Origin: Nocardioides zeae
GTDB lineage: Bacteria > Actinomycetota > Actinomycetes > Propionibacteriales > Nocardioidaceae
DNA length: 64,000 nucleotides
Reading direction: 5' to 3'
Assembly (NCBI RefSeq): GCF_030818655.1
Contig: NZ_JAUTAN010000001.1
Location: 3,348,001 to 3,412,000 of the forward strand
Shown piece after piece: positions 1-64,000 of the stretch (positions are counted from its first letter, which is position 1; each line of letters starts with the position of its first letter). A model generated the notes under the pieces. That model ran no database searches and was not told the DNA's origin. It saw only the letters and a program-made list of their open reading frames with translations. The position numbers and the translations under genes were made by a program.

Positions 1-313
1 GGCGGCTCCCCGGCCGGGCGTCCTCCCAGGGCTGCGCGAGCACCGCCGCGTCGTACGTCGGGGTGACGACGTCGACGACGCTCTCGGCGTACACGTCGAG
101 CTCGCGGTGGCGCGTGACGACCTGGAAGTACGACGCCGTGTTGCCGTGCACGTCGACGTCGTCGCGCACCTCCGTCGCGGGCGTCACCTGCAGCGAGCGC
201 TCGCGCACCTGCTGGAACGGCAGCTCGCGCGGCGTCAGGTAGGCGATGCCGAGGCTGTTCGTGACGTCGTCGTCGTAGGTGTAGGTGGTGCGGTGCCAGA
301 CCCGGTACCTCAC
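1..313 (-). CDS. Transglutaminase-like protein, N-terminal part (runs off the left edge)
   Basis: The first 104 codons read on the minus strand from a GTG at 313. The product begins with residues RYRVWHRTTYTYDDDV and continues with SLGIAYLTPRELP. This matches the beta-rich N-terminal domain (Bact_transglu_N) that precedes the transglutaminase-like cysteine peptidase core in bacterial proteins; the catalytic core lies outside the window. The GTG overlaps the stop of the upstream ATP-grasp/alpha-E gene by four bases, so the two are translationally coupled. The same pair is conserved in mycobacteria (Rv2567/Rv2566 type), where the biochemical role is unproven. Domain assignment is fairly sure; function is not. 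Confidence 0.8.
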   Translation of the reverse strand, partial: MRYRVWHRTTYTYDDDVTNSLGIAYLTPRELPFQQVRERSLQVTPATEVRDDVDVHGNTASYFQVVTRHRELDVYAESVVDVVTPTYDAAVLAQPWEDARPGSR

Positions 314-2901
314 GGGGCGTCCTCCCCCAGCGAGCCCTGGTGGCGCGACAGCCGGGACACCAGCTGGCCGAACGAGCGGGGGCCCGGGCCGGCGGCGAGG
401 TGCAGGCCCGCGACGGCGTCGGAGAGCTGGGCGACGTCGGCGACGAGCTGCGCGAGGAACCCCCGCAGGTAGGGCCGGTGCGCACCCCCGATCGCGACGA
501 GCGCCCGGACGTCGACCGTGGTGACCCGCTCGACGAGCTCCTCGAGCAGGCGCTCCGGGCGGGTCGAGCCCGTCGACCCGGGCATCGCCGCGAGGTGGCC
601 GCGCAGCTCGTCGAGGCAGAAGGCCACCGAGCGCGGGTTGTGGGGGTCGAGCAGCAGCAGCTCGAGGACGCTGTCGACCTTGACGTAGCCGCGGTGCCGC
701 CGGCGGTGGGTCACCACCGACTCCGTCGCGCCGAGCACGACGTTGAGCACCCGCCGGTCGGTGTCGAGCCCGCGCCGCTCGACCGTCGCGGCGGCGAGCA
801 GCAGCGCGACCTGCTGGGCGCGCTCGAGGGTGCGGCCGGCGCCGGCCATGTGCCAGCCCGGGTCGCGCACCATGTTGGCCGTGACGCCGGTGAGGGCGAG
901 CATGCCGTCGAGCATCCGGCCGCTCGCCTCCTCCACGCGGTGGCTGTGGGGCGAGGCCGTCAGCGCCGCGGCGGCGCGGTCCAGCGCCGCGAACGCCCGC
1001 CAGGTGTCCGCCGAGAGCTGGTCCCGCACGCCCCCGGCGCAGGCCCGCAGCGCCGCGAGCGACTGCGCGACGCTGCCCTCCCGGGTCGGGTCGAGCAGCA
1101 CGGCGTGGAACTCGGCGTCGAGGGGCGCCCCGAACGCCTCCGCCCGCGCGGCCTCAGGGCCGGCGAGGCCGACGAAGGACGCGGCGTACGGCGCGGTGGC
1201 CGGCAGCGGGCACAGCCGGTGGATCGCCGACCAGGCGACGGCGAGGCTCGCGCCGCCGGACGACCACGGCCGGGAGCGGTAGTCCTCGGCCAGCGCGTGC
1301 GCGGTGAGCACGAGGCGCAGGAGGTCCTCGGCCCGCTCGCGGTAGCGACCGAACCAGAAGAGGTCGTCGAGCACGCGCGGTCCGCTGGCCGCGCCCGGCA
1401 CCGCGTAGGACAGCTGCAGCTGGTGGGCCAGGTGCTGGTCGGGCTCGGCCGCGTCCTTCTTGAGGACCCACACGTCCTTCGACACCCACGGCGACGTCCG
1501 CCCGCCGTCGTGACGCTCGCGCACCGTGGCGAGCCCGCCGACGAGCGGGCGGTAGGACGAGCCGTACCAGAGCGAGAACGTCCGCAGCGACATCGGACCG
1601 GGGGCGATCCGGCCGGTCGGCGGCCCGTACGACGCCCGCTCGCGCCCGAAGGTCGGCGCCTGCGAGAGCGCGATGGGCTGCTGGCCCACGTGGGCGTGGG
1701 GCTCGGCGAGGATCCGGGCGCGCAGGGTGTCGCGGTCGCCCTCGACACGGCTGCCGTCGATGCGCCGCACCTCGAGCTCGTCGAGCCGGTCGAGGACCGT
1801 ACGGCGCTGCTCCGCCTCCCCGCACCACCAGGTGGGCACCGCGTCGAGGCGCAGGTCCTCGCCCAGGAGGTGCTGGGCGACCGCCGGGAGGTAGGGCAGC
1901 AGGCCCGGGTTCTCGAGCACGCCGGACCCGAGGCCGTTGACGACGCGGACCGTGCCGCGGCGTACCGCCTCGGAGAGGCCGGCCACCCCCAGGCGCGAGT
2001 CGCCGCGCAGCTCCAGCGGGTCGCTGAACGCGGCGTCGACGCGCCGCAGGATGACGTGCACCGGCTCGAGGTGCTCGAAGACCCGCATCCAGACGGCACC
2101 GTCGCGGACCGTCAGGTCGCTGCCCTGCACCAGCGGAAAGCCGAGGGTGCTCGCCAGGAAGGCCTGGTCGTAGGCCGTCTCCGAGTGGGGGCCCGGCGAG
2201 AGCACGACGACGCGCGGGTCGGCGGGGTCGCCGGGCGCCGCCTGGAGCAGCGACGTGCGCAGCGCGTGGAAGAACGGCGCCATCCGGTGCAGCGTGGCCT
2301 GGCGGTAGAGCTCGGGCAGCACGCGGGAGACGACCCGGCGGTTCTCCATGGCGTAGCCCATGCCCGACGGGGCCTGCGCCCGGTCGGCGAGCACGCGCCA
2401 CTCACCGGCGGCCGTGCGCCCCAGGTCCGTCGCCGAGAGCAGGAGGGGCCGCGGGTCCGCGTTCGAGGCGCGGGCGACGACGCGCGCGTAGCCCGGGTGC
2501 CCCAGCACGAGGGGGGCGGGGAGCACGCCGGAGCGCAGCAGCGTGCGGGGACCGTAGAGGTCGGCCAGGACCGCGTTGAGCAGCTCGGCGCGCTGGGTCA
2601 GCCCCACCTCGAGGGTGGACCACTCGTCGGGCTCGATGACGAGGGGCACCGGGTCGAGCCGCCACGGCTCCGGACGCTCACCCGGCAGGGCGTAGGTGAC
2701 CCCGTCGTCGGCGAGCGTCCGCTGGATCTCCTCGTCGACGCGGGCGAGGTCACCCGCGGTGAGCCGGAACGCGGCCTCCGCCAGCGGACGCCACGCGGGA
2801 CGGAGGGTGCCGTCGGGGGCGACGAGCTCGTCGTACCGGTCGGGGGCCTCCCCCAGCCGCGGCTGGGCCAGCGCCGCGGTGTAGTCGTCGAGGACGGTCA
2901 C
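310..2901 (-). CDS. Circularly permuted ATP-grasp / alpha-E fusion protein
   Basis: An 863-residue protein that fuses a circularly permuted type-2 ATP-grasp domain (about residues 60-480; WVLKKDAAEPDQ lies near its end) to a C-terminal helical alpha-E domain (about 520-850, with FWFGRYRERAEDLLRL and RMLDGMLALTGVTANMVRDPGW). Many bacteria carry the two domains as separate neighbouring genes; the fusion is typical of actinobacteria (Rv2567-like). Such proteins are thought to form a peptide-ligation or modification system with the transglutaminase encoded next. Start is GTG at 2901, and the 3' end overlaps the transglutaminase gene by four bases. The substrate is unknown. Confidence 0.85.
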   Translation of the reverse strand: MTVLDDYTAALAQPRLGEAPDRYDELVAPDGTLRPAWRPLAEAAFRLTAGDLARVDEEIQRTLADDGVTYALPGERPEPWRLDPVPLVIEPDEWSTLEVGLTQRAELLNAVLADLYGPRTLLRSGVLPAPLVLGHPGYARVVARASNADPRPLLLSATDLGRTAAGEWRVLADRAQAPSGMGYAMENRRVVSRVLPELYRQATLHRMAPFFHALRTSLLQAAPGDPADPRVVVLSPGPHSETAYDQAFLASTLGFPLVQGSDLTVRDGAVWMRVFEHLEPVHVILRRVDAAFSDPLELRGDSRLGVAGLSEAVRRGTVRVVNGLGSGVLENPGLLPYLPAVAQHLLGEDLRLDAVPTWWCGEAEQRRTVLDRLDELEVRRIDGSRVEGDRDTLRARILAEPHAHVGQQPIALSQAPTFGRERASYGPPTGRIAPGPMSLRTFSLWYGSSYRPLVGGLATVRERHDGGRTSPWVSKDVWVLKKDAAEPDQHLAHQLQLSYAVPGAASGPRVLDDLFWFGRYRERAEDLLRLVLTAHALAEDYRSRPWSSGGASLAVAWSAIHRLCPLPATAPYAASFVGLAGPEAARAEAFGAPLDAEFHAVLLDPTREGSVAQSLAALRACAGGVRDQLSADTWRAFAALDRAAAALTASPHSHRVEEASGRMLDGMLALTGVTANMVRDPGWHMAGAGRTLERAQQVALLLAAATVERRGLDTDRRVLNVVLGATESVVTHRRRHRGYVKVDSVLELLLLDPHNPRSVAFCLDELRGHLAAMPGSTGSTRPERLLEELVERVTTVDVRALVAIGGAHRPYLRGFLAQLVADVAQLSDAVAGLHLAAGPGPRSFGQLVSRLSRHQGSLGEDAP

Positions 2902-2938
2902 CGGGACACCCTGACACGGCGGGCGCCTCGCCGGTGGG

Positions 2939-3472
2939 TCAGGAGGCCTCGGTCACGGAGTAGGAGACCACCGAGCCGCCACCGACGGGGTCCTCGATGA
3001 CGGAGACGGCGACCTCCCAGTCGTCGCCCGTGAAGCTGCCGATCAGCACCTCGCCGAGGTCCTGCGACGTCGTCTCCTCGTAGCCGTCGGCCTCGAGCAG
3101 GCCCGCGGCCTCGTCGTACGCCTCCTGCGGCGCGCCGTCGCTCTGGAGCGCCGCGGTGTAGACGCCCGTCTGCTCGGCGCCGACCTGCACCTCGCCCTCG
3201 ACGAGCGGGACGTCGTCGGGGAAGCCGTCGGGGAGCTCGTCGTCGAAGCCCAGCTCCTCGAGGTCGTCGAGGTCGCCGGTCGGCACGTCGGACGGGTCGG
3301 TGTCGGCGTCGGTCCCGGTGCCGGGCTCGCCGGAGTCGCTGGAGTCGCTGGAGTCGCTGGACCCGGCGTCGTCCGATCCGCCGTCGTCGTCGCTGCACCC
3401 GGCGAGCAGCGCGGCGCCGAGCACGGCGGTGACGGGGAGCAGGGCGAGACGACGCACGTGGAGGCTCTTCAT
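2939..3472 (-). CDS. Putative lipoprotein with Ser/Asp-rich linker
   Basis: A 177-residue secreted protein. The basic N-terminus, hydrophobic stretch and LLAGC lipobox place the lipidated cysteine at residue 26. A low-complexity Ser/Asp/Gly spacer follows (about 27-60, containing repeats of SSD), then a compact acidic C-terminal domain of about 110 residues that I do not recognise. The ATG at 3472 is chosen because it starts the signal peptide; the frame stays open far upstream only because of GC content. It lies between the ATP-grasp gene and a second lipoprotein gene in the same direction. Function unknown. Confidence 0.75.
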   Translation of the reverse strand: MKSLHVRRLALLPVTAVLGAALLAGCSDDDGGSDDAGSSDSSDSSDSGEPGTGTDADTDPSDVPTGDLDDLEELGFDDELPDGFPDDVPLVEGEVQVGAEQTGVYTAALQSDGAPQEAYDEAAGLLEADGYEETTSQDLGEVLIGSFTGDDWEVAVSVIEDPVGGGSVVSYSVTEAS

Positions 3473-3555
3473 GGCCGGGTTCCTATCGGGCAGCGGTGAA
3501 CGGGTCGCGAACGACGGGGGCCCAGTCCACCACGGGGTCGTCCGCGGGCGCTCCC

Positions 3556-4140
3556 TCAGGTCAGCGCCGGCGCGACGACGAACGCGGCGCGGGTCGGGTA
3601 CTCGGTGTCGTCCGCCGAGTGCCCCGTCACGTCCGCCACCGACACGCCCACGACGGCGTCGTCCGCCGCGCGGGTGAAGACCCGCATCTCCGTCATGCCC
3701 TCGGGGTCGACGGGCGCGGCCTCGGTGAAGCCGGCGCCGACGAGCCGGTCCTCGATCACCGTGGCGTTGTCGTCGGCGGACCCGGGCAGGCGCTGCAACA
3801 CGTACCACCCGAACTCGTCGCTGCCGAACGACGCGACGTCGGGCAGCGCCACGTCGTCCGCGAGCACGCCGTCGGGCAGCTCGGGGAGCTGCCCCACGCG
3901 GTCCAGCGCGGTCTCGTCGAGCTCGGGCAGCGCGTCGACGACGGCCTGGATCCGCTCGCCCGAGGTGGCCCCGGGCGCCGGGAGGGTCGGCTCGACCGTG
4001 GGCTCGGCCGCCACGTCCTGGCTGGCCTCGGCCGCCGGGTCGGCCTCGTCGCCGCTGCAGCCCACCAACAGGCCGGCGCCGAGCACCGCCCCGACGAGGG
4101 CGGCGGTCACGCGGGCGGTCGGACGCGGCGTACGGCGCAT
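3556..4140 (-). CDS. Putative lipoprotein
   Basis: A 194-residue secreted protein with a twin-basic N-terminus, a hydrophobic core and an LLVGC lipobox (Cys28), followed by an acidic Ala/Glu/Pro-rich spacer and an approximately 150-residue domain. The C-terminal region (YVLQRLPGSADDNATVIEDRL through DTEYPTRAAFVVAPALT) resembles no family I can name. The start was moved in from an upstream in-frame codon to the ATG at 4140, where the signal peptide begins. It is probably transcribed with the next lipoprotein gene; the two share architecture but no clear sequence similarity. Confidence 0.7.
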   Translation of the reverse strand: MRRTPRPTARVTAALVGAVLGAGLLVGCSGDEADPAAEASQDVAAEPTVEPTLPAPGATSGERIQAVVDALPELDETALDRVGQLPELPDGVLADDVALPDVASFGSDEFGWYVLQRLPGSADDNATVIEDRLVGAGFTEAAPVDPEGMTEMRVFTRAADDAVVGVSVADVTGHSADDTEYPTRAAFVVAPALT

Positions 4141-4569
4141 GCCCGCGATCGTCGCAGCCGATGCTGAGGGGTTGCTGGGAGGGGGCGGCCCCTGCGGGAC
4201 GCGAGCCGGGGCGGCGGGGCGGGTCGGGTCGGGTCGGGTCGGGGGAAGGAAAACGCCCGGCTGCGGGGGGAGGGGACGAGGAAAGTGCGCGGGTCCCGTC
4301 GGAGGGGCGAGAAGAGTGCGGGACACGACCGCGCGACACGCCGCGAGGACCGCGGTCCCGTCCGCGTTTTCCTTCGGCGGCTCGAGAGCCCCTCCGGGCC
4401 GGTCCGCGTTTTCTTTTTCCGGCTCGGGAGCCCGTCCGCGTTTTCTTCTCCGCGAGGGCCCGCCGCCACGACCGCCAGCCCGGTCCGCGTGGTCCGCCCT
4501 CCCCCGTGACGGGGGCGAGGGGGAGCGGCCGCGCGGGCCGGGCTGGTGGGATCGGGGGGGTACCGCGGG
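4141..4569. repeat. Gene-free stretch with GTCCGCGTTTTC-type repeats and a GGGTC microsatellite
   Basis: About 430 bp without a credible gene. Four tandem GGGTC units sit at 4221-4240. The motif GTCCGCGTTTTC, followed by a short C/T run, occurs three times at 4360-4372, 4402-4414 and 4434-4447. Looser inverted relatives (GGAAGGAAAACG near 4243) lie upstream. The same motif recurs at 19872-19946, at the other edge of the catabolic cluster. The region separates the lipoprotein genes from the PEP-swivel gene, whose 3' end it abuts. A terminator or boundary role is inference. Confidence 0.6.
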
Positions 4570-6306
4570 TCAGCCGAGGACGGTGACCGTCCCCGTCGCG
4601 CCGTCGACCTCGATCTCGGCGCCGTCGGGGATGCGGCTCGTGGCGCTCGTGGCGGACACGACGCAGGGGATGCCCAGCTCCCGGGACACGATCGCCGCGT
4701 GGCTGAACGGCGCCCCGACGTCGACGACGACGGCGCCGGCCGCCATGAACAGCGGCGTCCAGGACGGGTCCGTGATGGGAGCGACGAGGATCTCGCCGGG
4801 CTCGAGGGCCGACGGGTCGTCGGGCGTCAGGAGCACGCGGGCGCGGCCCCGGGCGACGCCGGTGCAGCCCGAGACGCCGGTGATGGAGCCGCCCGCGACG
4901 AGCACGTCGCCCGCGGCCGCGTCCCGCCGCTCCCACGTCTCGACGGGCGGCGGGTCGCCGGCCACCACGAAGGGCGGCACGAGGTCGAAGAGCGCCAGGT
5001 AGGACGCCTCGCGCTCGCGCACCGTCCCCGTGAGAGACGACGGGTCGGCCAGGTAGGCGTCGAGCTCCTGCTCGAACAGCATGAAGACCTGCTGCGCGTT
5101 GTCGAGAGCGCCCGCGGCCACGCCGCGACGGCCGAGCTCGAGCGCGGCGAGGCGCTGCTCGTGCATGAGCATCGCGGCGGTGGTGCGGCCACGCTCGCGA
5201 CCCCGCAGCCACAGGGCGGCGGCGCCGTACGCCGCCTCGAACTGGGCGAGGCCCTCCTCCGATCCCGCGAGGGCGGCGCGCAGCTCGGTGGCCGCGGCCT
5301 CGCGCTCGGCGGCACGGGCCTCGGCCTTGACGGCCGGGTCCTCGCCCTCGTCGACGCGGCGCATGCGGTCGATCGTCGACAGCACCATGTCGGGCTTGAC
5401 GCCCCACGTCAGCGCGCGGATCTCCCACTCGGCAGGTCCGCGGAAGTCCCAGTCGGCGAGGAACTGCCGGAGGTCGGCGACGAACGCCTGCACCTCGGCG
5501 TCCCCGCTCGCGACGAGGCGGTCGTGGAGACCCTCGGTGCCGGCGTCGAACAGCGCGGCGACGGGACCGGTCGAGGCCGCCCGGCCCAGGCGCCAGATGC
5601 CCTTCGACGGACCGGTCGAGTCGACGTCGCCGATGCCGCTCACGAGGGTGAGGGCCAGCTCGGGACGGCCGACCGCGGCGGCCACCTGTGCCATGGCTCC
5701 CAGGCCGACGCCCGACTTGAGGCTGGCCTCGATGTGGTGCTGGAAGAGCCGGCGGGCGAGCGCGTCGAAGGACGTCAGCCGACGGCGCAGCTCCTCGTCG
5801 GTCGCCGCGGAGAGGTCGGGCCGCTGCGCGCGGATGGCGTCGACCTCGGCCCGGTCCGCGTCGTACGCCGCGAGGTCGGTCGCCCCCAGCACCTCGCCCA
5901 TCAGCCAGGCTCCCGCCTTGGCCTCGAAGGCGGCGTCCTCGTCGAAGTCGCGGCGCTCGCTCTCGTAGGACGGGATACCCGGCATGTCGCCGAAGTACTG
6001 CAGGTCGACGGCCTCCGCGGACATGCCCGGTACGCGCACGCCGAAGAGGCGCATGAGCGACATGTTGATGTAGAGGTAGCTGCCGAACGCCGGGAGGATC
6101 GCCTTCTCGACCGACGCGTCGTAGAGGTCGTGGTCCCAGACGCCGCACGCGACGAAGGCGTCGCGCCACCCCGGCTCCAGGTTGTGCTGGAAGCCCGCGG
6201 AGGCGTTCAGGGGGCTGATCGGGTCGGGGAAGATCTCGCCGACGTTGGCGCGCGAGTAGAGCGGGAACAGCTTCGACGTGGCGTCGTCGATCGGCCAGTC
6301 AGTCAT
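4570..6306 (-). CDS. PEP-utilizing swivel-domain protein (rifampin phosphotransferase-like, no ATP-grasp)
   Basis: A 578-residue protein. Its N-terminal and central part, starting with YSRANVGEIFPDPISPLN, resembles the substrate-binding domain of rifampin phosphotransferase. Its C-terminal 100 residues are a PEP-utilizing enzyme mobile (swivelling) domain with the phospho-histidine motif PFSHAAIVSRELGIPCVV (His536). The N-terminal ATP-grasp domain of dikinases is absent. An ATP-binding partner is encoded nearby (9119-10585), so the two may work as a split dikinase, as described for phenylphosphate synthase subunits. ATG at 6306 follows GAGGAG. A candidate operator lies in its leader. The phosphoryl acceptor is unknown. 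Confidence 0.75.
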   Translation of the reverse strand: MTDWPIDDATSKLFPLYSRANVGEIFPDPISPLNASAGFQHNLEPGWRDAFVACGVWDHDLYDASVEKAILPAFGSYLYINMSLMRLFGVRVPGMSAEAVDLQYFGDMPGIPSYESERRDFDEDAAFEAKAGAWLMGEVLGATDLAAYDADRAEVDAIRAQRPDLSAATDEELRRRLTSFDALARRLFQHHIEASLKSGVGLGAMAQVAAAVGRPELALTLVSGIGDVDSTGPSKGIWRLGRAASTGPVAALFDAGTEGLHDRLVASGDAEVQAFVADLRQFLADWDFRGPAEWEIRALTWGVKPDMVLSTIDRMRRVDEGEDPAVKAEARAAEREAAATELRAALAGSEEGLAQFEAAYGAAALWLRGRERGRTTAAMLMHEQRLAALELGRRGVAAGALDNAQQVFMLFEQELDAYLADPSSLTGTVREREASYLALFDLVPPFVVAGDPPPVETWERRDAAAGDVLVAGGSITGVSGCTGVARGRARVLLTPDDPSALEPGEILVAPITDPSWTPLFMAAGAVVVDVGAPFSHAAIVSRELGIPCVVSATSATSRIPDGAEIEVDGATGTVTVLG

Positions 6307-6336
6307 GCGAGATCTCCTCGGTCAGGAAGGTCCGTG

Positions 6337-6361
6337 GCGTCGTTTGCGACGCTGCATTCAC
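6337..6361. promoter_or_regulatory. Candidate operator upstream of the PEP-swivel gene
   Basis: GCGTCGTTTGCGAC followed by GC forms a perfect inverted repeat (6337-6352), and TTTGCGAC is followed after six bases by a degenerate right half TTCAC (6357-6361). The first 14 bases match the sequence in front of the P450 operon with one difference. This is the weakest of four related sites in the cluster. Binding by the TetR regulator encoded at 8418-9122 is inferred. Confidence 0.45.
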
Positions 6362-6514
6362 ATCATGTTGTGAGGCCGGTCACCTGTCAATAGGCCGACA
6401 TCGACTCGGAAATCGCGGCCGCAAGGCCCCCTTCGGGGATCACGCCGCGAACAACTGGACGAATGTGCGACGGATCCGTCACAATCGCAGTTCCACTGCG
6501 AGAGGCGGTCACGC

Positions 6515-7321
6515 GTGCGCATCCTGGTCACCAACGACGACGGCATCGAGGCACCCGGCCTCACCGCCGCCGCCCGCGCCCTGGTCGACGCCGGTCACGA
6601 CGTCGTCGTCGGCGCCCCGACCCGTGACTTCTCCGGCTCCGGGTCCGGGCTCGGTCCGATCGACGACGGCTCCGTCGTCGGGTGGCGCGGGCACCGCCTG
6701 CCGGGCATCGACTGCGCGGCGTACGCCATCGACGCGCCACCGTCCTTCGCCGTGCTCGCTTTCTGCTCCCGGCTCTTCGGGCCGCCGCCGGACCTCGTGG
6801 TCGCCGGCATCAACGACGGCTACAACACCGGGCGCCTCGTGCTCGCCTCGAGCACCGTCGGCGCCGCCCTCACCGCCGCGACCGTCGGGGTCGGGAGCAT
6901 CGCCGTCAGCACCGCCGAGGCGCCCCACCACCGCTACGACACCGCCGCCGCCGTGCTCGTCGCCGTCGTGCGCCAGGTCGTGCAGCAGGGCCGGCGCGGC
7001 ACCTGCCTCAACGTGAACGTGCCCGCCCTCGACGTCGCCGACCTCGCCGGCGTCGAGGTCGGCGGCCTGGCGCGCCGCGGCCTCATGGGCCTGGGCCTCG
7101 AGCGGGGCGACGACGTCATCACGCTGCGTCGCTACACGAACGACCGGGGGATCGACGGAGGCACCGACGCAGCTCTCGTCGGGGCGGGGTACGTCGCGGT
7201 CACGGCCCTCACCGGCGTCACGCAGGCCGACCACGGGCCGGCGGGCGACACGTCGGTCATCGCCGTCGTCGACGCCGCCCGCGCGCAGCTCCGCGCCCAC
7301 GCCGGCACGAGCCCGGTCTAG
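6515..7321 (+). CDS. SurE-like phosphatase (5'/3'-nucleotidase family)
   Basis: A 268-residue SurE-family protein with the metal-binding N-terminal motif RILVTNDDGIEAPG and the later block AGINDGYNTG...SSTVGAALTAA, which corresponds to the family SGINxGxNxG/SGTVGAA region. SurE enzymes are metal-dependent phosphatases acting on nucleotides and other phosphomonoesters. Length is normal for the family. GTG at 6515 follows GAGAGG. It is transcribed divergently from the PEP-swivel gene across a shared 208-bp promoter region. Together with the tyrosine-phosphatase-like gene at 16366, this suggests the cluster makes and removes a phosphorylated intermediate; the true substrate is not shown. Confidence 0.8.
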   Translation: MRILVTNDDGIEAPGLTAAARALVDAGHDVVVGAPTRDFSGSGSGLGPIDDGSVVGWRGHRLPGIDCAAYAIDAPPSFAVLAFCSRLFGPPPDLVVAGINDGYNTGRLVLASSTVGAALTAATVGVGSIAVSTAEAPHHRYDTAAAVLVAVVRQVVQQGRRGTCLNVNVPALDVADLAGVEVGGLARRGLMGLGLERGDDVITLRRYTNDRGIDGGTDAALVGAGYVAVTALTGVTQADHGPAGDTSVIAVVDAARAQLRAHAGTSPV

Positions 7322-7326
7322 CACGT

Positions 7327-7362
7327 CCGCCCCCCTCCCGGGAGGTCCCGGGAAGGGGGCGG
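7327..7362. terminator. Bidirectional terminator hairpin
   Basis: Two 16-base arms (CCGCCCCCCTCCCGGG and CCCGGGAAGGGGGCGG, one mismatch) around an AGGT loop, between the convergent surE-like gene and the reductase gene. The position and strength fit a shared terminator. Confidence 0.75.
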
Positions 7363-7377
7363 CGGGAGGGTCGGGGA

Positions 7378-8421
7378 TCAGTCGAACTCGACGACCACCC
7401 GCGCACCGACGGGCCGGGACTGGCAGCCGAGCACGTAGCCGTCCTCGATGTCCTCCTCGGCCAGCGCCTCCGTCGAGTCCTGCACGACCTCGCCGTCGAC
7501 GACGGTGCACATGCAGGAGCCGCAGGTGCCCTCGCGGCAGGAGTACGGCGCCTCGACGCCGTTCGCCAGCATGACGTCGACGAGCGTCTCGGAGCGGCCC
7601 CACCGCAGCAGGTGGGTGCGGCCGTCCAGCGTGACCTCGAGCTCGGCGGCGTCGTCGTCGCTCGCGGACTCCGCCACGGCCAGCACGAACGGGTCGCCCA
7701 CGAGCGAGTGGAAGTCCTCCTGGTGGACGGCCCGCGGCGCGGCCCCGCAGGCAACCGCCGCCTGCTGCGCCACGGCCATGAAGGGCGCCGGACCGCAGAG
7801 GTACCACGGCTGCTCGCCGGTCGGGCCGGCCAACGCGGACAGGCCGTCCACGGTCGGCAGGCCCCGCTCGCTCTCGAGCCAGTGCCGCACCTCGAGCCGC
7901 TCCGGGTGCGCGGCCACGAGGGCGTCGAGCACGTCGGCGAAGATCACCGACTCCGGGTCCCGGTTGGCGTAGAGCAGCGTCAGCCGCCCGCCGGGTGCCG
8001 CGAGCGCCGCCCGGACGATGGAGAGCATCGGCGTGATCCCGCTGCCGGCCGCGGCGAGCACCATCGGCGCCGCGAGGTCGTGGGGGACGAACGTGCCGGC
8101 GGGCGGCAGCACCCGCAGCGTGGCGCCGGGGCGCACCTGCTCGCAGAGCCACCCGCTGGCGTAGCCGTCGGGCGTCCGCTTCACGGTGACGGTCGGTGCG
8201 TCGCCGGGCGCGCTGCTCAGCGAGTAGCAGCGCGCGACGCGGCCCGTGCGCTCGCTCGGCACGGCGAGGGTGAGGAACTGGCCCGGACGGTGCACGAACC
8301 GCTCGGCCAGGTCGGCCGGCACGTCGAAGGTGAGGGACACCGCGTCCGCGGTCTCCCGCACGACCTCGCGCACGGCGAGCTCGTGGCCCAGCAGCACCGG
8401 GTCGAGGGACGTCGCGGTCAC
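7378..8421 (-). CDS. Ferredoxin-type [2Fe-2S] oxidoreductase (KshB-like reductase)
   Basis: A 347-residue electron-transfer protein. It has a ferredoxin-reductase-type FAD domain (about 1-115, RCYSLSS), an NAD-binding domain (about 116-240, AAGSGITPMLS and YLCGPAPFM), and a C-terminal plant-type [2Fe-2S] domain with CREGTCGSCMC and a fourth Cys in LGCQSRP. This order is that of KshB and related reductases that feed ring or steroid hydroxylases. As the last gene of the P450 operon it is the probable redox partner of CYP at 12866, with no separate ferredoxin in the cluster. GTG at 8421 overlaps the TetR stop by four bases. Confidence 0.88.
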   Translation of the reverse strand: MTATSLDPVLLGHELAVREVVRETADAVSLTFDVPADLAERFVHRPGQFLTLAVPSERTGRVARCYSLSSAPGDAPTVTVKRTPDGYASGWLCEQVRPGATLRVLPPAGTFVPHDLAAPMVLAAAGSGITPMLSIVRAALAAPGGRLTLLYANRDPESVIFADVLDALVAAHPERLEVRHWLESERGLPTVDGLSALAGPTGEQPWYLCGPAPFMAVAQQAAVACGAAPRAVHQEDFHSLVGDPFVLAVAESASDDDAAELEVTLDGRTHLLRWGRSETLVDVMLANGVEAPYSCREGTCGSCMCTVVDGEVVQDSTEALAEEDIEDGYVLGCQSRPVGARVVVEFD

Positions 8422-9122
8422 CGGTCCTCCTCCGCCCGCGGCAGCAGCCGGTACCAGGACTCGCCGAGGCTGCGCCCCAGCTCGTCGATGCGCTCGCGCC
8501 GCGGCGTCGAGGCGGGCAGGCCGACGTGCACGTAGGCGAGCTGCTCCGTGAGGCAGCCGAGCGCCTCGGCCAGCAGGTCGAGGTCCTCGCCGGCCCGGAG
8601 GTGGCCGTTGTCGGTGAGGCGCTGCAGCCACCGCCGGGTGCGCGCCACGAAGTCGCCCCGCAGCCGCAGCCACAGCTGGAGGAACCCGTCGTTGGCGCTG
8701 GCCGCCGCGGCCTCGCGCAGGAGGCGCAGGGTGTGCCGGTAGCGGGCGTAGCTGTGCAGGTAGCTGGTGTTGCTCTCGACGAGGCTCTCGAGCTCGAAGC
8801 TGTGCCCCGTACGGCGGGTGGGCACCACCGCGAGGGCCTCCAGCCCCGGCCGGAGCGCGGCCAGGAAGACGTCGTCCAGCGACGTGAAGTGACGGTAGAA
8901 GTTGCCCTGCGCCGTGCCGGCCCGGTGGACGATGTCGGAGACGCGGGTGCGGGTGTAGCCGTACTCCGTGAAGCACTCGATGGCCGCGGTCACGATGCGC
9001 TCACGGGTCTGCTCCCCCCGCTTGTTGGGCCGCTTGGCCGACGGCTCACCGTCGCGCAGGCCGACGTCGTCGTAGAGCCCGCCGATCATGTCGCTGACGT
9101 CAATCACCTCGGGGTCGCTCAC
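8418..9122 (-). CDS. TetR-family transcriptional regulator
   Basis: A 234-residue regulator with a TetR N-terminal helix-turn-helix (RERIVTAAIECFTEYGYTRTRVSDIVHRAGTAQGNFYRHF split across residues about 38-80) and an all-helical ligand-binding domain. It sits inside the catabolic operon between the PPDK-like gene and the reductase, so it is probably autoregulated through the site at 14087-14108. It is the best candidate to bind the GCGAC-N6-GTCGC type sites at four promoters of the cluster. The GTG at 9122 overlaps the preceding stop by four bases. The inducer is unknown. Confidence 0.88.
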   Translation of the reverse strand: MSDPEVIDVSDMIGGLYDDVGLRDGEPSAKRPNKRGEQTRERIVTAAIECFTEYGYTRTRVSDIVHRAGTAQGNFYRHFTSLDDVFLAALRPGLEALAVVPTRRTGHSFELESLVESNTSYLHSYARYRHTLRLLREAAAASANDGFLQLWLRLRGDFVARTRRWLQRLTDNGHLRAGEDLDLLAEALGCLTEQLAYVHVGLPASTPRRERIDELGRSLGESWYRLLPRAEEDR

Positions 9123-10585
9123 AGCTCCTCCGCCCAACGCTCGAGGGTGGCGACGTGCAGGTTCCCCGCCGTCGTCGGTCCGTCGCTCCCGGTCGCGTCC
9201 GCGCCCGTCACGTCGCCGCGGTGCACGGTGCCGGCGGCACCGTCGACCGTCACGAGCGTGCCGGGCGTCGCGGTCAGGGCGTCGACGACGCCCTCGCCCG
9301 CACCGACGACGCACGGCAGGCCGATCTCGCGGCAGACCAGCGCCGCGTGGGAGGTGCTGCCGCCCAGCTCGGTGACGACGGCCACGGCCTCGAACATGAG
9401 GGGCACGTCCTCCGGCACGGTGGCCGGACGCACGAGCACGAAGGGCGTGCCGGCGGCCGACAGCTCGAGGGCCTGGGTCTCGTCGCTCACCGCGACGCCC
9501 ACGGCGACCCCGGGACCGGCGGACAGGCCGGTGGCGAGCACCTCGGTGCCCGCGCCCACGGAGCCCTGCGCCGCGGCGGCGGCCCGCTGGTCGGCACCGA
9601 CCCGGGCCACGGCCTCGGCCCTCGTGATGAGGCCCTCCTCGGCCAGGTCGACGGCAATGCGGGCCGCGGCGACGGCGGACCGCTTGCCGGCCCGGCTCTG
9701 CAGCACGTAGAGCCGGCCGCTCTCGATCGTGAACTCGACGTCGACCAGGTCGCGGTGCTCGCGCTCGAGGAGCGTGGCCACCTCGGCCAGCTCGGCGTGG
9801 AGCTCCGGCGACCGGGTGCCGAGGGTCGCCAGGGGCTGGGGCGTGGCCGCGCCCGAGACCACGTCCTCACCCTGGGCGCGCGGCAGCCACTCGCCGTACA
9901 GGGTGGGGGCGCCGGTGCCCGGGTCACGGCTGAAGAGCACGCCCGTGGCGGAGTCGTCGTCGCGGTTGCCGAACACCATGGCCTGCACGGTCACGGCCGT
10001 GCCGCCGCCCGCGCCGAGGCCGTGGCGCTGCCGGTAGGCGCGCACCCGGTCGTTGGCCCAGGAGTCGAAGACGGCCCCGATCGCGGCGCGGAGCTGCTCC
10101 CAGGGGTCGTCCGGCGGCAGTGCCTCGGCGTCGTCGAGCACGATCTCGCCGAAGGAGGCGCGGAACCGGCGCCACGTGTCGTCGGCCCACTCCGCATCGC
10201 CGGTGCTCGCGGCGAGCGCGTCGGCCAGGTCGCGGGTGAGGCCGAGGTTGAGCACGGTGTCCATCATGCCCGGCATGCTCTGCGCCGCGCCCGAGCGCAC
10301 CGACACGAGCAGCGGCTCCGGTCCGGCGCCGAACGTGCGGCCCGTCGCCTCCTCCAGCGCCCGGACGCCGGCGACGACCTGGGGCCAGACGCGGTCGGGG
10401 AGCCGGCCGCCGGCGGCGTGGTACTCCTGGCAGACCCGCGTCGTCACCGCGAAGGCGGGGGGGACCCGCAGGCCGAGGGCCCGCATCGCGTTGACGCTGC
10501 AGGCCTTGCCGCCGAGCAGCTCACGGTCGCCGGGCTCCGCGCCGTCGAGGGTGACGATGTCGGCCGCGGTCATCAGGTCGGTCAT
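9119..10585 (-). CDS. PPDK-like ATP-grasp plus PEP-swivel protein lacking the PEP-binding barrel
   Basis: A 488-residue protein. The N-terminal ATP-binding domain (about 1-340) shows pyruvate phosphate dikinase blocks GGKACSVNAMRALGLRVPPAF and SVRSGAAQSMPGMMDTVLNLG. A swivel domain follows with phospho-histidine motif GGSTSHAALVCREIGLPCVV (His413). Full PPDKs are about 880 residues; the C-terminal PEP/pyruvate TIM barrel is missing rather than truncated by a stop, since the gene ends in a clean operon overlap. It could charge its own or the partner's (4570-6306) histidine with phosphate from ATP. ATG at 10585 follows GGAAGGA and overlaps the SDR stop. Acceptor unknown. Confidence 0.78.
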   Translation of the reverse strand: MTDLMTAADIVTLDGAEPGDRELLGGKACSVNAMRALGLRVPPAFAVTTRVCQEYHAAGGRLPDRVWPQVVAGVRALEEATGRTFGAGPEPLLVSVRSGAAQSMPGMMDTVLNLGLTRDLADALAASTGDAEWADDTWRRFRASFGEIVLDDAEALPPDDPWEQLRAAIGAVFDSWANDRVRAYRQRHGLGAGGGTAVTVQAMVFGNRDDDSATGVLFSRDPGTGAPTLYGEWLPRAQGEDVVSGAATPQPLATLGTRSPELHAELAEVATLLEREHRDLVDVEFTIESGRLYVLQSRAGKRSAVAAARIAVDLAEEGLITRAEAVARVGADQRAAAAAQGSVGAGTEVLATGLSAGPGVAVGVAVSDETQALELSAAGTPFVLVRPATVPEDVPLMFEAVAVVTELGGSTSHAALVCREIGLPCVVGAGEGVVDALTATPGTLVTVDGAAGTVHRGDVTGADATGSDGPTTAGNLHVATLERWAEEL

Positions 10586-11418
10586 GACGGGTCCTTCCGG
10601 TCGGACGTGGTGGGGGCGGCGGGGGCGGCGGCCCCGGCGGGGCCGGCCCGGTGGGCGGCGGCGACCCGCGCCGCGAGCAGGCCTCCCTCGACGGGGACGT
10701 CGACGCCGTTGAGCCAGGTGGCCGAGCGCCCGAGGGCGAAGACCACGACGGCGGCGATCTCCTCGGGCCGCCCGTGGCGGCCGACGACACCCGCCGCCCG
10801 GGCGATCGCGTCGACCCCCATGGAGGCGCGGAAGTCCTCGAGGATGGGCGTCTCGATGGGTCCCGGACTGACGGTCAGGGCGCGGCGGCCGGCCGGTAGC
10901 AGGTCGGCCGCCAGCAGCTGGGTCGCGAGGTTGAGCGCGGCCTTCGACGTGTCGTAGGCGGCCGGACCACCCAGCCCGTGCACCGCCAGCCACGCCGCGA
11001 CGCCGTCGGCGTCGGTGACGGCGAGCAGGTCGCGGAGCGCGTCGGGCGGCACGGCGCTGCGGTGCGCCGCCACCGACGACACGTTGACGACCGCCCCGCC
11101 GGGCTCGATCCGGTCGACCAGGCCGGCGGCCAGCCGGCGCGGCCCGAGCAGGTTGACGGCCAGCACCGTCGCCGGCGGGCACGTGCCGGGGACACCCGCC
11201 ACGTTGGCGAGACCCGCCACCTCGTCGGGGAGCGCCGCCAGCGCGGCGTCCACCGAGACGGGGTCGGCGAGGTCGACGGCCACCGGGGTGACGCCGTCGA
11301 GCGACACCGGACCCCGGTCGAGCGCGACGACGCCGTGGCCTGCGGCCAGCAGCCCGGCCGCCACCTCGCGGCCGATGCCGGAGGCGGCGCCCGTGACGAC
11401 GTACGGTGCGGCGCTCAT
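10582..11418 (-). CDS. Short-chain dehydrogenase/reductase
   Basis: A 278-residue SDR with the dinucleotide-binding motif TGAASGIGREVA near the N-terminus and the active-site pattern Ser in VNVSSVAA followed by YDTSKAA (YxxxK). The final approximately 25 residues are an Ala/Pro-rich tail beyond the usual SDR end. It probably oxidises or reduces an alcohol/ketone intermediate with NAD(P). It is the third gene of the P450 operon and overlaps both neighbours by four bases. The ATG at 11418 starts the Rossmann motif correctly. The substrate cannot be read from sequence. Confidence 0.88.
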   Translation of the reverse strand: MSAAPYVVTGAASGIGREVAAGLLAAGHGVVALDRGPVSLDGVTPVAVDLADPVSVDAALAALPDEVAGLANVAGVPGTCPPATVLAVNLLGPRRLAAGLVDRIEPGGAVVNVSSVAAHRSAVPPDALRDLLAVTDADGVAAWLAVHGLGGPAAYDTSKAALNLATQLLAADLLPAGRRALTVSPGPIETPILEDFRASMGVDAIARAAGVVGRHGRPEEIAAVVVFALGRSATWLNGVDVPVEGGLLAARVAAAHRAGPAGAAAPAAPTTSDRKDPS

Positions 11419-12869
11419 GCCATCACCGCCGTCAGCTCGGTCATCTCGAGCAGGCCGTGGGTGCCGAGCTCCCGACCCCAGCCCGAGTCGCCGGAGCCGC
11501 CGAAGGGCACGGCGGGCCGCTCGCGGGTGCGCACGCCGTCGACCTTCACCTGGCCCGCGCGGATCTCCGCCGCCACGGCCAGGGCCGTGGCCCGCGCGTC
11601 GTCGGTGCCGGCCGACCACACCTCGGCCGAGAGGCCGTACCGGGTGTCGTTGGCCAGGCTGATCGCGTGGTCGAGGTCGTCGTAGCCCTGGAGCACGAGG
11701 ACCGGCCCGAAGATCTCCTGCTGCACGGCCGCGGCGTCCGCCGGGAGGTCGGCGAGGACGACCGGGTCGACGAACCAGCCGTGCCCGACGACCTCGCTCG
11801 GCCGACCGGTGCCGGTGACGAGGCGGCCCCCGTCGGCCAGCGCACCGGCGACATGGCCGAGCACGCGGTCGCGGTGGGCGCGGGTGACGAGCGGGCCCTG
11901 TCGCGTGGCGGGGTCGGCCGGGTCACCGAGCACGAACCGGTCGACCTCGGCGCGCACGAGCTCCTCGACCTCACCGAGCACGCCGGCCGGGAAGAGCAGC
12001 CGCGTGGTCGCGTTGCACGCCTGGCCCGAGTTGACGAGGCCGCTGGCGAGCACGGCGGGGACCACCCGCTCGAGGTCGGCGTCCGGCAGCACGAGGGCCG
12101 GGGACTTGCCGCCCAGCTCGAGCGTGGCGGGCGTCAGGGTGGCGGCCCCGGCGGCGGCCACCTGACGACCCGCGGCGACGCTGCCCGTGAAGGTGAGCCG
12201 GTCGAGACCGGGGTGCTGCGTGAGCGCGGCGCCCGTGACGGGGCCGGTGCCCTGCACCACCTGCAGGAGGTCGGCCGGGGCACCGTGCACCGCGGCCGCC
12301 TCGGCGACCAGCAGGGCGAGCCGCACGGCGTCGTACGGCGTCTGCTCCGACGGCTTGAGGACGACGGCGCAGCCCGCGCCGAGCGCGGCGGCCACCTTCG
12401 CGACGATCTGGTGCACCGGCATGTTCCACGGCGTGATCGCGCCGACGACACCCGCGCCGCGGCGGTGCAGCACCGCCCCGTCCGAGGGCTGCACCCACGC
12501 CAGCGTGCGGGTGAGCGCGGCCGTCGAGCGCAGCACGCGGGTCGGCAGGTCGACCTGCGTGGCCGCGGCCAGCCAGAGCGGCATGCCCATCTCGGTGCTG
12601 ACCGTGGTCGCGACGGCGTCACCGTCGCGCTCCAGCAGGTCGGCGAGCGTCTCGAGCAGCTCGGCGCGTGCGGCCGGGGCCACCCGGGTCCACCGCTCGT
12701 GGGCGGCGCGGGCTCGGCGCACCGCCTCGTCGACCAGGGCGGCACCGGCCTCGCGGCTCGCCCCCACGACCTCCTCGGTGAACGGGGAGACGACGTCGTG
12801 ACGGTCACCGCCCTCCGCGCGCTCCTCACCTCCGAGCACGTGGCCCGCGAGCGCGGGCAACGCGCTCAC
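11415..12869 (-). CDS. NAD(P)-dependent aldehyde dehydrogenase
   Basis: A 484-residue aldehyde dehydrogenase with ITPWNMP, the catalytic glutamate in LELGGKSP (Glu251) and the nucleophilic cysteine in NSGQACNATTR (Cys285). Length is normal. It oxidises an aldehyde to an acid, which fits between the P450 hydroxylation and the acyl-CoA ligase of the neighbouring divergent operon. The GTG at 12869 overlaps the P450 stop by four bases; upstream in-frame codons belong to antisense-like open frame. Confidence 0.9.
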   Translation of the reverse strand: MSALPALAGHVLGGEERAEGGDRHDVVSPFTEEVVGASREAGAALVDEAVRRARAAHERWTRVAPAARAELLETLADLLERDGDAVATTVSTEMGMPLWLAAATQVDLPTRVLRSTAALTRTLAWVQPSDGAVLHRRGAGVVGAITPWNMPVHQIVAKVAAALGAGCAVVLKPSEQTPYDAVRLALLVAEAAAVHGAPADLLQVVQGTGPVTGAALTQHPGLDRLTFTGSVAAGRQVAAAGAATLTPATLELGGKSPALVLPDADLERVVPAVLASGLVNSGQACNATTRLLFPAGVLGEVEELVRAEVDRFVLGDPADPATRQGPLVTRAHRDRVLGHVAGALADGGRLVTGTGRPSEVVGHGWFVDPVVLADLPADAAAVQQEIFGPVLVLQGYDDLDHAISLANDTRYGLSAEVWSAGTDDARATALAVAAEIRAGQVKVDGVRTRERPAVPFGGSGDSGWGRELGTHGLLEMTELTAVMA

Positions 12870-14062
12870 GCCTGCTCCAGGCGGACCGGCAGCGTCTTGA
12901 TGCCGCGGAAGAAGTTGCTGCGCAGGCGCCGGGCGTCGCCCGTCACCTCCAGGCGGAGGCCGCGCTCCACGAGGCGGGTGAAGAAGAGGCGCGCCTCGAG
13001 CCGGGCCAGGTTGGCGCCGAGGCAGGCGTGCTCGCCCCACCCGAAGCCCAGGTGCTCGTTGGGGTGCCGGTCGATGCGGAACTCCTCGGGGCGCTCGAAG
13101 GCGCGCGGGTCGCGGTTGGCCGAGCAGAACCACATGACGACCTTCTCGCCGGCGCGCACGGTGCGGTCGTGCAGCTCGACGTCACGCGTGGCCGTGCGCC
13201 GCATGGAGAGCACCGGGCTGACCCAGCGCACCATCTCCTCGACGCCCACCCGGACGGCCGCGGGATGGGCACGCAGGTGGTCCCAGGCGGCGGGGTTCTC
13301 GTGGAGGGCCAGGACACCACCGGACAACAGGTTCCGGGTGGTCTCGTTGCCGGCCACCATGAGGATCAGGTAGTAGGCGTCGAGGTAGCCGCGGCTGAGC
13401 GGCACCCCGTCGAGCTCCGCGGCGGTGAGGGCGCTGACGAGGTCGTCGGCGGGGCAGGCCCGCCGCTGCTCCTCGAGGGCCCGGAAGTAGGTGAAGACCT
13501 CGTCGCGCGCCCGCACGGCGGTCTCGGGGCCCTCCGAGTAGTCCGGGTCCTCCGACGCCATCTGGTTGGTCCACCGCAGCAGGTGGGGGCAGTCCTCGAG
13601 CGGGGCGCCCAGGAGCCGCCCGATCATGACGAGGGGCAGCTGGGCGGAGATCTTCTGGACGAGGTCGAACTCACCGGTGCCGACGTGCTCGTCGAGCAGG
13701 TCGTCGATCACCTGGGTGATGTCGGGCTCGAGCTTCTTGACCTTGGCCGCCCGCACCTCGGAGGCCGCGAGCTTGCGGAGCGGCCCGTGGTCGGGCGGGT
13801 CCACGTGGTGGATGCTGCGGGCACCCGACCCCTCGGCGCGGCGGTCGGCGATCTGGGTGCCCTCGGTGACCGTGAAGGTCGCGTGGTCGGCGGCGACGCG
13901 CTTGACGTCGTCGTACCGCGTCACCGACCAGAAGCCGCGGCCGTCGGGCTCGTCGTTCCAGTGCACCGGACGCTCGTCGCGCAGCCGGGCGAAGACCTCC
14001 TCGTCGCGCCCGAGCTCGAACGGGTGGAGACTCATGAGGTCGAGGTCGTCGACGGAGGTCAT
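12866..14062 (-). CDS. Cytochrome P450
   Basis: A 398-residue soluble bacterial P450. Visible are the I-helix AGNETTR motif, the K-helix ExxR within VEEMVRW, and the heme-binding loop FGWGEHACLGANLAR with the thiolate ligand at Cys347. Length is typical of actinobacterial P450s that use ferredoxin-type reductants. It is the first gene of a six-gene operon running to 7378; the reductase at the operon end is the likely electron donor. ATG at 14062 follows GAGGAG. A candidate operator lies 25-45 bases upstream. The hydroxylated substrate is unknown. Confidence 0.93.
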   Translation of the reverse strand: MTSVDDLDLMSLHPFELGRDEEVFARLRDERPVHWNDEPDGRGFWSVTRYDDVKRVAADHATFTVTEGTQIADRRAEGSGARSIHHVDPPDHGPLRKLAASEVRAAKVKKLEPDITQVIDDLLDEHVGTGEFDLVQKISAQLPLVMIGRLLGAPLEDCPHLLRWTNQMASEDPDYSEGPETAVRARDEVFTYFRALEEQRRACPADDLVSALTAAELDGVPLSRGYLDAYYLILMVAGNETTRNLLSGGVLALHENPAAWDHLRAHPAAVRVGVEEMVRWVSPVLSMRRTATRDVELHDRTVRAGEKVVMWFCSANRDPRAFERPEEFRIDRHPNEHLGFGWGEHACLGANLARLEARLFFTRLVERGLRLEVTGDARRLRSNFFRGIKTLPVRLEQA

Positions 14063-14086
14063 GCGAGGGCTCCTCGGTACGCGTCG

Positions 14087-14108
14087 TTTGTGACTTTCGA
14101 GTCGCACC
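14087..14108. promoter_or_regulatory. Candidate TetR operator of the P450 operon
   Basis: TTTGTGAC, six bases, then GTCGCACC. This is the GCGAC-N6-GTCGC pattern with one mismatch. It is preceded by GCGTCG, giving the same 14-base block as in front of the gene at 6306. It sits in the 160-bp divergent region between the P450 and acyl-CoA ligase genes. Confidence 0.55.
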
Positions 14109-14184
14109 ATAACCCACGTCACACCGCGCGGGAAGTCCGGTCCACAGTGGCGCTCGGACTGCTTCCCGCGCTAGCGTCTCCCTG

Positions 14185-14206
14185 TTAGCGACACAGCGGT
14201 CGCATT
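14185..14206. promoter_or_regulatory. Candidate TetR operator of the acyl-CoA ligase operon
   Basis: TTAGCGAC, six bases, then GTCGCATT: a perfect 5+5 inverted repeat GCGAC/GTCGC. It lies immediately upstream of the AGGAGG ribosome-binding site of the ligase gene. It is nearly the same as the site at 19742-19763. Confidence 0.6.
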
Positions 14207-14222
14207 TCAGGAGGACAGGTCG

Positions 14223-15746
14223 ATGTACCCACCCACGGTGGCAGCCCGCACGCCGGACCTGCCCGCCTACGTGATGGCCGCGACGGGCGACCAGCTGACC
14301 TTCGCCGAGCTCGACGCCGCCTCCAACCGGCTCGCGCACCTCCTGCGGGCCCACGGGGTGGTCGCCGGCGACACCCTCGTCGTGCTCCTGCCCAACGGGC
14401 TCGCCTGGCCGGTCGCGGTCGCGGCCGGGATGCGGACCGGGCTGCGCGTCACGCCCGTCAACTGGCACCTCGGCCCGCCCGAGCTGTCCGCACTCCTCCT
14501 CGAGGCCGCGCCCCGCGCCGTCGTCACGACCGTCGCGCTGGGCGCCACCCTCCGTGCGGCTCTCGCCGACCTGCCGGAGGCGCCCGCGGTCGTGCTCACG
14601 GTGGACGGCACGGCGCCCGACGGGCGCTCCCTGGACCTCTGGGCCGCGCTCCGGGAGCAGCCCGCCCACCCCGTCGACGACGAGCTGCTGGGCGCGCGCG
14701 TGCTCTTCAGCGGCGGCACCACCGGCCGGCCCAAGGCCTTCCGGCAGCCGCTCCTCGGGGTCCACCCGCTCGACGCCCCGGCCCGGCACCCCGCGCTCGC
14801 CGAGCGGCTCGGCATCGGGGCCGGCATCCGCTTCCTCTCCCCCGCGCCGAGCTACCACGCCGCACCGTTCACCTTCCAGCTGATGACGCTCGCCGCCGGC
14901 GGCACCGTCGTGTGCATGGAGTCCTTCGACCCGGAGCGGGCGCTGCGCGCGCTGGTCGACCACGAGGTCACCCACTCGCAGTGGGTGCCGACCATGCTGT
15001 CGCGGCTCCTCGCCGTACCGGGGCGGGACGAGATCCCGCGGGCGCCGTCGCACCGGGTGGCCGTGACGTCGGGTGCCCCGTGCCCCGTGCGCCTCAAGGA
15101 CGCCGTGAACGACTGGTGGGGCGACATCCTCCACGAGTACTACGGCGCCTCGGAGGGCTACGGCCACACCTACGTGTCGCCGGCCGAGTCGCGCGCCCGG
15201 CCCGGCACCGTCGGCCGCCCCCTCGGCGAGGCCCGGGTCGTCGTCGTCGACGACGCCGGGGACCCGCTCCCGCCGGGCGAGGTCGGCCGGGTCACCTTCG
15301 CGCAGCCCGGCACCGGGGAGCTGCGCGGCATGGGCGACCTGGGGCGCCTCGACGACGACGGCTTCCTGCACCTCACCGGGCGCAGCACGTTCATGATCAT
15401 CTCGGGCGGCGTGAACATCCATCCCGAGGAGATCGAGGAGACGCTGCTCGATGACCCCGAGGTGGCGGACGTGGCCGTCTTCGGTCTCCCCCACCCCGAC
15501 CTCGGCGAGCAGGTCGTGGCCGTCGTCGAGCTCGAGGACGGGCACACGGCCGACGCCACGACCGCCGACCGGCTCGCCGAGCACTGCCGCGCCCACCTCG
15601 CCCGCTTCAAGACCCCGCGGGTGTTCGAGTTCGTGCCCCGGCTGCCCCGGCTCCCGACCGGCAAGCTCGACAAGACCGCGCTCCGGTCGACCTACGCGTC
15701 CCGCGCCACCACCCCGACCCCGATCCCGACGGAAGAGAGCCGATGA
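14223..15746 (+). CDS. Acyl-CoA ligase (AMP-forming, FadD-like)
   Basis: A 507-residue ANL-superfamily adenylating enzyme. The phosphate-binding loop is FSGGTTGRPKA, the YYGASEG motif and the hinge aspartate region GDLGRLDDDGFLHLTGR are intact, and the catalytic lysine lies in LPTGKLDK near the C-terminus. It activates a carboxylic acid to its CoA thioester, probably the acid made by the neighbouring P450 and aldehyde dehydrogenase. The ATG at 14223 sits behind a consensus AGGAGG. It is first of a three-gene operon divergent from the P450 operon. Chain specificity is unknown. Confidence 0.92.
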   Translation: MYPPTVAARTPDLPAYVMAATGDQLTFAELDAASNRLAHLLRAHGVVAGDTLVVLLPNGLAWPVAVAAGMRTGLRVTPVNWHLGPPELSALLLEAAPRAVVTTVALGATLRAALADLPEAPAVVLTVDGTAPDGRSLDLWAALREQPAHPVDDELLGARVLFSGGTTGRPKAFRQPLLGVHPLDAPARHPALAERLGIGAGIRFLSPAPSYHAAPFTFQLMTLAAGGTVVCMESFDPERALRALVDHEVTHSQWVPTMLSRLLAVPGRDEIPRAPSHRVAVTSGAPCPVRLKDAVNDWWGDILHEYYGASEGYGHTYVSPAESRARPGTVGRPLGEARVVVVDDAGDPLPPGEVGRVTFAQPGTGELRGMGDLGRLDDDGFLHLTGRSTFMIISGGVNIHPEEIEETLLDDPEVADVAVFGLPHPDLGEQVVAVVELEDGHTADATTADRLAEHCRAHLARFKTPRVFEFVPRLPRLPTGKLDKTALRSTYASRATTPTPIPTEESR

Positions 15747-16369
15747 CCGACCAGGCCACCCACGACCGATCCTTCGAGGTGCTCCACGCCGTGCGCGTCA
15801 AGGGCCTCACCACCGACGCGGTGCTCGCGGACTTCCTCGGTGTCGCCGAGGACGGGCTCGCGCCGTACACCGGCCCGCTCGTCGACGCCGGGCTGCTCCT
15901 GCGGCGCGAGGGCCGGTTCGCCGGCCACACCCTGACGCCCGCCGGCAAGGAGGCCGCGGCCGAGCGGCTCACCACGGACACCGAGACGCGCGACGCGACG
16001 CCCGCCCTGGCGCGCCTGTACGACGCGTTCCTGCCCGTCAACGGGGACTTCAAGCGGCTCTGCGAGCGGTGGCAGGTGCGCGACGGGCAGCCCAACGACC
16101 ACACCGACGCCGCCCACGACCAGGCGGTCTTCGCCGACCTGCACACCCTCCACGACGCCTTCGTGCCCGTGCTGCGGGAGGCGGACCTACCGCCGCGGAT
16201 CCGCCGGTACGCCGACCGCCTCGACGGCGCCCTGGCGCGCATCGACGACGGTGAGACCGGCGCCTTCGCGCGGCCGATGAACAACAGCTACCACGACATC
16301 TGGATGGAGCTGCACGAGGACCTCATCGTCTCGGGCGGCCGGGTGCGCGACGCGCACGACGAGGGATGA
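15743..16369 (+). CDS. Winged-helix (MarR-like) protein
   Basis: A 208-residue protein that starts by a four-base overlap with the ligase gene. Residues about 10-70 (VLHAVRVKGLTTDAVLADFLG ... LLLRREGRFAGHTLTPAGKEAAAE split) look like a winged helix-turn-helix; the C-terminal half is helical and acidic and matches no domain I recognise. It may be a regulator or a non-catalytic partner of the ligase. The operon position, between an acyl-CoA ligase and a tyrosine-phosphatase-like gene, does not decide between these. Confidence 0.7.
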   Translation: MTDQATHDRSFEVLHAVRVKGLTTDAVLADFLGVAEDGLAPYTGPLVDAGLLLRREGRFAGHTLTPAGKEAAAERLTTDTETRDATPALARLYDAFLPVNGDFKRLCERWQVRDGQPNDHTDAAHDQAVFADLHTLHDAFVPVLREADLPPRIRRYADRLDGALARIDDGETGAFARPMNNSYHDIWMELHEDLIVSGGRVRDAHDEG

Positions 16370-17079
16370 GCGCCCCCACCGGCCCCCTCGGACCGCTCCG
16401 GGGCGCGGGGGCGGTGAACCTGCGCGACCTCGGCGGGGTGCGGACCAGCGACGGCCGCCGGGTGCGCACCGGGCGGCTGCTGCGGTGCGACTACCCCGCG
16501 TTCGCCGAGGGCGCGGCCGGCGCCGACGTCGTGGCCCGTTCCGGGCTGCGCACGGTCGTCGACCTCCGGCTCGAGGAGGAGATCGGGGTGGAGTGCCCGC
16601 CCTGGACGGCGCTGGGCGTCGACCACCGCCAGGTCTCTCTGGTCTCGGGCCGCGGGGACTCCTGGCACGCGGGCTACGCGCGCTACCTCGTGCACCGACC
16701 CCGGCAGGTCGTCGAGGCGGTGCGTCTCCTCATGGAGCTGCCCGGGCCGGCACTCTTCCACTGCGCGGCGGGCAAGGACCGCACCGGCGTCGTCGCCGCC
16801 CTCCTGCTCAAGGCGCTCGACGTGCCCGACGAGCAGGTGACGGCGGACTACGTGCGGACCGCCGAGGTGCTGCCGACGATCATGGCGCGGCTGCTGGAGC
16901 ACGACTACTACCAGCGGATCCTGGCCCGCACGACGCTCGCGGACCAGACGCCGACGGAGCAGAACATCGGTGAGCTCCTCGCCCACCTCGCCGCGGCGGG
17001 GGGCGCCGAGCGGTGGCTCCTCGAGCACGGACTGCCGGCGGAGACGCTCGCCGCGTTCCGCCGCGCGATGCTGGAGTGA
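16366..17079 (+). CDS. Tyrosine/lipid phosphatase-like protein (Y_phosphatase3, PtpB-like)
   Basis: A 237-residue protein with the N-terminal NLRDLGGVRTSDGRRVRTGRLLR block typical of PtpB-like phosphatases, and the P-loop HCAAGKDRTG with nucleophile Cys133 and Arg139. Members dephosphorylate phosphotyrosine, phosphoserine or phosphoinositides. Here it is the last gene of the ligase operon, overlapping the previous gene by four bases, so a small phosphorylated metabolite is at least as likely a substrate as a protein. The stop codon lies inside a threefold 11-bp repeat and is followed by a strong terminator. Confidence 0.85.
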   Translation: MSAPTGPLGPLRGAGAVNLRDLGGVRTSDGRRVRTGRLLRCDYPAFAEGAAGADVVARSGLRTVVDLRLEEEIGVECPPWTALGVDHRQVSLVSGRGDSWHAGYARYLVHRPRQVVEAVRLLMELPGPALFHCAAGKDRTGVVAALLLKALDVPDEQVTADYVRTAEVLPTIMARLLEHDYYQRILARTTLADQTPTEQNIGELLAHLAAAGGAERWLLEHGLPAETLAAFRRAMLE

Positions 17080-17102
17080 GGCTGGAGTGAGGCTGGAGTG
17101 AG
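17070..17102 (+). repeat. Threefold 11-bp tandem repeat spanning a stop codon
   Basis: GCTGGAGTGAG is repeated exactly three times (17070, 17081, 17092). The first copy encodes the last residues and stop of the phosphatase gene; the others repeat an in-phase-looking stop downstream. It looks like slippage duplication. Confidence 0.9.
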
Positions 17103-17103
17103 A

Positions 17104-17143
17104 CCCGGCTCCGGGACCGTTCGGCGACGGTCCCGGAGCCGGG
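17104..17143 (+). terminator. Terminator hairpin after the phosphatase gene
   Basis: A perfect 17-base stem (CCCGGCTCCGGGACCGT and its complement) closes a six-base TCGGCG loop, between the convergent phosphatase gene and the kinase gene at 17182. No T-run follows, as is usual in GC-rich actinobacteria. Confidence 0.85.
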
Positions 17144-17181
17144 GATCGGGGGGCTGGGCCGGCTCGGGCCGGCTCGGGCCG

Positions 17182-18300
17182 TCAGGCCGGGGCGAGCACG
17201 CCGGACACGTTGCGCATCGCCTCGATGCTGTGCCAGTCACGGGCGGCGGCGCAGTTGCGCTCCAGCAGCGCCAGGATGAGGCGGTTGACGACCTCGTTGT
17301 CGGGGAGCACCGCCACCGCGGCGAGCGTGATGAAGAGGCCGCTCAGCAGCTGCAGCTGGTAGTCCGCGGTCGCCTCCTCCAGGTCGTAGGACCCGCCCCG
17401 CTCGGCGAACACGTCGACGTAGTGGCGCAGGAGCCGGTGCTCGTCGGCCCGTCGCTGCGCGACGTCGACGCTGCCGGAGAGGAAGTAGCCGACGTCGTAC
17501 ATGGGGTTGCGCAGGCCCGTGACCTGCCAGTCGATGAGCACCGCGCCGGGCGTGCCGTCGGGCAGCGTCTCGAACAGCACGTTGTCGACCCGCGGGTCGC
17601 CGTGCGTCAGGGTCAACCGCGACTGGGTCTTGAGGTGCCAGGGGCGTACGACGCCGGGTGCCGCCGCCACGATCGCGAGGTCCTCGGCGCCGAGGCTGCC
17701 GGCGAAGCGCGCGAGGGAGAGCTCGGCGCCGCGCGTGGTGGCGTCCGACCAGTAGTCGCAGACCGCGGGCAGCCGGATCAGCCAGTCGGGGGCGGTCGCG
17801 TCGTCGAGCGGGAACGCCGAGTGCAGCCGCGCGAACTGGGTGACGACGGCCTCCGCCTCGACCGAGGAGCAGCCCGCCACCTGGTTGCCGGGCACGGCCG
17901 CCGTGGTCAGGTCCTCCATGACGAGGTTGATGGTCGTCTCGTCGCCGCCCACGAAGTAGGTCCGCGGGATCCGGCAGGCGCCACTGGCGCCGACGGCGCG
18001 GTAGCCACCGATCTCCCGGTGGTACGCGCCGCTGCCCAGTGCGTGGGCGTGCGCACCGGGCGCGCTGGGGCGGAACTTCACGACGAGCGCGTCGGGTCCG
18101 CCGTCGGCGTGGCCCGCGGCGTACGAGATCGCGACCCGGACCGTGTCGCTGACGTTGCCGGCACCGACGGGCTCGTGGGTGATCGCGGCGACCTGCGCCC
18201 CGGGATGGCCGCCCGCGCGCAGGACGGTCTCGACCCAGGCGGCGTCGAGGTCGGCGACGGAGTCGAGGACCGGCGGGACCTCGGTGGGGTGCGTGCTCAT
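17182..18300 (-). CDS. APH/ecdysteroid-kinase-like phosphotransferase
   Basis: A 372-residue small-molecule kinase of the aminoglycoside phosphotransferase fold, closest in layout to the ecdysteroid 22-kinase-like group: NLVMEDLT hinge, catalytic loop THGDPRVDNVLF and metal-binding LIDWQ. It would phosphorylate a hydroxyl group using ATP. It is the last gene of the luciferase-like/SnoaL/kinase operon and starts at the ATG at 18300, four bases inside the preceding gene. In this cluster it adds a third potential phosphoryl-transfer protein next to the two PEP-swivel proteins. Substrate unknown. Confidence 0.85.
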   Translation of the reverse strand: MSTHPTEVPPVLDSVADLDAAWVETVLRAGGHPGAQVAAITHEPVGAGNVSDTVRVAISYAAGHADGGPDALVVKFRPSAPGAHAHALGSGAYHREIGGYRAVGASGACRIPRTYFVGGDETTINLVMEDLTTAAVPGNQVAGCSSVEAEAVVTQFARLHSAFPLDDATAPDWLIRLPAVCDYWSDATTRGAELSLARFAGSLGAEDLAIVAAAPGVVRPWHLKTQSRLTLTHGDPRVDNVLFETLPDGTPGAVLIDWQVTGLRNPMYDVGYFLSGSVDVAQRRADEHRLLRHYVDVFAERGGSYDLEEATADYQLQLLSGLFITLAAVAVLPDNEVVNRLILALLERNCAAARDWHSIEAMRNVSGVLAPA

Positions 18301-18659
18301 GACCATGCTCCTTCGGCGTAGGGGGCGTTCCAGACGTCGGTGACCCGACCGTCGCGGACGCGGAAGATCTCGATGCCGCAGAGGCGGTCACCGGTGCTGC
18401 GTCGGGTCGCCTCCCAGGTGAGGGAGGCGATCTCGTCGTCCCCCACGAGATGGACGATCGTGAACTGCGGGTCGTGCGTCGCCAGGTCGCGCGTGATGCG
18501 GTCGACCTGCTCGTCATGGCTCATGGCGGTACGGCGCGCGGGAGCGCCCGGGTCGTGGCGGACGACCGGGTCGGCGCAGATCTCGCGCACGAGGTCGACC
18601 CGGCCGGCGTTGTAGATCTCCAGCACGTAGCGCTCGACGGCGCGGACCGCGACGCTCAC
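18297..18659 (-). CDS. SnoaL/NTF2-like protein
   Basis: A 120-residue protein of the nuclear-transport-factor-2 fold, as judged from VERYVLEIYNAGRVDLVREIC at the start, the central ITRDLATHDPQFTIVHLVGDDE segment and the terminal IEIFRVRDGRVTDVWNAPYAEG. Such proteins act as small isomerases, hydrolases or ligand-binding lids. GTG at 18659 overlaps the luciferase-like gene by four bases, and its own stop overlaps the kinase start. Active-site residues cannot be assigned without a structural comparison. Confidence 0.78.
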   Translation of the reverse strand: MSVAVRAVERYVLEIYNAGRVDLVREICADPVVRHDPGAPARRTAMSHDEQVDRITRDLATHDPQFTIVHLVGDDEIASLTWEATRRSTGDRLCGIEIFRVRDGRVTDVWNAPYAEGAWS

Positions 18660-19729
18660 GCGAGCACCCGGTCGGCGGCGCGGTAGGCCTCCACGACGGA
18701 GACCAGCTCGCTCGGCGTCGCGCCGTGCATGATGACGCCGTCGACCCCGAGGTCGAACTGCGCGGCCACCCGATCGGCACACCGCTCGGGGCTGCCCGTC
18801 GCCGCACAGTCGAGCCACTCCGCCGGCAGCACGGCGCGCAGCCGCTCGAGCTGCTCCGGGGTCGCGACCGCATCGGCCCAGCCGTCGAGCTCGCCGACCA
18901 CCTCGCTGCGGCGGAACTCCTCGAGCAGCGCCGGGTCCCACCGGTTGGTGGACACGAGGAGGTCGCCGTAGACCTGCAGGTACGTCGCCAGCCGGCCCAC
19001 CGTCTTCTTCACGAAGGTCTGCTCGTCGATCTCGTCGGTCACCGTCGCGTAGCAGGACCAGATCTTCACGGCGGCCGGGTCGCGCCCCGCCTGCTCCGCG
19101 GCGTCCCGCACCTCCTGCACCACCCGCGCCGTCGTCTCGTCGGAGAAGAAGGTGTGGAGCACGACCAGGTCGAACGCACGGCCGGCGAGGGCGAGCGTCG
19201 CGGGGCCGAAGGCGGTCGTGCCGAGCCGGATGTCCTCGTCGAACGTCGGGTCGAGCTTGAGCGCCGGGAACGTCCCGAGCGGACCGTCGTAGTCGCGCAC
19301 CGTCTCGCCGCGCCACAGGCGCCGCATGAGGTGGGCGAACTCCTCCATCTGGACCGTCGTCGTCTGCTTCAGCCCCATCGCGGCGATCTGCGGACGCAGG
19401 CCGCGGCCGATCCCGAGGACGAAGCGGCCGCCCGTCAGGCGGTGCATGGTCGAGGCGAAGGCCGCCGTGATCGCCGGGTGCCGGGTGTTGATGTTGGTGG
19501 CGGCGGTCGTGATGTCGATCCGCTCGCTCACCGCGCCGGCGGCGCCCGACAGGCTGCACGCCTCCTTGACGTTGAGGCGCTCCGAGAGGAACGCGTTGCC
19601 CAGGCCGAGCTCCTCGGCGAGACGGATCTCCGCGAGCAGGTCGCGCGGCGACTCGACGTGGCCGCCCAGCGCGTAGAAGCCGAGGCGATCGACACCGGGG
19701 CGTCCGGTGGGGGCAGGTCCTGTTCGCAT
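18656..19729 (-). CDS. LLM-class flavin-dependent oxidoreductase
   Basis: A 357-residue luciferase-like (F420 or FMN) oxidoreductase: GFYALGGHVESPRDLLAEIRLAEELGLGNAFLSERL at the N-terminus (given here as a region, residues about 12-50), TNINTRHP and LTGGRFVLGIGRG in the barrel. The ATG at 19729 is preferred over a GTG six bases upstream because AAGGAG is correctly spaced for it. It leads a three-gene operon with a near-perfect cluster operator just upstream. Actinobacterial members are often F420-dependent; the cofactor here is not determined. Confidence 0.88.
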   Translation of the reverse strand: MRTGPAPTGRPGVDRLGFYALGGHVESPRDLLAEIRLAEELGLGNAFLSERLNVKEACSLSGAAGAVSERIDITTAATNINTRHPAITAAFASTMHRLTGGRFVLGIGRGLRPQIAAMGLKQTTTVQMEEFAHLMRRLWRGETVRDYDGPLGTFPALKLDPTFDEDIRLGTTAFGPATLALAGRAFDLVVLHTFFSDETTARVVQEVRDAAEQAGRDPAAVKIWSCYATVTDEIDEQTFVKKTVGRLATYLQVYGDLLVSTNRWDPALLEEFRRSEVVGELDGWADAVATPEQLERLRAVLPAEWLDCAATGSPERCADRVAAQFDLGVDGVIMHGATPSELVSVVEAYRAADRVLA

Positions 19730-19741
19730 GCGCACTCCTTG

Positions 19742-19763
19742 TTAGCGACTGCCGTGTCGCAAA
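19742..19763. promoter_or_regulatory. Candidate TetR operator of the LLM operon
   Basis: TTAGCGAC, six bases, GTCGCAAA: a perfect GCGAC/GTCGC inverted repeat 13 bases upstream of the ATG, overlapping or adjoining the probable leader. It is almost the same as the site in front of the acyl-CoA ligase gene. Confidence 0.6.
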
Positions 19764-19871
19764 TCATGTGACGGGCGTCACCGTAGTGCGGCGCCATGCG
19801 GCGGTCAATAGGCGCTCTGGACCGGCAGGGCGTCGTGCGATTTGCGATCGGCGAGCCGCGAAGGGGCGCCC

Positions 19872-19946
19872 GAGGAAAACGCGGACCGAGGGTCGCGGAG
19901 GGTCCGCGTTCTCCTCGCCCGACCCGACTCCCGTCCGCGTTTTCTT
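19872..19946. repeat. GTCCGCGTTTTC-type repeats, partly as a hairpin
   Basis: GAGGAAAACGCGGACC (19872-19887) and GGTCCGCGTTCTCCTC (19901-19916) are inverted copies with one mismatch and a 13-base loop; a third copy, GTCCGCGTTTTCTT, is at 19933-19946. The same motif occurs three times at 4360-4447. It lies between the hisC-like gene's 3' end and the LLM promoter and may act as a terminator. Confidence 0.7.
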
Positions 19947-19983
19947 CCGCCCCGGGCGGGCTCCGCCCCCACCGGGGTGAGGC

Positions 19984-21078
19984 TCAACCGCGGAACGCCC
20001 CCGCCACGGCGAGCACGCGCTCGCAGGCCTCGGGCTCGCCGACGCTGATGCGCACGCCGTCGCCCGGGAAGGGCCGCACGACGACGCCGGCCTCCTCCGC
20101 CGCGGCGGCGAACGCGAGGGTGGCCGCGGGCTCGCCCGGGAAGGGCAGCCACACGAAGTTGCCCTGTGCGTCGGGCACGGGCCAGCCCTGGGCCCGGAGG
20201 CCGGCGAGGAGGCGGTCGCGCCGCACGACGAGCTCGTCGACCCGGGCCACCATCGCCTCCTGCTCGGCCAGGGACGCGATCGCGGCGGCCTGGGCGATGG
20301 CGGAGACCCCGAACGGGAGCGACACCACCCGCAGGGAGGCGGCCACCTCGGGGTGCGCCACCGCGTAGCCGACGCGCAGCCCGGCGAGCCCGTACGCCTT
20401 CGAGAACGTGCGCGTCAGCACCACGTTGGCGTGGTCCCGCAGGGTCGCGACGCCGTCGACCGGGTCGTCGGAGCGGACGAACTCGACGTACGCCTCGTCG
20501 ACCACCACGAGCACCCGCGAGGGCACGCGGGCGAGGAACGCGTCGAGCTCCGCCTGCGTCACGGCCGGCCCGGTGGGGTTGTTGGGCGTGCAGACGACGG
20601 CGACCCGCGTGCGCTCGTCGATCGCGTCCGCCATGGCGTCGAGGTCGTGGCGGCCATCGGCCAGCAGGGGTACGGCGCGGCCGACGGCCCCCGCGGTCGC
20701 GAGCGCGATCGGGTACGCCTCGAAGGAGCGCCAGGCGTGCACGACCTCGTCGCCGGGGTCGCAGTAGGCGCCGATGAGCTGGTAGAGCAGGCCCACCGAG
20801 CCCGTCGCCACCGCCAGGTGGTCGCTCGGCACGTCGAGGTGGGCGGCGAGCGCGTCGTACAGCGCCGCGCTGCCGAGGTCGGGGTAGCGGTTGAGGTGGG
20901 CCACCGCCGCGGTCGCCGCCTCGAGCACGCCGGGCAGCGGCGGGAACGGGTTCTCGTTGCTGGACAGCTTGTAGGACGTGAGGCCGGGACGGGCGGTGGG
21001 CGGCTTGCCGGGAACGTAGGCCGGGATCGCCAGCACGTTGCTCCGCGGGGTGGGGAGGTCAACCGGGGTGTCGGACAT
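19984..21078 (-). CDS. hisC: Histidinol-phosphate/aromatic aminotransferase (HisC/Pat type)
   Basis: A 364-residue PLP aminotransferase of class I/II: SSNENPFPPLPGV at the N-terminus, CTPNNPTGPAVTQ, VVVDEAYVEF and the PLP lysine in TRTFSKAYGLAGLRVGYA. This is the pattern of histidinol-phosphate aminotransferase and of the actinobacterial aromatic aminotransferase Pat (HisC2). It stands alone rather than in a his operon, so the aromatic (phenylalanine/tyrosine) role is as likely as the histidine one. The ATG at 21078 is chosen; a GTG nine bases upstream is possible. Confidence 0.87.
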   Translation of the reverse strand: MSDTPVDLPTPRSNVLAIPAYVPGKPPTARPGLTSYKLSSNENPFPPLPGVLEAATAAVAHLNRYPDLGSAALYDALAAHLDVPSDHLAVATGSVGLLYQLIGAYCDPGDEVVHAWRSFEAYPIALATAGAVGRAVPLLADGRHDLDAMADAIDERTRVAVVCTPNNPTGPAVTQAELDAFLARVPSRVLVVVDEAYVEFVRSDDPVDGVATLRDHANVVLTRTFSKAYGLAGLRVGYAVAHPEVAASLRVVSLPFGVSAIAQAAAIASLAEQEAMVARVDELVVRRDRLLAGLRAQGWPVPDAQGNFVWLPFPGEPAATLAFAAAAEEAGVVVRPFPGDGVRISVGEPEACERVLAVAGAFRG

Positions 21079-21088
21079 GGGTCGCACG

Positions 21089-21649
21089 TTAGGGCTCGCG
21101 GGAGACGGCCCGCCAGGGGCGGAGCAGGAGAGCCGCCAGGAGACCCAGCCCGGCGCCCACCACCGCGCCGGTCGCGTTGTCCACGACGTCCGTGACGTCG
21201 CAGGCGCGGTCGAGCCGCGCCAGCTCGAGCTGGGCGAGCTCGATGGCGCCGGAGTACGCCGCGAGCCCCAGCACCAGCAGCGGCACGAGCACCCAGCCGG
21301 CGCGCCACCGGCAGGCCGCCACCGTGCCGAGCAGCCCCGCGGGCACGAACAGCGCCGTGTTGAGCAGCCGCTGGCCGCCGTCGAAGATCCAGAACCCGTC
21401 CGGGGCCGGGCCGCCGTAGTCCATCGAGCAGACCTCGGCGCGCGTCTCCGCCGCCACCCAGCCCGGCGCGCCGGTGGCCGGCACGAGGGTCACGAGCGCG
21501 ATGACGACCACCCACCACGCGAACCCCGCGGCGGCCACGGCGAAGACCGGGCCGGTGCGGGGCGCGAGGAGCAGCGCCACCCCCGCCAGCACGAGGCCGG
21601 ACAGGAGGGCGCCGAGCACCATCACCTCGGGTCCGCCGAACGTCACCAT
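21089..21649 (-). CDS. VanZ-family membrane protein
   Basis: A 186-residue membrane protein with four or five hydrophobic segments and the family features NTALFVPAGLLGTVAA and IELAQLELARLDRACDVTDVVDNATGAVVGA (region about 135-170). VanZ-like proteins contribute to teicoplanin resistance in some species, but most chromosomal members have no known role. It lies 10 bases upstream of the aminotransferase start in the same direction and may be co-transcribed with it. Confidence 0.85.
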   Translation of the reverse strand: MVTFGGPEVMVLGALLSGLVLAGVALLLAPRTGPVFAVAAAGFAWWVVVIALVTLVPATGAPGWVAAETRAEVCSMDYGGPAPDGFWIFDGGQRLLNTALFVPAGLLGTVAACRWRAGWVLVPLLVLGLAAYSGAIELAQLELARLDRACDVTDVVDNATGAVVGAGLGLLAALLLRPWRAVSREP

Positions 21650-21670
21650 GGCGCACGACGGTAGCGGGCC

Positions 21671-22612
21671 TCAGGGCAGGACGACCGCCCCGCCGGGCAC
21701 CACGTCGAGGTCACGACCGACGACCAGGTCGGTCGGGTTGGTGAGGCAGCGCACGGAGCCGCCGCCCTTGTGCAGCTCGGACAGGTCGAGCAGCACGACG
21801 CGGAAGCCCCACGCCTCGAGCCGCTCGCGCACCCGCGGCGGGCACGCGGGCATGAGCACGGTGCGCCCGACGACGACGGCGTTGGCGCAGAAGGTGAGCG
21901 CCTCCTCCTCCGTGAGCACGAGCGGCTCCGGCACGAGGTCGAGCAGCGCCGCCGCGGAGGCGGCGTCGAACGCGGCCGGGCACACCATCGCCCGCCGGTC
22001 GTCGAGGGGGCAGAAGGCGAGGTCGAGGTGGTACATCGCGGGGTGCACGATCCGCAGCCCCCGCACCCGTACGTCGAGGGCCGCGGCCACCGGCGCCAGC
22101 GCGGCCTCCTCGGTGCGGGGCCCGAAGCCGGCCACGAGGTCGCCCCGCCACGCGAAGAGGTCGCCCGCCTCGAGGTGGGGGCCGACCCCGTCGCGCCCGA
22201 CGCCCAGGACGACGCGTCCGCGGCTCTCCGCCCAGGAGGCGGCGCTCGTCGTCTCGGCCCGACGCTCGGCGTACCGCATGTGGGACGCGAGGAACGCGTC
22301 CCGGCCGTCGGCCAGCGTGAGGGCGATGCCGAGGTTCATCGCGTACACCATGTCGGGGCTGTCGGGCCGCTGCCGCAGCACGTCGACGCGCGCGCCGGCG
22401 TCGCGGAGCGCCGCGAGCATGGCGTGCCACTGCTCGCGGGTGCGCTCCGGCTCGGGCTGGTCCGCGGGGTCCATGAACGGGTTGATGACGTAGTCGACGC
22501 GGAAGTGGTCGGGGCTCACGACCGCGTAGGAGCGGCCCCAGGCCAGCTCGCCGACGAGCTCGTCCGCGAGTCCGCCCGCCAGGCCCGTCGTCGTCTCCTG
22601 CACCAGGGTCAT
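21671..22612 (-). CDS. Dimethylarginine dimethylaminohydrolase-like amidinohydrolase
   Basis: A 313-residue protein of the guanidino-group-modifying family: INPFMDP near the N-terminus, the catalytic His in HPAMYHLDLAFCPLDD and the nucleophilic Cys in GGGSVRCLTNP near the end. Family members hydrolyse methylarginines, arginine or related guanidines to citrulline or ornithine. The ATG at 22612 follows a strong GAGGAGG. It is divergent from a GntR regulator gene with a palindromic operator between them, so it is probably controlled by that regulator. The exact substrate is uncertain. Confidence 0.82.
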   Translation of the reverse strand: MTLVQETTTGLAGGLADELVGELAWGRSYAVVSPDHFRVDYVINPFMDPADQPEPERTREQWHAMLAALRDAGARVDVLRQRPDSPDMVYAMNLGIALTLADGRDAFLASHMRYAERRAETTSAASWAESRGRVVLGVGRDGVGPHLEAGDLFAWRGDLVAGFGPRTEEAALAPVAAALDVRVRGLRIVHPAMYHLDLAFCPLDDRRAMVCPAAFDAASAAALLDLVPEPLVLTEEEALTFCANAVVVGRTVLMPACPPRVRERLEAWGFRVVLLDLSELHKGGGSVRCLTNPTDLVVGRDLDVVPGGAVVLP

Positions 22613-22627
22613 GACCCCACCTCCTCG

Positions 22628-22640
22628 ATTGTCCGACAAT
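22628..22640. promoter_or_regulatory. Palindromic GntR-type operator
   Basis: ATTGTCCGACAAT is a 13-bp palindrome, typical of FadR/FCD-type GntR operators (TTGTnnGACAA form). It lies between the DDAH-like gene and the divergent GntR gene. Confidence 0.7.
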
Positions 22641-22692
22641 CCGACGAGGGGGAGTGTGGCACAGGCCGGAGGCGTTCCGCGAGAATGCGCGG

Positions 22693-23365
22693 GTGCCCGA
22701 TCCCTACGCCGGCCTCCATGTCGAGGTCACCTCGACCACGCAGCGCGTCGCCGACGAGCTGCGCCGGGCCGTCTTCGACGGCGAGCTCGAGGCCGGCACC
22801 CCGCTGCGCGAGGTGGCCCTCGCCGCGTCGCTGGGCGTCGCCCGGTCGACCGTCCGGGAGGCGCTCACCGTGCTCGTGGCCGAGTCGATCGCGACGCGGG
22901 AGCCCAACCGCGGGGTGAGCGTCGCCGTACCGGACGCGGACGCCGTGCGCGACGTGTGCCGGGCGCGCACGGTGCTGGAGTCGGCGGGGGTACGCCGCTG
23001 GTGCGACGCCCCCGAGGCCGCGCGCCAGGAGGTGCGGGGACCGGCTCGCGGCCTACACGGGGGCGGTGGCGCGCGGGGCCGGCTACGCCGAGCTCAACGA
23101 GACCCACCTCGAGTTCCACGTCGCCCTCGTCGGGCTCGCCGGGTCGCCGCGGCTGGTGCACACCGCCCGGGCCCTCGTGGCCGAGCTGAAGGTCGTGCTC
23201 GCCCAGATCGACCGCGCCGAGCGCAACGCCCACGACCAGGCCGACAGCCACGAGGCCATCGTCGCGCTCCTCGAGGCGGGGCGGGTCGACGACGGCCTCG
23301 TCGCCATCGACGAGCACCTCCGCGACGCCGAGCGGGACATCCTCCACGCGCTCGGGGCCACCTGA
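22693..23365 (+). pseudogene. GntR-family (FCD) regulator, frameshifted
   Basis: The first 113 codons from GTG 22693 give an intact GntR winged helix (VADELRRAVFDGELEAGTPL ... SLGVARSTVREALTVLVAES). At a run of four G around 23035-23038 the frame is lost: removing one G joins QEVR directly to DRLAAYTGAVARGAGYAELNE and restores the C-terminal FCD ligand-binding domain, which ends at 23365 with LGAT. Either this is a real +1 frameshift that inactivates the regulator of the DDAH-like gene, or it is a base-calling error in a G homopolymer. A GTG at 22654 is an alternative start. Confidence 0.8.
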
Positions 23366-23419
23366 GGATCACCTGAGGCGAGGTGCAGGGACTGGCCCGG
23401 TCTGCCTACGATCGACCTC

Positions 23420-23815
23420 GTGAAGTTCGTCGCCTGGGTCCTCGTCAACGCGCTCGGCATCGCCGTGGCCGCGTGGCTCTTCGAGGGCATCTCGTTCGAC
23501 GGCGCCACGAGCGGCCAGGCGGAGATCGAGGACAAGATCCTCCCCCTGCTGGGCGTCGCGCTCATCTTCTCGCTCGTCACCGCGTGGGTCGCACCGATCG
23601 TCAAGCTGCTGTCGCTGCCCCTCGTGATCCTGACGCTCGGCCTCTTCCTCTTCGTCGTCAACGCCGCGATGTTCCTGCTCACCGGCTGGCTCGCCGACCA
23701 GTTCGACATCCCGTTCCACGTCGAGGGCTTCTGGACCGCGCTCGGCGCCTCCATCGTCATCACCGTCGTCACCTGGCTCGTCGAGGCCGTCACCGACACC
23801 GAGGTCCGCGGGTGA
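23420..23815 (+). CDS. Phage-holin-family-4-like membrane protein
   Basis: A 131-residue protein with four predicted membrane helices (about 3-22, 42-62, 65-90 and 105-125). The patterns VNALGIAVAAWLFEGI, VKLLSLPLVILTLGLFLFVVNAAM and FWTALGASIVITVV are typical of the widespread chromosomal phage_holin_4_2 family. Despite the name, most members are not phage lysis proteins. GTG at 23420 starts directly at the first helix. Its stop overlaps the next gene by four bases. Confidence 0.88.
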   Translation: MKFVAWVLVNALGIAVAAWLFEGISFDGATSGQAEIEDKILPLLGVALIFSLVTAWVAPIVKLLSLPLVILTLGLFLFVVNAAMFLLTGWLADQFDIPFHVEGFWTALGASIVITVVTWLVEAVTDTEVRG

Positions 23816-24333
23816 CGGTCCCGCTCCCCGCCCCGCGCGACCCCGCGACGTACCGCGTCGCCGTCGTCTGCCTGGGCAACATCTGCCGCTCGCCGATCGC
23901 CGACGTGGTGATCGAGGACCGGCTGACCGCGGCGGGCCTGTCCGGCGCCGTCACGGTCGAGTCCTTCGGCACCGGCCCGTGGCACGTGGGCGAGCCGATG
24001 GACGAGCGGTCGGCGCGGGTGCTGCGGGAGGCGGGGTACGACGCGACCCGCCACCGCGGGCAGCAGGTCGCCGCCGCGCACGCGGGCCGGTTCGACCTCG
24101 TGCTGGGCATGGACAGCGCCAACGTGGCCGACCTCGTCGCCCTGCTCCCGGACGACGTGGAGCGGATCCACCGCTTCCGCGACCTCGACCCCGAGGGACC
24201 CGGTGACGTGCCGGACCCCTACGCCGGTGGGCCCGAGGGCTTCACCAGCACCCTGGCCGTCGTCGAGCGCACCGCCGACGCCCTCGTCGGACGGCTCGCC
24301 GACACGCTGCCCCTGCGGGAGCCGACCGCATGA
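23812..24333 (+). CDS. Low-molecular-weight protein-tyrosine-phosphatase family protein
   Basis: A 173-residue LMW-PTP with P-loop VCLGNICRSP (Cys20, Arg26) and the general-acid aspartate in VPDPYAGG. It overlaps the following fructosamine kinase gene by four bases. In bacteria this pairing is known: some LMW-PTPs next to fructosamine-3-kinase homologues dephosphorylate ribulosamine 5-phosphates, giving substrates for the kinase. Protein deglycation is therefore a more likely role than protein tyrosine dephosphorylation here, by context only. Confidence 0.88.
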   Translation: MTVPLPAPRDPATYRVAVVCLGNICRSPIADVVIEDRLTAAGLSGAVTVESFGTGPWHVGEPMDERSARVLREAGYDATRHRGQQVAAAHAGRFDLVLGMDSANVADLVALLPDDVERIHRFRDLDPEGPGDVPDPYAGGPEGFTSTLAVVERTADALVGRLADTLPLREPTA

Positions 24334-25208
24334 CCCGACAGCCGCTCCTGGCGCGCCGGGCCGAGGCGCTGCTGGGCACGGCTGTCTCCGCCACCTCCCC
24401 CGTCGCCGGCGGCGACACCTCGACGTCGACGCGCCTCCGCCTGGCCGACGGCCGCAACGCCCTCATGAAGACGCACCCCGGCGCGCCGCCCGGGTTCTTC
24501 GAGGCAGAGGCCCGCGGCCTGCGCTGGCTCGCCGAGGTCGGCGACGGCGTGCCCGTGCCCGAGATCCTCGCCGCCGCGGAGGACTGCCTGCTGCTGCGCT
24601 GGATCGATCCCGGCCGACCCACCGCCGACGCCGCGGCCGAGCTGGGTGCGCGGCTGGCGCGCACCCACCTCGCCGGCGCCGTGCTCGGCGCGGAGGAGGA
24701 CGGCTTCATCGGCCGCCTCCCGCTGCCGTGCCGCGCGCCCGAGGGCGTGTCGTGGACGGAGTTCTACGCCGTGCGGCGCGTGCTGCCCTACCTGAAGCTG
24801 GCCCGCGACCGCGGCGCGATGCTCCCCGAGGACGCCGCCCGCGTCGAGGCGCTGCTGCGCCGCCTGCCCGCGCTCGTGCCCGACGAGCCCCCCGCCCGGC
24901 TCCACGGCGACCTGTGGAACGGCAACGTCCTGTGGGGCGTCGGCGGCACGGTGCACGTGCTCGACCCCGCGGCGTACGGCGGCCACCGCGAGGTCGACCT
25001 CGCCATGCTCGCGCTCTTCGGCCTCCCCCACCTGCGGGAGCTCACCGAGGCCTACGAGGACGCCAGCGCGGCCCTCGGCCGCCCGCTCGACGCCGAGTGG
25101 CGCGACCGGCTCGGGGTGCACCAGATCTTCCCGCTGCTCGTGCACGCAGCGCTGTTCGGCGGTGGGTACGGCGCACGCGCCGGCGCGCTCGCCGCGTCGT
25201 ACGGCTGA
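24330..25208 (+). CDS. Fructosamine/ketosamine 3-kinase family protein
   Basis: A 292-residue kinase of the FN3K family: PVAGGDTSTSTRLRLADGRNALMKTH at the nucleotide-binding lobe, EARGLRWLAE, catalytic loop RLHGDLWNGNVLW and metal site VHVLDPAAYGGHREVDLAM. Family members phosphorylate ketosamine adducts on proteins so that they decompose, a repair of glycation damage. It is last in a four-base-overlap operon with the LMW-PTP and the holin-like gene. Length and motifs are complete. Confidence 0.9.
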   Translation: MTRQPLLARRAEALLGTAVSATSPVAGGDTSTSTRLRLADGRNALMKTHPGAPPGFFEAEARGLRWLAEVGDGVPVPEILAAAEDCLLLRWIDPGRPTADAAAELGARLARTHLAGAVLGAEEDGFIGRLPLPCRAPEGVSWTEFYAVRRVLPYLKLARDRGAMLPEDAARVEALLRRLPALVPDEPPARLHGDLWNGNVLWGVGGTVHVLDPAAYGGHREVDLAMLALFGLPHLRELTEAYEDASAALGRPLDAEWRDRLGVHQIFPLLVHAALFGGGYGARAGALAASYG

Positions 25209-25444
25209 GGCGGAGCATCCGACGCACCGGGTGGGTCGGATCTTCCCCAGGCCCGAGCCCCGACATCGGAAGGCGCGGGCCTTCGGAAGATCGGATCCTT
25301 CTGGTGCATCGGATCCTCCAGGGGCCGGCAGGACCAGATCTCTGCGAGCCCGTTCGCGGCCCCCAGGCGGCGACTCGAGGCAATCCATCCACAGCGGGTG
25401 GTGAGCGGCACCCCGTCCCGGCGAGGCGGGTGGAGCCTGGGCGG
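25209..25444. other. Gene-free region with GATC-rich inverted repeats
   Basis: No gene seen. ATCCGAC (25217-25223) and GTCGGAT (25235-25241) form a small hairpin, and variants of GGAAGATCGGATCC / GGATCTTCC occur several times up to 25320. Related GATC-containing words recur just inside the 3' end of the next gene (26458-26500). This may be a terminator-like repeat cluster after the kinase gene and promoter DNA of the DUF559-type gene. Confidence 0.45.
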
Positions 25445-26506
25445 GTGAGCACGAGCAGAGGTCGGCGGGATCTGTCTGCTGCCCGGGCGCGCCGTGCGGC
25501 GGGAGCCGCGGCCGTCGAGCAGCACCTGGTGCAGCAGGACGGTGTGATCGCACGATTCCAGGTGCTCGATGCGGGGTGGCGTCCCTCCGACATCGCGCGG
25601 CAGCTCCGACGGCGGGAGTGGGCCCGCCTCCACGACGGCGTCTACCTGACCCACACGGGGGCGCCGACGTGGACCCAGCGCGCGTGGGCCGCGGTGCTGT
25701 GGGCGCATCCGGCCGCGCTCTGTGGTCCATCGGCACTGCGCGCATTCGAGGGAGTGCGGCGCGCAGGGGCAGACGATCACGACGTCGTCCACGTGGCGAT
25801 CGAGGCCGAGCGGCGCGTGGTCGCGCCGAGCGGCGTCACCGTGAGGCGACGGGTTCGGCTCGACCAGGACGCCCAGTGGAACCTCGGGCCGCCCCGGGTG
25901 CGCTACGAGGAGGCGGTGCTCGACGTCGCCGAGGCCGAGACGACGGAGTCCCGCGCCCTGGGTCACGTCACGGACGCGGTCGGGGCGCGCCGCACGACAG
26001 CGGACCGGCTGGTCACGGCACTCCTGGGACGTCCGCGCACCCGTCGACGTGCCTGGCTGCTGGCGGCGCTCGACGACATCCGCGCCGGGACCTCCTCGGT
26101 GCTGGAGCACGCCTACCTGGCCCGGGTCGTGCGGCCGCACGGTCTGCCCGAGGGCGTGCGCCAGGCCGCGGTCGCGAGCGGGGGACGAGTGACGTACCGC
26201 GACGTGGACCTACCCGAGCTCGGCCTCGTGGTCGAGCTGGACGGCGCCCAGCACCACACAGGATCCGCCGACCGGGCGCGCGACCTCGACCGCGACCTCG
26301 ACGCAGCCGCCGACGCTGGTCGCCGGACGGTCCGCCTCGGGTGGTCGCAGACGCACGACCGCGCGTGCGTCACCGCCGAACGACTCGCGCGGATCCTCCG
26401 TGCCGCCGGCTGGACGGGCCGCCCGATGCCCTGCGGTACGGGCTGCGACCTCGACCCCGGAAAGATCGACCCACCGGATGGCGCAGATCTTCCGATCGCG
26501 TCGTGA
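25445..26506 (+). CDS. DUF559/Vsr-like protein with AbiEi-type N-terminus
   Basis: A 353-residue protein. Residues about 35-80 (QDGVIARFQVLDAGWRPSDIARQL ... LHDGVYLTH) resemble the winged-helix AbiEi antitoxin N-terminus. The C-terminal part has the Vsr/DUF559 nuclease-fold pattern LVVELDGAQHH followed by a conserved Asp/Arg-rich helix. Such genes are common, often multicopy, in Nocardioides-like actinobacteria; their function is unknown and no toxin partner is visible here. GTG at 25445 is chosen because the family N-terminus begins shortly after it. Confidence 0.72.
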   Translation: MSTSRGRRDLSAARARRAAGAAAVEQHLVQQDGVIARFQVLDAGWRPSDIARQLRRREWARLHDGVYLTHTGAPTWTQRAWAAVLWAHPAALCGPSALRAFEGVRRAGADDHDVVHVAIEAERRVVAPSGVTVRRRVRLDQDAQWNLGPPRVRYEEAVLDVAEAETTESRALGHVTDAVGARRTTADRLVTALLGRPRTRRRAWLLAALDDIRAGTSSVLEHAYLARVVRPHGLPEGVRQAAVASGGRVTYRDVDLPELGLVVELDGAQHHTGSADRARDLDRDLDAAADAGRRTVRLGWSQTHDRACVTAERLARILRAAGWTGRPMPCGTGCDLDPGKIDPPDGADLPIAS

Positions 26507-26554
26507 CCGTGGCGTTCTCAGGCGCGACTCAGCCCCGATCGGCATACTGCTCAG

Positions 26555-27250
26555 GTGCCAGAGAGCAAGGGGTCCCGCGTGCTCGTCGTCGACGACGACC
26601 GCGCGGTGCGCGATTCGCTGCGGCGGTCGCTGGAGTTCAACGGGTACGTCGTGGCGACGGCCTCCGACGGGGCCGAGGCGCTCGCGCAGATCGCGTCGGT
26701 GGCGCCGGAGCTCGTCGTGATGGACGTGATGATGCCGCGCCTGGACGGCCTCGAGGCCACACGGGCGCTGCGGGCGGCGGGCAACGACGTCCCCGTGATC
26801 GTGCTGACCGCCCGCGACGCCGTCGGCGAGCGGGTCGAGGGCCTGGACGCGGGGGCGGACGACTACCTCACGAAGCCCTTCGCGCTCGAGGAGCTCCTGG
26901 CGCGGGTCCGCGCGCTGCTGCGCCGCGCCGTCCCCACGGAGCAGGCCGACGAGCGCCTCCTCTTCGCCGACCTCGCGATGGACCTCGCGTCGCGCGAGGT
27001 GTTCCGCGGCGAGCGGGCCATCGAGCTCACGCGCACGGAGTTCACGCTGCTCGAGATGTTCCTCCGCCGGCCGCGCCGCGTGCTGGAGCGGTCGTTCATC
27101 CTCGAGGAGGTCTGGGGCTACGACTTCCCCACGACCGCGAACTCGCTGGAGGTCTACGTGGGCTACCTCCGCCGCAAGACCGAGGCGGAGGGCGAGCCGC
27201 GGCTGATCCACACGGTGCGGGGCGTGGGCTACGTGCTGAAGGAAGCATGA
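26555..27250 (+). CDS. mprA: Two-component response regulator MprA
   Basis: A 231-residue OmpR-family regulator: receiver domain with acidic pocket DDD (13-15), phospho-acceptor Asp57 in VVMDVMMP and the conserved lysine in YLTKPF, then a winged-helix DNA-binding domain ending in [11 protein letters not shown]. Next come a sensor kinase and a PepD-type protease, the same order as mycobacterial mprA-mprB-pepD, which responds to envelope stress. GTG at 26555. It overlaps the kinase gene by four bases. Confidence 0.9.
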
Positions 27251-28851
27251 GGCCCCTGCCGCCCCGACCCGACGCCGCGCCGACCGACCACCCGACCGAC
27301 GCGGAGCCCACGGCCGAGACGGACCCCACCGACGCCTCCCCGGCGGACCAGCACGACCCCCGGCACGACGACCGGCACGACCTCGACCTCGACCACGAGC
27401 TCCCGGAGCGGCGCTGGCACTACCGCCGCTCGCTGGCCAGCCGCGTCACCCTGCTCACCACGATCGCGGTGGGCGTGGCGGTGGCCTTCCTGTCGCTGAG
27501 CGTCTACTTCGTCGTGCGCATCCAGCTCGAGGACACGATGGACGAGCAGCTGCTCGACCGGGCCACGTCGATGGCCGCCGGCCTGACGTCGGCCGCCGCG
27601 GACAAGGACCGGGACCAGCTCCTCACCCAGCTGCGGTTCCTGCCCCGTGACTCGCGGGTGCAGATCCTCTTCGCGGACGGCAGCATCCTCCTCACCAACG
27701 GCACCACGACGCTCCCCCTCGGTGACGAGGAGTGGGACGTCGCGACCAGCGACGCCGACCACGCCGTGCTGCGGTCGGTGACCGTCGCCGGTGACCACGT
27801 GCGCATGGCGACGGTGCCCATGGACCTGTCGAACGGCCGCATCGGTGCGCTCGTGATGACGCAGAACACCGACTCGCAGCAGAAGTTCCTCGGCAAGCTC
27901 GGGCTGGTCATGCTGGGCTTCGGCGGCACCGGCGTGATCCTCGCGGCCGTCGCCGGCACCGTGGTCGCCCGCAACGGCCTGCGGCCCGTACGACGCCTCA
28001 CCGAGTCCGTCGAGACCATCGCGCGCACGGAGGAGCTCACCCCCCTGCGGGTCGAGGGCGACGACGAGATCGCTCGCCTCGCGACGGCGTTCAACCAGAT
28101 GCTGACCGCGCTGAGCGCCTCGCGGGAGCGGCAGAAGCAGCTGGTGGCGGATGCCGGTCACGAGCTGAAGACCCCGCTGACGTCGCTGCGCACCAACCTC
28201 GACCTCCTCGCCCAGGCCGAGGACACCGGTGCCGCGCTGTCGCCGGAGACCCGCCGCGAGCTCATCGACGACGTGCGGGCGCAGATCGTGGAGCTGAGCA
28301 CCCTCATCGGCGACCTCGTCGAGCTCGCCCGCGACGAGCAGGTGCGCCACGTCGTCGAGCCCGTCTCCCTCGTCGAGGTGCTCGACAAGGCCGTCGCGCG
28401 GGTGCGGCTGCGCGCCCCGACGGTGACCTTCGAGGTGCGCGCGGCCCCGTGGTGGCTCGTCGGCGAGTCCCACTCGCTCGAGCGCGCCATCACCAACCTC
28501 CTCGACAACGCCGCCAAGTGGAGCCCCACCGACGGTCGGGTCGTGGCGACGCTGGCGAACGGCATCCTCACCGTCGACGACCAGGGCCCGGGCATCCCGG
28601 AGGACGACCGCGAGTACGTCTTCGAGCGCTTCTTCCGCTCCACCGAGTCCCGCGCCATGCCCGGCTCCGGCCTCGGCCTGGCGATCGTGCGGCAGGTCGC
28701 GGAGCGGCACGCCGGCTCCGTGCGCGCCGGCGTGTCGCCCTCCGGCGGAGCGCGCCTCACGATGACGCTGCCGGGCGGCCCGCTGCACCCCGACGCGACC
28801 CGCCCGATCCCGCGCGAGTCCCGAGGTGCGACGACGGCTCCGACGGGGTAG
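27247..28851 (+). CDS. mprB: Sensor histidine kinase MprB
   Basis: A 534-residue membrane kinase. A long Asp/Pro/Thr-rich cytoplasmic N-terminus (about 1-60) precedes two membrane helices (about 68-90 and 221-243) flanking an extracytoplasmic sensor of about 130 residues. HAMP follows, then the phospho-accepting His in [15 protein letters not shown] and the ATPase motifs [16 protein letters not shown] and GSGLGLAIV. The partner is MprA directly upstream. In mycobacteria the sensor domain interacts with chaperones and PepD; that is known for the family, inferred here. Confidence 0.9.
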
Positions 28852-28861
28852 GGACCCCGCC

Positions 28862-30178
28862 ATGAGCGACCAGCGCCCGCCCCTCCCCGGCCTGCCCGGC
28901 CAACCCAGCCACCAGCCCGGCCACCAGCCCGGCCAGCAGCCCGGCCCGCACCGGCCGAGCGGGCCGCCCCCGGGGGCGCCGTACGGCGGGGGTCCGCGCC
29001 CGCCGCAGCAGCCGTCACCCGCGTCGTACCCCCCGCAGCCCCGTCGCGGAGGCGGTGCCCTCGGCGCCGGGGTGGTCGTCGGTGCGCTCGTGCTCGGGGT
29101 GGTCGGCGGCATCGGCGGCGCGGCGGGCTACTCGGCGCTCGTCGACGACGACGGGATCTTCTCCTCCAGCAGCGGGGACGGCGGCTCGGACGGCGACACC
29201 CGCATCCAGGCCGACGACCTCGACACCGGCAGCATCGACCCGCTCGACCTGGTGTCGGTCAACGACATCTCCAACGCCGTGCTGCCCGCGGTGGTGCAGA
29301 TCAACGTGCCGGTGACGGGCGGCTACTCGCAGGGCTCCGGCTTCGTGGTCTCCGACGACGGCGAGATCCTCACCAACCACCACGTGGTCGAGGGCGGCTC
29401 GGCGGGCGAGGCCATCGTCATCACGTTCGACGACGGCACCCTCGCGGAGGCCGAGGTCGTGGGCAGCGACCCGCTGCTCGACGTGGCGCTGCTCCAGCTC
29501 ACCGACGCGCCCGACGACCTCACGGTCGCCTCCCTCGGCTCGTCCGACGAGACCGAGGTGGGGCAGGCGGTGGTGGCGATCGGCGCGCCGTACGGCCTCC
29601 AGTCCACCGTCACCGCCGGCATCGTCAGCGCGCTCAACCGGCCCTTCGTGCTCGAGCTGCCGGAGGGCCTGGTCGCCTACCCGGCGATCCAGACCGACGC
29701 GGCGGTCAACTCCGGCAACTCCGGCGGCCCGCTCGTGAACCTGCGCGGCGAGGTCGTCGGGATCAACGGGGCGATCGAGCTGGCGCAGAGCGAGGAGGGG
29801 TACGACGCGGGCTTCATCGGCATCAGCTACGCCATCCCCATCGACGACGTGCGCCACGTCGTCGACCAGCTGCGCGAGGGCGAGGAGCCCGAGCACGCGA
29901 GCCTGGGCGCCGTCGCGGAGACCGCCGTCGTGGAGAACATCGTCGACGGGGCCGCCGTGCTCACCGACCTCGCTCCCGACGGCGCCGCGGCGCAGGCGGG
30001 GCTCGAGGAGGGTGACATGATCACCGAGATCGGCGAGCTGCACGTCAACAGCGCGCGGGCGCTCGTGACGTCCGTGCTCACGTTCGAACCGGGCGAGGAC
30101 GTCGAGGTGACCTACATCGACGGCGACGGCAACGAGGAGACCACCACCGTGACCCTGGGCAGCGACCTGGATGACTGA
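28862..30178 (+). CDS. pepD: Membrane-anchored HtrA-type serine protease (PepD-like)
   Basis: A 438-residue trypsin-like protease. It has a Pro/Gln/Gly-rich cytoplasmic N-terminus with tandem PGHQPG units, one membrane helix (about 65-88) and an extracytoplasmic protease domain. The catalytic triad is visible in ILTNHHVVE (His), LLDVALLQL (Asp) and NSGNSGGPL (Ser). A C-terminal PDZ domain spans about 340-438. It is third in the mprA-mprB operon, as in mycobacteria, and probably degrades or senses misfolded envelope proteins. ATG at 28862, 11 bases after mprB. Confidence 0.9.
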   Translation: MSDQRPPLPGLPGQPSHQPGHQPGQQPGPHRPSGPPPGAPYGGGPRPPQQPSPASYPPQPRRGGGALGAGVVVGALVLGVVGGIGGAAGYSALVDDDGIFSSSSGDGGSDGDTRIQADDLDTGSIDPLDLVSVNDISNAVLPAVVQINVPVTGGYSQGSGFVVSDDGEILTNHHVVEGGSAGEAIVITFDDGTLAEAEVVGSDPLLDVALLQLTDAPDDLTVASLGSSDETEVGQAVVAIGAPYGLQSTVTAGIVSALNRPFVLELPEGLVAYPAIQTDAAVNSGNSGGPLVNLRGEVVGINGAIELAQSEEGYDAGFIGISYAIPIDDVRHVVDQLREGEEPEHASLGAVAETAVVENIVDGAAVLTDLAPDGAAAQAGLEEGDMITEIGELHVNSARALVTSVLTFEPGEDVEVTYIDGDGNEETTTVTLGSDLDD

Positions 30179-30773
30179 CCGCACCGACCGCCGCACCGAC
30201 CGCCGCGGGCTGCGCGCCTCCGCCGGGATCGCCGGAGCGCTCGTCGCCGTCGTCGCCCTCGCCGGGTGCGGCGGCGACGGGGACGACGGGTCGTCGTCGG
30301 TCCCCACCTCGTCGGCCAGCAGCTTCCCCACCGACGACGTGGTCGAGGTCGGCGACCCCTGCGAGGCCGTGCCAGGCCCGGAGATGGGCGAGCTGCTCGG
30401 TCTCGGCGAACCGCTGACGGCCACGAGCGCGGGCGCGGGCAACTACCGCGGGTGCAGCTACACCGACGCCGACGACGTGGTCGTCATCAACACGACGCGC
30501 TACGCCTCCGAGGCGCCGTTCGACGAGGTGTGGGACTCCCTCGACCTCGGTGACCTCGCCGTGCAGGACGTGACGGTCCCGGGCGCCGACGCGGCGGGGC
30601 TCATCGTGGCCGCCGAGGAGGGCAGTCTCGCCATGACCGCCGCGGTCGCCCACGACGGCCTCGTCGACCTGGCGAACTTCTACGTGGTGGCGCCCTACGA
30701 CGAGGCGGCGACCACCGCCGGCATCACGACCCTGCTGGAGCGGCTGGCGGCCCAGCCGGCGCCGGCGTCGTAG
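30171..30773 (+). CDS. Putative lipoprotein linked to mprAB-pepD
   Basis: A 200-residue secreted protein with an Arg/Asp/Thr-rich start (a duplicated DRRT unit), a hydrophobic signal core and lipobox LAGC (Cys33). The mature part contains CEAVPGPEMGELLG and a later Cys in YRGCSYTD, so a disulfide is possible; the layout resembles the actinobacterial DUF3558-like lipoproteins, but weakly. It overlaps pepD by eight bases and is likely in the same stress operon. Its 3' end overlaps the convergent pabB tail by 50 bases. Confidence 0.78.
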   Translation: MTDRTDRRTDRRGLRASAGIAGALVAVVALAGCGGDGDDGSSSVPTSSASSFPTDDVVEVGDPCEAVPGPEMGELLGLGEPLTATSAGAGNYRGCSYTDADDVVVINTTRYASEAPFDEVWDSLDLGDLAVQDVTVPGADAAGLIVAAEEGSLAMTAAVAHDGLVDLANFYVVAPYDEAATTAGITTLLERLAAQPAPAS

Positions 30774-32124
30774 CCGGTCCCGCGCCGGCCACGGCGGCGA
30801 GCACCCGCTCCAGCTTCCAGCCCGCCTCGGCCCACTCGTCCTCGACGGTCGAGCGGACGGTGATGCCGCCGCCCGTGCCGGCGCGCCAGGTCCGCCCGTC
30901 GCGGCTCGCGAGGCTGCGGATCACGACGCCCAGGTCGGCGCCGTCGCCGTCGAGCCAGCCGAACGCGCCGGCGTACACGCCCCGGGCGCTCGACTCGACG
31001 GCCTCGATGACCTGCATGGTGCGGTGCTTCGGCGCCCCCGTCATCGACCCCGCGGGGAACAGCGCCCGCACGGCCTCGACCGTCGTGACCTCGGGGCGCA
31101 GCTCGCCGACGATCGTGGAGACGAGCTGGTGGACCGCGGCGTACGTCTCCGTGACCATCAGCTCCGGGACCGTCACGGTGCCGGGGCGGCTCACGCTGCT
31201 GACGTCGTTGCGGAGGAGGTCGACGATCATGAGGTTCTCGGCGCGGACCTTCTCGTCGGTGGTGAGGGCGTCGCGCAGCGCCGCGTCCTCCGCCGGGGTC
31301 GCGCCGCGCGGAGCCGTGCCCTTCATGGGCTTGGTCTCGATGCGCCGCGCGCGGCCGACGTCCGTGGGGCCGATGCGGGCGTAGCGCTCCGGGGACGCCG
31401 CGAGCAGCCAGCCGCGGGCGCGCGCCGCGTCGGACGTGCCGGTGACGTCGTGCTGCAGGAAGGCGGCGTACGGCGCGGGCGTCGCGGCCCGGAGCGCGGC
31501 GTACACCTCCGCGGGGGCGGCGGTCGTCGCGGCCTCGGCGCGGTGGGTGAGGTTGACCTCGTAGGACTCCCCCGCGTGCAGCGCCTCCTGCACCTGGGTG
31601 AACGCGGTGCGGTACCAGGCGGGGGGCTGCAACTTTCCCCGGTCGACCGGGGAAAGTGTCGCTTTGACCATCAAATTTGATGCGCTATGTGACACGTTCC
31701 CCGGCCGACCGGGGAAAGTGCCACCAAGTCCACCGACGTGCCGCAGGCGCGAGGGCCGCATCCAGACGGCGTCGGGCGCGTCGGCGGCGTCGCGCCGGGC
31801 GGGCAGGTCGCTCCGCGCGCCGTAGCCCAGCCACCCGAACCACCGCGCCCCCGGAGCGGCGGCCACCTCGCGCTCGAGCACCGTGAACACGTCGTCGCCG
31901 ACCACGACGCCGCGCCAGGCGCCGGGGCGGCCGGTCCAGCGACGTACCTCGCCGGCCGTCGCGTCCCACGTCAGCGACACGTCGTCCTCGTCGAGGCCCG
32001 CCACCACGCTGCGGTCACCCGACCAGGGGCGGCCGGCGGAGCCGTCGAGGAGGACGCAGCGGGGGTACGCCGCGGCGAGGGCCGCGACGTCGGCGTCGGT
32101 CACGCCGGGCGCGGGGGTCGTCAC
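30724..32124 (-). CDS. pabB: Aminodeoxychorismate synthase component I, with a 90-bp palindromic element in frame
   Basis: A 466-residue chorismate-utilizing enzyme. The catalytic C-terminal domain starts near residue 168 (YRTAFTQVQEALHAGESYEVNLTHR) and contains KPMKGTAPRG, AENLMIVDLLRND, FPAGSMTGAPKHRT and the GGGITVRS end block. The N-terminal domain is normal until about residue 135. About 30 residues there are encoded by a repeated palindromic element (31631-31720), which keeps the frame and falls in the interdomain linker. With pabA downstream in overlap it makes 4-amino-4-deoxychorismate for folate or a secondary metabolite. An Ala/Pro-rich tail is extra. Confidence 0.9.
   Translation of the reverse strand: MTTPAPGVTDADVAALAAAYPRCVLLDGSAGRPWSGDRSVVAGLDEDDVSLTWDATAGEVRRWTGRPGAWRGVVVGDDVFTVLEREVAAAPGARWFGWLGYGARSDLPARRDAADAPDAVWMRPSRLRHVGGLGGTFPGRPGNVSHSASNLMVKATLSPVDRGKLQPPAWYRTAFTQVQEALHAGESYEVNLTHRAEAATTAAPAEVYAALRAATPAPYAAFLQHDVTGTSDAARARGWLLAASPERYARIGPTDVGRARRIETKPMKGTAPRGATPAEDAALRDALTTDEKVRAENLMIVDLLRNDVSSVSRPGTVTVPELMVTETYAAVHQLVSTIVGELRPEVTTVEAVRALFPAGSMTGAPKHRTMQVIEAVESSARGVYAGAFGWLDGDGADLGVVIRSLASRDGRTWRAGTGGGITVRSTVEDEWAEAGWKLERVLAAVAGAGPATTPAPAGPPAAPAGS
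31631..31720. repeat. 90-bp tripartite palindromic element, copy A (inside pabB)
   Basis: The outer palindromes contain CCCCGGTCGACCGGGG (left) and CCCCGGCCGACCGGGG (right, one change). The central palindrome is half decayed: ACCATCAAATTTGATG keeps the core, but the right arm no longer pairs fully. The length is exactly 90 bp, as in the copies at 45295 and 58324, in the same orientation. It is read through in pabB and encodes a peptide including TFPGRPG and LSPVDRGK. Confidence 0.92.
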
Positions 32125-32720
32125 CGGGCCTGCTCCAGGAAGCGCGCCACGAGGTCGGCGCCGTGCTCGCTCAGCACCGACTCGGGGTGGAACTGCACGG
32201 CCTCGAGCGGGAGGGTCCGGTGCCGCACGCCGAGCACGACCTCCTGCCCGTCGGCGCCCGTGCAGGTCGCGCTCACCTCGAGCACGTCGGGCACGGCGAC
32301 GGCGCCCAGCGAGTGGTAGCGGACCACGCGGAAGTCCTGCGGCAGGCCCGCGAACACGCCGCGCCCGTCGTGCCGCACCCGTGCGACGTCGCCGTGGGCG
32401 GGGTGGAGGCGGTCGACGCGGCCGCCGTACGTCGTCACGAGCCCCTGCAGCCCGAGGCAGACGCCGAGCACGGGGCGGGTGGCGGCCCGGAGCACCTCCC
32501 GCCCGACCGAGAAGTCCGTCGGCCGCTCGGGATGGCCGGGGCCGGGCGAGAGCACCACGACGTCGTGGGCGAGCACCTCGTCGGCCGTCGTCGCGTCGTG
32601 CTGCACCACGGTCGGCAGCACGCCCGTCACCGACGCGACGAGGTGGGCGAGGTTGTGGGTCGAGGAGTCGCGGTGGTCGACGACGACGACGTCGACCAGC
32701 CCGCCCGTCCGGCCCATCAC
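32121..32720 (-). CDS. pabA: Glutamine amidotransferase (aminodeoxychorismate synthase component II)
   Basis: A 199-residue class I glutamine amidotransferase: oxyanion motif VVLSPGPGHPERP, nucleophile Cys in LGVCLGLQGLVTTYGG and the His-Glu pair in VQFHPESVLSEHG. It supplies ammonia to the synthase component encoded next, with which it overlaps by four bases. GTG at 32720 overlaps the stop of the TrpEG-type gene; an ATG directly after it is an equally good start. Anthranilate synthase component II is possible, but the pairing with pabB favours this call. Confidence 0.87.
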   Translation of the reverse strand: MMGRTGGLVDVVVVDHRDSSTHNLAHLVASVTGVLPTVVQHDATTADEVLAHDVVVLSPGPGHPERPTDFSVGREVLRAATRPVLGVCLGLQGLVTTYGGRVDRLHPAHGDVARVRHDGRGVFAGLPQDFRVVRYHSLGAVAVPDVLEVSATCTGADGQEVVLGVRHRTLPLEAVQFHPESVLSEHGADLVARFLEQAR

Positions 32721-34660
32721 GCCTCGACGAGCAGGTCCCGGACCAGGCGGTGGATCAGCGCGAAGCCGTTCTGCGTGAGGATCGACTCGGCGTGGAACTG
32801 GATGCCGCGGTAGTGCGGGCCCGCCACCAGGTGCACGTCGCCCGTCGCCGGGTCCGCCTCGACGTGCACGCCGTCACCGAGCGTCGCCCGGCCGCGCGCG
32901 TCGACGCCGTCGACCCGACCCACGAACGTGTTGTAGAAGCCGACCCGCTCGACGTGCCCGTCGATCCGCACCGGCGACTGCGTGCCCTGGAAGACGATGT
33001 CCTTGAACGCCAGCGGCACGCCCAGGTGGTGGCAGAGCGCCTGGTGGCCGAGGCAGACCGCGAGGAACGGCCGCTCGGCCGCCATCAGCTCGGCGACGGC
33101 CGCCCGGAGCTGGCCCATCTTCGGGTCGGCGTCGTCCCGGGGGTCGCCCGGCCCGGGGCCGACGATCACGAGGTCGTGGCCGTCGAGCGCGCGGGGCGCG
33201 TAGGCCTCGTGCCGCACGACGGTGCTCGTCATGCCGAGCACCCCGAGCACGTGGCGCAGCATGTTCACGAAGTCGTCCTCGCCGTCGAGGATGACGACGC
33301 TCTTCCCGGCCAGGTCCGGGTCGGGCTCCTCGTCGCCCTGGTCGGTCAGCCAGAAGCCGGACAGCCGCCGGTTCCGCGACGCCAGCGCGAGCAGCACGTC
33401 CTCGTCGTTGACCAGCTCCGCCACGTCGACCTCGCTCGCGGGACGCGCGGGCACCAGCCCGAAGGCCGAGAGGATGCCGCCCGCCTTGGCGTGGGTCTCG
33501 GCGACCTCGTACGCCGGGTCCGAGTCCCGCACGAGCGTCGCGCCGGCCGTGACCGTGAGCCGCCCGTCGGGCTTCACGTCGGCCGTGCGGATGACGATGG
33601 GGCTGTCGAGCACGGGGGTGCCGTCGGGGTCGCGGCCGAAGATGGCGAGGGCGCCCGCGTAGTACTCCCGCCCGCCGGGCTCGTACTCGGCGATCAACCG
33701 GGCGGCGTTCTCGACGGGGCTGCCGGTGACGGTCGCGGCGTACATGGTGTCCCGGAGCACCTCCCGCACGTCGCGGTCGGTGCGGCCGGCGAGGAGGTAC
33801 TCCGTGTGCACGAGGTGGGACATCGGCTTGAGGAACGGCCCGAGCACCTGCCCGCCCTCGTGGCAGACGTCGCACATCATCTTGAGCTCCTCGTCGACGA
33901 CCATGAAGAGCTCGTAGATCTCCTTCTCGTCGGCGAGGAAGGAGAGGAGGTCGCGCTTGAGCGAGGCCTCGTCGGCCTCGCGGGGCAGCCGGAACGTGCC
34001 GGAGATGGGGTTCATCCGCACGTGGCCGCCGTGCACGCTGACGTGCCGCTCCGGGCTCGCGCCGACGAGGTAGCGGTCGCCGGTGAAGAAGAGGAAGGTC
34101 CAGTAGGCGCCGCGCTCGCGGGCCAGCAGCCGCCGGTAGACCTGGAGCGCGCGCTCGGCGGTCCAGTCGGCGACGACCGCGCGGTACTGCCGCGCCACCA
34201 CCAGGTTCGCGCCCTCGCCGCGGCCGATCTCCTCGTCGATGATCTGCCGGACGACCTTCGCGTAGTCCTCGTCCTCGACGTCGAACCCGCCCCGGTCGAC
34301 GAAGTCGACCTCGCCGTCGGGCAGCGCCTCGAGCATCTCCGCGACGCTGAACTCCCACTCCGTGTCGACGTCGACGACCACGAGCGGGGTGCCGTCGTCG
34401 TGGGCCGCGAAGCCGCGCTCCGCGAGCTGCCGGAACGGGACGGCGACGAGCCGGTCGCACTGCCGGCCCGGCGCGGGCGCGCCGGTCTCGAGCGGGATGT
34501 CGAGGATCGAGTCGACCTCGGACCGCGTGCCGCCGACGAGCCCCACCGTGTCGCGATCGCCCGCGCGGGTCGAGCGCCGGATGATCGCCCACGCCTCGTG
34601 CCCCTGGAGCGCAGCGAGGGCGTCCTCGGCGTTCGGGCGGGCGGCGGGGGTGGTGGTCAT
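32717..34660 (-). CDS. Anthranilate synthase-type fusion (TrpEG / PhzE-like)
   Basis: A 647-residue fusion of a chorismate-binding synthase (about 1-430; MNPISGTFRLP, DVCHEGGQVLGPFLKPMSHLVHTEY region, ATVTGSPVENAARLI) and a C-terminal glutamine amidotransferase (about 440-647; IVGPGPGDP, AVCLGHQALCHHLG, IQFHAESIL). The sequence style is that of PhzE, which makes 2-amino-2-deoxyisochorismate, but streptomycetes use similar fusions for tryptophan synthesis. No phenazine genes are near, so an anthranilate role is more likely. It overlaps pabA by four bases. The ATG at 34660 has a poor ribosome site. Confidence 0.85.
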   Translation of the reverse strand: MTTTPAARPNAEDALAALQGHEAWAIIRRSTRAGDRDTVGLVGGTRSEVDSILDIPLETGAPAPGRQCDRLVAVPFRQLAERGFAAHDDGTPLVVVDVDTEWEFSVAEMLEALPDGEVDFVDRGGFDVEDEDYAKVVRQIIDEEIGRGEGANLVVARQYRAVVADWTAERALQVYRRLLARERGAYWTFLFFTGDRYLVGASPERHVSVHGGHVRMNPISGTFRLPREADEASLKRDLLSFLADEKEIYELFMVVDEELKMMCDVCHEGGQVLGPFLKPMSHLVHTEYLLAGRTDRDVREVLRDTMYAATVTGSPVENAARLIAEYEPGGREYYAGALAIFGRDPDGTPVLDSPIVIRTADVKPDGRLTVTAGATLVRDSDPAYEVAETHAKAGGILSAFGLVPARPASEVDVAELVNDEDVLLALASRNRRLSGFWLTDQGDEEPDPDLAGKSVVILDGEDDFVNMLRHVLGVLGMTSTVVRHEAYAPRALDGHDLVIVGPGPGDPRDDADPKMGQLRAAVAELMAAERPFLAVCLGHQALCHHLGVPLAFKDIVFQGTQSPVRIDGHVERVGFYNTFVGRVDGVDARGRATLGDGVHVEADPATGDVHLVAGPHYRGIQFHAESILTQNGFALIHRLVRDLLVEA

Positions 34661-34738
34661 GGGCGGGAGCCTACTTTCCGCCGGATCCCGCTGCGTCCGC
34701 GTGTCCACAGGCGCCCGGGCGCTCGGGCGCTCGGACGG

Positions 34739-35995
34739 TCAGAGGTCCTGCAGGCGAAACCGGAAGGCCAGCGCCGCGCCCAGCACGAACGCCGCCGCGA
34801 ACACCCAGCCCGACAGCGCGAACGCCTGCGTGCCGGAGAGCAGCACCCCGACCGTGCAGCCCAGCGCGGTCATCGCGCCCCAGCCCAGGAGCACACCGCC
34901 GACCAGGGCGGCGACCGCGCCCGTCGCGCCCACCCGCTCGAGCCGCACCCGGCCGCCGGCGAGCGCCGCGGCGAAGGCACCGACGACCAGGCCGATCACC
35001 AGCCACCCGTTGTCGATGACCGCCCCGGCGACCACGGTCGCGCACCCCGCGAAGGCGTCGAGGCCGTGCAGCGTCTCCGGGAGCGCGCCTTCCGCATCCA
35101 GCACGGACCGCGTCACGCTCCCGAGCTGGGCGGCGACACCCAGCGGACCGACGAGCAGGTACGACGCGACGCCGACGAGCCCGACGACGACGCCCGTGAG
35201 GAGCGGGGGCCAGCGGTCCACGACGAGCCGCCTCCAGGTGCCGACGACACCGGTCACGCGCGGTGGCGTCGTCGACCGGCTGGGCCACCGTCCGAGCAGC
35301 GCTGCCACCAGCGCGAGCACGGCGAGGGTGGCGAGCAGCGCTCCGCCGTACCCGAGGGACGTCGGCAACCACGTCTCCGGCGCACGGTTGCCGATCAGGC
35401 CGAGGTAGAGCCGGTTCCAGGTCCAGAAGCCGAGCCCGAAGCCGACGAGGGTGCCGACGAGGGCCACTCCGGAGCGCACGGCGCCCTGCGTGATGCGGTA
35501 GAGGTGGCCGGCGATGCAGCCGTGCGAGAGCACCATGCCGATGCCGAAGACGAAGCCCCCGAGCGCCAGCACCGGGGTGACGGGGCCGATGTGCGCCTCG
35601 GGCGGCAGCCGCCCCGCGGTGGGGTCCGGGACGAAGAGGCTCAGCACGGCGGCGTACCCGATCGCGCCGACCGCCAGCGCGGTGAGGATCGAGCGCAGCC
35701 CGTCGGCGTCCCGGCGCTCGGCGAAGTCGCGCGAGATGCAGAAGAAGCAGAACCTGCCGCGCTCGAACGCGATGCCCAGGGCAGCGCCCACGAGCAGCAG
35801 GACCGCCGCGTCGGCGGCGACGCTGCCGCCGGGCGCCACCTCGAGCCCGTGCACGACGTACGCCGCGCCCAGCAGCGTCGCGAGGAGGAGGAGCGCGACA
35901 CCGGTCCGCACAAGGTCCGCCCGGGTCGGTCGGGTCGGCTCGTGCCGGGCGGCGACCGGTGCCGCGGGGGCGTCGACGACGCCCCCGCGGACCAC
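34739..35995 (-). CDS. YeeE/YedE-family sulfur-compound transporter
   Basis: A polytopic membrane protein of about 418 residues with two sulf_transp repeats: conserved cysteines in GRFCFFCISRDFAERR, SHGCIAGHLYR, FAGCATVVAGA and ALGCTVGVLLSG. The related TsuA carries thiosulfate through such cysteines. The gene follows a membrane-anchored rhodanese by a few bases, which supports uptake of thiosulfate or a related sulfane. The GTG at 35995 is chosen; a TTG at 36010 that overlaps the rhodanese stop is an alternative. Confidence 0.83.
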   Translation of the reverse strand: MVRGGVVDAPAAPVAARHEPTRPTRADLVRTGVALLLLATLLGAAYVVHGLEVAPGGSVAADAAVLLLVGAALGIAFERGRFCFFCISRDFAERRDADGLRSILTALAVGAIGYAAVLSLFVPDPTAGRLPPEAHIGPVTPVLALGGFVFGIGMVLSHGCIAGHLYRITQGAVRSGVALVGTLVGFGLGFWTWNRLYLGLIGNRAPETWLPTSLGYGGALLATLAVLALVAALLGRWPSRSTTPPRVTGVVGTWRRLVVDRWPPLLTGVVVGLVGVASYLLVGPLGVAAQLGSVTRSVLDAEGALPETLHGLDAFAGCATVVAGAVIDNGWLVIGLVVGAFAAALAGGRVRLERVGATGAVAALVGGVLLGWGAMTALGCTVGVLLSGTQAFALSGWVFAAAFVLGAALAFRFRLQDL

Positions 35996-36002
35996 GACGG
36001 GG

Positions 36003-37100
36003 TCAGGCAACGCCCCAGACCGTTCCGGCGTTGTTGACGACCGGGACGCCGACGGCGTTGCCGTACTCGGTCCAGGAGCCGTCGTAGAGGCTGACGTCGT
36101 AGCCGAGGATCTCCGAGAGCACGAACCAGCTGTGGCTGGCGCGCTCGCCGATGCGGCAGTACGTGATGACCGGCTCGGAGCCGTCGATGCCGTGCGCGGC
36201 GTAGATCGCGCGGAGCTCGTCAGCGGACTTGAACGTGCCGTCCTCGTTGACGGTCTCGCGCCACGCCACGTTGACCGCGCCCGGGATGTGACCGGCGCGG
36301 ATGGCGGTCTCCTGGAAGCCCTCGGGGGCGAAGATCTCGCCGTTGAACTCGGCAGCGCCACGGATGTCGACGAGCACGGCGCCCGGGTCGTCACCGTCGG
36401 CGGAGGCCTGGGCGACCTCGAGCACCTCGGGGAAGAGCGCGCGGAGCTCGCCATCGGCCTCGGCCGGCTGCCACGAGCCCGCGGCCGCCGCGGGCACGGC
36501 GACGTCGTAGGCCCTGCCGTCGGCGTCCCACTTCGTGCGGCCGCCGTCGAGGAGCTTCACGTTGTCGTGGCCGTACAGGTTGAACACCCAGGCGCCCCAG
36601 GCGGCGAACCAGTTGTTGTCGTCGCCGTAGAGCACGACAGTGCTGTCCTCGTCCACCCCCGCGGCCGCCGTCAGCTCGCCGAACGTCTCGCGGGAGACGA
36701 CGTCACGCGACACGGTGTCGACGAACGAGGTGGTCCACGGGAAGTTCACGGCCCCGGGGATGTGGCCTCGCTCGTAGAGACCCTCGTCGGTGCTGACCTC
36801 GATGAGGACGACGGACGGGTCGTCGAGGTTCGCCTCCAACCAGTCGGCGTCGACCAGCTTCTCGGCCGCGTTGTCCTCCACGACGGCACCGCTGCCGCCG
36901 CCGGCGTCGGAGGCCCCAGAGCCCCCCGCGTCAGCTGCGGTCGTGGCGTCGTCGGAGCCGCCGAGCTGGAGCAGGCCGACGACGAGCGCGACGACGGCCG
37001 CGACCACTCCCCCCAGCACGAGCAGGCGGCGGGTGGCACCGGCGCGGGGCGGGCCGTGGGGTGCGTGCGGGTTGGTCTTCTCGGGGGTGTCGTCGGACAT
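36003..37100 (-). CDS. Membrane-anchored thiosulfate sulfurtransferase (tandem rhodanese)
   Basis: A 365-residue protein with one N-terminal membrane helix (about 25-47), a Gly/Ser/Asp-rich linker and two rhodanese domains. The first is non-catalytic; the second has the active-site loop TYCRIGER with persulfidated Cys315. The topology places the enzyme outside the membrane, where it would transfer sulfur from thiosulfate. The YeeE-type transporter follows directly. ATG at 37100 has AGGAG eight bases upstream. The AT-richer leader (37101-37190) is a plausible regulated promoter. Confidence 0.88.
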   Translation of the reverse strand: MSDDTPEKTNPHAPHGPPRAGATRRLLVLGGVVAAVVALVVGLLQLGGSDDATTAADAGGSGASDAGGGSGAVVEDNAAEKLVDADWLEANLDDPSVVLIEVSTDEGLYERGHIPGAVNFPWTTSFVDTVSRDVVSRETFGELTAAAGVDEDSTVVLYGDDNNWFAAWGAWVFNLYGHDNVKLLDGGRTKWDADGRAYDVAVPAAAAGSWQPAEADGELRALFPEVLEVAQASADGDDPGAVLVDIRGAAEFNGEIFAPEGFQETAIRAGHIPGAVNVAWRETVNEDGTFKSADELRAIYAAHGIDGSEPVITYCRIGERASHSWFVLSEILGYDVSLYDGSWTEYGNAVGVPVVNNAGTVWGVA

Positions 37101-37220
37101 GACATCGACTCCTGTGTGGTCGGGTTCGGACAAACAGGAGTTTTTCAGTTGTCTTTGGTTTCTTTCAGGCTGCTCGATATCCGAGACACCACTTGGCCTG
37201 GGCAAACATTCGCTCGCGGA

Positions 37221-38213
37221 TCACGCGGTCGCGGGCGGATCGGGGCGCCGGTAGGTCGTCCAGTGCTTCTCGAGCGTCATCCCGGCCCGCTCGTAGACCC
37301 CCAGGGCCCCCGTCGGGTTCGCGGAGTCGACGTCGAGCGCCGCCCGGTCGAACCCGTCCTGCCGGCAGACCTCGAGGGTGTGGCGCAGCAGGACCGACGC
37401 GAGGCCGCGACCCCGGTGCTCCCGGGTGGTGCCCACCCGGGCGATCCAGGCCTCCCGGAGGCCCGTGACCTGGCGGACCGCGTCCCACTCCTCCACCTGC
37501 ACGTAGCCCGCGATCGCCCCCTCCGCGTCGACGGCCAGCAGGCTCACGTCGCCGCGGAAGCTCCGGCTGCTCGTCACCCACTGCCGCCACTCGTCCGGCG
37601 TCCAGGGGGACGAGCCGGGGTGGTCGCGGAAGACCTCGTTGTGGACGAGCCGCAGGGCCTCCTCGTCGCGGGCGGCGTCGTAGCGCCGTACCCGCAGGCC
37701 CGCGGGCAGGTCCCCCACGTCCTGCTCGGGAATCGGTCCCACGCCGAGCGTGAGCGTCCAGCGGTGGGGGACCAACCCGATCGCGGCCAGGAGGTCCGCC
37801 TGGTCGGCCTGGTCGGTCAGGCCGCTCACCTTCAGCTGGGCGGGCTTCGCGGGCGCGAGCGCCCGGTGCCGCTCCTGCGCGCGCTCGAGCATCGCGGCCG
37901 CCAGCCGGGTGCCGATCCCCTCACCGCGGCGGTCGGGGTGCACGCAGCCGGAGCCGTACGCCGTGAGCTCGGCCCCGTCCGGGTCCCGGGGGATGATCCG
38001 GAAGCAGCCCACCAGGGTGCCGCCGTCGACGGCCACGACCCAGTCGCGGGAGGCGTCGAGCAGCGGGTCGGCGACCTCCTCCTCGAGGTCGGCCAGGTCG
38101 AGGTGCTCGTCGGTCTGGTCGACGGTCTCGACCTCCCGGAGCAGCACGTCGAGGGCGGGGAGGTCGTCGGGCCGGAACCCGCGGAGCTGGATCCGGGGGA
38201 GGTCGATGGGCAC
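37221..38213 (-). CDS. GNAT acetyltransferase with two GNAT domains
   Basis: A 330-residue protein. The N-terminal half shows GSGCVHPDRRGEGIGTRLAAAM and the C-terminal half ARVGTTREHRGRGLASVLLRH (both acetyl-CoA pyrophosphate loops), with the typical ending NPTGALGVYERAGM. This double layout is like that of mycothiol synthase MshD, but key MshD context is lacking, so the substrate is open. GTG at 38213 begins the first domain. It is monocistronic and divergent from the small membrane-protein gene. Confidence 0.85.
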   Translation of the reverse strand: MPIDLPRIQLRGFRPDDLPALDVLLREVETVDQTDEHLDLADLEEEVADPLLDASRDWVVAVDGGTLVGCFRIIPRDPDGAELTAYGSGCVHPDRRGEGIGTRLAAAMLERAQERHRALAPAKPAQLKVSGLTDQADQADLLAAIGLVPHRWTLTLGVGPIPEQDVGDLPAGLRVRRYDAARDEEALRLVHNEVFRDHPGSSPWTPDEWRQWVTSSRSFRGDVSLLAVDAEGAIAGYVQVEEWDAVRQVTGLREAWIARVGTTREHRGRGLASVLLRHTLEVCRQDGFDRAALDVDSANPTGALGVYERAGMTLEKHWTTYRRPDPPATA

Positions 38214-38319
38214 GTCCCGCACGGTAGGCGCGGGGGTCGGGCAGGGTCGACGGGTTTTCGGGCGCGCAAGATCGGCGCAAGCCGCCGCGCACGTCGGTCG
38301 GAACTGGGAGCATCGTCGC

Positions 38320-38598
38320 GTGCTCAAGCTCGTCGCCCACCTCGCTGCCGTCGTCGCGACGGTCCTGCTCTCCTTCGCCACCGTCATGGCGCTGGCGACC
38401 GTCTGTGCCGCTCTCTTCGGAGGAATGTTCGGCGGCTGGGAGCTCTCCATCACCCTCGGCATCGCGCTCGTGGCCTGGTGGCGCTTCGTGTCGCGGCGCG
38501 TCGACCGCTTCCTCGTCCGGTGGGACCGGTTCCGCGCGTTCGAGCGGGCGGAGCAGGCCGAGCAGGCCGAGCAGCGGCGCGAGGGCGCGCGGGCCTGA
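38320..38598 (+). CDS. Small two-helix membrane protein
   Basis: A 92-residue protein with two hydrophobic helices (about 3-30 and 37-55) and a basic, then Glu/Ala/Gln-rich coiled tail with repeated EQA units (about 75-85). GTG at 38320 is preceded by GGGAG. I know no function; the divergent acetyltransferase gene gives no clear hint. Confidence 0.55.
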   Translation: MLKLVAHLAAVVATVLLSFATVMALATVCAALFGGMFGGWELSITLGIALVAWWRFVSRRVDRFLVRWDRFRAFERAEQAEQAEQRREGARA

Positions 38599-38636
38599 GG
38601 CCCGGCCAACGCTGGGGAGGGCCCGGCCCGGGCTTC

Positions 38637-38880
38637 GAACTGGGACGCTGGGGCAGCCCGGACCACCCCCGACCTGCCCCAACCGCACATTTTCGGCCCC
38701 CGCCGGGGCCGGCCCGGTCGTCCATCGACCCAGGCCCCGCGGAACATCCAGCGCACAGGGTGAACCAGAACCTCCGCCGCCTCGAGCCTGAGGTCGCCCG
38801 CCCCCGAACTGGGCCGCTGGGGCAGCCCGGACCGCCTCGGACCTGCACCAGCCGCACATTTCCGGGGGCCAGCAGGGGCC
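38637..38880. repeat. Imperfect direct repeat of about 75 bp between convergent genes
   Basis: Copy 1 (38637-38710) and copy 2 (38806-38880) both begin GAACTGGGnCGCTGGGGCAG and continue with CCCGGACC, a variable part and CCGCACATTT, then end in GGGGCC. The copies are about 80 percent alike and 95 bases apart. They lie between the small membrane-protein gene and the glycosyltransferase gene; a transcription-termination or remnant-mobile role is possible. Confidence 0.75.
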
Positions 38881-38897
38881 TGACCCGGGCTAGAGGC

Positions 38898-40031
38898 TCA
38901 GCCCCGCGCCGCCCGCCCCTCGCGCGCCCAGCGCGCGACGTGCTCGACGAACGTGCGGCGGTCGCGGGTCCAGTTGTGGTGGGCCGCGACGTACGCGTGC
39001 CCCTGCTCGGCCAGCGAGCGCGCGCGGTCGCGGTCGTCGGCCAGGGCGAGCACCTCGTCGACCGGCGCGTGGCCGAACGGCACGACGACGCCCCCGCCCG
39101 ACGCGGCCACGAACGACTCCACCTCGGGCAGCGGGGTGGCGACGACGGGCACGCCGTGGGCGAGGTACTCCATGTTCTTCGTCGGCAGCGACACCCGGTG
39201 GTTGAGCTCGTCGTGCAGCAGGGCCAGGCCCGCCACCGCGCCGTGGATGAGCGGGAGCGCCCGGTCGTTGGGGACGAAGCCGTGCCACACCAGGTCACCC
39301 GCGTCGTGGGCGGCCTGGAGGGCGGCGCCGGTCTCGCCGTGCGCCGTACCGACGACCTCGACGCGCACGTCGTCACGCCCGCGCGCCCGGAGGCCCTCGG
39401 CGAGGGCGACGATCTCCCCGGCGCCGCGGTCGCGGGTGAGCGAGCCGAGGTAGACGACGCGAGCGGGGCCGTCGGGGTCGGGACCGGGCACGTCGTCGGG
39501 CACGGCCGTCGAGTTGGGGACGACGGGGTGCGCGCCGTGGAACAGCCTGCGGTAGCCGTGCTCGGCCAGCAGCAGGTGGTGGCGCTTCTCGGCGCGACCG
39601 AGCAGCCAGGTCAGGAACCCCGCGAGCGGGACCCGCAGCCACGTCGGGATCCACGTGCGGATCTGCACGGTGGCCGGCACGTCCTCGTGCACGTCCCAGA
39701 CCACGGGCGTCGCCCCCGCGGCGCCGGCGACGAGCAGCAGCTCGGGGTCGTGGAGCAGCACGAGGTCGTGCGCGGGCGCCAGCGCGCGGATCTTGCGCCG
39801 CGCGTCGAGGAGCGCACCCAGGCGCCGCCGACCGTAGGACCGCCGGACGTCCACGCAGTCGACCCCGGGCCGGGGGTCCACGCCGAAGCCGCCGAACGGC
39901 GCCAGGTAGGTCACCGCGAACCCCGCGTCGAGCAGCGCGCCCATCTCGCGGTGGGCGATGCGCGCGTCGCCCGGGTGGTGCACCACGGTGCAGACGAGCA
40001 CGCGGAGGCCGGCGCCGGGAGCGTCGGTCAC
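38898..40031 (-). CDS. Family-4-type glycosyltransferase
   Basis: A 377-residue GT-B glycosyltransferase: N-terminal acceptor domain (VLVCTVVHHPGDARIAHREM; WDVHEDVPA) and C-terminal donor domain (VVYLGSLTRDRGAGEIVALAEGL; LPTKNMEYLAHGVPVVATPLPEV with the donor-contacting Glu). GTG at 40031 lies three bases after the helicase stop, so it may be read from the same transcript. No polysaccharide genes are near; acceptor and sugar are unknown. Confidence 0.85.
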   Translation of the reverse strand: MTDAPGAGLRVLVCTVVHHPGDARIAHREMGALLDAGFAVTYLAPFGGFGVDPRPGVDCVDVRRSYGRRRLGALLDARRKIRALAPAHDLVLLHDPELLLVAGAAGATPVVWDVHEDVPATVQIRTWIPTWLRVPLAGFLTWLLGRAEKRHHLLLAEHGYRRLFHGAHPVVPNSTAVPDDVPGPDPDGPARVVYLGSLTRDRGAGEIVALAEGLRARGRDDVRVEVVGTAHGETGAALQAAHDAGDLVWHGFVPNDRALPLIHGAVAGLALLHDELNHRVSLPTKNMEYLAHGVPVVATPLPEVESFVAASGGGVVVPFGHAPVDEVLALADDRDRARSLAEQGHAYVAAHHNWTRDRRTFVEHVARWAREGRAARG

Positions 40032-40034
40032 CCC

Positions 40035-42296
40035 TCAGCCCACCGTGCTCAGCAGCTGCGTCGCGCGCGTCAGCACGACGTAGAGCGTCGCGCGGCCCGT
40101 CTGCGACTCGTCCTCGATCTCCTGCGGGCGCACGACCACGATGCCGTCGAACTCGAGGCCCTTGGTGTCGAGGCCGGTGAGCACGACGACGCGGTCGGTG
40201 CCGCTCGGCGTCACCGACGAGTCCACCGAGCGGGCCGCGGACGGCGCGTCCTCGGCGCGCTCGGGCCAGCCGGCGAGCCAGCCGTTGACCTCGGAGCGAC
40301 GGGCGACGGGCACGACGATCCCGACCGTGCCGGCGACCGCGTCGGCGAGGCGCGCGACCTCGGCCCGCACGGCCTCCTCCAGGTCGGCGTCCGCGACGGG
40401 CCCCACCTCGACGGGCGCGGCACCGGTGCGGCGCACGGCGTCGGGCAGGTCGGCGTCGAGGCCGACGCGCTCGGCGTACGCCGCGGCGTACTCGTAGATC
40501 TCGGAGGAGTTGCGGTAGTTCGTCGAGAGGTGGAAGCGGAACTGCTTCTTGCCCTCGAGGGCCGCCGCGCGGGCGGCGTCGGACTCCGCGGGCACCGGCC
40601 ACGACGACTGCGCCGGGTCGCCGACGATCGTCCACGAGGCCGTGCGGCCGCGGCGGCCGACCATGCGCCACTGCATGGGCGTGAGGTCCTGCGCCTCGTC
40701 CACGAGCACGTGGGCGTAGGGGTCGTCCTCGATGCGGTGGGTGGGCGGGGCCCAGGTGCGGCCGCGGGGGGCGTACTCCCGGTCCGAGGCCGTCGTCAGC
40801 TCCTGGATGTCGACGCCGCCCTCGAGGTGCCCGAGCACGTCGTCGAGGTCGGTGTCGGACTCCGTCGCCGCGGGCACGTCGCCGAGCGCGTAGCGCAGCT
40901 CGTCGATGAGCGGCACGTCCTCGATCGTGATGCCGATGCCGTTCCGGGCGTCGACGGGCCCGTCCGACCACGACTTGAGCAGCAGGCGCTGCTCCTCCGG
41001 CTCGAGGAGGCCGTTGGCCACACGGCCCAGCAGGTCGGGGTCGCGGAGCCAGGTGAAGACGTCGACCGCGGCGAGCGGCGGCCACCACGCGGTGGCGAAG
41101 TCGAGGAAGGCGCGGGTGGACAGCAGGTCCTCGTCGAAGTACTCCCGCCCCAGGTCGCGACCGCGCTCGGAGCGCACCTGGCGCCACAGGGCGTCGAGCA
41201 GCGCCCGCGGCACCCGCGTGAGCTGGCGGTTGCGGAGGCCCTGGCCCATGAGCTGGCGGCGGATGCGGCCGAGCGTCGTGCCGTCGAGCACGAGGCGGTT
41301 GTCGCGCCAGAACAGGGAGAACTCCCGCGGGGAGTCCGGCGCCTGCTGGCGGGCGAGGCGTCGCACGACCTCGGCCATCCGCTCGGAGCCCTTGATGTCG
41401 GCGACCCGCGGCTCGTCGTGGCGGCTCGCCCGCACGCCGTCGACGACCTCGCCGAGCGACCGCAGCGCCACGGCGGTCTCGCCGAGGCTCGGCAGCACGC
41501 GCTCGATGTAGCGCATGAACACGCCGCTCGGGCCGATCACGAGCACGCCGCCCGACTCGAAGCGACGCCGGTCGTTGTAGAGAAGGAAGGCCGCACGGTG
41601 CAGCGCCACGACCGTCTTGCCCGTGCCGGGTCCGCCCGAGATGGCCACGACGCCCTTCGAGGGAGCGCGGATGGCCTCGTCCTGCTCGGCCTGGATGGTG
41701 GCGACGATCGAGTGCATCGACCGGTCGCGGGCGCGGGACAGCTGGGCCATCAGCGCGCCCTCGCCGATGATCGGCAGCGCGCGGCCGGCGGCCTCCTCGG
41801 CCTCCTGGGCCTCGGCGTCGAGCAGCTCGTCCTCGACGCCCTCCACGACGGTGCCGGCCGAGCGCAGCACGCGCCGGCGCACGACGCCCTGGGGGCTCGC
41901 GGCGGTCGCCTGGTAGAACACCGCGGCCGCGGGCGCCCGCCAGTCGATGAGCAGCATGTCGTGGTTCTCGTCGCGCAGGCCGATGCGCCCGATGTAGCGC
42001 GGCTCGGGGTCGCGCTCGCTCGTCAGGTCGAGCCGCCCGAACACGAGACCCTCGTGCGCGGCGTCGAGCTGGGCGATGCGCTTGGCCGCCTGGAACACCA
42101 TGGCGTCGCGCTCGACGAGCCCGCCCTCGTGGCCGAGGCTGCCGCGCTGGTGCCCCTCGTCAGCGAGCCGGCGGGCCCGTTCGGTGGAGGCCACGAGCTC
42201 GGCCTGCACGTGGTCGACGAACGCCTGCTCGGCGGCGACCTCCCGCTCCGCGACCTGCTCGTCGGTGCCCTGTCCCTGGGTCGGGTCCTGCGTCAC
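40035..42296 (-). CDS. helD: HelD-like UvrD-family ATPase / RNA polymerase recycling factor
   Basis: A 753-residue superfamily-1 ATPase. A coiled N-terminal arm (about 1-75, EREVAAEQAFVDHVQAEL) precedes the helicase core with Walker A GGPGTGKTVVALHRAAFLLY, Walker B VDEAQDLTPMQW, a Q-loop-like STNYRNSSEIYEYA, and the final VLTGLDTKGLEFDGIVVV and VLTRATQLL blocks. Actinobacterial HelD proteins remove stalled RNA polymerase from DNA, and HelR variants give rifampicin tolerance. GTG at 42296 is chosen because AAGAGGG precedes it. I did not see a rifamycin-associated element upstream. Confidence 0.87.
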   Translation of the reverse strand: MTQDPTQGQGTDEQVAEREVAAEQAFVDHVQAELVASTERARRLADEGHQRGSLGHEGGLVERDAMVFQAAKRIAQLDAAHEGLVFGRLDLTSERDPEPRYIGRIGLRDENHDMLLIDWRAPAAAVFYQATAASPQGVVRRRVLRSAGTVVEGVEDELLDAEAQEAEEAAGRALPIIGEGALMAQLSRARDRSMHSIVATIQAEQDEAIRAPSKGVVAISGGPGTGKTVVALHRAAFLLYNDRRRFESGGVLVIGPSGVFMRYIERVLPSLGETAVALRSLGEVVDGVRASRHDEPRVADIKGSERMAEVVRRLARQQAPDSPREFSLFWRDNRLVLDGTTLGRIRRQLMGQGLRNRQLTRVPRALLDALWRQVRSERGRDLGREYFDEDLLSTRAFLDFATAWWPPLAAVDVFTWLRDPDLLGRVANGLLEPEEQRLLLKSWSDGPVDARNGIGITIEDVPLIDELRYALGDVPAATESDTDLDDVLGHLEGGVDIQELTTASDREYAPRGRTWAPPTHRIEDDPYAHVLVDEAQDLTPMQWRMVGRRGRTASWTIVGDPAQSSWPVPAESDAARAAALEGKKQFRFHLSTNYRNSSEIYEYAAAYAERVGLDADLPDAVRRTGAAPVEVGPVADADLEEAVRAEVARLADAVAGTVGIVVPVARRSEVNGWLAGWPERAEDAPSAARSVDSSVTPSGTDRVVVLTGLDTKGLEFDGIVVVRPQEIEDESQTGRATLYVVLTRATQLLSTVG

Positions 42297-42481
42297 GTCT
42301 CGTGCCCTCTTCCCACCCGTCACCGGGGCTCTGCGACTCCTCTGCCCGGCGATACGGGCAAGCAGAGAAGCGTACCCCCGCCCCGTGACGAATCGGATTC
42401 CGCGACCGTGGTCCGGCACGCGCCGTACGCCACACCCCGGCGCCCGCCGCCGCGCTGGTGCGACCCCGCACAATGGTGCCC

Positions 42482-43303
42482 GTGAAGCGCGTGATGGGGT
42501 GCCACCTCGAGATCGAGGTCTTCGACCCCACAGAGGTGGAACTGCAGGTCGCCGTGAGCGGCGCGTGGGACGAGGGGCAGGTCGCGGAGTCGCTGCGCTG
42601 CACCCTCGACGGGCGCCCCGTCGACGTGCGCGAGGTGCGCGACCCGGCCGGCGCGCGGATCCACGTGCTCGACGCCGGACCGGGGCGCCTGGTCGTCGAC
42701 TACGACGCCGAGGTGACGGGCCGGGCGCGCCCCGCCACGGGCGCCGCGCACCAGCGCTCGCTCTACCTGCGGCCCAGCCGCTACGCGGAGGCTGACAAGT
42801 TCTTCGGCTTCGCCGCCACCGAGTTCGCGGACGTCGTCGAGGAGCACGGCGACGACGCCGCGGTGCTGCTGCCGTACGTCGCGGCCTGGGTCGGGTCGCG
42901 GCTCGACTACGTGCCCGGGGCGAGCGGCCCGACCGACTCCGCGAAGGACACGCTGCTGGCCGGGGCGGGCGTCTGCCGCGACTACAGCCACCTCACCGTC
43001 GCGCTGCTGCGGGCGCTCGGGGTGCCGGCGCGGCTGGCGGCGGTCTACGCCCCCGGCTGCGACCCCATGGACTTCCACGCGGTCGCGGAGGCCCTCGTCG
43101 GCGACACGTGGCACGTCGCCGACGCCACCTGCCTCGCGCCGCGCTCCAGCCTCGTGCGCATCGCCACCGGCCGGGACGCCGCCGACACCGCGTTCTGCGA
43201 CAACCACGGCGGCGGCATCCAGCTCCACGTCTCGCAGGTGCACGCGATCGTCGACGGCGACCTGCCCGGCGACGACCTCGCCGAGCTGGTCGCGATCACC
43301 TGA
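42482..43303 (+). CDS. Transglutaminase-like domain protein
   Basis: A 273-residue protein with a beta-rich N-terminal domain (about 1-90) and a transglutaminase core: Cys in GAGVCRDYSHLTVALLRALGVPARL, His in PMDFHAVAEALVGDTWHVADAT and an Asp in the latter. GTG at 42482 begins the family pattern KRVMGCHLEIEV; an ATG nine bases upstream is possible. It is the shorter, stand-alone relative of the partial gene at the left edge. Probably a cysteine peptidase or peptide-ligation enzyme; substrate unknown. Confidence 0.82.
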   Translation: MKRVMGCHLEIEVFDPTEVELQVAVSGAWDEGQVAESLRCTLDGRPVDVREVRDPAGARIHVLDAGPGRLVVDYDAEVTGRARPATGAAHQRSLYLRPSRYAEADKFFGFAATEFADVVEEHGDDAAVLLPYVAAWVGSRLDYVPGASGPTDSAKDTLLAGAGVCRDYSHLTVALLRALGVPARLAAVYAPGCDPMDFHAVAEALVGDTWHVADATCLAPRSSLVRIATGRDAADTAFCDNHGGGIQLHVSQVHAIVDGDLPGDDLAELVAIT

Positions 43304-43339
43304 GGCACGGTTCGGCGGCACGGCTCAGCACGGCACGGC

Positions 43340-44101
43340 TCAGCGGGAGCGGCTGAACCACGCCGTCATCGCCTCGCGGGCCGCGTCGGACCGGAAGAGC
43401 CGCGCGCTCAGCTCGACCATCGCCTCGCCCTCGGCGTCGATCCGGGCCAGCAGCGGCGCGTTGAGCAGCGCCTTCGTCGCCGCGAGGCCCTGCGGGGCGC
43501 CCGTCAGCAGGGACCCCACGACGCGGTCGACCTCGGCGTCGAGCTCCTCGGGGGCGACGGCCGTGGTGACCAGCCCGTACGCCGCCGCCTGCGCCCCGTC
43601 GAACACCTCGCCCCCCAGCGCGGCCAGGGACGCGGCGCGGTCCGTGAGGCGCGGGAGCACCGTGAGGGAGATGACCGCCGGCGTGACCCCCAGCTTCACC
43701 TCGGTCAGCGCGAACGTGGCCGCGGTGCTCGCCACGACGACGTCGGCGGCCGCGACGATCCCGATGCCGCCCGCCCGGACCGGGCCGGGGAGCACGACGA
43801 CGACCGGCTTGGAGTGCGCCACGATCCGCCGCTGCACCTCGACCACCGCCCGCGCCCCCTCCTCCATCGGCACGGTGGCCGCCTCGGAAAGATCGGCGCC
43901 CGAGCAGAAGACGCGGTGGGCCGAGCGCAGCACGACGACCGTGACGGTGTCGTCGGCGTCGGTGGTCGCCAGGTGGTCGAGGAGCTCGGTCACGAGCCGA
44001 CGCGAGAGTGCGTTGCGGTTGCCCGGGGAGTCGAGGGTGAGGGTGGCGACCCGGCCGTCGGCGGTGTCGGCGTGGGTCAGGTGGACGAGCTCGTCGGTCA
44101 T
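43340..44101 (-). CDS. Enoyl-CoA hydratase/isomerase family protein
   Basis: A 253-residue crotonase-fold protein: oxyanion-hole segments HRVFCSGADLSEA and PGPVRAGGIGIVAAADVVVA, then FALTEVKLGVTPAVIS. The position that is Glu in hydratases reads Val/Thr-rich here, so an isomerase or thioesterase reaction is possible. ATG at 44101. It stands alone between two unrelated plus-strand genes. Confidence 0.85.
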   Translation of the reverse strand: MTDELVHLTHADTADGRVATLTLDSPGNRNALSRRLVTELLDHLATTDADDTVTVVVLRSAHRVFCSGADLSEAATVPMEEGARAVVEVQRRIVAHSKPVVVVLPGPVRAGGIGIVAAADVVVASTAATFALTEVKLGVTPAVISLTVLPRLTDRAASLAALGGEVFDGAQAAAYGLVTTAVAPEELDAEVDRVVGSLLTGAPQGLAATKALLNAPLLARIDAEGEAMVELSARLFRSDAAREAMTAWFSRSR

Positions 44102-44170
44102 GGCACCGCATCCTGCCGGTGGCAGGCGCGGGCGTCCACGGCCGGTCCGGCCCGTGGGTACCGTCGCGAC

Positions 44171-45286
44171 GTGACAGCGACAGGTGGACAGCAGGAACCG
44201 CACACCCCCCGGGGTGGGCGGTCGGTCGGCGTCGAGGAGGAGATGTGGCTCGCGGACCCGCGCACGCGCGCGGCCCGGGCGCAGGCACCCGAGGTGACGG
44301 GGCGCCGTACGGACGGGCTCGAGAAGGAGCTCTTCCGTCACCAGGTCGAGCTGACGACGGAGCCGCACACCGACCTGGGCGACCTCGCCGCGGACGTCGC
44401 GGCGCAGCGCGAGCGGGCGGTGGCCGCGGCCGACGAGGCGGGGCTCCTCCTCGTCGCGGCGGGCACCGTGCCGCTCCCCCACGACGAGCTCGTCCTCACC
44501 GACGACGGGCGCTACCGGGCGATGGCGGAGCGGTACGGCGCGGTCGTGCGCGCCGCCGGCACCTGCGGCATGCACGTGCACGTCCAGATCGCGTCGCCGG
44601 AGGAGGGCGTGCGGGTGCTGGACCGGATCGCGCCCTACCTGCCCGTGGTGCTCGCGCTGAGCGCCAACTCGCCGTTCGAGGACGGGCGGGACACCGGCCA
44701 CGCGTCCTGGCGCAGCCAGCAGTGGGCGCGGTGGCCGAGCGCCGGCGTGACGGAGCCGTTCGGCGACCTGGCGGGCTACCGGGCGGCGACCGAGGCGCTC
44801 GTGCGGTCGGGCGCGGCGCGGGACACCGGGATGCTCTACCTCCCGGCGCGGCTCGCCGCCGACTACCCGACCGTCGAGGTGCGCGTCGCCGACGTGATGA
44901 CCGAGCGGCGCGACGTCGTCGTGCTCGTCGCCCTCGTGCGCGCGCTCGTCGAGACCGCCGCCCGCGACGCCCTGCCTCAGGTCGGGTGGCGCACGGAGCT
45001 CCTGCGCGCCGCGCACTGGCTGGCCGCGCGCGAGGGGCCGCACGGGCGGCTGCTGCACGCCGAGCGCCCGTACGGCGAGCCTGCACCCGCCGCGGACGTC
45101 GTCGCCGGTGTGCTGGGGGTGGTGGCCGATGCGGCCGCGGACGCGGGCGACCGGCCGTTGCTCGAGGAGGGCGTGTCCCGGCTGCTCGCGACCAGCGGCG
45201 CTGCGGCCCAGCGCGCCGTGCACGAGCGCACCGGGCGGCTCGAGGACGTGGTCGACGACCTCGCGCGGCGTACGGCGGGGCGGTGA
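44171..45286 (+). CDS. YbdK-type glutamate--cysteine ligase-like carboxylate-amine ligase
   Basis: A 371-residue GCS2-family ATP-dependent ligase: SVGVEEEMWLADPRT at the N-terminus, RYGAVVRAAGTCGMHVHVQI (metal and substrate site) and TVEVRVADVMTERRDVVVLVALVRALVE. Family enzymes show weak glutamate-cysteine ligase activity; actinobacteria use mycothiol, so the real substrates are uncertain. GTG at 44171. Its 3' end abuts the 90-bp palindromic element shared with the convergent aminotransferase gene. Confidence 0.85.
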   Translation: MTATGGQQEPHTPRGGRSVGVEEEMWLADPRTRAARAQAPEVTGRRTDGLEKELFRHQVELTTEPHTDLGDLAADVAAQRERAVAAADEAGLLLVAAGTVPLPHDELVLTDDGRYRAMAERYGAVVRAAGTCGMHVHVQIASPEEGVRVLDRIAPYLPVVLALSANSPFEDGRDTGHASWRSQQWARWPSAGVTEPFGDLAGYRAATEALVRSGAARDTGMLYLPARLAADYPTVEVRVADVMTERRDVVVLVALVRALVETAARDALPQVGWRTELLRAAHWLAAREGPHGRLLHAERPYGEPAPAADVVAGVLGVVADAAADAGDRPLLEEGVSRLLATSGAAAQRAVHERTGRLEDVVDDLARRTAGR

Positions 45287-45294
45287 CGGCCCGT

Positions 45295-45384
45295 CACTTT
45301 CCCCGGTCGACCGGGGAAAGTGTCACTTAGACCATCAATGTTGATGGTCTAAGCGGCGTGTTCCCCGGTCGACCGGGGAAAGTG
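45295..45384. repeat. 90-bp tripartite palindromic element, copy B
   Basis: The left arm is a perfect 28-bp palindrome (45295-45322) around CCCCGGTCGACCGGGG. The centre TTAGACCATCAA/TTGATGGTCTAA (45327-45352) has perfect 12-base arms. The right arm is a 20-bp palindrome (45361-45380). It lies between convergent genes and supplies the last codons and stop of the aminotransferase gene. It can form three strong hairpins and so may terminate both genes. Confidence 0.95.
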
Positions 45385-46717
45385 CCAGCACCTCGTCCAG
45401 CACCTCCACGAACCGCGCGGCGTCGTGCTCGGTGGCGACGAGGGGCGGGCGGACCTTGAGCGTCGAGCCCCACGGCCCGCACACCGAGGTCAGGACGCCC
45501 CGGTCGCGCATGGCGTTGACGACGTCGGCGGCCCGCGCGGACCCGGGCTCGGTCGAGCCCTCCGCGGCGACCAGCTCGACCCCCACGAACAGCCCGTCGC
45601 CGCGCACGTCGGCGACCACGGGGTGGCGCGCGGCGACCTCCCGCACGCCGGCGCGGAGCGCGGCGCCGACGCGGGCGGCGTTCTCCTGCAGGCCCTCCTC
45701 CTCGATGACGTCGAGCACGGCGGCCGCGGCCGCGACGCTGACGTGGTTGCCGCCGAAGGTGTTGAAGTAGGGCACCGTCGACGCGAAGGGCTCGAGCACG
45801 GCGGCCCGTGCGGCCATCCCGGCGATGGGGAGGCCGTTGCCCATCGGCTTGCCCATCGTCACGATCTCCGGGTCGAGGCCGTGGCGCTCGAAGCCCCAGA
45901 ACGCGCTGCCCGTGCGGGCGAAGCCGGGCTGCACCTCGTCCGCGACGAGCAGCCCGCCCGCGGCCCGGACCGCCTCCACTGCGGGGGCGAGGTAGCCGAC
46001 CGGGTGGCTGTGCACCCCGTCGGAGGACAGGATCGAGTCGACGAGGAACGCGGACGGCTGCACCCCGGCGACCGCCATCGCGTCGAGCGCCCGGTGCACC
46101 GCCGCGAGCAGCTCGGCCGCGGGGTCGACGCCCGGGCGGCGCAGGGGGTCGGGCGCGGGGACGGTCCAGACGTGCTCCCCGCGCGGCGCCCCGCGTCCCA
46201 GCGACGGCGACGCGCCGGTCACGAGGGCGGTGTTGCCGTGGTAGGCCTCCTCCGTCACGATCACGCCGGTCCCGCCCGTCGCGGCGGCGGCCACCCGCAG
46301 CGCGAGGTCGTTCGCCTCCGACCCGGTGCAGGTCAGCATCACCTGGTCGACCGCCGGGGGCAGCAACCCGAGGAGACGCTCGGCGTAGGCGACGAGCCCC
46401 GCGTCGACGTACCGCGTGTGCGTGCTCAGCGTCGCCGCCTGCCGGGCCACCGCGGCGGCGACCCGCGGGTGGGCGTGGCCGACGCTGGCGACGTTGTTGT
46501 AGGCGTCGAGGTAGGCCCGACCGTCCGCGTCGTAGAGGTAGGCCCCGCTCCCCCGCACCAGCTCGAGCGGCTCGCGGTAGAAGAGCCGGTACGCCGGGCC
46601 CAGCGCGGCCGCGCGCCGCCGCAGGAGGTCGCCCCCGCGGGTGCCGTCCGGGCCGCCGGGACCGTCCGCGTCGGGCCGGTACGCGTTCGCGTCGAGGATG
46701 CTGGAGCGGGTCGCCAC
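45335..46717 (-). CDS. Class III aminotransferase / phospholyase (ETNPPL-PHYKPL-like)
   Basis: A 460-residue PLP enzyme. The PLP-lysine motif IVTMGKPMGNGLPIAG is characteristic of ethanolamine-phosphate and phosphohydroxylysine phospholyases rather than ordinary class III transaminases. GTG at 46717 sits behind AAAAGGAG. It is divergent from an AGPHD1-like kinase gene: the two would phosphorylate an amino alcohol and then eliminate phosphate and ammonia to give an aldehyde. The last 15 or so residues (LSPVDRGTRRLDHQH) and the stop come from the 90-bp repeat, so the C-terminus is not native to the family. Confidence 0.85.
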   Translation of the reverse strand: MATRSSILDANAYRPDADGPGGPDGTRGGDLLRRRAAALGPAYRLFYREPLELVRGSGAYLYDADGRAYLDAYNNVASVGHAHPRVAAAVARQAATLSTHTRYVDAGLVAYAERLLGLLPPAVDQVMLTCTGSEANDLALRVAAAATGGTGVIVTEEAYHGNTALVTGASPSLGRGAPRGEHVWTVPAPDPLRRPGVDPAAELLAAVHRALDAMAVAGVQPSAFLVDSILSSDGVHSHPVGYLAPAVEAVRAAGGLLVADEVQPGFARTGSAFWGFERHGLDPEIVTMGKPMGNGLPIAGMAARAAVLEPFASTVPYFNTFGGNHVSVAAAAAVLDVIEEEGLQENAARVGAALRAGVREVAARHPVVADVRGDGLFVGVELVAAEGSTEPGSARAADVVNAMRDRGVLTSVCGPWGSTLKVRPPLVATEHDAARFVEVLDEVLALSPVDRGTRRLDHQH

Positions 46718-46878
46718 GGATTCTCCTTTTGGTATGGGACTCGACGCCAGCATGCCCTCCCGGCTTGTTACATCTCGTTTCGGGGCCGTGAAATCCGACG
46801 ACGAATTGGTCTGCTCGACCGATCCAGACGGTCTACTGGTCCCCGAGCGGGACCGTCCCGCCGCCCCGGGGAGGACCC

Positions 46879-47889
46879 ATGCTCAGCGTCGAGGACTGCG
46901 ACGAGATCCTGGCGGCCGCACTGCCGGCGTACGGCGCGGGCGACGCCCCCCGTCGGCTCCTCAGCCTGTCGGAGAACGCGACCTACCTCGTCGGGACGGG
47001 CGCCGACCGGGTCGTCGCCCGGGTCCACCGCCCGGGCTACCAGACCCCCGCCTCCATCGACGCGGAGCTGACCTGGCTGGACCGGCTCCGGGCCTCGGGG
47101 GCCGTCACCGCCCACGCGGTCGTGCCGGCGCTCGACGGGCGCCGCGTCGTCAGCGTGCCGCGGCCCGACGGTGACCGCCACGTCGTCGTCTTCACCTTCG
47201 TCGTGGGCGGCACCGGGGAGGAGCGGCCCGACGCGCTGCCCACCGAGGAGCTCGGCCGCGTCACCGCACGAATGCACTGCGACGTCACCGCGTGGGAGCT
47301 GCCCCCCGGGTTCACCCGCTTCCACTGGGACGCCGCCGCGTGCCTCGGCCCCGGCGCCCGCTGGGGCGACTGGGCCGCCGGCCCGGGGGTGCGCGCCGCC
47401 GACCTCCCCGTGCTCGACGCGGCCGCGCGGACGGTGCGGGCCCGGCTCGCGGCGTACGGGCAGGGCCGCGACCGCTACGGCCTCGTGCACGCCGACCTGC
47501 GCCACGCCAACCTCATGGTCGGCGACGACGGCTCCCTCACGGTCATCGACTTCGACGACTGCGGGTTCGGGTGGTTCCTCTACGACCTCGCGACCGTCAC
47601 CTCGTGGATCGAGCACGAGCCGGAGGCGCAGGCCACGGCGGCGGCGTGGCTGGCCGGCTACCTCACCGAGCGGCCCCTCACCGCCGAGGACCTCGCCATG
47701 GTGCCGACGTTCGTCATGCTCCGCCGCCTCATGCTCACGGCCTGGCTCGGCACCCACCCGGGCTCGCCGCCCGCGCTCGCCCTCGGCACGACGTACGGCG
47801 CGGGCACGGGCGACCTCGCCCGCCGCTACCTCCACGACCCCGCCTGGTTCCGGCTCCCCGTGCCGGCCACCACCCACCGGAAGGACTGA
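46879..47889 (+). CDS. APH-family kinase (hydroxylysine kinase/AGPHD1-like)
   Basis: A 336-residue kinase: [27 protein letters not shown] nucleotide lobe, catalytic loop [12 protein letters not shown], metal site [17 protein letters not shown]. The pattern fits the homoserine-kinase-II/AGPHD1 group of the APH fold. It is divergent from the phospholyase-type aminotransferase gene, the same functional pair as human hydroxylysine kinase and PHYKPL. A short gap (4 bases) leads to an SDR gene, then a GntR regulator. ATG at 46879 follows GGGGAGG. Confidence 0.86.
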
Positions 47890-47893
47890 GACC

Positions 47894-48667
47894 GTGTTCG
47901 ACCTCTCCGACGTGAAGGTGCTCGTCACCGGCGGCTCCCGCGGCATCGGCCTCGGGATCGCGACCGTCTTCGCCCGTGCCGGGGCCGCCGTCGCGGTCAC
48001 CGCCCGCGGCACCGCCGACCTCGAGGCCGCGGCCGCGACGCTGGAGGCCGCCGGCGCCCGCAGCGTCGTCACCGTGGCGGGCGACCTCGCCACGCGGGCC
48101 GGGGCCGCGGAGGTCGTGACGACCGCCGTCGACGGGCTCGGCGGCCTCGACGTGCTGGCCGCCAACGCGGGCATCTTCCCCGAGGCCCGCCTCCGCGACA
48201 TGACGGAGGAGGACCTCGCGCAGGTGCTCGCCGTCAACGTCGGCGGCACCGTGCACGCCGTCCAGGCGGCGCTCCCCGCGCTCGAGGCCTCCGGCCGCGG
48301 CCGGGTCGTGCTCACCTCGTCCATCACCGGGCCGACGACCGGGTTCCCGGGGTGGTCGCACTACGGCGCCTCGAAGGCGGCGCAGCTGGGCTTCATGCGG
48401 AGCGCGGCGCTCGAGCTCGCGCCCGCCCGCATCACCGTCAACGCCGTGCTGCCCGGCAACGTGCTGACCGAGGGGCTGGCGGGCATGGGCCAGGACTACC
48501 TCGACGGTATGGTCCGGTCGATCCCGCTGGGTGCGCTCGGCACCCCGGCGGACATCGGTCACGCGGTAGCGTTCCTCGCGAGCCGCGAGGCCGGCTTCAT
48601 CACGGGCCACGCGCTGGTCGTCGACGGCGGACAGGTGCTGCCCGAGTCGCCCGACGCGGTGGCCTGA
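47894..48667 (+). CDS. FabG-like short-chain dehydrogenase/reductase
   Basis: A 257-residue classical [19 protein letters not shown] cofactor site, NAG in LAANAGIF, catalytic Ser in VLTSSITGP and YGASKAA (Tyr-x3-Lys), ending [12 protein letters not shown]. In this operon it could reduce or oxidise the aldehyde released by the phospholyase. GTG at 47894, four bases after the kinase gene. Three GACCAGGCCC-like tandem units follow its stop. Confidence 0.9.
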
Positions 48668-48713
48668 CGGCCCGACCAGGCCCCGACCAGGCCCGACCAG
48701 GGGAGGACCCACG

Positions 48714-49505
48714 TTGCCGGAGACCGAGGGCGGCGCGGTCGCGGAGGACGTGCGCCGTCGCATCGTGCGCCTCCTCTCCTCGGGCGCGCTGCGGCCCGGC
48801 GACCGCCTCGGCACCGAGCGGGAGATGGCCGAGCGGTTCGACGTCTCCCGGTCCACCCTGCGCAGTGCCCTCGTGCCCCTGGGGCGGGCGGGCGTGCTGG
48901 AGCGCCGTACCGGCCGCGGCGGCGGCACCTTCGTGCGCGCCGGGCTCGTCGAGCGCGAGGCGGCGGAGCGCCTGGGCCTGCCCGAGCGCCTCGACGCGAC
49001 GGGGCACGCCGCCGCCACCGCGCTGCTCGGGTCGGTGCTCCGTCCGGCCGGCGAACCGGAGGCGGCGGCGCTGCGCCTCGCACCCGGTGCGACGGTCGTG
49101 GAGGTGGAGCGGGTGCGGTACGCCGACGGCCTGCCCCTCTCGCTCGACGTCGCCCGGTTCCCGTCCGCGCTCGTGCCCGACCTGCTCGCGCAGCCGTTGG
49201 AGCAGTCGCTCTACGCGCTGCTCGACACGGTCTACGGGCTGCGGCCCGACGTCACCGAGGAGCAGGTGACCGTCGTGCGCGCCAACGAGCGGGAGGCGCG
49301 GGAGCTCGCCGTACCCACCGGCTCCCCGCTCCTCCACGTCACCCGCGTCGCCGCCACCGCGGAGGGCACCCCGTTCGAGCTGTCCGACGACCTGTTCCGG
49401 GCCGACCGGGTGCGGCTCGTCGCGCGGCGTACGTCGCGGAGCGTCGACCGCGCCGAGAGCCGGGCCGCCGACGGGGTCATCGAGATCGGGCTGGGCGCGG
49501 GGTGA
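48714..49505 (+). CDS. GntR-family (UTRA) regulator
   Basis: A 263-residue regulator: N-terminal winged helix (RRRIVRLLSSGALRPGDRLG, MAERFDVSRSTLRSALVPLGRAGVLERR region) and a C-terminal UTRA effector domain (VVEVERVRYADGLPLSLD; YALLDTVYGLRP; ending VIEIGLGAG). TTG at 48714 is preceded by GGGAGGA seven bases away. It probably controls the kinase/SDR and divergent phospholyase genes, but I cannot pick its operator with confidence. It overlaps mobA by four bases. Confidence 0.88.
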   Translation: MPETEGGAVAEDVRRRIVRLLSSGALRPGDRLGTEREMAERFDVSRSTLRSALVPLGRAGVLERRTGRGGGTFVRAGLVEREAAERLGLPERLDATGHAAATALLGSVLRPAGEPEAAALRLAPGATVVEVERVRYADGLPLSLDVARFPSALVPDLLAQPLEQSLYALLDTVYGLRPDVTEEQVTVVRANEREARELAVPTGSPLLHVTRVAATAEGTPFELSDDLFRADRVRLVARRTSRSVDRAESRAADGVIEIGLGAG

Positions 49506-50095
49506 CGCTCGACGTCATCGGTGGGGTCGTGCTCGCCGGGGGACGCGGGTCGCGCCTCGGCGGCGCGCGGAAGGCCGACCTGCGCCACGACGGCACGACG
49601 CTCCTCGACCGCGCCCTCGCCGCGTGCGCGGACTGCGCCGAGGTCGTCGTGGTGGGCGACCCGCCGACGGGCGGTCGCGCGGGGGTGCGGTTCGTGCGGG
49701 AGGAACCCGCGTACGGCGGGCCCGCCGCCGCCCTGCTCGCGGGGGTCGCGGCGCTCGCGCCGGGTACGACGACGGTGGTCGCCCTCGGCGTCGACATGCC
49801 GCTGCTGGACCGCGCCGCGGTGCGGCGGCTGGTGGGTGCGGCCTCGGACCCGGCCGGCGCGTCCGACGGGTCGGTGCTCGTCGACGCCACCGGACGTCGG
49901 CACCTCGCCCTCGTCGTGCGGACCGCGGCCCTGGCGCGCGTCGCCCCGCCGCTCGCCGAGCGCAGCGGGATGCCCCTGCGCCGGCTGCTCGCGGACCTGC
50001 AGCTCGCGCCGGTCCCCGCCCGCGCCGGCGAGGAGGCCGACGTCGACACCTGGGACGACGCCGCCCGGCTCGGGGTGGAGCGCGGCGAGGCCTGA
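49502..50095 (+). CDS. mobA: Molybdenum cofactor guanylyltransferase
   Basis: A 197-residue nucleotidyltransferase: GGVVLAGGRGSRLGGARKADLRHDG is the GTP-binding signature (residues about 7-31), PAYGGPAAALLAGV and LGVDMPLLD (metal Asp) follow. It links GMP to molybdopterin to make the guanine dinucleotide cofactor used by DMSO-reductase-family enzymes such as the one encoded next. GTG at 49502 overlaps the GntR stop. Length is close to the family norm. Confidence 0.9.
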   Translation: MTLDVIGGVVLAGGRGSRLGGARKADLRHDGTTLLDRALAACADCAEVVVVGDPPTGGRAGVRFVREEPAYGGPAAALLAGVAALAPGTTTVVALGVDMPLLDRAAVRRLVGAASDPAGASDGSVLVDATGRRHLALVVRTAALARVAPPLAERSGMPLRRLLADLQLAPVPARAGEEADVDTWDDAARLGVERGEA

Positions 50096-50209
50096 GAGCC
50101 CCTCCCGACGGCACGGATCGTCGACTTCCTGTCACCCGACCCCGGCCGGGACGGGCCTCGCGCGGACGACGCTGGACGCACGGAGAACCAGCCCTGCGAG
50201 GAGCGAGCG

Positions 50210-52393
50210 ATGACCCAACTGATCGAACCGACGGCACCGACCCGCGAGCTGACCGTGCTCGGGGCGTGCCCCCAGGACTGTCCCGACACCTGCGCGATGG
50301 TGGTGACCGTGCGCGACGGCGTCGCGGTCGAGGTGGCGGGCAACAAGGACCAGCCGTACACGAACGGCGGGCTCTGCGTGAAGGTCGACAACTACCTCGA
50401 CCGGGTCTACCACCCCGACCGGATCCTGCACCCGATGCGCCGCGTGGGCCCCAAGGGCTCCGGCGAGTTCGAGCGGATCAGCTGGGACGACGCGATCGCC
50501 GAGGTCGCCCGCCGCTTCACCGCGGTGAAGGAGGAGCACGGCGCCGAGGCGATCATGCCCGTCAGCTACCTCGGCACCCAGGGCATCATCAACGGCCTCA
50601 ACGTCGGCGACGCGTTCTTCAACCGGCTCGGGGCGACCGTCTCGGAGCGCACCTACTGCGACGCGGGCTCGTGCACGGCGTACGCCATGACGATCGGCGA
50701 CACCGCCGGCGTCGACCCCGAGGCCCTCGTGCACTCGCGGTTCATCCTCATCTGGGCCGCCAACATCATGAGCACCAACCTCCACCTGTGGCCCTACATC
50801 GCGGAGGCGAAGCGACGCGGCGCGAAGGTGGTCGTGGTCGACCCGGTGCGCACGAAGACGGCGCGCCTCGCGAGCCAGCACATCCCGATCCGGCCCGGCA
50901 CCGACGGTGCACTCGCGATGGCGATGATGCACGTCATCATCAACGAGGGCCTGACGGACGACGACTACGTCGCGAACCACACGGTCGGGTACGACGAGCT
51001 GGTCGAGCGCGTGCAGCAGTACACCCCCGAGTGGGCGTCGCAGGAGACCGGCATCCCGGTGGAGACGATCGTGACGCTGGCCCGCGAGTACGCCGGCGCG
51101 CAGCCCTCCGTCATCCGCATCGGCGTCGCGGTGGAGCGCCACGCCGGCGGCGGCCAGACGGTGCGGGCGCTGTCGTGCCTGCCCGCGCTGGTGGGCGCCT
51201 GGCGCAAGCCGGGCGGCGGCATCCTGCAGCTGCCGCTGTGGGCGTTCCCGGTGAACTGGGGCGCGTTCATGCACCCCGAGCTGCTGACGCCCGGCACGCA
51301 GGTGGTCAACCAGTACCTGCTCGGCCAGGCGCTGACCGGCGAGCTGGAGCTGACCACGCCGCTGCACGCGCTGATGGTCTACAACTCCAACCCGCTCGTG
51401 GTGGCGCCCGACCAGGCCAAGATGATCGAGGGGCTCTCGCGGGACGACCTGTTCACGGTGGTCAGCGAGCAGTTCATGACCGACACGGCGCGCTACGCCG
51501 ACATCCTGCTGCCCGCCACGACGCAGCTCGAGCAGGAGGACATCATGTTCTCCTGGGGGCACCTCTACGTGACGTACAACAACCCCTCGATCGAGCCCCG
51601 CGGCGAGGCGGTGCCCAACACCGAGCTGTTCCGGCGGCTGTCGGCGGCGATGGGCTTCGACGACGACCCGATCTTCACGCGCACCGACGAGCAGCTCATC
51701 GCGGAGGCGTTCGACTGGTCGGCGCCGGCCATGCAGGGCATCACGGTGGAGTCCTTGAAGGAGAAGGGCTTCTCGCGGCTCAACCTGCCGCCGTCCGACG
51801 AGTACGCGCCCCACCGCGACGGCGGCTTCCACACGCCGTCGGGCAAGACCGAGTTCGTCTCGTCGGCCGCAGCCGGGGGCAACTTCGTCGTGCCCCTCTT
51901 CCGCCAGGGCTCCAACGACCACCAGCCCGGCCAGCCGGTCGACCCGCTGCCCCACTACATCCCGCCGCGCGAGGCGGCGGCGACCGACCCGGGGCTCGCG
52001 GCGCGCTACCCGCTCAACCTCATCTCGCCGAAGTCGCACGCGTTCATCAACTCGAGCTTCGCGAACATCGAGATTCATCAGTTGGTGCAGAAGCCGGCGA
52101 CGCTGCTGGTGAACCCGGAGGACGCCGCCGCGCGCGGCATCACCACGGGGGCGGTCGTCCGGGCGTACAACGACCGCGGCAGCGTCGAGCTGCTCGCCAA
52201 GGTCGACGCGTCGACCATGCCGGGCGTCACCGTCTGCCACGTCGGCCACTGGCGCAGCGACGCGTTGGGCCTGTCCACCCTGTCGCAGCTCAACCCGACG
52301 CGCTTCGCCGACCTCGGGAACGCGCCGACGTTCTCCGACACCCTCATCGAGGTCGCCCTCGTGGTCGACGCGACCCCCGGGGAGGCGCGCTGA
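50210..52393 (+). CDS. Molybdopterin oxidoreductase of the DMSO-reductase family
   Basis: A 727-residue enzyme. The N-terminal [4Fe-4S] site is CPQDCPDTCAM plus GLCVKV. The cofactor domains follow (TDTARYADILLPATTQLEQEDIMFSWG; YPLNLISPKSHAFINSSF region) with the C-terminal dinucleotide-binding barrel. TYCDAGSCTAYAM holds the likely metal-ligand segment. There is no Tat signal, so it is cytoplasmic. The gene is followed at once by ferredoxin and ferredoxin reductase genes, which may exchange its electrons with NAD(P)H. Formate, transhydroxylase-like or unknown substrates are all possible. Confidence 0.88.
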   Translation: MTQLIEPTAPTRELTVLGACPQDCPDTCAMVVTVRDGVAVEVAGNKDQPYTNGGLCVKVDNYLDRVYHPDRILHPMRRVGPKGSGEFERISWDDAIAEVARRFTAVKEEHGAEAIMPVSYLGTQGIINGLNVGDAFFNRLGATVSERTYCDAGSCTAYAMTIGDTAGVDPEALVHSRFILIWAANIMSTNLHLWPYIAEAKRRGAKVVVVDPVRTKTARLASQHIPIRPGTDGALAMAMMHVIINEGLTDDDYVANHTVGYDELVERVQQYTPEWASQETGIPVETIVTLAREYAGAQPSVIRIGVAVERHAGGGQTVRALSCLPALVGAWRKPGGGILQLPLWAFPVNWGAFMHPELLTPGTQVVNQYLLGQALTGELELTTPLHALMVYNSNPLVVAPDQAKMIEGLSRDDLFTVVSEQFMTDTARYADILLPATTQLEQEDIMFSWGHLYVTYNNPSIEPRGEAVPNTELFRRLSAAMGFDDDPIFTRTDEQLIAEAFDWSAPAMQGITVESLKEKGFSRLNLPPSDEYAPHRDGGFHTPSGKTEFVSSAAAGGNFVVPLFRQGSNDHQPGQPVDPLPHYIPPREAAATDPGLAARYPLNLISPKSHAFINSSFANIEIHQLVQKPATLLVNPEDAAARGITTGAVVRAYNDRGSVELLAKVDASTMPGVTVCHVGHWRSDALGLSTLSQLNPTRFADLGNAPTFSDTLIEVALVVDATPGEAR

Positions 52394-52394
52394 C

Positions 52395-52721
52395 ATGGCC
52401 TACGTCATCAACGACGCGTGCATCGACGTCGCCGACAAGGCGTGCCGCGAGGAGTGCCCCGTCGACTGCATCTACGAGGGCGACCGGATGCTCTACATCC
52501 ACCCCGACGAGTGCGTCGACTGCGGCAAGTGCGTGACCGCGTGCCCCAACGGCGCCATCGCCTCGGAGCACAAGCTGAGCGGTGACGCGGAGCGCTTCCG
52601 CGACATCGCCGTCGAGTTCTTCGAGGCGTTCCCCGAGGCCGAGGGCGGTGCCGAGGACGTGGGCGCCGTCGGGTCGGACCACCCGGTGGTGGCCGCCTGG
52701 CCCAGCGGGGGCGGGGCGTGA
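52395..52721 (+). CDS. fdxA: Seven-iron ferredoxin
   Basis: A 108-residue FdxA-type ferredoxin: MAYVINDACIDVADKACREE, then CPVDCIYEGDRMLYIHPDE and CVDCGKCVTACP, giving one [3Fe-4S] and one [4Fe-4S] cluster. The C-terminal 45 residues are an acidic extension longer than usual. The ATG lies one base after the oxidoreductase stop, and the stop overlaps the reductase start. This supports a dedicated electron-transfer chain: molybdoenzyme, ferredoxin, flavoprotein. Confidence 0.93.
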   Translation: MAYVINDACIDVADKACREECPVDCIYEGDRMLYIHPDECVDCGKCVTACPNGAIASEHKLSGDAERFRDIAVEFFEAFPEAEGGAEDVGAVGSDHPVVAAWPSGGGA

Positions 52722-53710
52722 GCGGGGTGGCCGGCGGCGTCGAGGTCGATGTCGACCTCGTCGTCGTCGGCGCAGGGCCCGTGGGCCTGTACGCCGCGTA
52801 CTACGCCGGGTTCCGCGGCATGAGCGTCGCCGTGGTGGACGCCCTCGACCACCTCGGCGGGCAGACGGCCGCCATGTATCCCGAGAAGATGATCTACGAC
52901 GTCGCGGGCTACGCGGCCGTCAAGGGGCAGCACCTCGTGGACGCCCTCGCCGAGCAGGCCTCGAGCGCCAAGCCGCACTACGTGCTGGGCGAGCAGGTCG
53001 TCGACCTCGTGACCGCGCCGGACCACGCGCTGCTCACCACGGCGGCAGGCACGACGCTGCGGGGCAAGGCCGTGCTGCTGGCCGCGGGCATCGGCAGCTT
53101 CAGTCCCCGTCCGCTGCCCGCGGGCGACGGCAGCCTCCCCGGCGTCGTGCACTTCGTGCCGCGCCCGGCGGACTACGCGGGGGCGGACGTGGTCGTCGTC
53201 GGTGGCGGCGACAGCGCCGTCGACTGGGCGCTGACCCTCGAGCCCGTGGCGCAGCGGGTCACGCTCGTGCACCGGCGCGACGCGTTCCGCGCCCACGAGG
53301 CCAGCGTGACGCGCCTGCTCGGCAGCACCGTCGAGGTGCTGACGCCCTACGAGGTCGACGCGGTGCTCGGCTCCGAGCGCGTCGAGGGCGTCCGGCTCGT
53401 CGACGGCGAGGGCGGCCTGGTCGAGCGGTCCGCCGACGTGGTCGTGGCCGCGCTCGGCTTCAAGGCCGACCTCGGGCCGCTCAAGCGCTGGGGCCTCGAC
53501 CTCGACCGGCGCCAGGTGGCGGTCGACCGGGCGCAGCGCACGTCGCTGCCCCGCGTCTTCGCGGCGGGCGACTGCTGCGGCCACCCCGACAAGGTCACGC
53601 TCATCAGCGTCGGGTTCGGCGAGGCGGCGACGGCGGTCAACCACGCCGCCCCCCTCGTCTCCGCCGGCGCCCCCGTGGTCCCCGGCCACTCCAGCGACGA
53701 CCCGCACTGA
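52718..53710 (+). CDS. Thioredoxin-reductase-like ferredoxin--NADP(+) reductase
   Basis: A 330-residue flavoprotein of the type-2 FNR group: FAD site VVGAGPVGLYAAYYAG, LGGQTAAMYPEKMIYDVAGY, NADPH site VVVGGGDSAVDWAL, and VFAAGDCCGHPDKVTLISVGFGEAATAVN at the end. It lacks the CxxC redox pair of thioredoxin reductases. It probably moves electrons between FdxA and NADP. GTG at 52718 overlaps the ferredoxin gene by four bases. Its 3' end faces the opposed 31-bp repeat array. Confidence 0.9.
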   Translation: MSGVAGGVEVDVDLVVVGAGPVGLYAAYYAGFRGMSVAVVDALDHLGGQTAAMYPEKMIYDVAGYAAVKGQHLVDALAEQASSAKPHYVLGEQVVDLVTAPDHALLTTAAGTTLRGKAVLLAAGIGSFSPRPLPAGDGSLPGVVHFVPRPADYAGADVVVVGGGDSAVDWALTLEPVAQRVTLVHRRDAFRAHEASVTRLLGSTVEVLTPYEVDAVLGSERVEGVRLVDGEGGLVERSADVVVAALGFKADLGPLKRWGLDLDRRQVAVDRAQRTSLPRVFAAGDCCGHPDKVTLISVGFGEAATAVNHAAPLVSAGAPVVPGHSSDDPH

Positions 53711-53720
53711 GGGTCGTCGC

Positions 53721-53961
53721 GCGTCGAGTTGGGTTGTACGGCGCGGCTCACGCGTCGAGTTGGGTCGTACGGCGCGGCTCACGCGTCGAGTTGGGTCGTA
53801 CGGCGCGGCTCACGCGTCGAGTTGGGTCGTACGGCTGCGGCGTGCCAGCCGTTCGACCCAACTCGGCGTTCCTGCCGCGCCGTTCGACCCAACTCGGCGT
53901 CCCTGCCGCGCCGTACGACCCAACTCGGCGTTCCTGCCGCGCCGTCCGACCCAACTCGACG
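53721..53961. repeat. Opposed 31-bp repeat array, four direct plus four inverted units
   Basis: Units with core CGAGTTGGGTCGTACGGC begin at 53721, 53752, 53783 and 53814 (period exactly 31). Inverted units with core GCCGTTCGACCCAACTCG follow at about 53851, 53882, 53913 and 53944, again with period 31. The two halves can fold into one long cruciform or hairpin of about 240 bases. It fills the whole gap between convergent ferredoxin reductase and AraC genes, so a termination role is likely. Confidence 0.95.
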
Positions 53962-53966
53962 CAGCG

Positions 53967-54959
53967 TCAGCGGCGGGGGCGCACGACGGCGCGGGGGTCG
54001 CCGGAGGCGAGGCACATGACCTGGCGGTACTCCCGCGGGCTCATGCCGTAGGCCTGGCGGAACAGCCGGCCGAAGACGGCCAGGTCCACGAAGCCCCAGT
54101 TGCGCCCGATCTCCCGCAGCGAGCGGTCCCGCGCGATGCTGCTGCGGATCTCGCGCCGGGCGCCCTCGAGGCGGCGGGTGCGGATCGTCTGCGCCACCGT
54201 CAGCTCGCGGGCCGCGAAGTGCCGGTGCAGCTGGCGCGTCGAGATGCACACGGCCGCCGCGATCTTGTCGGGGTTGAGGTCGGGGTCCGCCAGGTTCGCG
54301 TCGATGAACGCGTCGATGCGGCTGAGCAGCGCCTCCGACCCGACCTGCATGGGCAGCTCGGGCAGAGCCTCGGCCGCGATGGCGACGAGGTCGCCCACGT
54401 GGTCGGCGACAGCGGCCGCCTGGCCCGGTGCGAGGTCGGCGCCCTCCGTCACGAGGCCGCACAGCAGCTCGCTCATGACGCGACCCATGCCCTCCGCACC
54501 GGCGAACGCACGCGCGGTCACCTCGCGGGAGCGGGCCTCGCCGAGGGCGAAGGCCGCCCGCTTCCAGGTGAAGACCGCGAGCTCCCACTGCCGCGCCGTG
54601 CTGGGCGCCCGGAGCCGCCACTCGAACGGGCGCCCCGTCTCGTAGACCACGAAGTCGCCCGGGCCCAGCCGCGCGCTCCGGCCGTCCTGCTCGACGACGG
54701 CCGACCCCGACCGCACCACGCCGACCTGCAGGAGGGCGTCGCCGTCGCGGAGCAGCTGCGGCGTGCGCACGATGTCCTGGTCGACGGACGTGACGGTCGA
54801 GACCTGGACGTGGCCGAGCATGCGGCTCTCCACGGCCCCCTGGAGGTCGGGGGTGCGCCGGTCGACGTCGAGGCGCACGAAGTGCTCCCGCAGCGTGGTG
54901 CGCCACGCGCCCGCGTCGGACGCACGCACCGCCGTCTCCGGCGCGAACTCGTGCAGCAT
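53967..54959 (-). CDS. AraC-family transcriptional regulator
   Basis: A 330-residue regulator. The N-terminal AraC-type ligand domain (about 40-190, LGPGDFVVYETGRPFEWRL) precedes two helix-turn-helix motifs (IAAAVCISTRQLHRHF and IGRNWGFVDLAVFGRLFRQAYGMSPREYR). It is divergent from the moaE operon and convergent with the molybdoenzyme operon, so it may control one or both. ATG at 54959. A substrate of the molybdoenzyme would be the natural inducer; that is inference. Confidence 0.88.
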   Translation of the reverse strand: MLHEFAPETAVRASDAGAWRTTLREHFVRLDVDRRTPDLQGAVESRMLGHVQVSTVTSVDQDIVRTPQLLRDGDALLQVGVVRSGSAVVEQDGRSARLGPGDFVVYETGRPFEWRLRAPSTARQWELAVFTWKRAAFALGEARSREVTARAFAGAEGMGRVMSELLCGLVTEGADLAPGQAAAVADHVGDLVAIAAEALPELPMQVGSEALLSRIDAFIDANLADPDLNPDKIAAAVCISTRQLHRHFAARELTVAQTIRTRRLEGARREIRSSIARDRSLREIGRNWGFVDLAVFGRLFRQAYGMSPREYRQVMCLASGDPRAVVRPRR

Positions 54960-55175
54960 CGCTGGCTCCCTCGCTGGCAGACAGGTCGGAGCGACACCCT
55001 AGAGAACGGTGATGCCACTCACATTCCGGCGATGTTACGGCTGTGGAACGCGGCGGTCCACGGCGTACGACGGGTTCCGCGAGGTTGGCACCGACGGTCG
55101 ACTTCTGGTCGCTGCGCGACGACACCACGACCCCGACGCCGCGCATGCTGGTCGTCCCCCGACCCGGAGGTTGCC

Positions 55176-55727
55176 ATGACCACCACGTCCGTCCCCGCCC
55201 GCACCGAGCACCGCACGGACACGACCTGGTGCCTGGTCGCGCCCCACCTTCCCGACGCCGCGAGCGCCCACGACTGGGCCGTCCGCGACCGCACGGGGGC
55301 GGTGGTGACGTTCCAGGGCGTCGTCCGCGACCACGGGCCCGACCGGGAGCAGGTGCGGGCGATCGACTACGAGGCCTACGCACCGGTGGCCCTCGACCGG
55401 CTCGTCGAGGTCGCCGCGGCCGCGGGCGCGGCCTTCCCCGGCCTGGGACCGGTCGCATTGTGGCACCGCACCGGGCTGGTCGCCCTGGGCGCAGCCAGCG
55501 TGAACGTGACGGTCGCGGCGGGCCACCGCGGGACCGCCTTCGACGCCGCGCGCTTCTGCATCGACGTGCTGAAGGCGACCGTGCCCGTCTGGAAGGTCGA
55601 GCACGACGGCACCGGCTCCCACCGCGCGGACGCCGGGGCCGCCGTACCGGTGTCGGTGGCCGCCGCGGCCCGGGCCTGGCTGGCGGGCCACCACGGCAGC
55701 GACCCGGGCTGCCGGGAGTGCGCGTGA
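55176..55727 (+). CDS. moaE: Molybdopterin synthase catalytic subunit
   Basis: A 183-residue MoaE: VVTFQGVVRDHGPDRE, IDYEAYAPVALDRL, catalytic lysine segments in VLKATVPVWKVE. It converts cyclic pyranopterin monophosphate to molybdopterin with sulfur from MoaD. The protein is about 30 residues longer than usual, mostly at the N-terminus. ATG at 55176 follows GGAGG. It overlaps moaA by four bases. Confidence 0.92.
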   Translation: MTTTSVPARTEHRTDTTWCLVAPHLPDAASAHDWAVRDRTGAVVTFQGVVRDHGPDREQVRAIDYEAYAPVALDRLVEVAAAAGAAFPGLGPVALWHRTGLVALGAASVNVTVAAGHRGTAFDAARFCIDVLKATVPVWKVEHDGTGSHRADAGAAVPVSVAAAARAWLAGHHGSDPGCRECA

Positions 55728-56740
55728 CCCTCCACGACCTGCGGGGCCGGCCCCTGCGCGACCTGCGGGTCTCGGTGACCGACCGCTGCAACTTCCGGTG
55801 CGCCTACTGCATGCCCCGCGAGCTGTTCGGCGCCGACCACGCCTTCCTGGACCGCGGGGACCTGCTCTCCTTCGACGAGGTCGAGGAGCTGGTGCGCGCC
55901 GCGGTGGAGCTCGGCGTCACCACCGTGCACCTCACGGGGGGCGAGCCGCTCCTGCGCCCGGGCCTGCCCGACCTCGTCGCGCGCCTGGCCGCCATCGGCG
56001 GCCTCGACCTGGCGATGACGACGAACGGGGTCCTGCTGCCGCGGCACGCCGCCGACCTAGCCGCCGCGGGCCTCGACCGGGTCACCGTGAGCCTCGACGC
56101 GATCGACGACGCCGTGTTCCGCCGGGCGAGCGACAGCCCGTTCGGCGCCTCGGCGGTGCTCGCCGGGATCGACGCCGCCCGCGCCGCGGGCTTCGGCGAC
56201 GTCAAGGTCAACGCGGTCGTGCGCCGCGGCGTCAACGAGCACCAGGTCGTGCCGCTGGTCGAGCACTTCCGCGGGACCGGCCACGTGCTGCGCTTCATCG
56301 AGTTCATGGACGTGGGCGCCACCAACGGCTGGACCGACGCCGAGGTCGTGCCCGCCGCGGAGATCCTCGCGGCCATCGGCGCCCGCTGGCCGCTCGAGGA
56401 CCTCCCGGTACGCCGCTACGGCGAGACCGCGCGCCGGCTGCGGCTGGCCGACGGCTCGGCCGAGATCGGCGTGATCAGCTCGGTCTCCACCCCGTTCTGC
56501 GGGACGTGCACGCGGGCGCGGGTGACCGCGGAGGGCCGGATCCACACCTGCCTGTTCTCGACCGGCGGCACCGATGCCCGTGCACTGTTGCGCGGTCGGC
56601 GGCGGCCCGGGGACCTCGCGGAGCTGCTGTCCGGACTGTGGAGCACGCGGTCGGACCGCTACTCGGAGGTACGCGCGGAGGTCCGCGCGGCGGGCACCCG
56701 CCGGGCGGCACCGGTGGAGATGTCGTACATCGGCGGCTGA
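55724..56740 (+). CDS. moaA: GTP 3',8-cyclase
   Basis: A 338-residue radical SAM enzyme: SAM-cluster motif RCNFRCAYC (Cys22, Cys26, Cys29), LTGGEPLLRPGL, MTTNGVLL, and the C-terminal GTP-binding cluster in CGTCTRARVTAEGRIHTCLF. It ends in the conserved Gly-Gly tail needed for activity. It catalyses the first step of molybdenum cofactor synthesis. MoaC, its usual partner, is not in the window. GTG at 55724. Confidence 0.94.
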   Translation: MTLHDLRGRPLRDLRVSVTDRCNFRCAYCMPRELFGADHAFLDRGDLLSFDEVEELVRAAVELGVTTVHLTGGEPLLRPGLPDLVARLAAIGGLDLAMTTNGVLLPRHAADLAAAGLDRVTVSLDAIDDAVFRRASDSPFGASAVLAGIDAARAAGFGDVKVNAVVRRGVNEHQVVPLVEHFRGTGHVLRFIEFMDVGATNGWTDAEVVPAAEILAAIGARWPLEDLPVRRYGETARRLRLADGSAEIGVISSVSTPFCGTCTRARVTAEGRIHTCLFSTGGTDARALLRGRRRPGDLAELLSGLWSTRSDRYSEVRAEVRAAGTRRAAPVEMSYIGG

Positions 56741-56792
56741 GGCCGGCGGACCAGGTCGACCTGACGACCGACCAGGAGAAGGAGGACGGACC

Positions 56793-57029
56793 ATGGCCAG
56801 GCTGCTGCTCTTCGCGACGGCCCGCGACGCCGCCGGGACGACGCGCGACGCGTTCGACGTCGCCACGCTGGGCGAGCTGATGACCGCCGCACGTGACCGG
56901 TACGGCGCACCGTTCGCCCGCGTGCTGCCCGGGTGCCGGGTGTGGGTCAACGGCGAGGACGTCGCCGACGACCGCCCGCTCGCCGTCGGCGACGAGGTCG
57001 CGGTCATCCCGCCGGTCGCCGGTGGCTGA
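56793..57029 (+). CDS. moaD: Molybdopterin synthase sulfur carrier subunit
   Basis: A 78-residue ubiquitin-fold protein ending in VAVIPPVAGG, the C-terminal Gly-Gly that is thiocarboxylated. It donates sulfur to MoaE. The ATG at 56793 lies behind GGAGGA. It overlaps moeA by eight bases, so the stop and the GTG start of moeA are interleaved. Confidence 0.93.
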   Translation: MARLLLFATARDAAGTTRDAFDVATLGELMTAARDRYGAPFARVLPGCRVWVNGEDVADDRPLAVGDEVAVIPPVAGG

Positions 57030-58314
57030 CACCCGGCCGCCGGCGGGCGCGCCCGGCGGCTGCTGCACGGACGACCCGACGCTGCGGGGGGTCGAGGACC
57101 TCCTCGCCGACGTGCTCGGCGACCTCGCCGCCACCGTGCCGGTGGCCGTCGCCCCGTCCGAGGACCCCGCCGGCGTCCTCGGGCTGGTGCTCGCCGAGGA
57201 CGTGCGGGCCACCGCTCCCCTGCCGGGCTTCGACAACGCCGCCATGGACGGGTACGCCGTCGACCACCGCGACGTCGCCGACGCCACGCCCGACGCGCCG
57301 GTCACGCTCCCCGTGGTGGGGGCCGTCGCGGCCGGTTCCGGTGGCGCCCCTCCCCGCGTCGCGCGGGGCCGGGCCGTCCGCATCATGACCGGCGCCCGGA
57401 TGCCCCCGGGCGCGACGGCGGTCGTGCCGTGGGAGTCGACCGACCGCGGCTCCGCGCGGGTCGAGGTGCACCACGGCGTCCACGAAGGGCGCCACGTGCG
57501 CCGTACGGGCGAGGACGTCGCGTGCGGCGACCTCGTCGTCGCCGCCGGTACGACGCTGCGGGCGCGCCACCTCGGCGTCCTGGCCGCGCTGGACGTGCGC
57601 ACGGTGCGGGTGCACCCCGCGCCCCGCGTCGCGGTGGTCGCCACCGGGTCGGAGCTGCAGCCCGCCGGGGAGCCGTTGCGTCCCGACGGGATCCGGGACT
57701 CGGGCGCGACGCTGGTCGGCGCCTCCGTCGTCGAGGCCGGGGGCGTCGTCATGGCGACCCGCACGGTCCCGGACGACCCCGCCGCCCTGGAGCAGGCCCT
57801 CGCGGAGGTCGCCCCGCTGGCCGACCTCGTCGTGACGACCGGCGGCGTCTCCGAGGGCGACCACGACGTCGTGCGGCTGACGCTGGCGGGCCGCGGGTCG
57901 ATGTGGTTCGGCCGCATCGCGATGCAGCCGGGCAAGCCGCAGGGCTTCGGCCGCCTCGAGGCCGGCGGACCGCTGCTCTGCTGCCTGCCGGGCAACCCGG
58001 TCGCCTCCTTCACGTCGTTCCACGTGCTGGTGCGCCCTGCGCTCGCCCGGTTGCGCGGCGCCTCCGTCGCCTGGCCGACCTCGTCCGCCGTCCTGGCCAC
58101 CGACCTGGACTCGCCCGCGGACCGGCTGCAGCTCGTGCGCGCCACCCTCGAGCACGGGGACGACCTACCGCGGGTCACGCCCGGTGGCACGGCCTCGCAC
58201 ATGGTGGGGGCGCTCGCCCGCAGCGACGTGCTCGTCGTGGTGCCCGTCGGCGTGACGCGGCTGAGCGCCGGCGCGACCGTCACCGTGCTCCGGATCGACC
58301 CCGAGCCGCTTTAG
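57022..58314 (+). CDS. moeA: Molybdopterin molybdenumtransferase
   Basis: A 430-residue MoeA: PGFDNAAMDGYAVD, GRAVRIMTGARMPPGATAVVPWE, the molybdate-insertion domain TTGGVSEGDHDVV and LLCCLPGNPVASFTSF. It inserts molybdate into adenylylated molybdopterin. A Cys-Cys pair near the N-terminus (residues 14-15) is outside the family core. GTG at 57022. A copy of the 90-bp palindromic element begins ten bases after its stop. Confidence 0.93.
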   Translation: MADTRPPAGAPGGCCTDDPTLRGVEDLLADVLGDLAATVPVAVAPSEDPAGVLGLVLAEDVRATAPLPGFDNAAMDGYAVDHRDVADATPDAPVTLPVVGAVAAGSGGAPPRVARGRAVRIMTGARMPPGATAVVPWESTDRGSARVEVHHGVHEGRHVRRTGEDVACGDLVVAAGTTLRARHLGVLAALDVRTVRVHPAPRVAVVATGSELQPAGEPLRPDGIRDSGATLVGASVVEAGGVVMATRTVPDDPAALEQALAEVAPLADLVVTTGGVSEGDHDVVRLTLAGRGSMWFGRIAMQPGKPQGFGRLEAGGPLLCCLPGNPVASFTSFHVLVRPALARLRGASVAWPTSSAVLATDLDSPADRLQLVRATLEHGDDLPRVTPGGTASHMVGALARSDVLVVVPVGVTRLSAGATVTVLRIDPEPL

Positions 58315-58323
58315 GCGGACCGA

Positions 58324-58413
58324 CACTTTCCCCGGTCGACCGGGGAAAGTGTCGCTTAGACCATCAATATTGATGGTCCAAGTGGCGTGTTCCCCGGTCG
58401 ACCGGGGAAAGTG
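58324..58413. repeat. 90-bp tripartite palindromic element, copy C
   Basis: The left 28-bp palindrome (58324-58351) is the same as in copy B. The centre TTAGACCATCAA/TTGATGGTCCAA has one wobble pair (58356-58381). The right palindrome is at 58390-58409. It lies between the convergent moeA and transporter genes and does not enter either frame. Orientation and length match copies A and B. Confidence 0.95.
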
Positions 58414-58423
58414 CCGCGATCCC

Positions 58424-59344
58424 CTACGCCACCAGCGCCGCGGCGACCGCCACGGCGGGGACGGAGAGCACGGTCGAGGCGAAGACGACGTCGCGCGCGA
58501 GCACGATCCCGCGGTCGTAGCGCGTCGCGTGCACGAACACGTTCTGCGCCGTCGGCAGCGCCGAGAGCACGGTGACGGCGAGCAGCGGCGTGCCCTCGAG
58601 GCCCAGCACGTAGAAGCCGACGGCCCAGGCGACGACCGGCTGCACGACGAGCTTGAGCCCGACGATGAGTCCCAGCTCCGGGGCGTCGCCGAGGCCGGGG
58701 CGGGGGCCGAGGCGGAGGAACACGCCGTACGCGATGAGCATCGACGGCACCGCCATCCCGGCGACGAGCTCCAGCGGGTCGTGGATCGGGCGGGGCAGGG
58801 TGAGGTCGGTGCCGGCCAGCACGAGCCCGATGACCGAGCCGACGGTCAGGGGCGTGCGGAGGGGGCGGCTGACGATCCGCCACACCGACAGCCGCTCCTC
58901 GGCGACCGCGACGTCCATGACCGTCAGGGCCAGTGGTTGCAGCACGAGCAGCTGCATGAGCAGCACCGGGGCGACGAGCGCCGCGTCGCCGAGCACGTAG
59001 GCGGCGATGGGGATGCCGAGGTTGCCGGCGTTGACGTAGGCGGCGCACAGGGAGCCCACCACGGTGTGCGCCAGGTCGCGGTTGAACACGAACCGCGCGA
59101 GGAGCACGTAGACCACGACGTTCACCACCACGGCCACCGCCGACGCCAGGAGCGCGCCGGAGAAGAGGGAGCCGATGTCGGCGTCCTCGAGCACCGTGAT
59201 CAGCAGGGCCGGGCTCGCGACGTAGAACGCCAGCAGCGACAGCGCCCGCTGTCCCGGCAGGTCGATGATCCCGAGGTGCGCCAGCAGCATGCCGAGGCAC
59301 ACGAGCAGGGTGATGGTGGTGAACCCCTCGAGCACCGCCGTCAC
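58424..59344 (-). CDS. AEC-family (auxin efflux carrier-like) transporter
   Basis: A 306-residue membrane protein with about ten hydrophobic segments and an inverted-repeat layout: GMLLAHLGIIDLPGQRALSLLAFYVASPALL, AAYVNAGNLGIPIAAYVLG and ALPTAQNVFVHATRYDRG. Bacterial AEC proteins carry carboxylates such as malate or malonate, or unknown solutes. GTG at 59344, divergent from the sulfite-oxidase-family gene. No solute can be named. Confidence 0.88.
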   Translation of the reverse strand: MTAVLEGFTTITLLVCLGMLLAHLGIIDLPGQRALSLLAFYVASPALLITVLEDADIGSLFSGALLASAVAVVVNVVVYVLLARFVFNRDLAHTVVGSLCAAYVNAGNLGIPIAAYVLGDAALVAPVLLMQLLVLQPLALTVMDVAVAEERLSVWRIVSRPLRTPLTVGSVIGLVLAGTDLTLPRPIHDPLELVAGMAVPSMLIAYGVFLRLGPRPGLGDAPELGLIVGLKLVVQPVVAWAVGFYVLGLEGTPLLAVTVLSALPTAQNVFVHATRYDRGIVLARDVVFASTVLSVPAVAVAAALVA

Positions 59345-59405
59345 GGGGCGCACGCTATCTCTCGATCGGACCCATCCCTCCGACGACCCGTGACGAACCA
59401 CCTCC

Positions 59406-60984
59406 ATGGACACCAGCGCATCCCCCCGCCGTCGCGGCCAGATCCTGCTGGCCGCGGCCGGCGGCGTGCTCGCCACGGTCGTCGGCATGGCCGTCGGCCA
59501 CCTCGTCGCCGCGCTCGTCGACCCCGCCGCCTCCCCAGGTGCTGGCGGTCGGCTCCACCGTCATCGACCTCGCGCCCACCCCGGTGAAGGAGTGGGCGGT
59601 CGCCCAGTTCGGCACGGCCGACAAGCCCATCCTCATCGGCTCGGTGCTGGTGGTGACCCTCCTGCTCGCGGCCGCCGCCGGGGTGGTCGCGCGTCGGCGC
59701 TTCGCGGTGGGGCTCGTCCTCCTCCTCGTGCTCGTCGGCGTCGCCGGGCTCCTGGCGCTGCTGCGCCCGACCGCCGGTCCGCTCGACGTGGTGCCCGCCC
59801 TCGCCACGGCCCTGGCCGGCGGCGGTGCCCTGTGGTGGTTCCACCGCGCGACGGTCGGAGCGCCCGCCCCCGCGGACGGCACCACCGGCGTCGACCCCGA
59901 CGGCGACCCGGACTCGCGCCGCACGCAGGGCCCCACGCGCCGCGGCGTGCTCATCGCCTCCGGCGTGCTCGCGGGCACGGCGGTCGTGGCCGGTTCCGTC
60001 GGCCAGTGGATCTCCACGGTCCGCACCCGCATCGGCAACATCGTGCTGCCGAAGCCGGCCGAGGCAGCGCCCGCCCTGCCCGAGGGCCTCGACATCCCCG
60101 ACCTGTCGCCGTTCCGCACGCCGAACGACCAGTTCTACCGCGTCGACATCAACCTCAGCGTGCCCGTCGTCGACCACGAGTCGTGGACCCTGACGGTCGA
60201 CGGCGATGTCGAGAACGAGCTCACCATCACGTGGGACGAGCTCCTCGACATGGAGATGGTCGAGCGCGACATCACGATGACCTGCGTCTCGAACGACGTG
60301 GGCGGCCAGTACGTCGGCGCCGCCCGCTGGCTGGGCGTCCCCCTGAAGACCATCCTCGACCGGGCCGGCGTCGGCGACCGGGCCGACCAGATCCTCTCGA
60401 CCGCGGTCGACGGCTTCACGATCTCGACCCCGCTCGACGTCGCCACCGACGGGCGCGACGCGCTCGTCGTGGTGGGCATGAACGGCGAGCCCCTGCCCCG
60501 CGAGCACGGCTTCCCGGTGCGGCTCATCATCCCGGGCATCTACGGGTACGTCGGCTCGACGAAGTGGCTGACCAAGCTGACGCTCACGACGTACGACGAC
60601 GACGTCGCCTACTGGACCGAGCGCGACTGGGCGACCGACGCCCCCGTGAAGATCTCGTCGCGCATCGACGTGCCGAAGGCCGCGACGACGGTCGACCCCG
60701 GCACCGTCGTGATCGCCGGCGTCGCGTGGGCGCAGACCCGCGGCATCGCCAAGGTCGAGGTGCAGATCGACGGCGGGGCGTGGCAGGAGGCCACGCTCGG
60801 GCCCGATGCGGGCGTCGACTACTGGCGGCAGTGGTACTACGAGTGGGACGCCAGCGACTCCGGCAACCACGCCTTCACCGTCCGCGCGACGGACGAGGAC
60901 GGCGAGGTGCAGACCGACGTGCGCATGTCGCCGTTCCCGGAGGGCTCGAGCGGGTACCACACCCGTGCCGTCATGGTCGCCTGA
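59406..60984 (+). CDS. Sulfite-oxidase-family molybdoprotein with N-terminal membrane helices, frameshifted near the start
   Basis: Several membrane helices (three in the main frame after 59539) precede a molybdopterin domain with the metal-ligand Cys in ITMTCVSNDVGG (codon at 60283) and a C-terminal dimerisation domain ending RAVMVA. From ATG 59406 the first 43 codons (MDTSASPRRRGQILLAAAGG, HLVAALVDPAASP) are in one frame; dropping the A at 59537 joins PAASP to VLAVGSTVID in the main frame, which is open from 59539. One inserted base therefore separates the first helix from the rest. Sequence error or real mutation; translation from GTG 59539 could still give a 481-residue enzyme. Confidence 0.82.
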
Positions 60985-61023
60985 CGACCGCGCTCCCGCG
61001 GGCCCCAGCGCCCGCCCCCCTCG

Positions 61024-61068
61024 CCCGTGGCGGGGACACCTCAAGCCGAGGGGTGTCCCTGCCACGGG
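61024..61068 (+). terminator. Terminator hairpin after the molybdoprotein gene
   Basis: CCCGTGGCGGGGACACC pairs with GGTGTCCCTGCCACGGG (17-base arms, one mismatch) across an 11-base loop, 40 bases after the stop. No T-run follows. Confidence 0.75.
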
Positions 61069-61095
61069 TCATTTCCGGCCATCTCCGGGACGTTG

Positions 61096-61149
61096 CCGGG
61101 ACGTCATGCGAAGCGCCGGCCCCGGGCACCGGACCGCATGACGTCCCGG
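61096..61149. repeat. Long hairpin repeat, first copy
   Basis: CCGGGACGTCATGCG and its exact complement flank a 24-base loop. A second copy with the same stem core is at 61390-61443. The gene-free stretch 60985-61608 also holds two tandem arrays between the two hairpins. Confidence 0.85.
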
Positions 61150-61186
61150 GGTACGGCGCTGGGCGAGCCAGCGCCGTACGCCAGTC

Positions 61187-61242
61187 CCCGACGCCCGACG
61201 CCCGCCGCCCGACGCCCGCCGCCCGCCGCCCGCCGCCCGACG
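61187..61242. repeat. Eight 7-bp tandem units
   Basis: CCCGACG and CCCGCCG alternate eight times without interruption. A minisatellite-like array in non-coding DNA. Confidence 0.9.
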
Positions 61243-61320
61243 CCAGAAATGTGCGCGTGGGTCAGGCCCTGCGCGATCCGAGGCACCCCATCTGCACAGT
61301 TCTCGGTCCCCACCGAGAAC

Positions 61321-61394
61321 CCACCCCGGCCACCCACCCCGGCCACCCACCCCGGCCACCCACCCCGGCCACCCACCCCGGCCACCCACCCCGG
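61321..61394. repeat. Six 13-bp tandem units
   Basis: CCCCGGCCACCCA repeats with period 13 at 61324, 61337, 61350, 61363, 61376 and 61389; the last unit runs into the second hairpin repeat. There are no unique spacers, so this is not a CRISPR array. Confidence 0.92.
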
Positions 61395-61443
61395 ACGTCA
61401 TGCGAGGCGCCGGCCCCGACCGCCGCACCGCATGACGTCCCGG
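61390..61443. repeat. Long hairpin repeat, second copy
   Basis: GGACGTCATGCG and CGCATGACGTCC flank a loop of similar length and composition (GGCGCCGGCCCC...) to the copy at 61096-61149. Stem core conserved, outer bases diverged. Confidence 0.85.
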
Positions 61444-61500
61444 GGACGGCACGGCGCGAGCGAGCCCCCGGAGGAACCCCGAAAAAAACTTCCCCCGTCA

Positions 61501-61529
61501 CCAATCCACCCCGGCGGGGGTGGCGAACA
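61501..61529 (+). promoter_or_regulatory. Candidate SigK promoter for the fasciclin gene
   Basis: CCAATCC (61501-61507), 16 bases, then CGAACA (61524-61529) resembles the mycobacterial SigK consensus (CCATCC and CCGAAT). It lies about 80 bases upstream of the fasciclin ATG, and a sigK-like gene follows that gene. Family-based inference only. Confidence 0.4.
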
Positions 61530-61608
61530 ACGTGTGTAAGCCCGCCGCGACCGGCACATCCCCCAGGTGCCGGTAGGGGAGCGGGACCACGACAGGAAGG
61601 TCAGCACG

Positions 61609-62313
61609 ATGAAGACTCTCAACCGCCGCTCCACGGTCCGCCGCGCGAGCGGGATCGCTGCTCTCGCCCTGACCATGTCGGTCGGCCTCGCCGCGTGCGG
61701 CGACGACAGCAGCGAGGACACCAACGACGGCACCTCGAGCCCCGACACGAGCGAGTCGTCCGACTCCGGCATGTCGGAGGACCCGAGCATGGGCGAGTCG
61801 TCGGACGGCGCCATGGAGGACACCACCTTCGGTGAGGCCTGTGACCAGATCCCCTCCTCGGGTGCCGGCTCCCTCGAGGGCATGACCGTCGACCCGGTCG
61901 CCACCGCCGCCAGCAACAACCCGCTGCTCAGCCAGCTCGTCGGCGCCGTCGGCATCGTGCCGGGCCTCGCGGACACCCTCAACAGCGCCGAGGCGCTCAC
62001 GGTCTTCGCGCCGTACGACCCGGCCTTCGAGGCGATCGACCCCGCCACGATGGAGTCGCTGACGGCCGACCCGGAGGCGCTCGGCGCGATCCTCGGCTAC
62101 CACGTGCTCCCCGAGCGCATCGAGCCCGACGAGATCGCGGGCACCTACGCCTCGTTCGCCGGCCCCGAGGTCACGGTCGAGGGCGACTCGTCCGGCATGA
62201 CGGTCGGCGCCGAGGGCACCGAGGCGACCGTGCTGTGCGGTGGCATCCAGACGGCCAACGCGACCGTCTACGTCATCGACTCCGTGCTGATGCCGCCGGC
62301 CACCACCGAGTGA
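61609..62313 (+). CDS. Fasciclin-domain lipoprotein (MPT83/MPT70-like)
   Basis: A 234-residue secreted protein: signal peptide with lipobox LAAC (Cys30), a Ser/Asp/Glu-rich linker (about 31-75), then one FAS1 domain with LTVFAPYDPAFEAI and ILGYHVLPERI and the end TVYVIDSVLMPP. It resembles the mycobacterial surface proteins MPT70/MPT83, whose genes are SigK targets; the sigK and rskA genes follow here. ATG at 61609 sits behind AGGAAGG. Confidence 0.9.
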   Translation: MKTLNRRSTVRRASGIAALALTMSVGLAACGDDSSEDTNDGTSSPDTSESSDSGMSEDPSMGESSDGAMEDTTFGEACDQIPSSGAGSLEGMTVDPVATAASNNPLLSQLVGAVGIVPGLADTLNSAEALTVFAPYDPAFEAIDPATMESLTADPEALGAILGYHVLPERIEPDEIAGTYASFAGPEVTVEGDSSGMTVGAEGTEATVLCGGIQTANATVYVIDSVLMPPATTE

Positions 62314-62348
62314 CCACGCAGCACTGAGGAACCAGGGACACTTCTCCC

Positions 62349-62981
62349 ATGACGACCCTTCGTTCCGTGCCCTCCGGCGACCCGCCGGAGGGCACGGGCG
62401 GCCGTGGCCCGGCCGCCGACCTGCCCGATGAGGTGGGACCGCGTCTCGCGGAGCTCCTGCACCGTTCCTCCCTGGGGGACGAGCAGGCCTTCGCGGAGCT
62501 GTACGACGCGACCTCGGCGCGCCTGCACGGCCTCGTCCTCCGCGTGGTGCGCAACCCCGCGCAGGCCGAGGAGGTCACGCAGGAGGTGTTCCTCGAGGTG
62601 TGGCGCATGGCGAGCCGGTTCGACCCGGCCCGTGGCTCCGCCCTCTCCTGGCTCATGACGATCGGCCACCGCAAGGCGGTCGACCGCGTGCGCTCCGCGG
62701 AGGCGTCGACCCGCCGCGACACGACGTACCACCAGCAGACCCAGCCCGTCGACCACGACGCGACGGCCGACGCGGCCCACACGTCGCTGGAGGCCCAGCG
62801 GGTCCGCACCGCACTGCAGGCGTTGACCCCCGTGCAGCACGAGGCCGTGAGGCTGGCCTACTTCGGGGGTTACACGCACACCGAGGTGGCCACCATGCTC
62901 GACTTGCCGGTGGGCACGGCGAAGACGAGGATTCGAGACGGCCTGATCAGGCTGCGCGACGCGATGGGAGTGGGACAGTGA
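62349..62981 (+). CDS. sigK: ECF sigma factor SigK
   Basis: A 210-residue ECF sigma factor: region 2 (ELYDATSARLHGLVLRVVRNPAQAEEVTQEVFLEVW, residues about 50-86; SWLMTIGHRKAVDRVR) and region 4 (LTPVQHEAVRLAYFGGYTHTEVATML, LPVGTAKTRIRDGLIRLRDAM regions). It overlaps an RskA-type anti-sigma gene by four bases and follows a fasciclin gene, the arrangement known for SigK. ATG at 62349. Confidence 0.9.
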   Translation: MTTLRSVPSGDPPEGTGGRGPAADLPDEVGPRLAELLHRSSLGDEQAFAELYDATSARLHGLVLRVVRNPAQAEEVTQEVFLEVWRMASRFDPARGSALSWLMTIGHRKAVDRVRSAEASTRRDTTYHQQTQPVDHDATADAAHTSLEAQRVRTALQALTPVQHEAVRLAYFGGYTHTEVATMLDLPVGTAKTRIRDGLIRLRDAMGVGQ

Positions 62982-63760
62982 ACGACATCCACGCCCTGTC
63001 GGGCGCCTACGCGGTGGACGCCCTGTCCGACGAGGAGCGGGCCGGCTTCGAGGAGCACCTCGAGGCGTGCTCCTCCTGCCGCGAGGAGGTCGACTCCCTG
63101 CGCGAGGCGGCCGCCCTGCTCCCCGCGACCACCGCGACCACGCCGTCGCCGGCGGTCCGCGCCGCGGTGCTCGCCGACATCACCCAGGTCCGTCCGCTCC
63201 CGCCGCTCGTGGCCCACGGCCCCGAGGCGGACGATGGCCGCGCGGCCGTCGCCGGAACGGTGGTGCCGCTGCGGCGGCACCGGTTTCGCACGGCGCTGGT
63301 CGCAGCTGCTGCGGCACTGATCGTGGCCGGCGGCGTGGGCGTCGGGATCAGCCAGCTCGACGACGACCCGGACGGCACCTCGCAGGAGGCCGCGCCGGAG
63401 ACGGACGACCTGGAAGAGGTCCTCACCGCCTCCGACGTGCAGGTCGTGGAGGCGTCGACGACGCTGCCCGAGGGCACGCACGCCTCGGTGCACTGGTCGC
63501 CGTCGCTCGGCAAGGCGGTCCTGGTCACCGACGGCATGCCCGCCGCCCCGGAGGGCAAGCTCTACGAGCTCTGGTACCAGAACGCCGCCGGCGACATGGT
63601 CCGTGCAGGCCTCATGCCCGAGGGCGAGGACAACACCGTCCTCCTCGAGGGTGACGGGTCCGACGCCAAGGCCGTGGGCATCACGGTCGAGCCCGCGCCG
63701 CACGGGTCCGAGGAGCCCTCCTCCGACCCCGTCGCCTTCTTCGCCCTCGAGGACGCATGA
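62978..63760 (+). CDS. rskA: Anti-sigma-K factor RskA
   Basis: A 260-residue membrane protein. The N-terminal zinc-binding anti-sigma domain holds His27, Cys31 and Cys34 (FEEHLEACSSCREEV). One membrane helix follows (about 107-128), then an extracytoplasmic RskA domain (LVTDGMPAAPEGKLYELWYQ region; EDNTVLLEG). It holds SigK inactive until cleaved by regulated proteolysis, as known for mycobacteria. GTG at 62978. It overlaps the next gene by four bases. Confidence 0.9.
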   Translation: MNDIHALSGAYAVDALSDEERAGFEEHLEACSSCREEVDSLREAAALLPATTATTPSPAVRAAVLADITQVRPLPPLVAHGPEADDGRAAVAGTVVPLRRHRFRTALVAAAAALIVAGGVGVGISQLDDDPDGTSQEAAPETDDLEEVLTASDVQVVEASTTLPEGTHASVHWSPSLGKAVLVTDGMPAAPEGKLYELWYQNAAGDMVRAGLMPEGEDNTVLLEGDGSDAKAVGITVEPAPHGSEEPSSDPVAFFALEDA

Positions 63761-64000
63761 CCGCCACCCCCCGGCGGCTCGCCGTGGTGGGTTCCGGCGT
63801 CGCCGGCCTGACCGCGGCGTACGTCGCCTCCAAGAACGCCCACGTGACCCTCTACGAGGCCGACGCGCGGCTCGGAGGGCACGCCGACACGCACCTCGTG
63901 ACCGTGCCCGACGGGCGCGGCGGCGAGCAGCTCGTGCCCATCGACACCGGTTTCATCGTGCACAACGAGCGCACCTACCCGGTGCTGCTGCGGATCTTCG
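63757..64000 (+). CDS. FAD-dependent amine-oxidase-like protein (runs off the right edge)
   Basis: The first 81 codons: dinucleotide-binding VVGSGVAGLTAAYVASKNA, then LYEADARLGGHADTH and PIDTGFIVHNERTYP. This matches the FAD-dependent NAD(P)-binding proteins encoded next to sigK in mycobacteria (Rv0449c type), which in other species lead a cyclopropane-fatty-acid-synthase-like operon. The four-base overlap with rskA suggests co-transcription. The rest is outside the window. Confidence 0.85.
   Translation, partial: MTATPRRLAVVGSGVAGLTAAYVASKNAHVTLYEADARLGGHADTHLVTVPDGRGGEQLVPIDTGFIVHNERTYPVLLRIF

Follow-up and report, generated by a model that had tools for sequence, protein, structure and literature searches.

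The stretch of DNA analysed here (the window: 64,000 nucleotides of Nocardioides zeae, G000:C1:3348001-3412000 of the 4,380,404-bp single-contig genome G000) carries a palindromic element of 90 bp, one copy of which lies in frame within a pabB-like gene. Similar gene-and-repeat sets found in many Nocardioides genomes suggest a route, so far undescribed, by which tiny repeats could spread.

The 90-bp element, its copies and its setting

Three 90-bp copies in the same orientation are confirmed in the window: copy A (31631-31720), copy B (45295-45384) and copy C (58324-58413), all given on the + strand. They are not the total, as had been supposed from the window; a search of G000 with the 90-mer returned 25 full copies and half-copies at 1064092, 1417524 and 1418735. 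The core CCCCGGTCGACCGGGG, with up to two mismatches, occurs at six sites of the window, all inside copies A, B and C (0.63 expected from shuffles), and the hairpin-core pattern, with up to three mismatches, occurs at 53 sites of G000 versus none for the reversed control pattern. Since 53 equals 25 × 2 + 1 + 2, this count agrees with 25 full copies and not with three. Mean identity among the copies compared is 91.7%, calculated over 27 rows that represent 25 distinct copies and include duplicates, copies B and C having been entered twice (as L004 and L001).

The element is laid out as two 28-bp outer hairpins enclosing a central hairpin. In copy A, the first outer hairpin, with the core CCCCGGTCGACCGGGG, occupies 31631-31658 and the second, CCCCGGCCGACCGGGG, 31693-31720 (both + strand, from sequence), and the central hairpin, GACCATCAAATTTGATG, lies at 31659-31692 (+ strand, from sequence and fold). 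This three-hairpin division is a reading of the sequence; the lowest-energy fold of copies A, B and C as single-stranded DNA is in each case a single long hairpin of -36.8 to -44 kcal/mol (+ strand), with z-scores of -9.6 to -13.8 and none of 200 shuffles folding equally well. Rfam gave no family at cut-off within the window. Other repeats in the window include a second palindromic pair, GGACGTCATGCG...CGCATGACGTCC, at 61096-61151 and 61390-61445, which is possibly another dispersed family; 61-bp direct repeats, 89% alike, at 38636-38696 and 38805-38865; and, at 53717-53961, two adjacent blocks of repeats with a 31-bp period, whose units are oppositely oriented.

When genes were called with a purpose-made simple codon-usage gene finder, 18 of 26 copies were placed between convergent genes, seven between tandem genes, none in a divergent intergenic region and one within a gene. 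Copy B separates a glutamate-cysteine ligase family 2 (GCS2-type) gene (43814-45286, + strand) from a convergent class-III aminotransferase ORF (45335-46753, - strand) that ends inside the element, and the C-terminal tail of the aminotransferase, from about residue 457 of 472, is coded by copy B. Copy C separates moeA (56893-58314, + strand, ORF as listed) from a convergent membrane transport gene (PF03547; 58424-59488, - strand).

Copy A is in frame within the minus-strand pabB-like gene (30724-32124; PF00425, chorismate-binding enzyme), in which it codes for residues 135-165. The frame noted earlier as open is indeed so in this copy, and in copies B and C it contains a stop; openness is therefore a property of copy A and not of the element. 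As had been proposed, the added segment lies in a variable PabB linker and has no counterpart in more distant PabB proteins, being present in three and absent from ten of 13 aligned sequences (13 of the 120 homologues listed, the linker being variable in all 13). A segment shared by all related pabB genes, together with a genome free of other copies, had been named as the outcome contrary to recent insertion, and this is not what was found. The insertion is not, for all that, a recent one, since the copy is present at the same site in the relatives G235 and G171: it is real, clade-specific and not recent to this strain.

The gene-bearing unit and its relatives

A REP-type transposase acting in trans had been suggested as the source of mobility. 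None was found: a search for Y1_Tnp (PF01797) had no match in G000 and was positive in five of 14 control genomes, and the gene located between the ends of the element codes for another protein. With H for the outer hairpin, C for the central hairpin and H' for the inverted outer hairpin, the 90-bp element reads H-C-H'. The gene-bearing form, H-C-[gene]-C'-H', occurs once in G000, outside the window, at G000:C1:1417524-1418735, as a single gene (encoding P0001) between two inverted half-copies of the 90-bp element. The N-terminal half of P0001 is an AbiEi-type winged helix, with a predicted fold that matches 6y8q; it is matched by the PADLOC AbiEi models, and PF13338 is found in P0001 and in 21 of the 23 members of set A2. 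For residues 202-312 the predicted fold has its matches in Vsr and in the homing endonuclease I-Bth0305I. In this part, candidate residues for the EDxHD catalytic motif are conserved: E205, E248, D250 and K254 are invariant in set A2, with D237 nearly so, and E205, D237, E248 and D250 are invariant in set A3. Neither P0001 nor the A3 profile had a relevant match in sequence searches of the PDB.

The unit holds one recognizable gene, with no nucleotidyltransferase toxin gene alongside; of the two flanking ORFs scanned, one is of the PBP family and the other has no Pfam match. A gene in the window (25445-26506) looked by eye like a relative of the nuclease and was rejected, since Pfam gave no match and its flanks have no inverted repeat (score 10). 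G000 also has a second AbiEi-like gene (L060; G000:C1:3890339-3891175) with its own dispersed palindromic family of about 92 bp, starting GTGTAACGCGGTGTCCGGGC, and ends of the type TGTAACGCGG, like those of the L060 family, are found beside related genes in other genomes.

Of 147 genomes of the genus, 133 have a homologue of P0001 (E <= 1e-10). In a first set, flanking inverted repeats scoring at least 20 were found at 24 of 31 loci, against a cross-locus control that was long-tailed (99th percentile 105). A second set, which may overlap the first, comprises the best 80 of the 326 loci found in named Nocardioides and Marmoricola. By the same measure, 68 of these 80 have flanking palindromes, which are diverged among loci. 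The controls gave 0 of 156 for shifted windows, 38 of 1500 for pairs drawn across loci and 6 of 253 for the other genes predicted at these loci. Counted by flank, a palindrome at cut-off is present in 113 of 159 gene flanks versus 7 of 313 control windows. Where both neighbours could be called, 52 of 78 gene units of this set lie between convergent genes. The outer hairpins vary in sequence and keep their pairing, with all four pair types at many positions among 107 distinct hairpins, which had been selected for complementarity. Gene and palindrome are associated. Distant family members within the genus have the layout at 14 of 30 loci, and outside the genus it is rarer, at 6 of 29 loci (a set of 30 minus L059, which is from G000 itself), both figures being raw counts. 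In other families of the class, two loci (L236 and L255) have palindromic direct repeats close to an AbiEi-like gene and may be related systems.

Matching repeats and signs of movement and turnover

The palindrome flanking the gene is also found elsewhere in its own genome in all nine genomes tested, the nine gene-flanking elements having been joined as one query against their nine source genomes. Among the matches listed, the places outside the unit number 29 in G012, 27 in G034, 14 in G084, 13 in G124, 12 in G076, 10 in G085, six to seven in G100, six for the second family of G000 and one in G068. Matches off the expected segment were seen in G100, one (query 315-384) on the segment of another genome and one (383-450) straddling two; the five homologues in G100 could account for them. 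The hairpin pattern occurs 2620 times in 147 genomes versus three times for a reversed control. The median number of hairpins is 12 where a homologue is present and 1 in the 14 genomes without one (p 0.0036, uncorrected for kinship). Several of these 14 hold 11 to 24 hairpins, and a profile search found distant relatives in all 18 genomes classed as 'absent or weak', so the relation between gene presence and hairpin count is only suggestive.

At E <= 1e-8, with at most four candidates scored per genome, the 90-mer was found among 215 genomes of the genus only in G235 and G171 besides G000; weaker, mostly hairpin-only matches were present in eight of 36 other genomes of the same genus and in none of 21 from other genera. 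Identity in the blocks that align to the window is 85-94% for G235 and 89-94% for G171. One copy, L002, has a clean empty site in G235 (six of fifteen joined flank pairs were searched), and at this single site, with its diverged flanks, no target-site duplication was seen. G171 has copies B and C, both of which G235 lacks, and no element lies beside the G235 aminotransferase gene. Gene order across window positions 44178-58421 differs among the three genomes, the block 50107-58316 sitting elsewhere, and the rearrangement breakpoints lie next to copies B and C.

In G171, the element in pabB shares 74% identity with its G000 counterpart versus 85% with eight other G171 copies, with flanks at 93%, and copy C is 81% identical to its G000 orthologue versus 88% to G171's own copies; both orthologous copies compared carry hairpins of the G171 type. 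To judge from these identities, the pattern looks like concerted change, through overwriting or re-insertion. In G235, each of the three copies compared is nearer to its orthologue in G000 than to other copies of its own genome, and a general concerted evolution of the family, with two of two copies in G171 and none of three in G235, was rejected. Two intermediate forms were also found, a G171 copy whose ends stand about 120 bp apart and a unit of G159 (L281) in which the gene is internally deleted and both inverted ends are kept. The left neighbour of L281 resembles, by eye, the left neighbour of L084.

Possible mechanisms and known systems

The best reading, and a moderately probable one, is that of a two-component system resembling REPIN/RAYT and built on an AbiEi-nuclease, in which the 90-bp element is the gene-less form of the unit. 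P0001 would bind the palindromes, act as a nuclease and drive their spread: its winged-helix part would recognize the palindromes, its nuclease part would nick or cut either these or the target, and host repair would copy the element into new sites, mostly just past stop codons and sometimes over older copies. The gene-less element would be mobilized in trans, with the gene copy as the source. Binding of inverted repeats, along with autoregulation, is described for AbiEi proteins (PMC7319586), which makes recognition of the palindromes by P0001 plausible, and RAYTs have been proposed to act on REPINs (PMC3116915). A bolder formulation, put forward tentatively and at somewhat less than even chances, is that AbiEi-Vsr fusion nucleases spread and overwrite palindromic mini-elements by homing-like cut-and-repair, as an undescribed class of mobile element, whose repeats would be concerted in some lineages and would occasionally add peptides to metabolic enzymes.

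The main rival, which we consider unlikely, is a regulatory or terminator role, whereby the palindromes would serve the AbiEi-like gene as operators and as terminators in both directions, the dispersed copies would be co-opted terminators that ordinary recombination has spread, and the protein would regulate and not mobilize. The strong hairpins, the inverted-repeat binding and autoregulation of AbiEi proteins (PMC7319586), and the convergent setting of both copies (18 of 26) and gene units (52 of 78) are all compatible with such a role, which however leaves unexplained the nuclease-like predicted fold, the in-frame pabB copy, the 91.7% mean identity of 25 full copies and the change of hairpin type in G171. 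It is rather improbable that a conventional transposase encoded elsewhere moves the 90-mer as an ordinary MITE, with the AbiEi-like gene as a passenger or defence gene caught between two copies; a gene-less form with terminal inverted hairpins is the typical MITE layout, but this explanation already has difficulty with the repeated presence of one gene family, whose members lie between different palindromes at 68 of 80 loci, are flanked in both families of G000 and have elements that match genome by genome, and G000 lacks a match to Y1_Tnp, the only transposase family searched. A strict REPIN/RAYT system with a Y1 transposase, to which the palindrome-flanked gene and the dispersed inverted pairs might point, is hardly tenable in view of the missing Y1_Tnp match in G000 and the different predicted fold of the flanked protein.

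Should the reading of an AbiEi-nuclease with its gene-less elements be true, it would give a role to a gene family named as AbiEi antitoxins and found in 133 of the 147 Nocardioides genomes searched, would explain the dispersed palindromes of Nocardioides, and would offer a testable system for the spread of bacterial repeats. To our knowledge, REP-like repeats have so far been tied to one enzyme class, the Y1 transposases; in the present case an equivalent arrangement of gene and repeats is seen repeatedly, and the enzyme is one that annotation calls an antitoxin. Within a partial coverage of the literature, at the level of titles and the beginnings of abstracts, no link between AbiEi or DUF559 genes and REP-like repeats was found, and the term 'nocardioid' does not occur in the main text of RepRanger (PMC12306157) or of the paper on GTAG and CGTC tags (PMC3733652).

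Among known systems, the AbiE type IV toxin-antitoxins resemble the unit in the fold of the N-terminal half of P0001 and in the matching PADLOC models; the unit is not an AbiE pair, because it has one recognizable gene and no toxin gene, and P0001 adds a C-terminal nuclease-like domain. Vsr-like (EDxHD) homing endonucleases such as I-Bth0305I are likened to P0001 by the predicted fold of residues 202-312, but P0001 has an AbiEi N-terminus and no intron was seen. Rickettsia palindromic elements, of about 150 bp, can likewise sit in frame in genes (PMC10969869); the close parallel that had been drawn with them does not hold, in-frame insertion being exceptional here (one of 26 copies is inside a gene), the element measuring 90 bp and a gene-bearing form existing. 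REP sequences fall into super-families by a GTAG or CGTC tag at one end (PMC3733652), and in REPINs, according to PMC3116915, a gene is flanked by palindromes and gene-less inverted pairs lie mostly outside genes. Unlike REPIN/RAYT, the unit has a third, central hairpin and a protein that joins an AbiEi winged helix to a Vsr-like predicted fold, and it is not a member of that group because a Y1 transposase was looked for and no Y1_Tnp match was found; it would work like REPIN/RAYT, with which it shares one palindrome-flanked gene, dispersed gene-less inverted pairs and a mostly extragenic distribution.
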